From: Asterochloris sp. CNOR1
Lineage: Eukaryota; Chlorophyta; Trebouxiophyceae; Trebouxiales; Trebouxiaceae
Direction: 5' to 3'
NCBI GenBank assembly: GCA_963969365.1
Contig: OZ017748.1
Coordinates: 4,275,001-4,339,000 of the forward strand
DNA length: 64,000 nucleotides
In this document: one piece after another, positions 1-64,000 of the stretch
Layout: every line of letters starts with the position of its first letter
Numbering within the stretch: position 1 is the first letter of the stretch
Made by a program: the position numbers and the translations under genes
The notes under the pieces: generated by a model
Told to the model about the DNA's origin: nothing
What the model saw: the letters and a program-made list of their open reading frames with translations, nothing else
Databases searched by the model: none

Positions 1-2706
1 AGTGCTGTTTCGATGTACATGCACAGGCAGGCAGTGCTGCCAGGCATGACCAAGCCCCTGTTGCCCAGGGTGTGCTTGCTGCTTGGGCCCTTACATGCTG
101 CTGGCTTTGCTTGAACCGCAGCCTGACCGCAGGCTGGCAGCAGGCCGCGCAGCCCAATCTGGCTGCCCCTCACAGCCAAGTTGGGCTGTGAAAGATAAGA
201 GAAATATGCCCCTCACAGCCCAACAGGGCTGCCCATCACAGCTGATTTGGGCAGCTCCTTGGGCTCAATATGGCTGCCCGTTGAGTCCAATATGACCTGC
301 AGGCACAGCTGCGGCAAGCACCACGTGATCATGGCTGAGTCCTACTATGAGGAGACCACAGAGGCTGGCTGTGACACCTGCCATAAGGGAGACCACCCCT
401 CCGGCCCATCTGCGGCTGCTCCCAGCACAGGCACCAAGGCACACAAGGGGACGCCCGCTCCCATTACCACACAACTGTGGGCCACCACTGCAGTCCCCGC
501 CACTACTACAGGCAAGCCCACCACTGCTGTCACGACCCCAGGTGTGGCTTGTGCACCATATGCACCCGACGTTGGCAGACTGAGCACCCGTCAGTGCCGT
601 GAAAACTTGCAGCTCCAGTCTCAGCTGCTACCAGCTTGCCGTGGTCTCAACAGCAGCTCAGCCCCTGCAGCCCTGCTGTCAGCATACCTGTCAGCTTGCT
701 CAGCTTCCAGCAGGGGCACCTCAACGTCGCATTGGTCTAGGCTGAGCCAAACTCAGATTTGCAGCTGTCTCCACAACCACCCAACAGCTATGCAACTTTG
801 GGCCAACTCACCCCGCTCCAGCCTTCCCACAGCTGTGCAGAGCGCCACAGGGCTGCATGTGAGCACAGTCCACAGCTGCTGTCAGCTTTCCCCTTGCCAC
901 TGCAGGTCCACCGCCTGGTCCCAAAAAGACTGTCGATGTCAGTGAGTCATGCTCCTGACAATGCTGCTATCAGCCTGCCAACGTGCTCTGGCACCACCAA
1001 GATGCATGGCAGTGAGGCCAATTTCAGCCATGTGGTTCAGCCATATGGTTGAAGCATACCTTGCCAGACACTTGCTGCAGACATTGTGCCATGGGCAGCA
1101 GCCAATGAAGCCGCCCTTCCTGCTTGCACTGTGCTAGTCTTTTTCTTGGCAACCTAATGGCGTCCTCGACTACCGCCCCTGTTGCGGTGTGCCCACAATG
1201 CCTCTCAGCCACTGACGCACGCAGACCACCTCTGCTTGCAGCTCTTTATATGGAATGTGGCACAGACTCACATGGCAACCAAGTTCTTTGGGACAGCCTG
1301 TCCACCACTGTGGCCGTCCCCACAAACTGCACGTGAGGCTGAGATGCATGTGTTTGACTGCTGTGGCATCCACACTGCGGCAAATTTCACATGTCAGGCT
1401 TTAAACTCCAGCTGAGCTGCAACTCTGTCATTTGCAACATGAGCTTTACTGAATTTCCTCCTTGCCGTGTTGGCCAAATTTTGCAAACTGGCCGCCTGTC
1501 TGGGAGCACTGATTGACCTCCTTGCAGCCACCCACAGCTACAAAATGCTCTGCAGATGCACCGATGTGAGCCAATTTCCTGGTCTGAGTGGCATGTCAGC
1601 CAATGTGAGCCTCGACCACCACGTGGTGCAGCTGTTCGATGACAATCAGTGCCAGAGCAGCCCTCTTGAGTTGGATTTCTTTCTCTCAGCTGAGCAGTGC
1701 CAGAAGAGCTCGACACCAGCGGTTCCCAGTCCAACAACTGATCCTAATGAGGTGAGCTGGGGATGCACCCCTTTGCCTAACCCATTGTAGGCCCTGCTGT
1801 GAGTGGCTCTGCAGTTGTGTCACATGGTGGAGGCATGCCTTACCTAAATGTTTGTCTTGCTGTATGCAGATATGTGAGTCCTTCTGCCTGCCTGACGGCT
1901 CTGGATTTGAAGTTGCTTCAGTCTCTGCCATTAAGATCTGCTCCAATGAGTGACCGCGTCTGGGCCATTTCCCACCAGCCCCCCCTTCCCCCCTTGGGAT
2001 GGAGATGCAGGGCAGTACATTCCACATCCAGCTGTACTTCAAGCACCAAGAAGGTGACACCGCTCACAGCCAGAGCTACAGAGATCAGGACTCAGTGCCA
2101 CTGATAGGAAACACACATAGTATGAGACAAGTCTGCGTCTGGAAGTGACCTGCATGTTTGAGCTTGAAGGGTACAGCCAGTTCAGCCTAGCCGTGGAAGC
2201 CTGCGTAAACCTCATGCTGAACAGTGCTAAAAGTTGTCTTGCTGAGAGGCCACCAAGCTGCTACCTCAGGGTGTATGTGCAGAGCAGCACTTGCAATCCA
2301 AGACGACGCATGGACAGCTCTGCACGATGCTTAGCATTGTATGTTCCACACAATTCATTGAGGCAGGGAGGCCTGACACATCCAGCTGCAGTTCGGAGGC
2401 TTGCTTCAAATGGCAGATGGCTGCGACACACACATCAGCTGAGAATACATGCTGTGCTGTGCTGCAGCTGGTCAATGCACGACCACCCAGAAAGCGAGTG
2501 TCAGCTCTTGGCATGGCTCCGGCATATTGCAGCCCGGACCTGATGCATGGCTTTGCTGTATGCTGAGAACTGTCACTGACCGAGAGCATTGACTTCATTG
2601 CAGCGCAATGCCACATGACGGAACACAGTTAGTGTCAGTTTCAAGCTGCCTGCATGCACCACAGTGTGGCTGGCACCATGCTTTTGCAGTGCTGTGAGCA
2701 TCAGCC
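1..2706. other. No supported gene; possible exon fragments of an unidentified gene
   Basis: I cannot assemble a gene here. About 150-290 holds degenerate short repeats built on CCCTCACAGCCCAA-like words. On the plus strand, about 300-533 is open, bounded by CTGCAG and a GTGTGG donor-like site, and encodes a Cys/His-rich start (CGKHHVIMAES) followed by Pro/Thr-rich sequence. Around 1620-1950 are two more Cys-containing open pieces (DDNQCQSSPLELDFF; ICESFCLPDGSGFEV). These could belong to a secreted or cell-wall protein ending before the next gene, but phases do not join convincingly and no family was recognised. Confidence 0.3.
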
Positions 2707-5700
2707 ATGGCAGCATTGGCAGACCTGAAGCAGAAGATTTCACAGCAGCTGCAACGCACAGTCTCCCAGACTGCTCTCAAGCAGGTGGAGGGCGGCAGCC
2801 CCGCATCAATCAGGGCAGCCACTGCTGCGACAGGGCCAGGCACCGTATCTGCAGTGCCAGCAAACAGGCGGGCCGATCGAGCTAAGCGGAGGGAGGAAGC
2901 TCTCAGCAGACTACCTGAGGGCTACTTTGCGGAGGAGTTTGATTCGGTGCTGTTTGAGCTGCAGCAGCTGCAGACAGGCCTCACAGAGTCTGATTTGGAC
3001 TCTGTCGTTGACGCTCGTGCCTCAGTCCTCGAGGTGTGGAATTTGTATCTGGTGTCCCTCTGCAGCTGTATGCTGTTTGCCCTGCTCTGTAGGGCGATGC
3101 TGCATTCACCTCAGTTGTAATGTACACAGTTTGCACCTCCTGTGAATTTGCAGCTGCTTGCCCTTAACTCACATGAAATAGCCGTTTGCCCTCTGCTGCT
3201 GCACCTCACCCTACTGACATATGCTGCAACAGCTTCATCAAACCAGTCAGCTGTCCCCCAGACTTGCAGGGACCAGCTGTTCCAGCCAAGCCATCTGGGG
3301 CGCTGCAACTTTCCCCCGTTTCACTGGCATTGCTGCAGACTATTGATGTCAAGCTGCCCCAGCACTCGATGCCTCACAATCAGTGACTAGCGAGTTGCTT
3401 TAGGCGTTGCAGCTGACCCGGCTTCCCTGACACCGCTACGGACTGCGAAGCTGTCCCAGCACCTGATGCCTCATACTCAATGTATGCCAGCATCTGTGTC
3501 GCCGCTGAAATTGCAACCCCCCTTCCTGGCGCTACTGCAGACTGTCAGGAAGGTGCTGTTCCAGCATGTGGAGCCTGTGCTCAAGTGCTTTATAAACAGA
3601 CACTGGCCTGCGCTGCTGCAGACAGTCGGGGAGAAACTGTCCCAGCATGTGCTGGCCAACTACGAGGAGTTCGTCTCGGGCGTCAACGAGGTGGCCTCAG
3701 TGGAGCGCAACTTACAGGTGAAGACCAGTGACAGAACATCTGATGTTGGCACGGCTGCTCGATAGAGGCTGAGGGCGCTGCGTGGTTGGCTGTACAGGGG
3801 TCAGTATGCTGCTGCTTGCTGAGGTGGCAGTGCAAGTTGACACTTGCTGCCTGGCGTCGTGGTAAGGCACACGACCTACAGGGTCACCTGAGACAGCCCA
3901 GCGTCACTGTTGGTGGCCCCAGCTGCTGTGGAGAGCTGCCTGATGGATCCCTTGGGTTTGACCCAGGACAGGGCACAGTGTCACATGCTGAGAACCACTG
4001 CATTGTAGCCCTAGACCTATCAATCTGGACATCTGCCAAAATGAGGCAACATAGACTGCCTGCCATGCAACGCATCGCAGCGCAGCTGCAGCTCGGAACG
4101 CAGCCTGGACCTCGCAGTCCTGCCAACACCTGGCTGCAGCTGCAAGCCAGGGCCCTGAGAAGACTGAAAGCCCGTCTGCACTGCTGCAGGAGGCCTATGC
4201 TTTGGCCAGGGACAGCCGCAGGGATCTGGCAGAGGCCCTGCAGGATGTCAGCACCAACCTGCGCATTGCCCAGCTGACCAAGAAGGGCTCTGGCTGGCAG
4301 TCTGTTTTGGATGTGCTGCACAAACTGCAGCAGGCCAGCCACCTCCATGAGGCCCTCAAGTGAGCCCGGGCATGTCGATTTGTTTCTCTGTGTTTTGCCT
4401 TTTTATATGAATTTTTGAGCAAGGGTGGGATACGCATTTGCTTGCCCAGTAAGGTGACTAGATTCAGTATAGATGAGATGCAACTCGATATTGCCACGGG
4501 CACGCCGTCCTTGCCCCTGCTGAACAAGCTGCAGGCGCTGCTGCAGCGCATGAGCCAGCTGCATGCGCCGCTTGAGCGCTCTCAGCTTGCTGAGGGGTGA
4601 GTGGCTGACTTGCAGCAGGCAAGGCACCTAAACCCCTCCACCCTACACCCTAAACCCCCTGACGAGGCCCACATGCGCTCTGTTCATTGCCCACCAGGAA
4701 TGTGCCGGCCATGCTGCGCAGGCTGCAGCGCAGTGTTGCTGCATAGAATTGCAAGTGGGCTGTTTCCCTTCAGCAGATTGGTGACTGCTGAAGCCACAGC
4801 AGGCTGGATCACGGCAGGCTCTGCTTCTTTGCCCAGTCTGCAGAGCGGCACTGAGAGCATGGAGCTTGTGGCAGCCCTTGAGTTGTAGTGTCATCAACCC
4901 CTTTGTGCCCTGCAGGGCAGATGCAGACAGCATAAAGTGTCCAGCAGCCTTCTGGTTCCGCGGCCATTGGAAGGACTTGTGTAGCTTGCCGGGCGGCCCA
5001 GAAAGCGTACAGCATATCCAATGCTGCCCCACCACAGATCTAGCAGAGCCGTCCCCCTACTCTGCCTGCAGGGAGGCTCTGGGCAGCGCAGTATGCGACC
5101 CACCTCTATACACCAGCTGCTACCCCAGTGTGACGCTTGCACAGCACCAATGCAAGCCTGCCACTGCCTGCAGGGAGGCTGTGGACAGTGGGGAGTATGC
5201 AGCAGCCTTCTGGCTGTGCGCCCAGTGCTGCAAGTCCATGGAGGACCTGCAGAGTCTGAAGGTGTCCCAGCAGCTCAACCACACCATCAACAAGCTGTAC
5301 GAGGACACCCTGAGCCGGCTGGAGGGAGCGCTGCAGGTGGCCTGCGCGGACTTCCAGGCTGAGTCTTACCAAAAGGCAAGTGGCACAGCAACAGAATGGA
5401 GCGGCAGCTGAGTCACGCTCTGCCATTCGGTCCAGACAGCTCACTTGGAGACGAGACAACTGACACTGTGAACATTTCCTTGTGACACCACAGCTGGGGC
5501 AGGAATGAGCATCGCAGGGCTCTCATGGAAAGGCAGACGCCCTGTAGGCATGATGGGCAGCGCTGTGCCTGATGCAATTCTGTTTCTGGCTGCACGGCAG
5601 GTTGCTTGCCCTTGGCCGCCCCGCCCTGCCTGTGCTGAAGCCCACATCTACCTCCACCAGCAAGAAGCCAACTTGGGTTGCGCACTTTGTCTTTTCAAAG

Positions 5701-8700
5701 GATACCCTCAGCAGGCTGGAGGGGCCCCTGAATGCCTGAGGACAGCCTTTGTGGACCCTTCTAGTGAGTTTTAGAAGAAGAAGCTGAGCCACTAGGTCCT
5801 GGCAGCCTGGTGGTGAGTCGCAGGGTCACACTTGAGCATCACACTCAGGTCCTGCAGGTCAAAGCGTTCACACGTGCTGCATCTGGCTGCACGCTGCAGT
5901 GCCTCCAACCCTGCCAAGAGGCAAGCGCTGAGGTGTTGTCAAGCGCTGAAATGTAGTGCATACTGGCAGGGTGCAGTGACAGCTGACCTCTTGTGCTTCA
6001 CCAGAAGGCAGTCAGCAAATTGCTCCATCTGCTGCGACGACGTGAGGTTGGACCTGAGCTGTGTTGTTAAGTTGCAGTGCATCTGTCTTCTCAGTCGTGT
6101 AGTGATGCACGCTCCTCCATGCTGGCGCAAGATTTGCAGCAGGGCTGGCTGTTGGTTATTAGTGACGCCCGCGGCGCCAGGGCTGACTGTTGGTTGTTGA
6201 TGACGCTTGCGCCCAAGCTCTGAGCTGCAGGTACTGGATGGGTGGTCATACCTGAGCAACATAAGTATGCGCTATGTGTTTCTGACGCCCGCGCCCAAGT
6301 TCTGTGCTGCAGGTACTAGATTGGTGCATCTACCTGTCAGCAACTTCGGTGCGATGGGCAAGAGAGGGGCCAGCATGCTCTGAGTCTCAAGCATCTGCTG
6401 CTTGCAGGTGCCGAAAGGGTTCACAAACGTTGTAGCTTATGAATGAAGCACCCTATGACAGAAGCCCTGTGTTTCAGGTGCTGGAGGGATACATGTACCT
6501 GGGCAACATTGGGGCCCTGGGCGAGGAAGTGATGAACGCCTTTGCAGCCGTGGTGAACAGCATGTGCCACAAGGCAGTGCGGGGGGTCGTGCTCAGCAGG
6601 CAGGGGCTGGAGGGACGGGCGCGCAACACCAGCATGATGCATGAGCTCGTCAAGCTGCTGCCTTCGGACCTGTTTCGTACCTGCCTAAATAAGGTGAGGT
6701 TTATGGGATGGGTTTGAGGCTGGGCGGGCCAGACATCTTGTGGCTGAGCTGTGGCTGAGCGGGGAGGTCTTGAGCCTGTCAGCTGGACTATCTGGCTGTT
6801 GCACAACCATGCCATAGTAGTTTGGCTGGGCTGAGCTTGAGATCTTGGCACACGAGGAAAGTCTGCCAAACCCCAGCACTTGCAGACACCTCAGCTGCGG
6901 TTCTCAACATTGCTGATTACATGCCTCAACGGGTCGGAACCCTGTTTTGCTGATCGTCAGTGGCCAGATAAAGTTAGAGCAGGCCAGGTGCAGGTCAAGG
7001 GCAAGACTGTGGTTGAGTTGCATGAGTGTGGGCAGCCTGCTGCTGATGCCGACGCGCAGCCTGAAAGAGTGCTGGGCAGCGCGGCAGCCAATCTTGCTCA
7101 TCTTTGCTGACTAAGCGCCCAGACGCTACCCCCAGCTGGCAGTTGGCTTCTAACAACCAGAACCTTGGAAGTATGTGCAGTGGCTGCATGTGGTGGGCCA
7201 CAGCTGCCTGCAGCGTTGTCCAATCACCCAATCAGTGTCTGCCTGCTGCAGGTGTTGATGGTGGTTTTCGACATCCTCCTGTCCCACCACCGCATGACCA
7301 AGTGGCACGAGCAGCGCGTGCAGCAGCACCTGCAGGACATAGCTGTCCTCCACGCAGCCGTTGCGCAGCAGGAGGAACGTCTGCACAGCCACGCGGCTGC
7401 CTCCACTAGCCAGGTGATAAGCTCTCTGGGGCGCATCCAGTGTGTCAGGAGGCGATAGTGGCCTGCATGGGCGGCCTCTGCGCAGCCATTCTGTCCTTCA
7501 CCTTTCCAGTTCAGCAGCTGAAGCAATGCAGCCTTACAGCTGCCTTGCGCGTCTCTGGTGGTTTTGTTGTGATTCAGCAAGAAGTGGCTTGATTCAACCT
7601 CAGCAAGGGAGGCGCTGCCAGCTCAAGGAAGGCGGTGCTGGCCTCACGTGCTAGTCATCTGGCAAGCAGATCACCGGCTGGTGCAGGGCATCTGCTGAGC
7701 TGGGCCTTGAACTTGCAGCCTTTGAAAAAGCCACAGTGCGGTCTGCTGAGCTCTCTCAGGTCACCCTTTGCCATTCTACAGGCTGGCAGCACCTCTGCCA
7801 CTGGAAGCGACAGCCCGACGGCTGCCAAGAGGAAGGCCGTTGGCAGCGCAACTGCTGCCTCTGCCAGCCAGGGGCAGCCTTCTGGAGGGCAGGCAGGACA
7901 TGCAGGTGGTCCTGGCAGTCCCAGCAAGGGTGGCAGTGCGCCGGATGGCTTGCCGGCAGCGCAGCAGCAGGCTGCGCCAGCTGCGGGTTCCGCAGACCTG
8001 ATAAGCTCAGACACACTAGACCCGCAGGCCCTGCAAGCTGTGCAGGTGAGGGTGCTGCTGGGGGACCTGGCTGCATTGCGAGTTTGCGACATCTCAGCAC
8101 AGGTGTCACAAGCTGCAGGCTGAAGCAGAGGCCTGCCCGCGAAAACATCCTGTGCCCCTGTCATGGTTACCTTGTCAGCTATTATGGGATTGCGACCAAG
8201 ACGTCCTCCCCAGGCTGCAGCTCGGCACCCATCCCCTCGTCTGCCTCACCGTACCCAGCAAGCGGCTGCACTGCCCGCCGTCCAGTCGTCTGTGCACACA
8301 CGCAGGCACCAGACTGGAATGGATGTGCACAGCTGAGTGCTGCTGCTGGTGCAGGAAAGGGTGCCTGGTGCACTGCCCGCCACTCAGCCCCCTTCTTGTA
8401 GCCTGACAGCCCCTTTTGCACCAGCTGCAGCAGCACTCAGCTGTGCCCGTTCATTCCAGCCTAGTGCCTGCCTCTGTGCACAGGCAGCTCCTGCTTGCGA
8501 GAGGTCTGAGTAAACTTGCACCACTGTATACAGTTACTCATGCCTGCCCCTGCTCACTGTATGGATGCTCTTTAAGTTTTGGCCACATTGACCTGCCACT
8601 GTTTACCGCCCTCCTGCAGGCGGCAGCACCGCCTGCCCTCCTTCCTGGCAGCCCAGTCGTCGACTTCCCACCCTGCCAGCTATGTCGCATCCTACATCCC

Positions 8701-11700
8701 TGCAGCGGCAGCTTCAGAGCTACTGCTTGCCTGCAGGCGGCTGCGGTTGCCCGCCCTTCAGCAGCACAACATGACACCCTTGCATCATCCACCGACAGTG
8801 GTCTCCATGTGCCTGCAGACAGCTGCGTCACTTGACCCTGTAGTCTGGGCGGCTGGCAGCCTCTCTGCCTGCCTCAAAAGCAGCAGACACCATTGTCTGC
8901 CCCTGACTGTACTCGCTGCCCTCCTGCAGGCGGCAGCGCCGCCTGCTCTCCAGCCAGGCAGCCCAGGCGGCTGGCAGTCTGGCTCCTCTCCGTCCGGCCT
9001 GCTGCAGCAGCAGGCAACAGAGGAAGGGGAGCCAGACTCACCCACCAAGCGGGCGCTGGTGCAGGCTCAGCGAGACGCTGAGGGGCAGGCACAGTTTCAT
9101 GCAAAGCAGAAGCTGTCTCCCCAGGAGGAGGCGCTGATGCACCTTCACGAGAAGGGTCATGAGGCAGAGCTGCTGAGGGAGGCGCTGCTCAAGGTAGGCA
9201 ACATGGGCTGAAGTCAGATGTGTTGTCAGCTGTGGGGGTTCTTTAGTTGGTGGCTGCACCTTCACAAGAAGGCGTATGAGGCAGAGCCGCAAGGAGACAC
9301 GCTGCTGCAACTGGTATCATGCTGGTGTAGCCAATGCTGATGCGGAAGAAGACCCTCATGCAATTGTGAGATGAGCTCTGATCTGAAGCGCTACCACCGT
9401 CAGAAACATTCAGGCAACAGTCTGGGGGAGCAGAATGCTACAGCCACAGGGCCAGACCCTGGCACTGATTCTCAGCTGCATGGACCAGCTACTGACGCCA
9501 TGCAAATTTAGGTCTTAAAAAATGTGCCTGTTCAAGTTGATACCAATCAACCACGTGCTTGTGCCATTAGTGTGCATGTACGGTGTGTACCCAAGCACCC
9601 TCCACATGTTGCATAACGTGCTCTATGCTTGATAAGGCCTGTAATGCATTCCTGGAAGCACCTCCAGCTTTTATACCTGCAGCAGGCCCAGTTGGCAACT
9701 TCGTAGTGGTGCTGATGATGTTGCAGTATGTGCAGGTCCGAAAGGGCTTGGCAGCCGGCCGCAGGTGGCGGCAGGCCCAATTGGCAGCCTCATAGTGGTG
9801 CTGATGATGTTGCAACATCTGCAGGTCCGAGAGGGGCTGGCAGACGGCTGCAGGTGGTGGCAGGCCTACCAGGCAGCCTCAGCTTCATGCTGATATTATT
9901 GCAACAAGTTGCAGGCTTAAAAGGGGTTGGCAGCCGGCCACTGGTGACGGCAGCCTCACCGTGGAGCTGATGATGTTGCGACATCTGCAGGTCCAAGAGG
10001 GGCTGGCAGCCGGCCGCAGGTGGCGGCAGCCTTAGTTGGCAGCCTCATAGTGGTGCTGATTATGTTGCGATGTCTGCAGGTCCAAGAGGGGTTGGCAGCC
10101 GGCCGCAGGTGGCTGTGGGACGAGGCCGCCCGCAAGATCGGCATCCTGCTGTCCGCCCCCTCAGCCTTCGAGGGGGAGCACTTCCAGCAGGTGAGCTGCT
10201 ACAAGTCTGTCTGCATGTGTATGCTGAATGTTGCAGCTGCATAGCAGTGCAGTGCCACCTGGGCTGCACAGCCTGCAGATGTTGCCTCTTCTCAGCCCAC
10301 TGGGGATTTGCTACATGACTTTTAGAGCTGCCAAATTGTTGGAGAGCTCAATGCGATTTGACAAGTTTGTTACGCTTCAGTCTGAACATGTTCCTCAGAG
10401 ACCTGTCAGGGCTTTGAGCGCTTCTTCACTGCCAGGTGCTGGACTGGACGCAGCAGATGCTGGCAGCTGGGGAGGCTTTCAGCGGGGCAGAGTGCACCAC
10501 GCTCCGAGACACCATTGGGCGCCAGAGCGGGAAGTTCTTCGACGCCTACCACCAGGCCAACCTGCAGGTGAGGTGGGGCAGGCTCCAATGATTGCCTAGC
10601 AGTACATTACCATGGAGCTTGAGGCGCTCAGCAACCAAGTGACCAGAGGAAATCAGCAGCATCCGTGCTGCAGATGGGTCCTTTGACAGCCTGACCTCTG
10701 CACCCGCTTCGCTCCAATAACATGTTGGCTGGGCTGAGCAGAAGGGCCTGTATAACAGTATTCATTCAACACCCGGAAAGGGTGTTCACTATGCAGCTGC
10801 TGGTCTGAGAGATTACCTGTCCTGCATCAACTGCCTGCTCAGAAGCCGTGTGCAGCAGTGGTTCCACCTTGCTCCGCCAGGCACCTGCCCTGGTCATGCC
10901 CAACCCTGCCTGACTTCTCGGGCCTGGAATTGCACTTTGAGACAGTGGCCTGCTGCAAGAAATTCCTGCTTTCGGTGCCGCACATGACTGCCATCGGAAT
11001 CTGCTCTGAGCAGGCCCTTCAGAGGCTACCCATGCTTTGCCCAGTGGCTCACAACATGTACCAGCTGAATCTCTGGAGATCAACATGATGCTGTCATTCA
11101 CATTGCACAGTCCAGGCCCCACCAGGCGCTGTGCAATGACTGTCACCATGCTGCTGCCAGCCATCTGCAGCATGCTGTGGCAAATTTGCTGTGACATGAG
11201 CGGCTTGTCAGATTGTCTGGCAACACCAATCCTTTCACTGCTGTTCCTGATTGTCGTCCCACTCCCTGTCCAAGAGTTGCCCGTTTGTGGTATTGCACGG
11301 GCCACCCTGTCACTGGGACTGCCCTCTTTGGCTGCTCATACCCCATGAGCGCCCCCTGCAGGCGCTGCACAGCATGCTGGAGCGGGAGCTCTGGAAGAAG
11401 CTGCCGATGATCCCTGGGGGCTTGCCCAGCCTGACCGATGCAGTGGAGGGACCCCACTCCCCACCGGCACTGGGACAGATCGGGGCAGCTCTCGGCAGCC
11501 CGCAGCTGTCCAGCAGCAGTGCTTTCGAGCAGTGGGCGGCGCAGGGGAACCCTTGGCGGGCAGGGCCAGGTCAGCGCTGTGTTCTTGCCATGCTGGGGCT
11601 GGCCAGAGGGGCTGCTCATATGGCAGGGGCAAAGGCGGGTCTTGCAGCCTGCCAGGGCCATGTCCAAAGGCGAGCTGCCTTGTGCATGAGGCAGTGGGGC

Positions 11701-14700
11701 ATCCAGACTGGCGCTGCCCTGCACAACTACCACTGAGCAACATCTTGCTCAGCACAGCTTTGGCATGTCAATTGCCTGCGAAACTGCTGACCATGCATGT
11801 GGTAGATGACCATTTGCACCATCACCTGCAGCAAAGCTGCACCGCTCTGTCTAGGAGGCAGGGCAGTCCCACCAAGTGCGCACCTGTGTCACATGCGGGC
11901 GGTAAAGCCCTGCAAACCGCGGCTTCCTGCCCTGCCAGTCATGCTCAGCAACGACGTCCACAGAGCCGCCCCTGCCTGCAGCCAAGTCGGACCACTCCGC
12001 CTCAGAGCAGGGCAGCCCCACAAAACGTGGGGCTGTCTCAGATGAGGAGGCTGATGAGTTGTACGGGGACTCAATAGACGAGGATACCCAGAAAGTCCGG
12101 CCGCCACCTGGGCAGGAGAGGAATCCCAATGCCCTCCCTGTCGGTGAGCTTCGTGGGCCTGCACAGACTTTCAGCAGCTCTGGCTGCCTGGTTTGTGGCT
12201 TAAATGTCCTGCTCAGTCAGGCCGCCACCTAGGTATTCAAGCAACTTGTATGCTACCTCTATTGGCAAGGCGCACTTGACATGAGGCTGCACAGCAAGCA
12301 GCTGTGAGGCAAATCCAGCAAGGCTGAATGCTGCCAGGGAGCTGCTGTTCTGCCAGATTCAGGCTGTTTGCCACCAGGAAGCTGTTGGTGTGGCAAGCTG
12401 CAGGCTCTCTGCCGTCAGGGAGCTGCTGTTGTGCCAGAATCAGGCTGGTTGCCATCAGGAAGCTGTTAGTATGGCAAGATGCAGGCTCTCTGCCGGTAGG
12501 GAGCTGCTGGTTCTGCCAGGCTGCAGAGACTCTCCAGCTTCCCGCATCGCGCTCCAGTACAAGTTCATGCTGTGTGCCAGATGCACGTGCATCTGCTGAA
12601 CAGATGGCAGACACAGATGTCCCCCTGATGACCAATTGCTGCTTGCACCTACTAGGTTCACTCAAGAGGCCTCATCTAGTGCAGGCATACGTTTGCAGGC
12701 ATCTTCAGCTTCAAGCCCCAGCCCAGTGACAAGGCACTGCCCTTCTGTCAGTGGCATTGGGTTTTGTTCAGGGTATGTGCAGGCCGAATGGCAGCCGCCG
12801 AAGTCCCCACACCAAATAACTCGTCCTGTATGCAGGCCAGATGGCAGCCGCCGACGTGCCCACAATGACGAACTCGTCCTGGCGCATGCTGAGGCTTACA
12901 TGCGAGTACGCGGACCTCATGCGCGGCCTGCGCGCTGAGGCTGGCAAGGTCTTCTCGGGCCTGTGCGAGATGTTCGAGATGTACCTGCTGCACGTCTTCC
13001 ACAACTTCAGCGACATCAGCCTCGCCGAGTTGGTCAGCCCCCACCAGCAGCAGCAGCAGGTGGGCATTTGTTCATGTGCAGATCTGATGTTCATTCAGGC
13101 TTCAAACAGTGGCAAGCTAATCAGATCCTGCCAGCTGCAGCAGCAGGTGGGCCCGCAGGCTCAGCTTCATGGGCCTGGTAGGTCGGCAGCCGGTGGAGAG
13201 GCGCTGCTGTCGTGCTGGCCGCAGCATGCCAACACAGCTGCACCCCACTAACACACCACCTGCTGCTGCTGATGTTGGGGACGGGCAGACTGCTTATGCA
13301 GCAAATGTTGCCTGGCCGGGCCCCACCAGCTGCAGCACAGCAGCAAATGGGTTGTCATGGGGTCAAGCCTGGTTTGCAGGCCGGGGCCAGCCTGGGGCGG
13401 CAGAGATGTCACGCCTGTGCAGTTGAGATGTGCCCTGTGCTCGCCATGTGTGCTTTGGCAACCCCTGAAACTTTGCCGCCGGAGGGTGGCTGCCCCTGCA
13501 GGAGCGGGGATGTCAGTGTTCACGCGCTCCTGCATCCACACTCAGCACTCTCTCCGTCTCCTGTCCCTTGCTGCACATGCAGGGCAGACTGGACGGCACC
13601 CTTTCACGATGCACCTTTGTCAGAGTCTGTGCACTCTGACCAAACCTGTGGATGCCTGTGGCTACCTGGTGATGTTCTGCAGGTCGCAGCTTATTTCCAC
13701 GCGCTGTGCTGCTAGAGATGGCGTAGCATAGCACTGGAGACAGCACCCCACCTTCAAGTGTATGCCTTTGCAGGGCGGCGGTGACGTCATCCCTGTGCGT
13801 TTGCGCAACGCCCTGCTGCGCATCCTGAATCGCAGCCTGGTCAAGTTCCGCACCAGCTACGTGCCCAGCAGTGTGTGGGACAAGATGCTCAATAGTGGGC
13901 ATGCACCCAATGCCATCAGCAGCGACAAGTCTGCCAGCCCTGACGGTCAGGTGATACTGGGGTGGAGGAGGGCTTGCTCTTGTAAAAGATGTTGTGGGAG
14001 GTCCTTGTGGTGCTGTGAGCTGTTGCATATACCTGTGAGACAAGATGCTGACCAGCAGGCACACTGAGGCTGCCCTCAGCAACAATGAGGTCACCACTGC
14101 TGATCGGCAGGTGAGGCTTGTGAGTTGATGGGATAAAGGTTGGTGTGCCTTGGGCTGTGGCCAGTGGGCAGCCGCTGTGCTGCCTGCGCGGCAGCCTTGT
14201 GTGCACGACAAGGCGCTCAACAGTGGTCTTGCCATTGCCAACAAAGTGACAAAATGTAACACTCCTGATGGGCAGCCTCCAGATGCTCGGGGGCTGCATG
14301 TGCATCATGCTTAGGAAGCTGGACTTTGCCATTTGCGAGACGACATAATTGGTGAAACAGATGATGCTCGCCAGCAGACATATTGCCACTGTCATCAGCA
14401 GCAAAAAGGCCACCACTTGTGATGGGCAGGCGTGGATTGAGTGCTCGTGCGCCACTAGGGGGCGCTCCATTTGCCTCATGCTCTGGCTGGCAAGCAGTCG
14501 AGTGGCTGCAATTAGCAGCAGCAACTGACAGCAAAGCTTAAGGTCTCAGGGTGCTGCACTGTCCCTGGGGCAGCTGGAATGATTCATGGCCTCATGTGGA
14601 GACCGAGGTCAGCAGAGAAGCAGCCAATGGGGCTCCAGACGGGGAGAGGTTTGCCACCCGTTGGTGAGCGGGTTCCTGGTGCCTCTGTGATGGTCCTTGC

Positions 14701-17610
14701 ACTGTTTGCAGGTGTCCAAGATGGAGCGTTCCTGGTGCCTCTGTGATGGTCCTTGCACTGTTTGCAGGTGTCCAAGATGAAGGAGCTGATGTCCCCCTTC
14801 AACCGGACCTCTGCCAACCAGACTCCCGAGGCCACAGCCTTGTCAAACCCCGGCAACCTCTATGGTCTCCAGGTGAAAGTGCTGTTCGCCTTGAGTGCAG
14901 GCAGTCGTCTGCCTGACAGTGCTTGTGGTTATGGCTGTAAGGCAGGACGTGTGGCGTGTAGTCAAGCTGCTGAGCCGCCAGGCAAATTGATGGTTGGACC
15001 ACTTTGATATCTAGGCTGCCACCACAGGCTATACCAGAGAACATCCGCTGCTTCACTAGCAATCTTGTCCAGCTCTAGAGAGCTGGTGCTGTTTACTCAT
15101 GTGATGGAGCAAGCAAGAAGGGTGCCCGCAAGAAGGGTGCACTGAGTTCTGCTGTCTGTACTGGTATCAAGTGGCGTGTCCAGTCTGCCAGCCATTTGTA
15201 GTGCCTTAGACTGGCCTCTGCATTGCCTGCAGGTGTGTCCATAATGGCGATGGACTCCTCGATGAAGACCTTCACCCAGCTGCACAGGGCACACGTCTAC
15301 TATTGGTTTTCACACAACAGCTTCGCTCTGCAGGAGCACAAGCTCGCAGTGGACTGCCTGGTGGAGGCATCTGCCCAGCGGCAGAATGCACACCTCTAAA
15401 TTGCTTCTCACAAAGCAGCCCCCTTCTGCTCTGCAGGAGCGCAAGGTGGCAGTGGGCTTTCAAATGGAGGCCTCTGCCTAGCGGCAGAATGCACACCTCT
15501 AGAATTGCTTCTCACAAAGCAGCCCCTTCCTGCCCTGCAGGAGCGCAAGGTGGCGGTGGACTCCCTGATGGAGGCAGCCAACCAGCTGCAGAAGGCGCAC
15601 CACGCCTTCGCCGACAAGCTGATGGGGCGCACCGATGTGCCAGAGCATCACAGTGTTGACCAGTTCTTCCAGACGGTCAAGGCAGCCGCAGATGTGCAGG
15701 TATGCATCAGGTGGCTCGTCACCAGACTGGTGGTGGTCTCATCAGTCTCGCAGGACAGGACTGCAAACACATCAGCTTGCATTTCCTCAGGCCCCTGTGC
15801 AGGCCTGCATCCTGCACATCAAAGTGCAGATTCACCTGTTCATCAAGTTGGTCTCCACCAGCATTGACTCCCAACAAGCATCAAGCGCAGTTGCACCTCT
15901 ACTGTGCAGGACTTCATTCTGCGCAGCGCAGCGCGCCTGAACCTGCCCATCAAATGGGTCCCCGACCGCATCGCAGAGCAGAACTTCAATCTGGAGGAGC
16001 CTCCCACCACAGCCTCGGCCTGGGTGGGCGTCATGCTGAAGCACCTGCAGACCTTCCGGCAGCGCCTGAGCACCATGCCCACGCTAACGACCAGGGATGT
16101 TGATCAGGTGGGGCCCAGAAGGCGGGCCAGGGTCTGCTGAGCCGCTGGGTGCTGCTCGCATGCTTGATGGGCATATTGTCACTCATTTGGGGAGGGCTGT
16201 ACCCCTGGAGTCTGCTGAAGTGAAACGCCAGCTGCTTGTTCAGCAGCTCCTGAGTACGGTGCCAACCTCAAGGACTCATGGCATTAGCCAGGTGGGGGCT
16301 CGCAGATGCTTTTGCTGCACACCAAATTCTGAGGCTGCATGCTCCCAGAGCACCTGCACACCTTGCGGCAGCGCCCAAGCACAGGCCCACCTGACATTTA
16401 CTGACGTTGACCAGAAAGAGGTACAGGCTGGTATGTTGCTGCGAGGCTAATGGCGACTGGTGTCTGCTGGGAATGCCCAGCCGCCAGCAGCTGGGTGGAA
16501 CAGGGGTCAGCGTTTGCAGTCCAGCATATCACACTGCAATGGGGGTCGCCGCCCCTGCTGCATGCATGGCTCAACGCATCTGCCAGCTTATGGGTGCATC
16601 TCTACAGAGCACTGCAGGTCTGGGCGCATGGGAGGGCAGCTCTGCAGTGAAAGAGCATGCACCCCCACTGCCAGTCAGCAACCGAGTCACTTGAGACTCA
16701 GTAAGGGGTTGCTGGTGTGATGGATCCTGGCACGCTTCTAGCTGCATTGCCCTCCCAGAGCTGAGGGGCTGCTGCAGCATGCAGGTCGCAACCTCACTTC
16801 AGGTCTTGCTGTGACCCACCTCTCTCGCTCTGCAGCCCATACCCTCTCACGCCCTAATTGCATGCCCTGCAGGTGTGGAGGCATGCCCTACAGTTTGCTG
16901 CAGAGGTGACCCTGGACGGCATCGCACACGCAGGGCAGAAGGGGCGCTGCACCATGATGGGGCGGGCTGCCATGAGCCTCGACCTGCAGGCCGTCACCGG
17001 TGGCCTGCAGTCCATCATGAGTGGGGGCACCCGCAACCCTGCAACTGCGGCCTTTGTTGCGGACAACATGCGCCTTGTGGACAACTACATCAAGGTGAGG
17101 CAGTGCAGAAGAGGAACACACAACGAGTCAGCGCTCTCCAGCAGTTTGCACCCAACACCTGCTGGTCAACTGGGAATCAGAGCGCGTTTGCCGACGAAAC
17201 TGTTATGCATGAGGATACTGCCATTTGGTTGGTCCTGGGCTCCAGAAGCAGGCTTGGACAATACAGCCTGCTGGGAGATCATCTGGTATAGCCTGATACA
17301 CACTGATTGGTGCCCAGCACTGTTGATGTCGTGACCCTGAAAGGTTGTAAGCGCAGCAGATGCTGCACGGTTGGTTGGTGACCTGCATGACAAGCCACCC
17401 ACCTGCGACTGCTTGCTGCAGGCGTACTACATTCCCTGGGGTGACGAGCTCAAGCGCTGGGCACTGACACATCCAGAGTACACCCAGGAGCACATCTTGA
17501 TGCTGATCACATGCATTGCTGAGGCCAATGGCCTCAAAAAGAAAGAACGCGTTTCCCTGATCAGCCAGATACAAATGGACCTGGGAGATCTCCGTAGCAT
17601 GCGCATGTGA
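2707..17610 (+). CDS. VPS50: VPS50 / syndetin, EARP complex subunit
   Basis: Syndetin (CCDC132) is the subunit that distinguishes the EARP endosomal-recycling tether from GARP; it would act at recycling endosomes with VPS51-53. Exons: 2707-3033, 3622-3717, 4190-4359, 4468-4596, 5174-5375, 6478-6693, 7252-7413, 7782-8045, 8930-9193, 10080-10190, 10436-10567, 11362-11569, 11982-12143, 12836-13059, 13774-13950, 14768-14872, 15541-15699, 15910-16107, 16873-17094, 17422-17610. They total 3717 nt in frame, 1238 aa against about 960 in humans. Recognisable pieces are the N-terminal helical part (YFAEEFDSVLFELQQL), MTKWHEQRVQ (human MEWHEKHD), FEQWAAQGNPW (human FEQYCSGGNPF) and the C-terminal AYYIPWGDELKRWALTHPEY (human AYYLTENDMERW...HREY). 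The extra length lies in a disordered Ala/Gly/Ser/Pro linker (exons 8-9 and 13). Intron 5 (5376-6477) uses a GC donor. The start is the first ATG giving the conserved N-terminus. Confidence 0.9.
3301..3621 (+). repeat. Ghost copies of VPS50 exon 2 acceptor edge
   Basis: Three decayed copies of the start of exon 2 (CTGCAG then ACAGTCGGGGAGAAACTGTC) lie at about 3329-3375, 3431-3475 and 3520-3573, before the real junction at 3622. Translated, they read like LLQTIDVKLPQH, LRTAKLSQHL and LLQTVRKVLFQHV, against the real LLQTVGEKLSQHV. They are in an intron and carry substitutions and stops. Confidence 0.75.
4905..5173 (+). repeat. Ghost copies of VPS50 exon 5 acceptor edge
   Basis: Two upstream copies of the exon 5 start (CTGCAGGGAGGCTGTGGACA) lie at about 4913-4985 and 5066-5110. 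The first keeps the GCAGCCTTCTGG word of the real exon and the second keeps the CTGCCTGCAGGGAGGCT junction. The real exon starts at 5174. Confidence 0.7.
6226..6477 (+). repeat. Ghost copies of VPS50 exon 6 acceptor edge
   Basis: Two copies of the exon 6 start (CAGGTGCTGGAGGGATACAT) lie at about 6228-6270 and 6309-6365, beginning GCAGGTACTGGATGG and GCAGGTACTAGATTGG. Each keeps the acceptor AG. The real junction is at 6478. Confidence 0.65.
8605..8929 (+). repeat. Ghost copies of VPS50 exon 9 acceptor edge
   Basis: The exon 9 junction CTCCTGCAGGCGGCAGCGCC is duplicated almost exactly at about 8612-8660 (one base changed in the first 20) and again, more diverged, from about 8731. The real exon starts at 8930. 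Confidence 0.75.
9246..10079 (+). repeat. Ghost copies of VPS50 exon 9 end and exon 10 start in one intron
   Basis: This intron carries both kinds of copy. About 9246-9312 is a decayed copy of the end of exon 9 (GCACCTTCACAAGAAGG...). Then four tandem copies of the exon 10 start, about 75-90 bp apart, begin near 9735, 9821, 9911 and 9988, each with GCAGGTCC(A/G)A(G)AGGGG-type sequence followed by GGCAGCCGGCCGCAGGTGG. The real exon starts at 10080. Only the last copy continues into the conserved WLWDEAARKIGILL. Confidence 0.85.
12320..12540 (+). repeat. Tandem repeat of about 95 bp in VPS50 intron 13
   Basis: Two and a half copies of a unit containing GGGAGCTGCTGTT(C/G)TGCCAGA, AGGAAGCTGTT and GCAGGCTCTCTGCCG. 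The unit does not obviously match a neighbouring exon, although it contains an AGGTAGGG/CTGCAG-like alternation. Confidence 0.7.
12771..12830 (+). repeat. Ghost copy of VPS50 exon 14 acceptor edge, little diverged
   Basis: The first roughly 55 bp of exon 14 with its acceptor (real junction at 12836) are duplicated immediately upstream: TGCAGGCCGAATGGCAGCCG against the real TGCAGGCCAGATGGCAGCCG, both running on to ACTCGTCCTG. Few changes separate them, so the duplication looks young. Confidence 0.85.
14040..14430 (+). repeat. Ghost copies of VPS50 exon 15 donor edge
   Basis: Downstream of exon 15 are three decayed copies of its last roughly 75 bp, at about 14040-14112, 14205-14285 and 14340-14430. 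They keep words such as GACAAGATGCT, CAGCA and CTGATCGGCAGGTGAGG (real: CTGACGGTCAGGTGATA). Donor-side copies lie downstream, the mirror image of the acceptor-side arrays. Confidence 0.65.
14672..14783 (+). repeat. Near-perfect 56-bp tandem duplication across VPS50 exon 16 acceptor
   Basis: Two head-to-tail copies with a period of 56 bp, each running from GTTCCTGGTGCCTCTGTGAT through TTTGCAGGTGTCCAAGATG. They are essentially identical and both carry a complete acceptor. The second copy (exon from 14768) continues into the conserved exon. This is the freshest ghost junction in the window. Confidence 0.9.
15320..15540 (+). repeat. Ghost copies of VPS50 exon 17 acceptor edge
   Basis: Two upstream copies, about 105 bp apart, of the junction CTGCAGGAGCGCAAGGTGGC start near 15329 and 15435; the real exon starts at 15541. 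The spacer (GCGGCAGAATGCACACCTCT, then TTGCTTCTCACAAAGCAGCC) is repeated with each copy, so the duplicated unit spans intron plus exon edge. The ghosts acquire in-frame stops. Confidence 0.9.
16200..16430 (+). repeat. Ghost copies of VPS50 exon 18 donor edge
   Basis: Two decayed copies of the end of exon 18 (real: CTGAGCACCATGCCCACGCT ... GTTGATCAGGTGGGG) lie at about 16215-16300 and 16340-16430. The first ends ATTAGCCAGGTGGGG and the second ACGTTGACCAGAAAGAGG. Confidence 0.65.
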
Positions 17611-18426
17611 GCTCCCTGAACGCTTGAATGAACTGCCTGTTTTGACTGACTTCCCAGCATTTATTGAAATTAAAGGGATGCTCATCGCCTTGGGAACATG
17701 CAGAGGTGCAGAGCATGCTGCAGATTCCACAAGATGGCAGGCCTGAGCTCGCCGGACGGGATGCAAAGTATGAAGCTGAGCAGGATCAAGTGCAACTGCA
17801 TCTTCCATCATCATCTGAAACTGCTCACATTCCAGGCGCCTCAGCAACACCAGAGGCCACTGCAACTGGGGCTGAGTGCAGGGCAGCCATGCAAGCATGG
17901 GTGCATTCAGCAGTCCCCTGCTGCCTCGAAGAGGACCGGCACAGCCAATTGACTACTACACATGCTCCCACACACTTGCAGCAGCCAAATAAAACCACTG
18001 CAGGCTGCCGCCAAGATTCAGCCCCTCCGCTGTGTGCTGATCTATCACGGCAATGGCAGGGCACTTCTGAGCAATGCAGGCAGGAGGGGCATGAAGCTCG
18101 GTGTGACTGATGTTCTGCGGCCGCATTTGCCTTCTTGTTATGGAGCCCTTTGACCTTCACAGCCGTTCCATTCTGGTTGCACGCGATCTCAGTCCTGCCG
18201 TTGGGGACTCTGCGCAGCACGCCCGCTGAGTCATCGAACATTGCCAGCCGAGCCCATTGCAATCAGGGAGCTAGCATCGCGAGGAGCTTACATCTCACAC
18301 ACAGCATCTCTGAAAGCTGCTGGTGAGGGGAACGTGTTGATGCTAGATCCCTCCTTTGGCAAAAGCATCTGCTTCGCAGGCCCATCATCAGCCACAACCT
18401 CCTGCCCTGCACTTGAAGCACAGACA
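17611..18426. other. Intergenic region between VPS50 and the DUF3431 gene
   Basis: About 0.8 kb between two plus-strand genes, holding the VPS50 3' end and the promoter of the next gene. I see no convincing ORF, TATA box, terminator or RNA gene in it. Confidence 0.5.
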
Positions 18427-21400
18427 ATGGCACGGCCGCATGTTTCCACCGTGCAGGACAGGGAGCGTCTGCAGCAAGTGCTGGCGCGGAGGGCTTCTAC
18501 AATACAGCCCATGGCAGGGCGCATCCTGCTCAACACCTTTCTGGTTCTGTGCCTGCTGCTCTGCACCGGAGGTGAGTGCATGCCAGCCTGGCATGTGTCA
18601 TGCCTCTAGGGATGCTAAAGGCATTCAGGTAGGTGCTGGCTGTCCAATGGCAGGTCTGCTCCACTAAGGGGCACATCTGCATTGCCAACTGGTGTGGACA
18701 ACGGCTGGAAGACAGGAGGCACAATACTGCTGCTCACGACGCAGCGTCTGCCGACAGAGAGTGTCAAGCAGCCTGTTATCGCATCACCATCCTGTTAGGG
18801 ACATTTTGCAGTGTTGTGCAACCGGTGTACACCTCATGGAACAGCTCAAAAACTGGTCCAGCAATAATTGTGGTCCTGCATTCAGGCTCCGCACTCAGGT
18901 GCACACCTGCCTGTACCTGCAGGTATCTGCTACCTTGTGCTCATCACTCCGCCGCCAGAGGCTGCACCGCTCTTCGCCCTGCATCAAGCTGTTGCCAGGT
19001 GAGAGCTCTGCCTCAAAAGCAGACATTGCGTCAGAGCCGGCAGGTTGCCAGGAACAGACGCCCAGACAGCAAAGCTGCCTCGACACCCCTCGGGGACGTG
19101 GGGTGGCACTCCCTTGCTGACACGTCCAGCAGATTCTGATCAGATGTGGTGCCAGGCAGTGGAACGTGCTGTTTGCACATGTGGCAGATGTGGTTGCTCT
19201 CATGACAAAGCGCCCCCACCCAACATGCGCCCTTCTGCTAATGGCTGCTGCGTCGGCCCCGATGCCCTTGCTCAGGTTGAGCCTCTGGCAAGAAACTTTA
19301 CCAGCAGACGCACTCAATCTGTTGATCTGAGCCCCTTCTACTGTCCCTGGCCTCAGTCAACTAGGGTGCCACTTGAAGGCCACTCAGGACACTCCTGCCA
19401 CCCTCCCCTGAGCCTCCTCCACTGCCCCTGCCTACAGGTTCTCAGGCTGGGCCTCGGCTAACAGGGAGGCTCGCAGGCGGAGTGCACTTGCCCCTGGGGT
19501 AACACCTCCAGCCCCAACCAGTCGCGCACCCCGCAGGTGTCTGCCATCAGTGGCGCTGCCCTGTCTGTCTGCAAGCTTGGCCACCCCCAGCCATGACTAG
19601 CTGCGCACCCCGCAAATTCTGATTTTGGCACCGCTGTACTGTCTGTCTGCGAGCCGTCAGTGTCAGTCGCAGTGCACAGCGCTGCAAGTGGGTGCTTGCA
19701 TGCAATCGGTGAAGTATGCTTGATCACCTTCCTCAAGGTGCCACAACTTGGACGGCCACAAGAAAAAACCCCTCTTGTGTGCATTTCAGACCTGGCAGGC
19801 CCTTCAAGGCGGCACAGCAAACGCTGCAGCAGCCAGACGATTTGCCAAGATCTTCTTTCTGCTGCAGGGCCTTCCACAACTTGGACGCTGAGCTGGCGGA
19901 TGTGCCCCACTACAAGGCAGAGGTCGTGGTTGCGCACTTCAACGACAACCTTAGCTGGGTGAGTCATGAGGACATGTGGCTTTAGCCCAAAGCAGGCAGG
20001 GCACGCTTCAGCGGGAGTCAGTCCCTCTGGTATGGGGCAGCACAGATGCGCAAGGACATCATCATCACAGCCGCCTGGGTGGGTAGCCAGTACATGAGGA
20101 TGCTACCAGAGACAGAGTGGGCGGGCGGTGCCTGTGGCATGGGGGCTGGCCCAGCCACTTGGCTGGGTAGCCAGGTTATGAGGCTATATTCAGATGCAGT
20201 CAGGGTGTGCTAAGGGGGAGTCTACACTTGCAGGCATGGGGCAGCACAGATACACAGGAAAATATATTGCCAGCTGGGCAGTTGAAAAAACATATTGCTG
20301 CTGCCAGAGGGAAGGTCGGTGAAGGGGGAGAATGCACCTGCTAAAGAGGGGCAGTGCAGATGACACATGACCTGCAGCATGCAGCGATGTCTGCTGTCCA
20401 GTGTTGGTGCCCTTGGGCACAGCGTCTGCCCTCTGTGCAGGTTAGCCGGTGTTGCCGCATGCTGCCTCTCCCATGGCCTCTGCATGCGCTGCAAGTGGAC
20501 TTGTACACACAGCTAGCAATGTTGCAGTCATGGCCTTGTAAGAGCTGAAAAGGGCCATGAAGGCCACGCTGGTCTTCACGAGGTGCTGCCTTGCTCACGA
20601 CCCCTGCATCCTCTGCAGGCGGACACCTGCTCCCGCATGCTGCCCCTCTCATGGCCTCTGCATGCGCTGCAAATGACACGTTTTACTGCTTGCTGCCTCG
20701 CTCACGGCCCCTGTGTTGTGCTGCAGGTGGATACCTATTCCCGCCTGTTACCCCAGAAGGCTTTCTGGACCCTGTACTGCAAGGGGGACCCAGCCGCGCC
20801 ATTGGATGGGCCGAGCCATGTGGTGCACCTGCCCAATGTTGGGCGCGAGGTGGGTCTCATACGCCTGGCGCCAAAGAGCAGTGCCGCTGTGCAGAGCCGC
20901 CTGATTGCCACAGAGCATCATGCTCAATCTGGGGTCCAGTTAAACTTTAGCTTTGGGTTTGGGGACTGCCAGCACCAGCGGAATCATACACACATACATA
21001 CACAGAGGTTGCAGCTACCCCAGGCGGGACCAAACCAATTTCTGGAGGTCTGTGTGTCGCCAGATCACTTGGTGGACTGTCGGCAGGCAGCTTGTCTGAT
21101 GTGTCTCCTGATGCGCCTGCTGGGTGACGTAGGAGCTGGAGTACACATAGCACCTCTCCCCAGTCGTGACCCTCCTTCCTATGCTGTAGGCACACTCGCA
21201 TCTCTGGCACATCGTCGAACGCTACCACAACCTGGCAGGTGAATTCTGCACGGCACAGCCTTGTGCTGCTGGACCTGTAGGCCAGCTGGCCTGCAGACGT
21301 TGCTGCACGCTAGAGGCTGGCCTGCAATCGAGGCAGTGCACCCTCTCCTCGGTCGCTTTCATCTTGAACATCCTGTGCACAGCCTGCTTTGCTGCAGCCT

Positions 21401-24400
21401 TCCCTGTGTGACCCAAATCCCCTCTGCACTCTGACGCGACCACCCTAAGCCGGGTGCAGCCTGGCCTTGTAACAGCTGGGATGGAGGTCACAATTCCTTC
21501 CGCCAGCCAGTGCAGCCTGTACCATGCCCCTGCTGTACTCCCCCAACGGCCCACCTTGGCTGCCTGCCCACCTGCTGTAACCCCTAAACCCTGACCCTTG
21601 CTGCCTGCTAGTGCAGACAACACCATGATGCTGCTGGGCTCCTCTCAACCGCCGACTGCCTATGTCGCTGCCTGCCCACCTGCCCCAAACCCTCAACCCT
21701 AGCTCCTGCTGCCTGCCAGTGCAGACAACCCCATGATGCTGCTGGGCTTACCCGACGGCTGCCTTTGCTGCCTGACCACCTGTCTGTGTAGACACCACCA
21801 TGGCTGAGCCCTCAATGGCTGCATGCTCATATCCCTGCTGCCTGCCTGTGCAGACCACGCCATGTTCTTGTGCCTCCCTGACGGCCGCCTTTGCTGCCCA
21901 AACCCTGCTGCAGACCACATCCTCTTATTGCCAGGCTCACCTGATGGCCAGACAAATCACAGGCTGGCCCACCATCGCTAGCTGTTTGACACCCAGTCAA
22001 CTCTCACTCATGATACCACCTCAGCTGCCTGCCTTCTGACACACCATGTCCCCGCCGGGCTCTCCTGATGGCTGATGGCGTGCCTTGCAGGCCACACCAT
22101 GCACCTGCTCGGCTTAGATGGAGTACTGATTGCCCACCATTGCTCAAAGTTGCTGTCGTCTTGCATCTGACACTCCTGCTGCCTGCCAGTGCAGATACAT
22201 TCCTGCTGGATCCCCCAAATAGCCACCTCCTGCTGCCCGTCATTTGCTCCAAATCTTAAGGCCTAACTGCTGCTGCCTGCCAGTGCAGACCACACCATGT
22301 TCCTGCCAGGGTCCCCTGACGGCCAAATGGAGTACATGCTTGCCCGCGGGGAAGAAGTTCCCGAGTTCAATTTCTGGAAGCGCGACAACTTTATGGAGCT
22401 GCTGGAAAATTGGTGAGCACACCCTGAAGACTCCCTGGACTCTGGGATCAAGCATCCTCTGCCTGAAAGCATGACTTGTTCAGAGGCCTTTTTGAGCACT
22501 GGTGAGCTCCTGGGAACTATACAAACACGCCTGCCACAGATGGCTCAATGGACTTGAGCACTGGTCAGCACAAGGCTGCTGGAGACGTGGTAAGACACAC
22601 TGGCGGGTTTGTGGAACCTGCTCTGGTGCACCCATGCGGTGGCTGACATTGCTGTGCACCCACTTCCTTCCGCCTTGACACCAATGCTCAGGAGGTGTGC
22701 AAGGTCTGCGGCAGGCGACACGACCCCTCATTGGGACTGACTGCAGTCACTGCGTCATGCTGCTGGCCTGCCCCACCCATGCCCTGCCTGCTGGGAGTGA
22801 CGCCCTTGTGCTCCATCAGCATAGGCTGCCCGGCTGCAGACCGACAGAAGGGCTGCCAATGCGAATGTCTCTTTGTTCTTTGCAGGTCGCCATGTCGCCT
22901 GCAGGGAGCAAAGAAAATTCTTTGCTCCAGACATACCCTGCTGACACTGTGTGTGGCCAGCAGCACATGAACTCAGTTAACGTTGGATCTCATAGCAGGT
23001 CGCTCCGCTGTCTGCAGAGAGCAGACCAACTGAATTGCCTGAGCAATGCCTTGCTGCCGTTGTGCGCAGGCAGCAGCAGAAGGCCTCCTGCTCGGCCCAG
23101 GAGATGCAGCAATTTTCAGGAAGGCACGTGAGAACGAGTTGACAGTGGATCCTGTGGCTTACCGCCATCATGCCATGGCAGGCTGCCCTGCTTGCCCTGC
23201 AGGCAGCACAGGGACTTTTTCTGCCCCACCCATGCCATCCCTGGAGATGGCAATGACATAACTTTCCGCCAAGAGGGCTGGAGGGGCTCCAATAAGGACA
23301 ACAAGGAGCCGGGGCAGGTGGGCTGCAGGCAGCCTGCATTCCGGTTGAGGCAGTGGGGTCAGGCCTGACACATGTGCTGGAAGGGCATGATCAAGCGGAT
23401 GGGCAGGTGGGCTGCAGGCAGACTGAGTTCTTTTGGGCATCACGCCGGCCTGACAAAACTGCTGGAAGAGCACAATCGCCAGCCTGGGCAGGTGGGGTTT
23501 GCAGGCAGACTGAGGGTGTGCTGCCAGTGGGGCTCAGGCCTGACAAGGGCTGCCTGAATGGAAGGAGGCAGCAGTGTGCTGTCTGTCGTATTTTGGGCGT
23601 GCACCCTCATGTCGAGGTCTTTCTGGGCAGTAAGGCCATGTTCCCAGGACCCCCAAAAGACCTGTGCTATCCAGTGTCATGCAGGTGCGTCATGCCGCCC
23701 ACAAGGGCCTGAGGGCAACTGAATGCTGGTCTGAGTCACTCTAGACAGCGCAGGCACCCACATGTGCCACGCCGTTGCCCTGCAGGTGCTTTCCCCAGCC
23801 CAGAAGGGGCTGGCAACTGGACGCCTGTCTGAGCCAAGAAAGCAGGGGGCACCCACATGGGCCATGCCACTGCCCTGCAGGTGCACCAAGGGAACTGGCG
23901 ACGGAGTGCATACCTGAGGCTGTCCAGACGGTTCCCTGTGCTGTCCCACCTGCGGATGTGCGCTGCCGTGCCACGGGGCTTGGAGGGCAACACCAAGTCA
24001 GGCGCCTGGATGGCAATGGCGGGCACAGACAGTCACTGTGCCTCTCCTGCCCTGCAGGTGCGCCCTTCGACCCAGAGGGGCCTGGGCAATTGGATGCACG
24101 CCAACGTCAACAAACCGCCCGTGCCCAACTGGTGCGCCTGCGGCATGTTCTGGGTCTCGCGGGAGCACATCTACCGCAACTCCCGCGGCTTCTACAAGAG
24201 GCTTCTGGACCTGATGGGCGACCATCCCAACCCCGAAGATGGTGAGTGTAGGGGGCGTTGCTGATGTGAGACTTGGAAGTGTGCTGACAACTGCGTCATA
24301 GGCTCAAGTCTGACGTACCACTTCCCCACTGCAGGCTTCTTCATGGAGCGGGCGTGGGCAACAGTGTTTGAGCAGACGGAGTTTGTCAAGCCGCTTGTGT

Positions 24401-24758
24401 GTGAGTCTGCCCTTCTGCCCTGCATCAGCGAGCTGCAATCCAGTTATGATGGAGTGAGTGTGCCCGCTGGCACTGCATCAGCAAGCTGCATCTCGACCAT
24501 GGCAGAGCAGCCTTCCTGCTGTGCTGGATTGCCTGTCTGTGACAGATGGCAGCAAGCAGATGTCCTTGGCAGATGACAGCCAGACTTGTTGCTCCCTTGC
24601 CAGTCACTGACCTTCACTGCTTGCCTACAGACCGGTCATTTGCAGCCATGCACCCCGATTGGGAGGGCCTCAAATTTCGGTCAGACCCGCCCGTCTCTCA
24701 GCAGGAGCTGCCAGAAGCGATAGAGGAGGAGCGGTCGCAGGCCGACGCAACTGAGTGA
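18427..24758 (+). CDS. DUF3431 family single-pass membrane protein
   Basis: Exons: 18427-18571, 18923-18998, 19868-19958, 20727-20849, 21190-21238, 22289-22412, 23203-23317, 24058-24241, 24335-24400, 24631-24758. They total 1101 nt in frame, 366 aa. A basic N-terminus precedes a hydrophobic stretch at about residues 33-57 (GRILLNTFLVLCLLLC...ICYLVLIT), which suggests a type II signal anchor with a lumenal catalytic-type domain. Family hallmarks seen are AEVVVAHFNDNLSW, HLPNVGREAHSHLWHIVERY with YHNLADHTMFLPG, and a C-terminal NWCACGMFWVSREHIYRNSR...FYKRLL. DUF3431 proteins are widespread in fungi and algae; a glycosyltransferase-like role in the Golgi has been suspected but I cannot assign a reaction. 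Exon 2 (76 nt) was found by phase: it bridges the phase-1 end of exon 1 and the phase-2 start of exon 3. Confidence 0.85.
20065..20700 (+). repeat. Ghost copies of DUF3431 gene exon 3 end and exon 4 start
   Basis: Two donor-side copies of the exon 3 end (real TTAGCTGGGTGAGTCATGAGG) lie at about 20085-20110 and 20158-20190, as GCCTGGGTGGGTAGCC and TGGCTGGGTAGCC. Acceptor-side copies of exon 4 (real CTGCAGGTGGATACCTATTC) lie at about 20436-20500 and 20615-20680. The last two share CGCATGCTGCC(C/T)CTC(T/C)CATGG and CTCTGCATGCGCTGCAA. Confidence 0.7.
21600..22288 (+). repeat. Array of about seven ghost copies of DUF3431 gene exon 6 start
   Basis: Nearly 700 bp of this intron consists of decayed repeats of the junction TGCCTGCCAGTGCAGACCAC followed by ACCATGTTCCTGCCAGGGTC. 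Copies begin near 21604, 21714, 21785, 21842, 21910, 22035-22090 and 22188; the real exon starts at 22289. Most keep the acceptor TGCAG and the ACCATG word but accumulate frame changes downstream. This is one of the two longest ghost-junction arrays in the window. Confidence 0.85.
23318..23910 (+). repeat. Ghost copies of DUF3431 gene exon 7 end and exon 8 start
   Basis: Three donor-side copies of the exon 7 end, including the phrase CAGGTGGG(C/G)TGCAGGCAG, fill about 23330-23540. Three acceptor-side copies of exon 8 follow, at about 23681, 23783 and 23876, each starting GCAGGTGC and keeping an AAGGG(G)CTGGCAACTGG-like word (real exon 24058: CAGAGGGGCCTGGGCAATTG). Donor-side and acceptor-side arrays thus meet within one intron. 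Confidence 0.75.
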
Positions 24759-25153
24759 TCAAGTGCTGCACCCCACATTGACCTCGTTGAACTGCTGACT
24801 GGCTCAGACACGCGGCAACTCTTGCCAGGGTGCACCATGCTATGACTGCCATGTTTCACAGCACAGGGCTGCTGGCCACATGTGTTGAGACTTTCTCCCT
24901 ATTTCTGCATTCCTGGTGTTACTGCTGCTGGACATAGTGCATGACTCATCTGCTATCCATGCAGCAGCTGTTGCTGCCCCTTTCCCCTGCTTATTTGATT
25001 CTTGTTTTGTACAATTGATTGCTGAATGCATGACCGGCTGATCTGCCTAGGTGTACAGTGTTGCTTCTGCCACAGACGCGACATGAAACAAGCTGAAATG
25101 CTTTTGAACCAACAATACAATTGCTAGAGACACACACAGAAGGGCTCATTGTG
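24759..25153. other. Convergent 3' intergenic space
   Basis: The plus-strand DUF3431 gene and the minus-strand malate dehydrogenase gene end 395 bp apart. The space is comparatively AT-rich toward 24890-25110. I see no unambiguous poly(A) signal, ORF or RNA gene. Confidence 0.5.
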
Positions 25154-28100
25154 TCAGGCCTTGTTTGCAAAGGCAACCCCCTTGTCAATGCTGCCCTTGA
25201 GCTCGGTCATCATGGTCTTGAAGTTCTCAGACTCCAAGTGATTTAGGTGTCCAATTGGGAGGAACTCCTGCATGAAGGGGGGCGCCATATGCAATTCGAC
25301 ATGTTCATTGCAGGGAAACACCTGACAACAGTAGCCAAGCCCGGCCAGCCAGCACTGACATCCTGCTCTAGCATGGGCCGTGCTACGCCAAATGGTTTGC
25401 TGCCTCTGACACTGCACACCAGAGAGGCATCCACACACAGACACACGACGCTTGCGACTCCTTGATGAGAGCTGTCCAGCTTCTTTGATACAGCAGGCAA
25501 GCCCAAAGAGGCAGCACTCTGCACAACAGGCCCAGACGGCACTTGCAACAGCTCCATTCACTTTAGTCAAGAAGCAGCCAACTTGCAGACTCACCTGGAC
25601 GCCGTTCCTGCCCTTCCTCAAACTAGGCCCAGTCTGCAGACAGCTCACCTGGATGCCGTCTATGCCCTTGATAACCCTAAGCATCCAGTCTGCAGACAGT
25701 TCACCTGAATGCCGTTCCTGCCCAGCCGGAGAGGACTGGCAAAGAAAGGCAGCTCTGTGAGGGAGCTCTGCACGTAGGCACACTCCACAATGCCCTCCAC
25801 GTCCAGCATGGCCCTCATGCAGGAGTCTGCAAACTCGGCTGCTGCATAGGCCATCGACAGCGTCGCTGAGCCCTTGCCCGCCTGCAGGAGAAGTGCAGGG
25901 CAGTGGTGATGATGCACAGAGAGGCAACGTCAAATAAACCCGTGTCAGGGTCAAAACCCTTTAAGCAAGACTTGGAGAGAAGCAATGCACAAATGCAGGG
26001 TAAGGCAGCTTCATGTCGACTTCTGCAGCCCTGAAGCACAGCAGGATCTTCTGGAGGCCCACAGAACACATTGGCAAGTCTCTGGAGAGCCAACACAGCC
26101 CTCAAGCAGCAATGTGCAAGCTCTGCAGCTGCGTAGGCCACTGACAACCTGGCAGGGCCCTTGCAGGCCTGCCTTGGCAGCATGCTGCAGGAGCAGTCAG
26201 CAGCCAGGAGTCTACAATCGCTTTGCTTGTATATGACCCATTGCACTCCAAACACCTGCGGCAAACTTGGGCTGTCTAATGGGCTACAGTTGCAGGGCAA
26301 TGCAGCTCATTCCAGCTTGAGGCCATGATTGTGAGCTGGATCAGACGTGGTGAGAGTCAAACGGGGCTCTGCCACACCTCACGCCATGTTGGCCCTCATT
26401 GCCAGCAATGGCTGTGTCATCAGATTTCAAGGCGCATGCAGCAGCCCAATGTGCAGGCTTTTGCATGTGCTGTCACCGCTTCAGAGTCCCCGCACTCTCC
26501 CCGAGGCTGCTGCTTGCCTTCCAGCACCATAAATGCCCTGCCCATCTTAGCCTCAACAAACCCCTGCGCCAAGGACAGCATGGCAGGTGCCGGTGCCTAC
26601 AGAATGCACATCCCAAATTTCCCTCCACCATTTTGTACCAGACACAACTGCTGCATCCACCTTGGCTTGCATCCGGAGGAACTGTGAGGGCCTTGAACTC
26701 CACAACCTCTGTGCCTGCGCTCTGGATGGAGAAGCACCTTGCATTGCGTCAGGAAGCACTCCGAGGGCCCACCTTGGCTTCCACGACCTCCGTGCCAGCG
26801 TTCTGGATGCGGGTCATAAGCGCCTTGGCCTTGTCGTCGGGGAGGACCAGCCGCGGATGGGCCTGGCTGAGCAGTGGCAGGATGGTCACGCCTGCAGGGC
26901 ACAGCGCGGACAGGGTGAGGCTGCACAGTCAGGTGGGCTGGGTCACCCAAGAACAGCCCTGCTGTGGCAGCAGCGCTGTCAGCTGGGCTGGGTCACCCAG
27001 CAACAGCCCTGCGTGGCAGCAGCACTAGCCCATGTCTGCTGCATGGAGTTCTGTGCTGCCAGTTCAGTTTGATAGCCCGCCAACAGCCCTGCTGCCGCAG
27101 CGTGTAGGGGTGGGGCAGCCAGCGGCCTGGCAGCACACCTGCTGACATCTGCACAGCGTGGTGCTCTCACAACACAGCCCCCCATGCACTGCAGATCTGC
27201 AGTCGGGTCGCTCTGTGACCCAGCCAGCAGAAGCCCTGGCATGAAAGGCACGGCTGCCTTGACAGGCAGCTGCCGACTTGCCTGGCGACTGATCCCAAAC
27301 AGCCTCTTCCCAATACCAACATGACCAGGCCCTCTGAAAGCACCAGCCTGCTCGCCCGTTGGTGACTGAAATGTCCACCATTCTCCTGCCAGGCAGCTGA
27401 CCCTGACCAGCCCGCTACATGCAGCACTGACACCAGGCCCACTGAGAGAACCTGCCTGCATTGGCTGCCGAGGACTGACATGTCCATCAACCATCTGCCT
27501 GGCGGCTGCAGCCTAACTGCCCGGTCCCAGTATCAGCAACACTCAACCCATTTGGAAGAAGCCAGCCCATGTGTCCGTTGCTGACAGACTTGTCCCCACC
27601 TGGAAGGGTTGACCTCTGCCCAGTCCCTTATTAGAATATCTTAGCAACGAGATTGCTGCACCCAAAACGGTCACCAATTCCGACAACAGCAGGAACTCTG
27701 TGGGCAGGCACAGGCACAGGAAGGAACGTTTCACAGGGACAACAGAATCAGGACCCCTCACCTGCGTGGCCGCCGATGACTGGGATGTCCACTTTGGCAG
27801 GGTCCACCTCCAGTATCTGGCCGATGAAAGCCCGCGACCGCGCCACATCCAGGGTGGTTACGCCAAACAGCTTGGCTGGGTTGTAGGTGCCGGCCCTGCA
27901 GCACAGCCAGGCAGGTGGTGACACGAACAGCAGCTGGGTCACACGCTTGCTGATGGTATGGTACTGCTGCATCAAACGCCGCCGTTATGCCACAGGTGCC
28001 AGCGTCGCAGCACAGGCAGCCAGACGGTTGATTTTTCGTGTGCAAGCACACAACAGAGCTACCACAGACAGCTTGGCTGGCATCTAGGTGCCTTGCCTGC

Positions 28101-30931
28101 AGCACAGGCAGGCAGGCAGCTGATTGTTTGCGTGCAAGCAAAGGGCAGAGCGGAGTATGGGTGCCTTGTGTGCAACACATGCAGACAAGCGATTTGTGTG
28201 CAAGCACCAAGCAGAGGTACCACAGACAGCTTGTGGGTGCCAGCCCTGCAGCAGAGTGAGTGCCAACCAACTTTTGCACCAAACTGGCCGAGCCAAGATG
28301 AAGTGGACATGGCCCAGGACACAGCACAGCTGTGCAAGAACAGCACGATTGGATGGCAGGTGGCTGCCTTGCAGAGAGGCTGCAGCAGTGATGGGCACAC
28401 ATGTCATGTTGCAAGACTTGCTTGAGCTGGAGAGGTCCCCCCTGCAAGACCAAGGCAGCTGCATGAGGCTTGTGAGCAATGCACCAGCAGAAGCGGGTGT
28501 GGTCACGCCAGGCAGCTTTGGCAGTGCACCCACTTCCAGCCCTGCTGCCCGTGCTCAGGTGCAGATGTCACCTCTTCTTGATGTCCCTCTTCAGCGCAGC
28601 ACAACAGATCGATATTGGCCACTTTGAAACAATCATCACGTGATAACAGTTTTGAGAGCGACCAGAGTAAGGCCCTTTCTCTTACTGTAGTTGGAATCTG
28701 GACAGGGCACCCCACCCATGGAGATTTTGTGGTCGAACGTGATTTGGATGGACGGCTGCAACCACCCTGATCCTCATCAAGTCCCTCGTCTAGCTTGGAG
28801 CAGTACAAGCTGGTGCTGCATAAGAGCGTGGGCTCACTTTTTGAAGACCTCTGCTGCGATGGGGACAGTGGAGTTGACGGGGTTGGAGATGATGGCCACC
28901 CAGGCCTCAGGGCAGTACTTGGCCACGCCCTCACACAGAGTCTTCACGATGCCTGCGTCGCAGGGCATTGGTGAGAGTCAAACAGAACTGCATAGTTGCT
29001 TGACACCTCCCGCGCCGGCGTCTCCACGAGGGGCGGCACTGCCACACATTCCGGCCAGTGTCTTCACAGTGTCTGCAGCTCAGGACATGTGCTGCAAGAC
29101 AGAGAGTTGGGCTGCAAGCCTCAGGGCCGCTGACACGCTCTTCACACAGCGTCTGTGCGATGCCTGCAGCACCGTTTCAGGCCGGTCAGAGGCCACACAA
29201 AAGGCCACCTAGTGAAAGGGCTGCACCCTGACGGAAGAGACATACAACAGCCACTCGAGCCCATGGGGGCAGCTCCCAATCACCCACTGCACCGCTCAAC
29301 GGCACACACAGGCACAGCCTGCACCAGCCCCACCTGTGAGGTCATATGCAGCATTGAACAAACTGTCACTGCAGGAGGCCCCTACATAGCATGAAGGGCT
29401 GCAGTGGTTCCCACTGTCAACATAGTGTCAGCCCTGGGCAAACACCTCAAGATGCGCTCAAGAGGCCTACAGTGTGACCTGCAGGGCTGCTGTAAGACAT
29501 GTGGTCGTGGCATGCCTGGCTTGCGGAGCAAGCCCCACAGGCACACACACTGCACATTGCCCAATCATCAACCACCAGACACCAGCAGGCGGCTGCCACC
29601 CTCACCCATGTTGCTGCCAAGCAGAGCAAAATGCCCTGGCTTGCATGGCACGCCTCAACCCGCCACAGTTGACAAACCACGGCCACACCATGCCTTGATG
29701 CACAGCAGGCCATTTGGTCATGAGCTCGTTCCACTAGTGAAGGCAGTGCATGGCCCAGCTGCTCATGGCATACGTCTGCCAGCTGCTGCCAGCCCAGATG
29801 CAGGATCGCCCACAATGGCAGATCCTTGCTACATGAATGCTGCACACCGCAAACTTGGATGAGACATGAGCAATGTCTGCTACCACCAACCCCAGTCCTC
29901 TGCAGCCCACAGGCCCCAGCCTACACTATTGCCATGCTGCCTGGCCCCTCAGCCTGTAGCCTGCTGAGGGAACAGCCTGCCACTGCATAAAGGCCACCTG
30001 CATTGATGTTGAACAGGTCATCGCGCGTCATGCCCGGCTTGCGGGGCACTCCCGCAGGAATGATCACGAGGTCGCTCCCGTACAGCGCGTTCCCCAGCTG
30101 CTCCTGCCCCAGGGCGCTGGTCACGCGAACGTCTGTGTCCATGTGACCCACATCTGCTGCCACCCCGGGGGTGCCCACCACGTCATACAGCCTCAGCTCG
30201 CCCACCAGGGGGTTCAGCTTGATCAGCAAGCTCAGGGGCTGGCCGATGCCGCCGGCTGCGCCTGCAGTCGCAGACAGGGCTGGGTGGTCAGGGCATCTGC
30301 TGCAGCACACAAGGCCCCACATCGGTTGCCCTGTTGAGGGGCTGCCTGTTGCTGTCCGCAGCGGTGGCTGGCATCACAATTGACAGCCTCAGCTTGCCAG
30401 CTGGAGGCTCAGGGCGCTGCCGCCCAATGAGTATGCAGGGCAGACGAAAGGTGGTGAGCCCTGAGAGTGCTGATGAGCTGCGCTGCAGACAACAGGGAGC
30501 GTCACACATCCAGCTGCGCCAGAAAGCCAAGGTGCCGGGGTCCTGCCTGTAGAGGGCAGGCAAGGCGATCATGTTTTCCAGCTGCCATGCCGGCTGGCAT
30601 CAGCATTTGACCGGCCAGCAGTGTGACACTCGTGAGCCCTCCATGGGGCGCCACTGCTGGTCTTACAAGACAATTCAATCACTCACTGGAGGCACTGACA
30701 CTCACCCAGCACTGCCACATTGACCTTGCGTCCTGTCAGGGTATCATTGCGCGTGATGCCTGGCACCTGCAAGCGATAAGCATCACTTGAAGAGCTCTGT
30801 AGCTGCATTTGCAGCATTGCAGGCTCCTCAGAAGGCGGCCATGTCAGGTACAGCTGATTGCGCACCTCTTGGCCGGCTTGGGCCTGGCCCACAGGTTGCA
30901 GATGCCCAAGGATCTGCTGGATGCGATGCAT
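25154..30931 (-). CDS. MDH: Peroxisomal (PTS2) malate dehydrogenase
   Basis: NAD-dependent malate dehydrogenase interconverts malate and oxaloacetate; the peroxisomal form serves beta-oxidation and the glyoxylate cycle. Exons (minus): 30931-30866, 30766-30706, 30261-29998, 28952-28838, 27895-27762, 26891-26773, 25881-25705, 25267-25154. They total 1050 nt in frame, 349 aa, close to plant glyoxysomal MDH (about 354). The N-terminus [11 protein letters not shown] contains R-I-x5-H-L, a PTS2 import signal like the plant RIxxxxxHL. Other hallmarks are the dinucleotide motif GAAGGIG (residues 43-49), [36 protein letters not shown], the catalytic-His loop [13 protein letters not shown] (His212) and [16 protein letters not shown]. 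The frame is open a little upstream but with no ATG, so ATG 30931 is preferred; it leaves PTS2 at the N-terminus. Confidence 0.95.
25590..26180 (-). repeat. Ghost copies flanking malate dehydrogenase exon 7
   Basis: Downstream (lower coordinates), two copies of the exon 7 donor edge lie at about 25590-25625 and 25640-25690, with words TCACCTGGA(C/T)GCCGT on the plus strand (real TCACCTGAATGCCGT). Upstream, about 26085-26180 is a roughly 90-bp decayed copy of the exon 7 start, with plus-strand GTAGGCCACTGACAACCTGG against the real ATAGGCCATCGACAGCGTCG. Confidence 0.75.
27896..28270 (-). repeat. Ghost copies of malate dehydrogenase exon 5 acceptor edge
   Basis: About four copies of the junction, read on the plus strand as (T)AGGTGCC(G)GCCCTGCAGCACAG, occur near 27985, 28085, 28165 and 28235. 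Each is followed by a shared tail with GTG(T/C)GCAAGCA. The real exon begins at 27895. The copies lie on the intron side of the junction, as elsewhere. Confidence 0.7.
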
Positions 30932-31800
30932 GGCGTTCTGATGGCAGGTTCGAAGCTGAGCTGGCAAGGTCTGTCTTTCTTTCTAGGTCGCAAGGCAGGC
31001 TCTACATGCAGCTGGCCCAAACACCTGCTCATTGTTGTGCCCAGACCTATGGAGAGATGACACTGCAACATGGTCCCGCTTTAAGGCAGGCCCGCAGCAA
31101 TAGCTCAAGGCTGTTTCAATAGTCTGTGACCATGCACGGTAAGCTAAGTGTGCTGCAGTGGCCTGGTGTCACTTAGCCGTTCTGCAGCCAGTGAAGTGCA
31201 CCAAAATAAGCTGGCAGCATCCAAAGCCATTGAAGGCTCGCACTCATGCCCACAGGACACATCCTTACTTCTGGCATGGAGGACTGGCTATGTACTTCTA
31301 CCATGATCGTGTTGCTCTGGCAACATTCTTGTTCCCTCTGTGCTTGTTGAGAGCCCACTTCCAGGCTTACGTTGACATCACATGTATCACAGTCATGGCT
31401 GTGCCTCCACAGGAAGGTCCCCGCGACAAGGCACATTGCATCATGTCCTGTTGGTCCAGTGCATGCACCCCCCGGTCTGCATAGATAGCTGCCAGAGCAC
31501 TGGATTGCAGCTCTCAATTGTACAGCCATCAGGGGCTGCCGCGCTGCGCCTACAGCCCTGTTATCAGACTCATAGCGAGGAGGAGGGGACCTGACAGTAG
31601 CCACCCGAGATATACTTCCTCCCAGGAAGATGAAAGGAACGGAATTTTGAGACATGCTATGCTGTGCTTTCCCAAATGCCGCTTTGAGAGTGTGGTGCAT
31701 GCACTCGATATGCCATTATTGTATCAGCGTGCAATGAGGGGTAGGGAGGGGCGGCTAGCATGCATTGACGGGTTCATTGTTCGGCAGGTTAGGCAACATG
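30932..31800. other. Intergenic region between malate dehydrogenase and YrdC-family genes
   Basis: About 870 bp, expected to hold the malate dehydrogenase promoter (minus strand) and the 3' end of the YrdC-family gene. Short ORFs exist on both strands but none resembles a protein family or has acceptable splice boundaries. Confidence 0.45.
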
Positions 31801-34522
31801 TCATGCCACTCCCAGCTCAGCCTCCTCTGCTTGGAGAAAGATGCTGGGGTTCCCCTTGCCCATCCTGATGAGCTTGGGTTCAGAGCCTGTCATGTCTATG
31901 ACAGTGGACCCCTCCACCACCTGCAAGCAACGGCACAACATGTGGGTCAATGCTGCCATTGTGCAAGCAGCAACGTGCACAGCCAATCGCGTTGGGCCCT
32001 TGCTGGGGAAAAGCCTGGGGTAAGGCTGGTTGCCTGCAGTAGGAGGGTGTGCAACACAGTGCCTCACCCTTTGGCCGATGTCCACTATGAAGTCCAGGCC
32101 GCGGCCAGCATACTGGTCCATCAGAACAGCAGCCTCAGGAATCTCCATCATCTGAGTCTGCTCCACGTGAACACTGGAGCAGAGCATGGGGCGCTCCAGC
32201 TGGCTCAAGATGGTCTGCAGGTGGCACCCAGATGCAGAGTCAAGTGCAAAGCTGCAGCTTGCTGAGGATTGCACCTGCCTTGAGTGGGGGCAGGCCTCAG
32301 TGACCCATGACGCAAACCCATTTGCTTCAGGCCATGCAGTCCCGGCTGGCAGCTAACTCCCCCTCTGGGCAGTGATGCCGTGCGTACCAGAAACTGGCAG
32401 GGTTTCCTGCTGACGCAGCGCACTGACACCTCCAGATGAAGCACTTGAGCTTGGGGCCGGACAGAAAATGCCGGGTGAGTTTTCATTTAGGATGAGAGAG
32501 CCAGAAGCTGAACATGCCTGTCTGCTAGCAAGCCTGAGCAGCAGAGCGCATAGCCAGGCCGCAGCAAGACAAAGGTTCAACGTCAGGCTCCCTCAGGTCA
32601 AGCCTCTCTCATTCCAAAGTCAATGTTGCACTGCGCGTTCAATGCAACACAGGCCACACAGACTGGCAGGGCGCTAGACCGGCAGCGCACGAGCAGCAAA
32701 AGCTGCTACCACAGCCACCACATGCGCCGCCAGCGGCAAAGCCACCGGTCAGGGTCACAGCCGGCCACCAGCAGTGAGGGCACTGCTGCAGCCATCGCTT
32801 GCGCTGCCTGCTGCAGGGCCACCATTGATGCGCTGGCAGGCCACCACCAACGAGGTGTCACCTGGCAGATGATGTCGTCTGGCATGCGGACACCCACGCT
32901 CTTGCGCTGACGGGACTTGCCCGCCTCCCAGTCAGTCACCTGCTTGGGCAGGGCCTTGCTGGCGTGCAGTATGAAGGTGTACTGCAGCAGCAGGGCAGGA
33001 GCCTTACAAGGGGTTCTTGCCGGAGGGAGCCCTGGGGTGGAGGCTGAAAGTCAGCCGCAGCAGCAGGGCAGGGGGTTGTTGAAACAGGGTCTTGCTGAGG
33101 GACCTGTTCAAGACATGACCAGCGCACAAGCAGGGTGCCACAGGCCAGCAGGGCTTGAAGGGGCCACCATCCCCACATGCACATGCAGTAGAGCCACAGG
33201 CCACACAGCAGCAAGTCTCTGGTGAACACTGATCATGGGGGCATCAAGCCTGGCGAGGCCTGCAGGCCCCTGGAGGGCGCCATTGGCGGCAATCCCGGAG
33301 GTTTCCCTGTCACAGGGGCTGCCCCTCAGGTAGCACAGCCAGGCTGCTACAGGATGGGCTGCGTGGTCACTGGTGAGCACTTCCTGGACAGCCAGCTGGA
33401 GGTGGATGCGGTATTCACCTCAAGCCCAGACAGCCAGCGGGCATGCAGCGGCTGCGATCGTTGCTGGGAAGCCCCTGCTGGGTCCAGACAGCCAGCGGGC
33501 ATGCAGCAGCTGCAATCGCTGCTGGGAAGCCCCCGCGGGGGGCCGTGGGCAGTGAAGCAGAGAGCAGGGGGACTCACTGGGCCCGGGAGGACCTGCCTGG
33601 CCAGTTTGAAGGTCGCCGTGCGCCCTATCTGGCTGACAGGGAACCCTAGTGTGTAGGTGCCGATGTCCGTCAGGCTGCGACACAGGATGCTGAGCTGCTT
33701 GCTGGGGCTCATCTGCTTGATGTCGTAGATCTTCTGGACAGCGGCCTTGGCCTCAAGGTCGCACACCAGAGCAGGGTACGTGTCTGTGGGGAGGATGCCC
33801 ACCTACGCAGCAGACCAAGCATAGTGGCAGGCTGCACTCGTTGGGCTCCGGCCTTCCATGCAGCATTACTCAGTCAGCTGCAGAGACTGATGGTTTCTGG
33901 CATGGCCTGTGCAGTTGAGTTCAAGATGTAAATAGACTGGCCAGCATCAGTAGACCTGCCACCATCAGCAGATGGGCGTGTCCAGGGGGGCTTAGGCTCA
34001 CCACAGGGCTTCAGCTGTGCCTCATGCATCTTGGCATGCCAGCAAGCACAGTCTGGAAGTGCGAGCTGTGCTCGCTCATGCCCCGCCATGGCAAAGTACC
34101 CCAGCAGCAAAGCCTGTGCCTGTTGCCTATTGTGCAGACAGCAAGGAGTTGCTGAAGAGCTTCGCTTCGCTCACTCCGCCATTCCGGATGATGTCTGCCA
34201 CAGCATCTAGCCTCCAGGTGTCGCTTCCATCGGGCTCCACCTCCACAAACAGAGGCGTCCCTCGCCTGGTGTCGCCCTGCTGCGCATACTTCAACCTCTT
34301 GGCGTTGCGCGCTGCTGCTCTGCAGTCCCGCTTACGTTTGCCCGGCCATTCTGGGGATTGGTGCAGCCAGAGAGGGGCTGGCTGACCGCTTTGCGCATGA
34401 TGAACATTTGTGTGCCAAGTATGCTGGCGTTGCTGCAGCAGGTCTGCAGTCTGCAAGGAACGGCATCTGCATTCAGAAGGGCAGTAGTCTGAGCGTCTGA
34501 GCACTTGTTGCTCCACAATCAT
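31801..34522 (-). CDS. YrdC/YciO domain protein (Sua5-like)
   Basis: YrdC-fold proteins bind RNA/ATP; YrdC/Sua5 makes threonylcarbamoyl-AMP for tRNA t6A, while the role of the YciO branch is less settled. Exons (minus): first exon ending 34175, then 33802-33578, 32981-32862, 32214-32068, 31920-31801; all internal introns are phase 0. The protein reads RLKYAQQGDTRRGTPLFVEV then PDGSDTWRLDAVADIIRNGG, VGILPTDTYPALVCDL, IYDIKQMSPSKQLSILCRSL, YTFILHASKALPKQ, VGVRMPDDIICQ, ERPMLCSSV and GSTVIDMTGSEPKLIRMGKG. It matches plant YrdC-domain proteins closely from RLKY onward and fits YciO better than Sua5 (no C-terminal Sua5 domain). The start is uncertain: ATG 34522 keeps the frame open and would give a Gln/Arg/Cys-rich leader that could be an organelle transit peptide, but an intron inside the leader is possible. 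Confidence 0.85.
33426..33541 (-). repeat. 58-bp tandem duplication in the YrdC-family gene intron
   Basis: Two head-to-tail copies, starting CCAGACAGCCAGCGGGCATG at 33426 and 33484, with a handful of differences. It lies in the second intron, about 40 bp on the intron side of the exon 2 donor. It does not clearly copy the exon edge. Confidence 0.8.
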
Positions 34523-34743
34523 CAGCTAAAGTGACAACCAGCTCACCCCTGAGACAAGTGCATGCCTTTTTTTGACTTTTCAACTCAAGAAGCCAGGCAG
34601 CACCAGTTTTGTGTAACAAGATTCACAAATCCTTTGTTTTCACTTGCATCCCTTTGTTTCTTTCTTTCTGAATAACAACATCACAGTGCCTAACGGCACC
34701 CTCATCAGCTCGGCAACGCAGCTGATCTGACCGGCGACTAGAC
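34523..34743. promoter_or_regulatory. Shared divergent promoter region (YrdC-family / MYST)
   Basis: The two start codons face away from each other with only about 220 bp between them (given ATG 34522), so the promoters must overlap. The stretch 34620-34680 is T-rich (CTTTGTTT, TTTCTTTCTTTCTG). No clear TATA box is seen. Inferred from gene arrangement only. Confidence 0.4.
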
Positions 34744-41767
<7,024 letters not shown>

Positions 41768-41898
41768 CACAGTGTATGTAAATGAAAATATTTTGTCAAA
41801 TAAAGGGCTATGCATGGCCAGGCCCTCGCTTTATTGCTATGAATTAAATACACTGCTTTTTGTGCAGCCTTTTTCCTGTCCTGTAACTGACTCCTCTG
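41768..41898. terminator. Overlapping convergent 3' ends (MYST / prefoldin 5)
   Basis: Only 131 bp separates the two stop codons. The plus strand has AAATAAAGGG at about 41798-41807 and the minus strand has AATAAAG (plus CTTTATT at 41829-41835). The two signals face each other across about 22 bp, forming a partial inverted repeat. Each may be the other gene's poly(A) boundary. Algal TGTAA also occurs at 41777, very close to the stop. Confidence 0.5.
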
Positions 41899-43830
41899 TT
41901 ATAAGGCTGCCGTCTGCGCTGCGTTCTGTGCTGCCATTTTGCTTTGCAACACCTGATTTACACGCATCATCACGCTCCGCCTCTCGTGCATGATCTGCAG
42001 CAGAGAGAGTTGGCTCAGCATTGGTGGAATGCTGGGCATGCAGCAAACTGCACGTTGTGATGGCAGATTGGGCTTCGCTGCTGATAACACTTCCAAGGAA
42101 CTGACAGGTGAACGTCTTAGAAGTGGCTGCTTACTTTGCCAATGGCCTCAATATTCTCCTTGAGGTTGTTGACCCTGCGCCTGCAGTAGTCCACGCCCTC
42201 GTCGGTCGCTTTCTGCATGTCAGGTGGCAAACTGGTTTCGTAGGCAGCCATGGACGTGCTGGTAAGGGCAGCGGCTGGTGCCATTGGTACGTTGCCATTC
42301 GCAATTCCCCGGCAGGGCCTGCAGCCTGCTGAGCCTTGTACCAAACCAAACAACACTGGCACTGAGTTGGTCTGCACACTGCTCAGCGCTGCAGATGATG
42401 CCAGCACGACCCCTAACCATCGGCCCCTCACCCTCATCTGCAAAGTCTTGAGAGTCTTGTCTGGTTGTTTCCTTGTGCACGACATGCCACTCACCTCTGA
42501 AAGTGGCCTGCTGCTATGAAAACACTGCCAGGGCATGCATCATAGGGACCAGAAGTGGGTGCGCCCCTCTGCACCAACTAGGAATTCCCACCCTTCCCCC
42601 CGGGTCAAAGTCCTGCTAAGCCCTCCCATAAACCATCCCCCTTTCCCCCCTCCTCCAGTTTCGAAGGTAGGCTAGAACCTGATGCTGCCTGGTGACAACA
42701 GGCCCACGCCTCCAGCAGATGTGGCAGCCAGGGAGCACAGCTGACCTCTGAGAAGTAGCCTGTGCCGATGTCCACCAGCACCTTGTCAGGGACAGCCAGC
42801 TCTGCCGCGACGTACAGCGCAGAAGCCAGGGGGATCATCATGGGCTGCCCTGCGGGCATGACGGTGAACCCTATCAGGGGAGCACGTTGTGGAACTGTAA
42901 ATCTACAGCAAAGCTAGGGGGATCATCATCTACAGCAGCAGCGAGGGGGATCATCATGGGCTGCCCGCAGGGCAGGGCAAGTAGTCTGTGCAGACAGCAA
43001 ACTGCAGCAGCGCCGCTGGCATCGACATGGGCTGCCGTGCAGGCACGGAGGGGAGCCCTTACAGTGGAGCACGCCGAGGAAAAGGCATCCAACAGCAGAG
43101 CCAAAGGAATCATCATGGGCTGCCCTGCAGCAAGGAGGGAGCACCTGGTGCAGGCAGCATCCTGTCAGGTGCCACAGAAGTCGTCATGGGTTGCCTGTAG
43201 GCAGGAGGGAGCACTCTGTACACTGGAACACACTGCAGCAGAGCCGGCGCGATGATTGTGGTCTGCCCTGTAGGCAGGTCAGCTCCTGATAAGCTGATTG
43301 CAGCAGAGCAGGAAGGACTATCATGGATTGCCCTGCAGGCGTGACGTGGGGCCCGTGAGACCAGTAGGCTGCAGCCAAGCCGGCAAGGATGGAGTCGCCG
43401 AGTTCAGCCTGACCCCAGAGGCCACTGGTGACCCTGATTGTATTTCAGCAGGCTAGATGCTGTGGGGCAGTGCTGCTGCCTCACTCCATGCTGAGCAGGA
43501 CTGACCACTTGACAGCAGCGATGACGCTGCCCAGCTCACAGCAGCAGTGCCTCCTGCAGGTGCGGCCTGAGATCTCACCCTCCTTCTGCTGTGCCAGGTG
43601 TTGAATGGCCTGCCCTGAATCGCCAAGCTCGCCAGCAGCTCCCTGCAGTGCCATGCTGCTCTGCGCCAGGCTTGAGATTTCTTGCTCTAGCTCGGCCTGC
43701 AGGCAGGGCGCATTTGCTGAGATGCTGTTGATTCGGAGACTGCTCATTGCCATGGGCAAACCAGACTTGCCTGCAGAGCCTGCAGCTGTGCAGGTTCCAG
43801 CTGCGAGATATCGATCTGCTTGGGGGCCAT
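41899..43830 (-). CDS. PFD5: Prefoldin subunit 5
   Basis: Alpha-type subunit of the hexameric prefoldin co-chaperone, which passes nascent actin and tubulin to the CCT chaperonin in the cytosol. Exons (minus): 43830-43771, 43696-43579, 42849-42746, 42212-42135, 41994-41899. They total 456 nt in frame, 151 aa, exactly the usual plant length. N-terminal coiled coil: IDISQLEPAQLQALQ then AELEQEISSLAQSSMALQ. Central hairpins: PMMIPLASALYVAAELAVPD, VLVDIGTGYFSE. C-terminal coiled coil: DYCRRRVNNLKENIEAIGK then MMRVNQVLQSKM. Intron 1 has a GC donor (CAG|GCAAGT) and the acceptor CTGCAG; no GT site gives the conserved join. The N-terminal ATG at 43830 matches the family. Confidence 0.95.
42900..43365 (-). 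repeat. Array of about six ghost copies of PFD5 exon 3 start
   Basis: On the plus strand the real junction is GGGATCATCATGGGCTGCCC TGCGGGCATG (exon from 42849). Copies recur near 42908, 42945, 43023, 43108, 43182, 43248 and 43315, for example GGGATCATCATGGGCTGCCC GCAGGGCAGG and GGAATCATCATGGGCTGCCC TGCAGCAAGG. The acceptor and first codons are the best-kept part; spacing varies from about 40 to 85 bp. Confidence 0.9.
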
Positions 43831-44360
43831 GAAATCTGTGGGGATCGTAAGTGCCTGTATTGGTCAGATCACTGTCCTAAGCAGCAGCTGTGGGCACAGC
43901 TGTGCAAAATCTGAGCTTATGCCGCTCTGCTTGACGTTGCATGCTGTCAGCTCATAGGCATCAAACCAGCTCATGGGCTGTCTTGCAGTCAGACAAGACA
44001 CCAGCACAATAGCCTGTACTGAGGACTGTGTGCACCAATCACCCTCAAAACCCAAATCCTAGGCAGTATTGTTTCCTCGCCCCCACACACGCCACCACAT
44101 TTTCAACACGAGATCCTGTGTGAGAAGCTTTAGAAAAAGGAGTTGCCTTCAAATGCACTGATGAATACTTCAGTAGTGTTAGATGTCAAGCTGTCACACT
44201 GCCCCAGCACACTCTGTATAACTTGCTGCAACACAAGTCAGCTGCAAAACCAGTTTTGCATTGCTGACATACCCAGCAAACTGGAACAACAACAAAGCAA
44301 GCAGGAGGCCGATCAATACCACAATACATGGTGCACTCTGACTGTGCATGCACTGGAAAA
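43831..44360. other. Intergenic region upstream of prefoldin 5
   Basis: About 0.5 kb between the PFD5 start and the tandem repeat that follows; presumably the PFD5 promoter. No gene or clear motif seen. Confidence 0.4.
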
Positions 44361-44495
44361 CCCAATGGGTGGAGGTTCACAAAGCCAAGGCTATACTTAG
44401 CAAGACCCAATGGGTGGAGGATCAAAAAGCCCAGGCTACGTACAGCTACTCCCAATGGGTGAAGGCTCACAAAGTCGCGGCTATGCACTGCCCAT
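44361..44495. repeat. 45-bp tandem repeat, three copies
   Basis: Three head-to-tail copies with an exact 45-bp period, starting at 44361, 44406 and 44451, each beginning CCCAATGGGTG(G/A)AGG and containing CACAAAG/CAAAAAG then GGCTA. The start is a short palindrome (CCCAATGGG). It lies downstream of the transporter stop and is not part of a gene I can read. Confidence 0.9.
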
Positions 44496-44657
44496 GTGCG
44501 TAAGAGGGCTCTACGACTGGACTCTACACTTTGATGTCGGCAGCGCTGCTGGCAGCACTCCTCGTTGAGGGGTTTGAAGACTCTCTGAGCAGTGCCAGCT
44601 TCTCAAAGGCACCACTGGCAGCTGAGGCCCCTGCACAGCAAGGCCAACTTCACATCA

Positions 44658-47600
44658 CTAAATAGTCTCAAGATAGAACTTGCAACACCGCTTGAAGAAG
44701 CACTGCCGAGACATGTTTGGCCCACCTGTGTACCAGTACCGCGCCCCAGCAAACCTGCCAGACTTGATGGGGAAGAACCACCATGCCAGTGAGCCAAACA
44801 GCACGATACCAACCGCCACACCAGAATAGTTGAGGGTTTCACTGGTCACAGGGTAGGCGGTGGGAAGGACAAAGACGGCCTGCAGGCAACAGAGTAGTTT
44901 AGAGTTCAATTGGTCACAAGGTAGGCAGTGGAAAGACCAAGATGGCCTGCAGGCACTGACACATTCAACAACCACCTGAACTGCAAAGGCCAACAGCTCA
45001 ACCCAGCCGGCAAAGTGCAAACCTTCAGCAACTTTGTTGTGGTTAAGCAGCTCTCTTGATGCAGCAGCTGTACATTGGCCAAGACATCTCCAGGCGCGTG
45101 AGAGCACGTCCTGCTCTTGCCCAGTCACAGTCAGGCAGTGAGTGACTCTCGCAAATGCTGCGTGACCTCACAATGCTGTTTGGCAGCACACCCATGACAT
45201 TGCAGCAACGTTGATGGTCATGCCACAGATGTGCAGCAGCCAGCATCGCTGTGCTGGATAGCCCCCACACCTCCAAGCATGCCCTGAACTTGCACAAACA
45301 ACTCATGGGTCCTGCCAGCGTCACTCTATCTCACCGTGATGAAGAGCACCCACAGCACTGCAGTGATGCCAACAGGGATACTGAAGATGCCAAGGGAGAA
45401 GGGGCCGGGCACGAAGTTCAGGCGGCAGATTGTCAGCCTCAGGAAGATGGGGATCATGTAGGAGATGTACAAGCCGATGGTAGAGATGGACACCACCTGC
45501 ATGCCAAATGAGGTCATAAAACATTACAGGTAGTCGAGGCTGCATCTGCCCAGCAATTGACCACACGGCAGGCTCACACACAGAGACTCTCCAGCAGTCC
45601 AAGCTGCACAGGGGCATAGGTCCAGGCACAGGGTCTCAGACAACGCTGGATGTTGCACAGGCGCAGAGGCTGAGGCATGGTAGCTTCCTGACACATACTG
45701 TGCGGACTGTCAGGCAAGCACATTGCCTGACCCGCAGATGTCCACTTTAGGGCGTGACAAGGCTTCATCTCTCTCAGCAGTGCGTGCCAGATGCGACGCA
45801 GAGGGTGCCTGAGCTCCCACCTGACACAATACTATATTGAACTGTATTGTTGTTTGATCGTAGCGCAGCACCCACCGCTGAGAAGGCGACGTAGGACTTC
45901 AGCATGGGCAGCCCCAGCAGGAAAGCAAAGGTCCCCATGAACCAGACCTGCAACAGGGTGTTGGCGCAGTGGTTGCGCATGCTTCCTGCCTGTGTGCCAA
46001 CCACATGAGCTCAGCTCTGTGCCTGCCTGCCAACCACTTGCGCACAGCATTGTGCGGCAGCACAAAACGCGGCTGCTTCTGCAGCTGTCGCAACAGATGC
46101 CAACCTGGCTGCTGGCAGCACTGTTTGCAACATTGCGGCTTCCCCCAAGACAAAGTCAGCACTATGGCAACTGCCTGCCGCGGCCACTGCAAAGGTACTG
46201 CTGAAGCTTGGCATCCCAGGTCTCACCGCGTTGACGGGGATTCCAAAGTAGCGGTTCACACGGGACCAGAGGAATGAAAATGGCATGCCATGGTCCCGGC
46301 TGAAAGACCACAGCATCCTGCAGGCAGGCTCTCAGTATGGTGGGTTGGCGCCACCCTGCTTAAGCATGCAGCAGCGCTTGCAGACAGGGTACAGGGTTGT
46401 GAAGGAGTGAAGTCGTGCTGTGCTGACAGGCAGATGTTGCCTGAAAGGTACTGTAAGACGAAACACATGTTCCTCAAATGTCAGTGACGAACAAGGCAAA
46501 CACTTGACAAGCTTCCTACAAAACCTGAGGTGCAACTATGCTTACATGTATCTGTATGGACATGCGCATACCTGCTGTTGCTGGTGAGTGAACTCATCCC
46601 GCAGCAGAACATGGCAATGGCTGGAATGCCCATCAACACGATGCCGCCTCCTCCGTGGCCAAAGCGGCCCTGCAGACAAATGCAAAGAGCTTCAGGGAGC
46701 CTCTGGCGGTTTGTTGCAGCAGCAATTGGAGCTTGCAGCAGTTGACTTGCAGACACAGAGACGCATGCGCAGCAAACAGGCTAGAAGCCATTGGGAGGTT
46801 CACAGTTGCAGCACTGATGCCGGGACACATGAAGAAACATTATATGTCAGGAGCTAATGGTGGGGGTCATGCTTTGCAAGGGATGCAGAGCATCGCATGG
46901 CCCATATGTGCTTCTTGCATGTACATCATCTGGCAACAAGTTAAGTAGGGTAGGAGATGACTGCAGGGGAGGCAGGCCCCTGACTGCAGACTCCAGCAGA
47001 TGGCAGGCCTGCATGCCTGCAGCCTACCTGGAAAGCATCAAAGAAGATCTGCCCCGTCAGGTAGCCATTAGCTGTTCCAGTTGTGAATGTAGATGCATCC
47101 TGCAAAATTTTCAAGGTGCAGGGTCAGCGTTCGGGAGGCGGCTGGGCGCAGTCCCAGCAGTGCACCATGCCGCTCCTGCTCATGGGCACTAGTCAAGGGC
47201 ATTGCTCAACAGCACAGCTGAAGGAGCTTTGCTGCTGCACCTGGATGCTGAAGGTGATGGCCAGCAGGTAGGCAAAGCCAAAGACTGCTGAAGCCCCCAC
47301 AGCCATAATGATGGCCACCGGGGCAGACCTGCAGCATAACGGCGTCAGAGGGCGTTCAAAGCAACGAATGCGCAGAGTGGTGAGGGTGTAGTTTCAGCCT
47401 GAAAGGCGTTTCAGGCTGTTAAGCTGTTAGCAAGTACCAGAGGCAATATGGCCTGGACTCTGTGCACACCTGTCAGCGCCTGCAGCAGACAAACAGGCAG
47501 CTAGGGTGAGACAGTGCCCAGGCTACATGGACACCACAGGGAGCACAGACAGTGATGTGATCTGCTGCCCGCACTTGCAGCAGGGCAGCAAATGATGCTA

Positions 47601-50235
47601 GGAGCGCGCCCACCTTTGGTCTCTTCACTCATGTGTGCGCACGCATCATATCCCGTGATCGTAAACTGGCTCATCAGCATGCCTATCAGGAAGATGTACC
47701 TACAGGCGCATGGCAGCCTTCAGCACACAGAAACCGCCACCTTCACTGCTCAACCAGCTTGGCTTTTCACAGTTGATAATCAAGCACACACAGGTCCAGC
47801 CCCCAGCCTGACTTAAAGCACCATGGACTATTGTCCAGACTCACTAGAGAGTAAGCAGCTCTCCAGCAAAGGCATGCGGTAGCACGCCCCAGCAGGGCAG
47901 GCATCTCAGCTGAGCTGAGCTGCAGCAGAGCCCCCAAAGCATGGCAGCACTCACCCGCTGTTGTCAATGGCGCCTGCGTTGTCGGCTGGCCCTTGGAAGT
48001 TTGAGAAGACAAAGCTGCCAGATTGGTGGGTGACAGCCACTGATGGCAGCACAATCACAATCACGATGACGCCCACCATGTGCCACACCGATGAGAAGGC
48101 ATTCAGCATGGCATTGATGGCAGTGCCAAAGGTGTTGAGCACGCCATGGCAGATGAGGATGGCTGCAGCAGAGAGCTGGACTTCAGCATGCAACATTGCC
48201 AGGACAATGTCAGAAGGCACACAGATGTGCCCGGGGGGAGTTGGCAGTCAGCACTGTGACAGTGGCAAGCTACAGATTACCCACACACTGAGGCCGACCA
48301 AGCCATGGCGCCCAGCATTGGCCTCCAGCAGCAAATGTGACACCCTCAACAGATTACTTTTAGCGAAACAGCTACAAGGGCTGTGGCACATGTCATAGCA
48401 GGCAAAGGGGCTCTTAAGTCGGCAGCCTGAGCTTGGGCAGCAAGCTGGGGCCTAGGAGCCAAAGCTTTGCAAAGAGCACGTGCACATTGTATGTTTGTTG
48501 CTGTATGATATGTAGCTGCAGGAGCAGCCTCTGGGGCGGCCAGGTTGCCAAAGCAGGTGCTGGCCTCCTTGCACACCTGCCAAGCGGCTCTGCCTGTATG
48601 AAGACTTGCACCCCAACTGGTCTTGGGCAGGGCACGCAATGTCTTTTGTCTAGCATGTGCAGGTGCCGGCCCACCTGCATACACCCCCAGCAGCTCGGCC
48701 TGGGTGAAGACTCGCGCGCCGTCCGTCCCCAGGAGAACCATTGCCGCGATGTGGTTGGCCAGCGTCTGCAGCAACAGGTATTGAGGTTTTGCTCCACCCA
48801 GCGGCGGGAGAAGGTGCTGCGATGGCTCTGCCAGCACAGCAAGGTGCTGAGAAGGTGCCGAAGTTGTGCAGGGGGTTGCTGCAGGGACAGGTGGTGCCAA
48901 GCTACAGCATGCTCTGGAGGGATGCTCTGGCGCTGGAGTGGTGCCAGAGTGTGCTGCTACTTGTGCGAGCTCTGATGCAGCAACGGCCGTGGATGACTGC
49001 GTGGTCATAGGATGGCAGCGCTGAGCTCTGCACAAGTGAGGCAGGGCACTCACAATGCATGAGCCAGGCCAAGGCTGCATGAGCTACAGGGAGGCTGCAC
49101 AGGCGGCAGGTTCATAGAGATAGGGAGCAGGCATGTCGGTCATAACACTACTCACATATTCAATGGCTGCTGTGACAGCAACCTGTCCCAACAGGTTGAA
49201 GAACCCAGTAACCCATGCAAAAAAGGGGCCCCATGTTGGGCCGCCAAGCACAGATGCCCAGAAGTATGGACCTGCAGAGAGCAACAGCAACCTCAGCCTA
49301 CAGCAGACTTCATCCGGGAGCTGGGTGTGACAGGCCCTTCAGATCGCTGAATGGGGCCATGCTCTCACCTCCTGAGCTGGGCAAGGCAGAAACAATTTCT
49401 GCCATTGATAGCGCCACAAACATGGTCATGAACACCACAGCGACCCAGCCCCAGACGACGCTGACAGGGCCTGCAAAGGAATGTCATGGGCTCTTCAGTA
49501 AAAAAGGTTGATACTGCTGATTCAGCAAACAGCTAGACCTTCGGTCTGCGTGAAGTTCAGCAGCGTCAGCTGAAGAAATCAGGGGCCCTACTATGTGCCA
49601 ACCCGGCCTTGTTGCCAACGCTTTTGGTAAGGCATCAGGTAAGGCATTTGCCAGGCAAGCACCAGCCTGCCTGTCGTTGCCAGGCCTGCAGCCTGGTTGA
49701 CGCACCTCCATTGTTGTAGGCAATGCCATAGCTGCCTGTGATGCCCGTCAGCACAGAGATGATGCTGCACGGCAGGCACGAGAGATTTGCGGCATGCAGC
49801 ACCAGGCTTGAGGCCATCTTGCATGCGGCAGATGCCACTTCAGGCAACCACAGGCAGGCACAGCCAATGTTCTACAGGCTAGCCTGTCCCAAATACAAGG
49901 ACTACTGGAAATTGTCAGTTCACTGACAACCACGATACACAGCACTGACAGGCGCTCACCTGAAGCTGATTGCACAGTTCGTCCAGAGTGAAAATCCTCT
50001 GCTCAGCTGCAGTGCATCATGTACACAATGTGAAAGACGGGCTTGCCAAGTATGCAGAGCATCATTCTGGTCATTTTCTGGCCGAGACTGTGAGTCCGTC
50101 TGTAAGGCATGGGCTGCATGTCACCTCCTGCTTGTATCCCAGAGCAGCCAGACGGGCCTCCCCGGAGTCTGTAGAAGTCTGACTGGGCTGTACCAGCTTG
50201 AAATCTAGCTCTGACGGCTCATAAGCTGCCGGCAT
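44658..50235 (-). CDS. BAT1-like amino acid / GABA permease (APC family)
   Basis: A 12-helix-type APC transporter related to plant BAT1/GABP and fungal GABA permeases, which move amino acids or GABA across the plasma, mitochondrial or Golgi membrane. Exons (minus): 50235-50125, 50006-49960, 49764-49706, 49470-49369, 49271-49156, 48765-48675, 48162-47955, 47699-47614, 47479-47470, 47328-47241, 47099-47028, 46669-46572, 46317-46227, 45947-45876, 45496-45335, 44879-44658. They total 1635 nt in frame, 544 aa. Hallmarks: ARLAALGYKQE, SVLTGITGSYGIAYNNGG, WGWVAVVFMTMFVALSMAEI then YFWASVLGGPTWGPFFAW, TITGYDACAHMSEETKGADR, SRDHGMPFS and FVPGPFSLG. Exon 9 is only 10 nt and supplies the conserved GAD. 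ATG 50235 is chosen because the conserved KQE motif follows; ATG 50292 is also in frame. Confidence 0.93.
44885..44960 (-). repeat. Ghost copy of transporter exon 16 acceptor edge
   Basis: Plus-strand GGTCACAAGGTAGGCAGTGG AAAGACCAAGATGGCCTGCAGG repeats the real GGTCACAGGGTAGGCGGTGG GAAGGACAAAGACGGCCTGCAGG (exon from 44879). One copy, about 62 bp away, upstream in gene direction. Confidence 0.85.
48545..48665 (-). repeat. Ghost copy of transporter exon 6 donor edge
   Basis: Plus-strand CGGCTCTGCCTGTATGAAGA CTTGCACCCC resembles the real CAGCTCGGCCTGGGTGAAGA CTCGCGCGCC of exon 6 (48765-48675), about 100 bp away on the intron side of its donor. Confidence 0.7.
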
Positions 50236-53200
50236 GACTGCTGGGCTGAGCAGGTGTGCTGGCGGGCTCTCTGCAGGCAGGCAGAGCATCATGGGATGCT
50301 GGCAGTCACGAGGACAGAAACCAACTTTAGATCAGGGCAGCCATCTGGGAGATGCAAGCTCGGCTCCCTTGCGAAAGCCTCCTGATTGCCACCTTGAAAG
50401 GGTAGGAGGAGGATGGATGGCTCACAGCAGTAGATCGACCTCCAGCAGAACTACCTTCAGGAAAACGAGACCTTGACTGGTCAACTAGAACGTGCAGGCT
50501 GGCCCGTGCAGTATCAGACTTCTCGGATCTGAAGGCCGACCGATCTAAGACGCCTTTCAATTGCAAAAGGGCACAATTAGCCGCAGCCTATCTGATAGCT
50601 CATCATGAGTCACCCCAAATCTACTCCGCACCTTGGGTTGCTCACACATTGCATCACAGCCGGCCAACTACGCAGCAGGCTGCATCGACCACGACCATAA
50701 TGAATGGCAAATTCACGGCTGGAGATAGGCCAATCCGATGGAGGCCCCAACCCAATGGAGGCTCTTGTGTGAAATACATGGCCATCAGTCAGATCCACGT
50801 CCACAGCTTTCACATTGAAAGTGCAGCCATAGCCGAGAAAAGGGCGCGGCGGCGGCAGAGATTTGTAGTGCTCCGCAGGGAGCACAAGCAGCATTACCGT
50901 ATGGCCAAAGCTGATACTGACAAGAGCAAGGCAGCCCAGGAGCAAGCTCTCTCAGTGCAGCTGAGCTCTGCAGCCTGTGCAGTGCAGCAACTGTGCAGCA
51001 ATGCACTGCCCAGGGCAGCACCTCGAAGCTGGCATGCTGAATCCTGGCAGCACTCATGTATCCACCTGATTGATAGTCTCCTCTGGGAAAAAGGCAGCAA
51101 CATTCAGACCATAGCTCTCGTACTGACAACAAACCCTGTCTTGCAGCACTCATCCTCGCGGGCACCTGAGTGTGCCTGAGCTCAGTGGGCAGCAAGTCTC
51201 CCCCATTTCTCTGTCTGAAAATGTTGGCTCTTACTGAAGGACACACTTCCTGCCCTGTAGCGCCTGCGCTCTTTGAGGGCAGGCAACAGGCTCCACCTTA
51301 GCATCATGTATGACATGACACTTCAGGTATGACACTTCTCAACCAGCTCTGTGCGCAAATTCGTTGGCATGCTGACCCAATACCCCCCTGCCCTGCAGCA
51401 CTTCCATTGTTTGACAGCAGGCGGCAGCCCTTGACCCAGCTCTGCTCATGTGCAGGGTCAGATGCGAGGCAGGCGCTCAGTAGCTGGCAGCTCTGACAGC
51501 AGCAGCAGGCAGCCTTAACGGTTCTCAAGTGCCAGATGTCCCCTGCCCCTAAGACTAGCAGGCATTTGAGGGCCAGCTGCACAGCTTACTCCCGGGAAGG
51601 CAACGGGTGTGGGCGCCATTGTTGGGCCAGGCCTCCCTGGCTGATGCCAGTCCCAAGTGTTGGGGTAAGCAAGACAGAAAAGGCGACAGATAAGAGGCCT
51701 GTGCTGCATGCGCTGCAGGCCATTGCAGTTGGGTGGGTGCTGCCTGAGATACGAGTCTTTGTTTGGTGGAGCACCGGTGCCGCCAGGTCTCTATGCTTCA
51801 AACTCAAGAAGGCAGCCCACTCGCTGCATGAGCACTGCTGCTAGTGTGTGATGCATATGCCGGAGCAATTGCTCTTCCTTGCTTGAGATTGTAGGCTCCC
51901 CATCTGCAAATTGGAGATGGGCGTTGCTCGCACAGCATGGACGGGAATGGCCCACTTGCAATTGCAAGACTTGCAAGTCCGGGGCAGCTCCAGCGAAGGC
52001 AATCACAGCAACCACACTTGCCTTTCTCAGGTCGCCTCCAGTGTCGCTTCAGGTACAGAACCCAGTGAGCATGGCCTGCCACCCACGAAAGGGATCGCTC
52101 TGAGTGCAGAGCGTTGTCCAACTCCCCTGCTGCTTGCATGGTAGTCCCCTTCACAGACTGCCACAGTCTGCAACAGTGCTTTGACTTGAGTGCAGGGCCA
52201 GCTGAGGGCAGCCAGCAGTGAGTCAGAGGCAGCATTCAGAGCGCACGGGGCTGCCGCTTGCGGGATGGCCCCTATAAAGACTGCCACAGCCTTGAACAGT
52301 GCTTCTCTGGGGTGCAGGGCCAAATCGGCTTCGCTTCAGTGGCAGCACTCAAGAGTGCAGTTGACTGCTGCTTGCAGAAAACCCCCTCAAGCAAGCCCCA
52401 GGCTGCCCAGGGCGGGGCACTGGCTGCATGTGCTGCCCTTTGACAGGCCATACCTGCAGAACCTGAGGAAAGGCAGCCCTTTTAAGGACTTGCCAAGTGT
52501 GAGGTTTCCTGCTGCAATGGCTGGACCTGGTCTTGTTGCATGTCATAGAATGGCTCCTGTCTGGGGTGAGGAGCAGCCCAGAAAGAAGCTGCTCAAGCTT
52601 GAAGTGCACACTGTCTGTTGCTGAAGCGACTGCAAGTGATGAAGATTGACAGCAGGAGCTGCACACTTTGGCCTGTTCCCTGCCGTATGCTCCCCTGGGC
52701 TGCAAGCTGATCTGCAGGCTGTGTGGTGCAGCAACTACAGTGCTGAAGCAAGAAGCAAGGATTTGATCTGTGGCAAAACAAGCAATTGCTGGTTGCCATT
52801 AGGCAGGCTGCTGAGGGTCATGATGCCTCCCTGCTGGCTGGGTCCAAGTCAGGCAACACCTGGTTTGGCTGCTCTGGTGCAGGGCTGCTGCAGTACTGTC
52901 TGCTGTCTGTGGCCCCGTGGCCAACAAAGCCCCAGTTCCTCCAGGAGCTGTTGAGTGGCAGGCTGCCTGATGCTGCTCTGACTGCAAACTGCGCTTCTGT
53001 GACAGGATAAGCCACAAGCGCCTGCCATGGTGCAGGGCATGCCATGAGGACCTGCCGAGTGGGCAGGCAGATGTCCACGGGCATTCAGTTGAGCTGTCAA
53101 CACAGCTGGCTTGGCAAGTCATTGCAACACATGCCACTGCAGAGCGCAAAGGTGTAGATGCGCCAGCTGTGAGCTTTCTGTGGACTGTCTATAAGCGTGT

Positions 53201-53471
53201 GCTGGTCAATGCCCACACCTTCCCAAACTGGCTGTGGACACTTACTTTCAAGCATCAGTTGAGACCGCTGCCCGGCCATCCACTTTCCGGGAAGCTGCCT
53301 GACCTGCTCGCGTTCTTTTCCAACCGACGCACCCTTTATATCGGCAGTTGATCACACACAATCAAACAGACATCAACCAGCCCAGCGCCCATCTCGGACT
53401 ACCCACACATCTCTTGCACACTCAAGGCCTGTGCGACTCAACTCCGACACTCGACTCCGGCACAGCACAAC
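50236..53471. other. Unresolved region with unassigned coding-like fragments
   Basis: I cannot build a gene here. Coding-like pieces on the plus strand: about 50758-50920 (basic, RRRQRFVVLRREHKQHYRM); 51261-51326, a 66-nt piece between a CCCTGTAG acceptor and a GTATGA donor (RLRSLRAGNRLHL then SIMYDMTLQ); about 52700-52770 (LGCKLICRLCGAATTVLKQE); 52786-53010; and 52975-53351 in another frame, with clustered Cys (RFCDRISHKRLPWCRACHED). Repeats at about 52149-52265 and 52268-52385 (GACTGCCACAG...AACAGTGCTT) look like ghost junctions of an unseen exon. On the minus strand, 50610-50945 is open with a hydrophobic start (MLLGCLALVSISFGHTVMLL). The right end should hold the promoter of the next gene; TTTATATCGG at 53335 is a possible TATA box. 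Confidence 0.3.
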
Positions 53472-54234
53472 ATGTCGATGTGAGCTGCTCCCTGCTTGCT
53501 GCTCCCTGCTTGCTGCTTGATGCAGCCGCTCGTGCAGCCTGCTGATGCCTGTGTTTGCTGCAGGATGGGCATGAGAGTCCGCATGTTCTTTGCGCGCATG
53601 GGCTGCATGCGGCCAGCCACTGCTGGTGAGTTGTGTGCTAGTCAAATGTCAGTTGGGCCTCCATTGATACTGCTGCTCACCTGGTGGCTCCAAATTGCTT
53701 TGCTTTGCGCAGCACTGCGTTTGTTGCAAGTCTGCTTGCTGCTGTGTGGCAGCCTGCCTGCTGAGTTAGAACACATTGCCTTATGTCTCAGGCTGCTTGC
53801 TGCTGCGGGGTGCCTGCCTGCTGGGTTGGAAAAGCGATTGAGCACATCAGATTAGCCAGCAGGACAGCCGCCCAGTGTCTTCACCTGACTTGTGCAGTTT
53901 GCCCCAGGCTTTCTCTGGTCTGCAGGGCAGTGCCTGCTGAGTCAGAAAGTGGCTGAGCTGGCAGGCAGCTGCTCACCAAACTTTTGCAGTGCATCTGAGG
54001 TTTGCTGCTGTCTCTGCAGGTGGCATGGGCTCAACCACAGGAACCACAACCACCACCACAACCACTGGCATGAACTCCACTGGAATGGGCACCACTGGAC
54101 GGCGCCGCGGCCTGTTCGGCTTTGGTGGCCGGCGTGGCATGGGCGGCACAACTGCCCAGACAGGCACCACTGGAAGGCGCCGTGGCCTGTTTGGCGGCAG
54201 GCGCCACAGGCAGCAGGCCGGGACTGTCCTCTGA
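53472..54234 (+). CDS. Small Thr/Gly/Arg-rich protein, unknown function
   Basis: Exons: 53472-53479 (8 nt), 53564-53625, 54020-54234. They total 285 nt in frame, 94 aa. It begins MSMMGMRVRMFFARMGCMRP, a Met-rich basic amphipathic stretch that could target an organelle. It continues with a Gly/Thr tract (GTTTTTTTTG) and two copies of a GTTGRRRGLFG unit (residues about 50-85), ending HRQQAGTVL. Splice phases agree (2, then 1) and donors are GTGAGC and GTGAGT. A TATA-like TTTATAT lies 137 bp before the ATG. I recognise no family. The Arg/Gly/Phe repeats recall nucleic-acid- or membrane-binding tails, but that is a guess. Confidence 0.6.
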
Positions 54235-55020
54235 TGCTGCCATACGGCCACCCACGAGGTTCAAGACTTTTGCAGCAGGGCCTTTGTGAGATGCTGCTGG
54301 GTCATCGCCGTGTGTCACAGACCCAACTTTTGCAGGGCCCAAGCTTTCTTGATCTCTCAGCCACATAAGTCATGACTTTTAGCTTGTCTGCCTGTGATTT
54401 ACTGCTCGTGCAAGTCTTGCCAGTGGCCCTCCCTTTTGCTGAATGCCTTTAGGACCCTGAATGAATGTACCGATGAAGGCCATGCTGTTACACCAAAACC
54501 ACACTTTGTCTAGAAAAAGAGTGCAAGGTGGATGTCCAAAGCTCGTGAAGGCTTGTCATTGTATCATCTGTCAAAGCCCCAGCGGTTTGGTCAGGCCCAG
54601 TGTTTGGCGTCTGTGCAGAGGAGGGCGGTCTGCATGCAAACACCAAAATCTTAGCTGCAGGGATTACATTGCCGTGGGACCTACTGGAAAATGCCAGTCA
54701 ACATGTCACAGCCGCTGCAACAGGGGGCGACACAGAGCACCCCTGCTCCCAAGCCTCCAACTGGTTGCTTGACGCATAATGCCATCTGTGGGTCACAACA
54801 TCTGCAGGAAGGCATGCAGGCTACTGCCCTCACCAGCAGCTCTGCAAGCAGGTGCAGCATGCAGCGCAGCGCTTGGGCGCGGTGTGTGCACCGCTGGCAC
54901 CACCTATGACTTTGACAACTAGTGCAGCCTTGCAAGCTGCTGATGTTCCCAAATGATTACAAAATTAGTTAAGGGCAGCACACAGGGCAGGGCTGCAAGG
55001 GCTGCCTGCGAACCTGGCGC
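54235..55020. other. Convergent 3' intergenic region
   Basis: About 0.8 kb between the small protein gene (+) and the scramblase gene (-), both ending here. No gene or clear poly(A) signal recognised. Confidence 0.4.
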
Positions 55021-58000
55021 TCAGAAGTACAGGTAGTTGGCCAGGAAAGAGGCGGCCATGAGCACAGCCTTGTGGTCCGCCGGCGCCGCAGGGGGAAAGG
55101 CCACAAAGAAGTCGTTGGCGTTGGTGAACATTGACCTGCAGGGCAGCAACGCAAAGATTATTGGCCCAAAGCAAGCTGGCAGAGGCCACCGAGAGTCAAT
55201 GTCAATGGATGTTGTCCTGCAGAGGAGCACACCCAAACACCTACAACCTCCCTGGCCACTGCCAGACTGTGAAGTGCAGAGACAGGCTGCAGCAAAGCAT
55301 GGCTGGCAGCTGTGGCTGAGTCCCCTGCTTGACTCTGCGAGTCTGGAGAGGCCCTTGTGGGTGCAACTGATTTGGCTGCATCAGCTGAAGGGGGGTTGAC
55401 CTTGCCAGTGAGCACGCTGCCAGTGAGCAGCAGTGCCCTGTCCTGCAGGTGCGCATGTCACAGCGCTGCACATGCTGCAGGAAGGCAGGCCAGCTGGAGG
55501 CAGCTGCCCGCACCGGAGAAGCATCGATGATGCGGGCTGCACACCACTCTGGTCAAGCCTCAGGGCCCGGCATGGTGCTGGCTATGGCTCTGTGCAGAGC
55601 GGCTGCTCCCCAACAAGCGGCTGCAGGTGGGGCACGGACCCACCAGGCATACACATGCTGGCACCAGCTTGGCCACGATGGGCCTCACAATATGCAGCCA
55701 GCTGACTCCTATCTGACCGCTGGCTGTGATGGGGACCAGGCATCTGGCTAAGCTGTGGGCTGCGCTGCAAAGCTGCCTGCGGCTGCTTCATGAGGGCACA
55801 ACTGCTTGCTGATGCAGTTTTCCTAAATGCATTGGCAGTGGGGTCCCCACCACATGATCTTGCAACAGGCCTGACCAAGCACATGCAGCGTGCTCCCACA
55901 CCATGGGGCACCCTGCTTGGAGGTGCACTGATCCGTATTGTTGCCAGGTCAGACTCACAAAAACCTCCAAGACAGGGCAGCTACCTGCAGCACGACCACC
56001 AATGCAGCGCACTGAGTTGTCTCCAGCAGCCCTTAGTGCAGGGAATCCACCAACTGCAGCGTCTTGGGTAGGTCTGCATGACTCACAGCAGCCCGGCCCC
56101 ATACCTGGCAGCAGCCCTGAGTGGCAGATGCAGAGACCACAGCTGTGGACCCACCTGCAGCATCCTGGGTAGGTCTGAATGACCTCGCCAACGGTGTCTG
56201 CGCCGCCGGCCGGGTGGATGGCCAGGCGCTTGTGCTTGCACATGCAGTTGGGCAGGCACGCGGTGGTGCAGCAGTTCTGGCAGCACGACACTGCAGGGCA
56301 AGAAAGGGGAACTTCAGCTGCCATGTGACCAGCACATCCACAGCAGAAGCGCTTTTGGCAGCACACCACTGGAAAGCAGGGAAGCGAAATGCGTAAGATG
56401 TCATGCTTGGCTGAGGAACAGCAGCATCATACTACTGCCTGCAGGGCAGGAGCCAGAGAATTGTTAGCCCTCATGCAAACAGTGAAAGCACTGCTGGAAG
56501 GTCGTTGCCGCGGGAGCGGGGGGGCAGGAAGACGTTTCTCTTGAAGGCATAGGCATGGCGACAGCGATCTGGCAGCACATCACGGCAGGAAAACAGAGGA
56601 GTCCCAGCACAGATGACGGCACAGAAAAGGCACATGCACTTCAGGCACGTCTTTTTTTGGCAGCAGTGTGACGGTCTGCAGTCTCGGCCTGAGAAGCATT
56701 TTGTCCTTGCTGCGAGTTTATGTGCCTTGTTGTGGGTGTGCAGAACATTGCACAGCCAGCTCTGAACACCATTGCGGGGCAGCCGCAGCTGCCCTGACTG
56801 ATAGCGCAAAGCAATATCCCTGCACTGGAGGTGGCTCCGGCACATCATGACCAGAACCGAGCAGCCTCAGGTACCCATAGCGCTACACCAGCACACTCAG
56901 CACAGGAGCCTGATACAAAGCCACATGGGCTGCCCCAGCTGGCCGAACACAGCAGCCACAGGGTGCAGACCCACAGAGCTGGCCCTGCGGACTCGGCACA
57001 GGCGCTGGATGCCAACAATGTAGCAGCCTGGCTGGACAGCCGATTTGATTGTGTCCAGGTCCCACACCAGCACCACAGATGGCCACTCACTGGTGAGGGT
57101 GTAGATGAGCGTGCCAGCCGCGTCGTACACCTTGATCCAGCTGCTGCAGCTGCAGCACTTGTGTGTCTGCTCTGCGTAGCCCATCACAGTGCCTGCAGGG
57201 CAGCAATGTCATTCCCTTTTATTGCGATGAAGCAGTCTTTGCCCAGCGAAGGCAGGGGTCTGTTTTTGCGCAGCAGCCACAACCCCTGATGGGCATTGAC
57301 GAGCCATGGGACATCCTTGCAGCTGCTCAAACATGTGTATATCTGCTGTGTACAGCTGACAACAAATCCCGGAGGACAGTGGCGATCACTAATGTTACTG
57401 GCTTGCTCTGTTTGTCTGCTGAAGATGTCCAATACAGTCTGAGCAGGCAAGCAGGGCCAGGCCTTTAACAAAGTGACGGCGTTAGAAGCTGAGCGTCCAG
57501 CTAAAGGCGGCCGCAGCGTGTTAATGCGTCACAACCCTGCCCCAGCAATACGCAGGCGATGCTTGGCTAGTCAGCAGACGGCCACAGTCTAACATTTCAC
57601 AAGATTGAGAACCCAGAGAGGGGCAGCAGTGGCCTGGACGAAGCTGCTGGCACAGCGTGAATACAAAGCAGTGCAGTATTGCCCCTCTGCGTGCATTTTG
57701 CAGAGGTACATGAGAGGACAGTATGTGTTTGGCAGCCAAGGAGCAGCACACCACACACCCCAGCAGGGGCCGCTGCACACCTGCATGCCACAACGCATGT
57801 GCAGACGGCAGTGTCTTGAGACAGAAGACACACGCAAGCTCTCACCCTCTGTGTTCCGCACGAAGACCTTGAGGGGGCAGGAGATGCAGCAGGTCAGGGG
57901 CCAGCAGGGCAGCCAGAAGCATGGCGCCGCGCAGGGGCGCTCCATCACAAAGCTCAGCCCATTGAACTTGTCCTGCAGGCAGGCGGTCAAAAAGAGAGTA

Positions 58001-59595
58001 AGTGTTGAAGTGTTGTAGCAGCACCCTCATGCTGGCGCCGGCACTAACATAAGAAGCAAATGGCGACTGCCCTTGCAGGTCAACGCCAGGCTGCCCAACC
58101 CCAAGAGCTGCACACCTGCCAAAGCCGCCTCGTCAAGTGCCTGCCCGCTCATATTGCGGGTCAGCATCAGCAGGGCAAGGTGGCCGGTCAAGCACAGCTA
58201 TCACAGCTCTGCTACATTGCCCGAACACCTGCCCACCGCACAGGTCAGTGTGCTTAGTCGTGTCAGCGGGGTCTCCTGGACACTCAGTCGTCGTACACGT
58301 TGCGGGCAGCAACCATTGCTGCCAAAGCCAGGGTTTAGCCAGCAGTACAAGATCACCCATGCCTGCTCAAAGTGGCCAGCCTGTCAAGCATCAGGAGGTC
58401 CCAAATTGCAAGCAGATCTGGCTCTGCTGCGCGGCCCTACCTTGCAGGTCAGCGTCAGCCTGTTGTAGCAGCAGGGGAAGCACATGAAGGAGGCACACCC
58501 TGGGTTGTAGTCATCCACTGCCAGGCTCAGCTCCCCAGCATCAAACTCATTGTCTGAGGGCAGCTCCCCAAACCCCCGCACGCAGGGCTTCACCATGTAC
58601 TGCAGGCAGCATAGCGGGTGGAACAAAAAATCTGTGGTTGGAAGTACAGGAAATGGTGGGCGGAGACTCGGCCAAGCCCTCTGGTACTGCATGCACAGGG
58701 GTTGGGTGGGGATTTGTCAAGCTGGAGGTTGGCATAAGCAGAGGGGGTGGACAACAGAGCAGCAACGTGGAGAGTTTAGGGTGGCACATGGGGAAGCCAT
58801 GAGCACAAGCAGGACATGACGACAATTACCGCACTTGTGCAGCGCAGCATGTTGACAACAGCGAGCCTTGCTGGTGTGCTGCAGCCTATATGATGCCTGA
58901 GCGCTGGAACGGACTGAAAAGGAGCAGGGACTCGAGCTGGGCCTTGTAGGTCACTTTTGTCCAAAGCGGCAAGCAGAGCTGCACATCTGCTGCACATGCT
59001 CTGCAACACAAGGGTGGCTGGCCATCAGGCTGCCCTCCCACCTCTCTGAGCGGCTTGGAGCAGCAGCTCTTGTAGTCATCTTTGAAGAACCCACGGTACT
59101 TCACATGCACCGTGTTGAGGGGCGCCAGCAACTGTGTCCCCACAGACACACCAGGCGCTGCAGGAAGGGCAGAAGGATGTCAGGCCGCGTGAATGTGCAG
59201 AGCATTCCTCAAGGGAATTTGCAGGGTGAACAGCATGGCGCCCTATAGAGCAGAAATCCATGCTGCCTGGCAGCATGCAAGCTGGCGCTTGAGGAGGCTG
59301 GCAAGCATCATTCGGAAAGGCCGGCATGAGGGGGCCTCGTCTAATAAAAAGCCGGCAGCCATACCAGACATGCAGCAACGATACTTGGAATGCGTGCAGA
59401 CGGCGGTGAGCCTGGACACTAACATGGCAATTCACCGCATCACAACGCCACGGAATGCTGCTCACCTGGGCCTGCCCCAGGCGAAGGCAGGTTGCTGGAG
59501 CTGGCTACCAGCTGCTGTGCCATCTGTTGGTCCTGGGGCTTGACAAGCATTGTCTTGGGGCTGCTGCTGTCGTTGGCATACAGCTGTCCGGCCAT
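55021..59595 (-). CDS. Phospholipid scramblase family protein
   Basis: Scramblases move phospholipids between membrane leaflets in response to calcium, or act as lipid-binding membrane regulators. Exons (minus): 59595-59466, 59157-59042, 58599-58441, 57972-57846, 57192-57091, 56290-56155, 55135-55021. They total 885 nt in frame, 294 aa. The order matches the family: LSFVMERPCAAPCFWLPCW then CISCPLKVFVRNTEG, TVMGYAEQTHKCCSCSSWIK, VYDAAGTLIYTL, the very Cys-rich SCCQNCCTTACLPNCMCKHK, then EVIQTYPGCCRSMFTNANDF and the hydrophobic C-terminal helix KAVLMAASFLANYLYF. Cys clusters suit palmitoylation or metal binding. The N-terminal 50 residues are Gln/Ser/Pro-rich and probably disordered. Exon 6 lies among ghost copies, so its exact version could vary between transcripts. 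Confidence 0.9.
56037..56090 (-). repeat. Ghost copy of scramblase exon 6 donor edge
   Basis: Plus-strand AACTGCAGCGTCTTGGGTAG GTCTGCATGAC mirrors the real ACCTGCAGCATCCTGGGTAG GTCTGAATGAC at the exon 6 donor (56155). It is downstream in gene direction. Confidence 0.85.
56330..56690 (-). repeat. Ghost copies of scramblase Cys-rich exon 6 start
   Basis: Read on the minus strand, copies of the exon 6 opening (TGTCGTGCTGCCAGAACTGC) occur at about 56377-56330 (TGGTGTGCTGCCAAAAGCGC TTCTGCTGTGG, after a TTTCCAG acceptor), 56600-56560 (ATGTGCTGCCAGATCGCTGT) and 56680-56630 (CACTGCTGCCAAAAAAAGAC GTGCCTGAAGTGCATGTGC, after CTGCAG). All encode Cys-rich segments. The real exon runs 56290-56155. Confidence 0.7.
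58067..58215 (-). repeat. Ghost copies of scramblase exon 3 donor edge
   Basis: Plus-strand CCCTTGCAGGTCAACGCCAG GCTGCC at about 58070 and a weaker GGCCGGTCAAGCACAGC... GCTCTGCTAC at about 58180 resemble the real CCTTGCAGGTCAGCGTCAGC CTGTTGTAG at 58440. They lie on the intron side. Confidence 0.6.
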
Positions 59596-59704
59596 GGCTG
59601 CAGCAGTTCCCAGGCACCTGCAAGCCTGCCGTGTGGTTGCTCCGGGCGCCTGCAACCCTGCCGGTTGTTTCTGCGATAATTAAATTGAAAATAAACTGTT
59701 CATG
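59596..59704 (-). promoter_or_regulatory. Very short intergenic gap: scramblase promoter / coiled-coil gene 3' end
   Basis: Only 109 bp separates the stop of the coiled-coil gene from the scramblase ATG on the same strand. The gap must hold one gene's 3' end and at least part of the other's 5' leader. It includes an AT-rich patch (about 59676-59700, AATTAAATTGAAAATAAACT on the plus strand). Confidence 0.45.
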
Positions 59705-62700
59705 TCATTTGTCAGTATGGCTGGCTGCACTTTCAGTCCCATCTGCCCCAGCATCAGAGGCTGCCTCAGACAGTGAACCTTCCTGTAGGGAGTGCTTGGC
59801 CACCAGGCTGCCAGAAGGGGAGGGCGGAGCTGAGCCGCGCCAGATCTGCAGGCAGCATGCAGGGACAATGAGACTGGCTGCTGGGCAGCGTTAGCATGAT
59901 GAAGAGGAACTGCAAGACTCACCCGCCAGGATCCAGACGCTTGCTGCTTTGGGCTGACAATTGAGCTGGGCAGCTTGGGATCTCCAGCTTGACCCTTTGC
60001 CTCAGCTAGCTGCATCAGCACGTTGACCTGCATAGCGGTGGTGGTCTCACAGCTGTGACGTGCACCAATTGGCACTCTTTCAGGAGCTGGGCACACAATC
60101 AGCAATTTGCGGCTTTGTGCTGATGGAGCTGCGTGCTCACCTCATGGCAGATGCAGGCCACTTTTCGAGGCATCTGACAGTGCGCTCACCTTCTCCTGGG
60201 TCGCCTGCGCCAGCCTGACTTGCAGGTCACTCTTCTGCCGTCTGAGAGCATCTAACTCTGAGCCATCGTGAGCCTGCAGGGCAGGCAGTGAGGTCTGGGG
60301 GCTTTCTGGTCTGGGTGGGACATGTCCCTGGCCTCTGCCATTGACAAATGCATCAGCAGATGATGCGGCACCTTGAACTCAGGCAGTGCAGAAGCTGTGC
60401 AGGCAGGCAATCAGGTTCTCATATCTGCAGCTCAGTGCAGAGGCCTGTGCAGGCAGCAAAATGCAGGACACACCTGCACCTGCTCCACTAAAGGGCAAGA
60501 GCAGGGCAGATGCTGTGCATGCGGGTTGTGCAAATGCTCGAGCTCTGAGAGACGCTGTGCACTGGCTGTGCAAGCAGCAGGTAAGGGCTCGCACCTGCAC
60601 CCGCTCCAGCTCTGAAAGGCGCAGCAGGGCCTTCACCTTGTCCTGCGACACCTGCAGCAATGGAGAGAGAAATGGTCACTAGCAGGATGCTCGCTGATCA
60701 TGGCGCTTTCACTGTCTGCTCCCCCGTTGTATTGGTGCTCTCAGCATTCACATGCTGGCAATACGGCACTGCTTGACAGCAGCCCCGGCCTGCTGCTGTG
60801 TAACAGCTGCGATGCAGTGCCTGGCAGTGAACATAGCAACAGCTTTAAAGCGCCAGCAGTGCTGACCAGTCACACTACCCAGCATTGGGCAGGCTGCCGG
60901 GAAGCATAAGTCTAGACATCTACATGACCAGCATAATTGACCAGCAGCAATGCACTGCCTGCTAGGGAACCTAACGAGCACCACCGAGGGGGCTGTATCT
61001 CTGCATGGACCTGCTTGGCAAGAAGTGACACATGAGGGTCGACCCAACAAAGTGCTCTGGTCAGCAACCCCAGTGTGGGGCTGCTGTGCGTGGGGAATGT
61101 GGCTTCTCTCAAGCCGCTCAACAAGCTGCCTGCCATATGCCCTCACCTCCTGCAGCTGCTTCTCAACAGCGCTGATTCTGGACTGCATCTCATCCTGCTT
61201 CTTCTGAAATAGAAGAACCTGCAGCACCATTGAGACAGTAAGAGCAAGGCGTGGCAGGGCACCACATTGTGTGCTCACTGGCCTCAGCAGGACTGCTTAC
61301 AAATTACTGCAGCTGCCCTACCACAGACAGCCCACCTGTTGCTCGCGCTCATTGTAGGTCTCCTCCTCGACAGCCCTGAACTGGGCCTGCTGCTCCTCCA
61401 TCTGGTTCTTGAACTCCTGGCGCACCGTGCGCAGCTCTGTGTTGGCCTCAGCCAACTTTCGGTGCGCGTCCCTCAGCTGCCCCTCCAGGTTTTCCTGCTC
61501 TTGCTGCAGAGCGTCCACGGTGGCCTGCAGGCCACCGAAAGGCAAGCGACTGCATTTTGCTTGAGTTCTGGGTGGCTGTCTCTCCATGTGTCTCATTCTG
61601 CTGCAGGGCATTGGGTGTGACCTATGGGGCAGCAGGAGTGTGCCAGGTGAAATTGAGCAGGGACCAGAGTGGCGACTGGATGGTGGGACGCAGCCTCAGC
61701 CTCGGAAGCTGCTCCAGTCCAGCCTCTCAATGTGAAGTCATCCTGCAGGTCCTCCCCGTTGCTGAAGCAGTGCATGCTGGGCCCAGGTCAGCAGTCAGAT
61801 TCTGAGTCTACTTACGTGCCTAGCAAAGCCTCCGCAGACGGCACGCTCCACCAGGCAGCCAGCTGCTGAATCACTGGTTTCAGCCTGGCACAGTTCACAT
61901 CCTTAGTTGCTGCAACCAAGAGGCACCCTGGATGCAGTTCATTTAGTGTGCAGGCAAATTTGGCTGCACAAGCAGGCTCAGCCTCAGATGCAGCTCCATG
62001 TGCATCCTCAGCTGTCTCTCTGCCCCAAATCCCGAGCCCTAATTCTCCAAGTGCAGTGTGGCGTGTGAGGCAACCCTGACTGCAGCGCTGCACATTGCCC
62101 ACCTTGAGCTGCTGGATCTGCTTGCTGGACGCTGCCTCAGCCTCAGATGCTGCTGCCTGTGCATCCTTCAACTCCTTCTCTGTAGCCGCGGCTCTTTCTG
62201 ACAGCGATCCCAGCTTCTGCCAGGCAGTTGCCGTCTCTGCCTGGGACTCGTGCAGCTCATCCTGCAGAGAGGACTCCAAGAGTTCAAACCAAATGAGCAA
62301 GCCCAACGATCAACAGCCCCAGCTGCTGCTACGCAGTTGCTGTCTCTAATTGGGATCATGTAGCTCATCCTGCGGCACGGAGACCAGCAGCTTGCTTTAG
62401 ACGGCCAGCTCAGAGACCATGACCCCAGCTGCTGCCTCGCAGCCGCAGCCCCTGCGTAGGACTTTGTGCAGCTCATCCTGCAGAGTGGAGACCAGCAGTT
62501 GAGCCAATCAGCGAGCTCAGGAAAAACGATCCCCGCTGCTGCCATGCAGTTGCTGTCTGTGCCTACCTTGTGCAGCTTGCCCTGCATGCCGGTGACAGAA
62601 AGCTGGAGTCGCATTGGCCAGCTGAGTCGTTACCAGCTATGCCATGTTTGCAGCCGCTCATTGTGCTCAGGCTGTCCAACAAATGTGTGTCAACAGCAAT

Positions 62701-64000
62701 AGCTGTCCCCATCTGCTGCATTGCTGCTGCTGGCACAGCCTGAGGCTGCTGGACCTCATCCTGAAACAAAACCATGACAACTGAGTGTCCCTCAGCATGG
62801 CAACAGTGGGCAAGCACTGTCTGGGACTTGTGCAGCCCCTGCTGTTGAACAAATAGCCGCTAAATCCACAGGCACCAAGCATCAGCTTGATCGAGTTACA
62901 GGCAGACACTTGTTGTCTCTGCCTGGGACTCACCGATAAGCACCAGCTCTCCCCAACTGCATGCAGGCACACACTGTCTGTGCCTGTGGTTACCTGCAGG
63001 CTCTTGAGACACCTTCTGCTGCACTGCAGCCATGCCCGCCTGCAGTCATTGTGACCTCCCGCAGTGATTTGCCAGCAGACATGAGGACTCCTCAGGAGAA
63101 TTGCCTGCTGGGGTTCACCAGCCGCTGCAGCCCCCACAGCTGGCACCCGCTGCAGTCACCTGCAGGCTCTTGACCTGCTGCTGCAGGTGGTCCACCCGTG
63201 CGGTGGCGGCACGCAGGTCCTGCCGCAGCCCCGGGATGGCAGCGGCCTCCTGCTCGCAGCCCTCCAAGTCCTTCACTCGCTGAGTTGCCTCCTCCAGCTC
63301 CTCCTGCATCTCCGCCCTGCAGCAGAGAGATCCATCACTGTGTGTAGTGTTCTGTTTGCAGCATCTGGGTTCTCCTGCGGTGCGCTTCCTACAGGGCAGG
63401 CTGTGAGTAAGATACAGGCTCGCTTCCAGTTTCAATGCGCTGAATGGCCTCCCTCAATTCCTCCGGCCGGCATCTGTGCCCTGCAGCACAAATGAACTGA
63501 CCAGCCAAGTTGCAAGCGTTGCCTGAAGATGGAGTCCTGCTCAGCAGTGGTGTCGGCCACCAGCAGTCCAGCAACCTGCATGAGCTTCAATCCCGCCCAC
63601 ACCTGACCAGCCAAGCTGCCTGCCTTGCCTGAGGATGGACTCCTGCTCAGCAACGGTGTCAGGCATCAGCCAAGTTGCAAGCCTTGCCTGAGGGTGGACT
63701 CCTGCTCAGCAGTGGTCTCAGCCACCAGCAGCCGCCGTTGCTGCTCCCGAGACAGCGCCTTGAGCTCCTCGGCCTCATACACCGCCTTGTCGCGGTCCTG
63801 GATGGCTCTGCAAGGTGACAGACTGAGGTCGCTACACTGCACCACACTGTGCTGGAATGCACAGACGGACTGATTGAAGCCTGATTGGCTGCAGGAGGCC
63901 ACGAGGCTGCGCTGACACCATCTTCCAGCCCTGAAGGAGGCGTAGTCAAGTCCGAGATGTGCACCCAATTTGTGAAGTGAGCTAAAAGTTCTGTTGCAAG
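59705..64000 (-). CDS. Coiled-coil protein, 3' part (5' end outside window)
   Basis: Exons read (minus): 63807-63688, 63316-63160, 62261-62103, 61524-61336, 61203-61147, 60651-60595, 60273-60190, 60027-59923, 59845-59705; further exons lie beyond the right edge and others may be missed. The joined protein is almost wholly heptad-like: RDKAVYEAEELKALSREQQR, AEMQEELEEATQRVKDLEGC, GLRQDLRAATARVDHLQQQV, DELHESQAETATAWQKLGSL, ATVDALQQEQENLEGQLRDA, EFKNQMEEQQAQFRAVEEET, KKQDEMQSRISAVEKQLQE, SELDALRRQKSDLQVRLAQA; a Ser-rich tail ends SAASHTDK. This could be a golgin, centrosomal or cytoskeletal scaffold; composition alone cannot say. The first intron in view has a GC donor (CTCAG|GCAAGG), supported by a phase-correct join to 63316. 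Confidence 0.75.
60450..60594 (-). repeat. Ghost copies of coiled-coil gene exon 60651-60595 end
   Basis: Plus-strand GCACCTGC(T)CCACTAAAG near 60476 and GCTCGAGCTCTGAGAGACGC near 60536 repeat the real GCACCTGCACCCGCTCCAGC TCTGAAAGGCGC (60591-60622), on the intron side of the donor. Confidence 0.6.
62270..62960 (-). repeat. Array of ghost copies of coiled-coil gene exon 62261 start
   Basis: On the minus strand the exon opens GATGAGCTGCACGAGTCCCA GGCAGAGACGGCAACTGCC. Going upstream, copies occur near 62370 (GATGAGCTACATGATCCCAA), 62480 (GATGAGCTGCACAAAGTCCT), 62583 (GCAAGCTGCACAAGG), 62758 (GATGAGGTCCAGCAGCCTCA), 62838 (GGGCTGCACAAGTCCCAGAC) and 62932 (GTGAGTCCCAGGCAGAGACA). Six or more copies of different ages fill about 0.7 kb. 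On the other side, 61700-61750 and 61965-62005 hold copies of the exon's GCATCTGAGGCTGAGGCAGC segment. Confidence 0.85.
63500..63687 (-). repeat. Ghost copies of a GC donor junction in the coiled-coil gene
   Basis: Two copies of the end of the exon at 63807-63688 (GCTGAGCAGGAGTCCACCCT CAGGCAAGGC on the minus strand) lie at about 63655-63615 and 63548-63510. They read GAGTCCATCCTCAGGCAAGG and GACTCCATCTTCAGGCAACG. Both copies keep the non-canonical GC donor. Confidence 0.85.

Follow-up and report, generated by a model that had tools for sequence, protein, structure and literature searches.

Tandem duplication across a splice junction has been described in the potato RdRp gene; the duplication there crosses an acceptor and brings splice signals with it, and an 83-bp intronic duplication lies in the same gene (PMC4974935). 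The DNA of the alga Asterochloris sp. CNOR1 examined here resembles this case in that tandem duplications span intron-exon boundaries and carry splice signals. The potato case concerns a single gene, in which a recent event created a new intron, whereas across 354 kb the alga has many local pairs, most of them old, whose unused copy makes an existing intron longer. In human segmental-duplication genes, internal tandem repeats at exon-intron boundaries are described as changing introns (PMC2812944). These are presented there as recent copy-number variants, whereas the alga carries decayed relics at many junctions. We found no published description of junction duplication at such a scale; single cases are in print.

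Patch-mediated repair in rice, in which small tandem duplications arise from break repair, was reportedly described by Vaughn and Bennetzen in 2014. Fill-in by Pol alpha-primase/CST is given as a source of small tandem duplications, and among short insertions (<100 bp) in the human genome, short direct duplications are described as the commonest (PMC8355091). The alga is like the patch-repair systems in having short direct duplications in all sequence classes, and differs from the break-repair systems in its unit mode near 95 nt and in the old age of the copies.

We analysed a 64-kb window (the whole stretch of DNA under study) together with two mid-chromosome blocks, C1 (200 kb) and C10 (90 kb), 354 kb in total. 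Gene models were self-trained, and all introns, exons and genes are predicted. The window holds 74 predicted introns and hence 148 junctions, of which 87 were tested; the other 61 were left out for weak or short exons or introns shorter than 90 nt. Which copy works at each junction was judged by reading frame and homology. The window genes and their junction matches (FDR 5%, 500 controls) are as follows.

3026–17606, plus strand: predicted syndetin/VPS50 gene (start uncertain); copy at 13 of 30 tested junctions
19868–24755, plus strand: predicted DUF3431 gene; copy at 4 of 9 junctions
25157–27895, minus strand: predicted Sua5/YrdC gene; copy at 4 of 6 junctions
28838–33802, minus strand: predicted malate dehydrogenase gene; copy at 2 of 10 junctions
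36610–41380, plus strand: predicted MYST acetyltransferase gene; copy at 3 of 11 junctions
Prefoldin gene: copy at 1 of 4 junctions
Permease gene: copy at 1 of 6 junctions
55031–58599: scramblase gene; copy at 0 of 3 junctions
60190–63921: coiled-coil gene; copy at 4 of 8 junctions

Among solved structures, the window malate dehydrogenase is nearest to the glyoxysomal enzyme. Assignment to the green algae is supported by this enzyme, by 31 chlorophyll a/b-binding matches and by CCCTAAA telomeres. A search of the window against Rfam at gathering scores gave no match.

The original prediction held that introns here contain copies of the neighbouring exon edge with its splice site. Such copies are present in the adjoining intron at 35 of the 87 tested window junctions (FDR 5%, 1000 controls; 32 of 87 in a repeat with 500 controls), and the predicted count of more than 20 arrays is borne out, with at least one junction copy in eight of the nine loci (scramblase is the exception). 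Over the window, C1 and C10 at p<=0.01, the exon's own edge is copied at 67 of 477 junctions and the wrong edge of the same exon at 5 of 448, in agreement with the predicted arrangement (copies of exon starts upstream, copies of exon ends downstream). Among exon-intron pairs, 63 of 72 on the acceptor side and 31 of 47 on the donor side span the junction. That nearly every junction is affected was an overstatement: the share is about 40% in the window (FDR 5%) and 14% in the three blocks together (p<=0.01), with block values of 26/87 (30%) in the window, 23/298 in C1 and 18/92 (20%) in C10. Two of the junction matches, at 19868 and 42849, adjoin long predicted introns (2261 and 1876 nt) that may run past the end of a gene. 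Individual copies and arrays in the window are listed below.

4909–5096, plus strand: two copies (4909–4969, 5062–5096) of the exon start at 5174 with its acceptor
6215–6362, plus strand: two copies of the exon start at 6478 with its acceptor
9255–9306, plus strand: one copy of the exon end preceding the donor at 9194
9679–10111, plus strand: array with copies of the exon start at 10080 and its acceptor
12778–12881, plus strand: pair spanning the acceptor at 12836
14668–14782, plus strand: youngest junction pair, two copies of the intron end and 15 exon bases of the syndetin exon starting at 14768; the acceptor copy is at 14712
15245–15601, plus strand: four-copy array of about 104-nt period, ending at the acceptor at 15541
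20584–20646, plus strand: one copy of the exon start at 20727 with its acceptor
21835–22305, plus strand: several copies (21835–21886, 21909–21970, 22024–22072) of the exon start at 22289 and its acceptor, with related copies from 21497
23662–23824, plus strand: two copies of the exon start at 24058 with its acceptor
26658–26759, minus strand: copy of the donor-side end of Sua5 exon 26773–26891
28060–28116, minus strand: copy of the beginning of Sua5 exon 27762–27895 with its acceptor
29115–29167, minus strand: copy of the beginning of malate dehydrogenase exon 28838–28952 with its acceptor
38125–38175, plus strand: decayed copy of the end of MYST exon 37884–38079; the working copy is the one aligning to KAT8
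42935–43159, minus strand: two copies (42935–42974, 43018–43159) of the acceptor and start of prefoldin exon 42746–42849; the predicted intron may cross a gene end
48553–48614, minus strand: copy of the donor-side end of permease exon 48675–48765
63502–63670, minus strand: two copies (63502–63566, 63608–63670) of the donor-side end of coiled-coil exon 63688–63807

The pair that had been reported as identical at 14672–14783 exists: 14668–14726 aligns to 14724–14782 at 95% over 59 nt, and TRF places an array at 14672–14779 at 100%. Because only 15 exon bases are copied, it is absent from the FDR matches (p 0.04 for the acceptor at 14768). Reading frame and homology also agree that the last acceptor and the first donor are the ones used. 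This pattern loses its value as a clue to mechanism, because selection on the protein demands such a choice.

The edge comparison bears as well on the birth of introns by tandem duplication of exon pieces carrying AGGT, in which, as here, the duplicated sequence carries splice sites. In that process an exonic proto-splice site makes a new intron, whereas in the alga existing junctions are duplicated. Intron gain of this kind expects the opposite exon edge at each intron end, but each copy here sits next to the junction it duplicates, and the exon's other edge is not found there (the 5/448 and 67/477 above); we regard this origin as highly improbable.

Local pairs were found by our own diagonal scan; a BLAST self-comparison gave no lags below 80 at score >=100. 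Direct pairs at score >=100 and lag 15–500 number 141 in the window, 88 in C1 and 48 in C10, against 1 and 0, 3 and 0, and 0 and 0 at control lags, and the lag mode is 75–115 nt in all three. Local inverted pairs number 11, 24 and 12 (window, C1, C10; control 5, 13 and 5) against 204, 168 and 97 direct pairs. Intron-only pairs (226 in 237 kb) and pairs outside gene spans (72 in 79 kb) have similar densities. Exon-exon pairs are fewer than expected (8 against 20.4) and seven of the eight lags are divisible by 3, although these numbers are small. With gapped extension calibrated on random anchors, copies are contiguous in 16% of 142 pairs of lag 55–140, much like the 19% for decayed simulated tandem copies. 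Short repeats around unique inserts were considered and dropped, since decayed simulated tandem copies look much alike; one pair in C10 (6887/6969) still fits that description, with 22 of 22 positions identical, dissimilar flanks and spacer, and no tandem appearance.

Pair density in the window (281 per 100 kb) is 3.4–5 times that of C1 and C10, and TRF arrays of period >=20 number 15 in the window, 4 in C1 and 4 in C10. In the 5 kb beyond the window the density at score >=90 is 160 per 100 kb (8 pairs), intermediate between window and blocks. Minisatellites form head-to-tail arrays, often near chromosome ends, that vary between individuals; arrays are present here, and the window lies 36–100 kb from a contig end. 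Introner-like elements occur as near-identical copies dispersed over a genome. The alga is unlike them: three array stretches of the window match only themselves in the 56.4-Mb genome (in a search that skips very common words), which argues against a dispersed repeat family. Assembler collapse or duplication is excluded because the copies have diverged. Nothing was found in favour of either source, repeat family or assembly artefact, and we give them almost no credence.

The original prediction went further and proposed a mechanism of duplication across splice junctions that is still running; on that view, transcription, splicing or the TGCAGG motif could direct the copying to junctions. Exon-intron pairs are indeed 2.2–2.9 times commoner relative to intron-intron pairs than under random placement, and the 14668–14782 pair is nearly identical, but duplications are equally dense outside gene spans, exons are affected as well though filtered, and TRF arrays fall on junctions in 6 of 18 cases against 3.3 expected (P 0.09). 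Young pairs are few: 13 of 131 exon-intron pairs, about 10%, reach >=85% identity, against about 36% in a steady-state simulation.

We simulated neutral, random tandem duplication with the exon half held conserved; the timing of the pulse was tuned after the data had been seen. A pulse 0.25–0.40 substitutions ago yields an equal excess (observed/expected 2.1–2.5, real 2.2) with similar identity histograms, repeat lengths and apparent-spacer lengths, and simulated densities of 215–226 pairs per 100 kb make 29–34% of junctions significant, against 30% in the denser real window. Steady schedules (0.75–1.13 and 0.98), younger pulses (1.00 and 1.38), a declining rate (1.58) and a wide schedule (1.64) fit less well than the old pulse. 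At higher thresholds the simulated excess (3.0 and 3.9) overshoots the real one (2.4 and 2.9), and second-multiple lags are commoner in the real data. Matches to intron middles (6/77 in the window, 10/227 in C1, 1/72 in C10) are rarer than the simulated 9–16%, and junction matches in C10 exceed the 11–16% predicted from C10 density. By the intron-middle statistic, a junction bias of roughly twofold or more is left unexplained by the neutral simulation. Taking these results together, we consider running, junction-directed copying unlikely. A real attraction of some of the duplication to splice junctions, as the roughly twofold excess remaining after survivorship might suggest, seems to us quite unlikely; were it true, transcription or splicing would help to cause tandem duplication and so lengthen the introns acted on.

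Introns had been described as largely built from junction copies. Exon-edge copies at score >=85 make up 7.7% of intron bases in the window, 1.0% in C1 and 3.1% in C10, well short of that description; all detectable local duplication accounts for 20.9%, 6.3% and 8.5%, to which copies too old to detect may add. The predicted course of events, in which local duplication crosses a junction, the copy not in use decays and the intron gains length, is upheld: the duplicated fraction increases with intron length (Spearman 0.42, 146 introns), and copy mismatches of 0.215, 0.203 and 0.296 at codon positions 1, 2 and 3 support the conclusion that intron copies drift like free DNA. Because positions 1 and 2 mismatch almost as much as position 3, the exon parts are not kept as coding sequence, which argues against retention of the copies as decoys or alternative splice sites. 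Splice dinucleotides are intact in 71 of 93 copies (AG 47/63, GT 24/30), against 183 of 274 neighbouring dinucleotides, as useful spare sites would predict, but this excess is small and could stem from pair selection; we find such usefulness very unlikely.

The probable explanation is general small tandem duplication, mostly old, with survivorship at junctions and intron lengthening as a by-product. Many small direct duplications, with units mostly of 75–115 bp, were placed without much regard to genes, as the lag spectrum, the direct orientation and the like density in introns and outside gene spans show. Those within exons were mostly purged by selection, as the depletion and frame-keeping show on small numbers, and those within introns would fade fast, both sides decaying. 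After a junction-crossing duplication, the working exon edge would stay constrained while the other copy would lie free in the intron; with one copy constrained, such pairs would be recognisable for longer and so seem clustered, an effect that the simulation reproduces. Most detectable events would date to about 0.25–0.4 neutral substitutions per site, by the tuned simulation, and the rate would have fallen since. Size and orientation point to patch repair, in which staggered breaks or paired nicks are filled in and joined, as the likely molecular source, with later expansion of some arrays. Intron growth would be strongest in the chromosome-end window.

Repeats centred on splice junctions can thus arise from survivorship alone. 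Introns retain a record of past DNA duplication in their decaying spare copies, and the exon-fixed half of each duplication serves as a dated reference, making past rates of small tandem duplication readable from gene structures. Should the old pulse and the excess at the chromosome end prove general across the genome, regional differences in intron length would follow the local duplication rate and not selection on introns.

The Asterochloris sp. CNOR1 genome assembly (56.4 Mb of eukaryotic sequence in 21 contigs) contains 31 chlorophyll a/b-binding matches, which identify a photosynthetic alga. Contig C1 carries telomere repeats at both ends. C3, which contains the window at 4275001-4339000, is 4,374,761 bases long, placing the window approximately 36–100 kb from the contig end. 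We compared the window with two mid-chromosome regions, the C1 block (C1:2000001-2200000) and the C10 block (C10:1000001-1090000). Gene models came from a self-trained HMM gene finder; the exon edges are predictions, many with homology support. The splice consensus was MAG/GTRAG for donors and TGCAG/G for acceptors. In the joint gene models, GC instead of GT took approximately 9% of the trained donor weight, which may reflect real GC-AG introns or model error. The three regions contain 441 predicted introns, with 73–74 in the window (median 578 nt), where nine loci were predicted:

Syndetin/VPS50
DUF3431
Sua5/YrdC
Malate dehydrogenase
MYST acetyltransferase
Prefoldin
Amino acid permease
55031-58599, scramblase
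60190-63921, coiled-coil gene with no Pfam family over the cut-off

The original prediction held that introns contain tandem copies of the adjoining exon edge and its splice site at nearly every junction. For each of the 477 junctions with a confident exon (from 882 in the three regions), we aligned the 36 bases at the exon edge with the neighbouring intron; 100 mixtures of introns from other genes, matched in length, served as controls. Matches exceeded these controls at p ≤ 0.01 for 31/238 donors and 36/239 acceptors (window, 9/40 and 17/47; C1 block, 12/151 and 11/147; C10 block, 10/47 and 8/45). The opposite edge of the same exon matched in 2/223 and 3/225 cases, and intronic 36-mers compared with the remainder of the same intron matched in 4/187 and 13/189 (near intron ends) and 8/187 and 9/189 (mid-intron). 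A preceding run (144 introns) had 1/144 and 1/144 matches for reversed introns and 6/123 and 2/125 for inner exon pieces, seven of the latter eight in the window. When the number of controls was raised and exon edges of two lengths were used, 35/87 or 32/87 window junctions (two runs) passed an FDR of 5%. The copies are thus real and the effect is strong, but it falls well short of nearly every junction.

Published papers describe single cases and an intron-gain model (PMC4974935, PMC3443670, PMC2891723, PMC2812944) and, in another, break repair as a route to short tandem duplications (PMC8355091). We found no report of exon-edge relics at comparable scale in the open-access journal papers searched.

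The local duplications are predominantly direct. Direct pairs of similar stretches (score at least 100) numbered 141 in the window, 88 in the C1 block and 48 in the C10 block, versus 1 and 0, 3 and 0, and 0 and 0 in two control lag ranges. The lag between copies had a mode of 75–115 nt and a second hump at about twice that. Inverted pairs numbered 11 versus 5 in the control (window), 24 versus 13 (C1 block) and 12 versus 5 (C10 block), with 204, 168 and 97 direct counterparts in the same comparison. Three array stretches matched only themselves in the genome. A 22-nt exon piece in the C10 block (6887-6908) recurs in an intron 82 nt away (6969-6990) with zero mismatches; the flanks and spacer are unlike, so this is not a plain tandem copy. 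CCCTAAA-like telomere-type repeats occur in an intronic array (window 21554-21782) beside the DUF3431 exon at 22289.

There were 226 intron-only pairs in 237 kb of intron and 72 pairs in the 79 kb outside gene spans, about the same density overall; the order differed by block, and the outside class may include unrecognised gene parts. Satellite-like arrays with periods of ~190 and ~150 nt lie outside confident gene spans at 97984-99302 of the C1 block. Exon-exon pairs numbered 8, versus 20.4 expected under free placement, and 7/8 had lags divisible by three; three of the eight come from a single array (15245-15601) in which one predicted exon may be a relic. A repeat at window 54088-54195 can be read through as a protein segment rich in glycine and threonine.

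Local pairs (score at least 85, lag 15–500) covered 20.9% of intron bases in the window (control lag, 0.2%), 6.3% in the C1 block and 8.5% in the C10 block; exon-edge copies alone (score at least 85) covered 7.7%, 1.0% and 3.1%, respectively. The duplicated fraction increased with intron length (Spearman 0.42, 146 introns), from none in 13 introns of 60–200 nt to 26% in 17 of 600–900 nt, and was 16% in 7 introns above 900 nt; within the window the trend was not significant (26 introns, P 0.15). Pair density in the window was 3.4–5 times that of the mid-chromosome blocks, along which it also varied tenfold; this single chromosome-end sample no more than suggests a link between duplication density and chromosome ends.

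Mismatch between exon and intron copies at codon positions 1, 2 and 3 was 0.215, 0.203 and 0.296 (118 pairs): the intron copy drifts, and the exon changes mostly at silent sites. Change in the exons since duplication speaks for old copies and against copies already diverged at birth. AG was intact in 47/63 copies and GT in 24/30, versus 183/274 neighbouring dinucleotides; there is no purging of unused splice sites, and the AG/GT excess is small.

Exon-intron and intron-intron pairs numbered 131 and 226, versus 74.4 and 287.4 under random placement, a 2.2-fold excess of exon-intron pairs. Higher thresholds gave 2.4 and 2.9, and the values by block were about 2.4, 1.4 and 3.4. Of 18 TRF arrays within gene spans, 6 touched a junction versus 3.3 expected (P 0.09). 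A junction excess could come from a junction-directed process still running or, as we favour, from random old tandem duplication in which the exon half is conserved and the intron half decays. We simulated random tandem duplication forward (unit 95 ± 25), rejecting exonic events and conserving exon copies; each setting was run from two to four seeds, and the timing was tuned after the data were seen. A constant rate gave no junction excess (0.75–1.13 across runs; 0.98 in one run), and 36% of its exon-intron pairs had at least 85% identity versus 13/131 real pairs. Confining most events to a pulse 0.25–0.40 substitutions per site ago gave an excess of 2.1–2.5 and an identity spectrum similar to that of the real pairs; older pulses gave 2.4–3.2, younger pulses 1.0 and 1.4, and a declining rate and a wide pulse 1.6 each. 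Median repeat length was 56 simulated versus 51 real, and median apparent spacer 36 versus 44.

At 215–226 simulated pairs per 100 kb, 29–34% of junctions were significant (window, 26/87 at 281), and at 73 pairs, 11% (C1 block, 23/298 = 7.7% at 67). The C10 block lay above the simulation, with 18/92 = 20% of junctions at 86 pairs per 100 kb versus 11–16% predicted. Mid-intron matches were too frequent in the simulation (9–16% versus 6/77, 10/227 and 1/72 in the real data), so that, on top of random old duplication, a bias towards junctions, twofold or a little higher, may also act.
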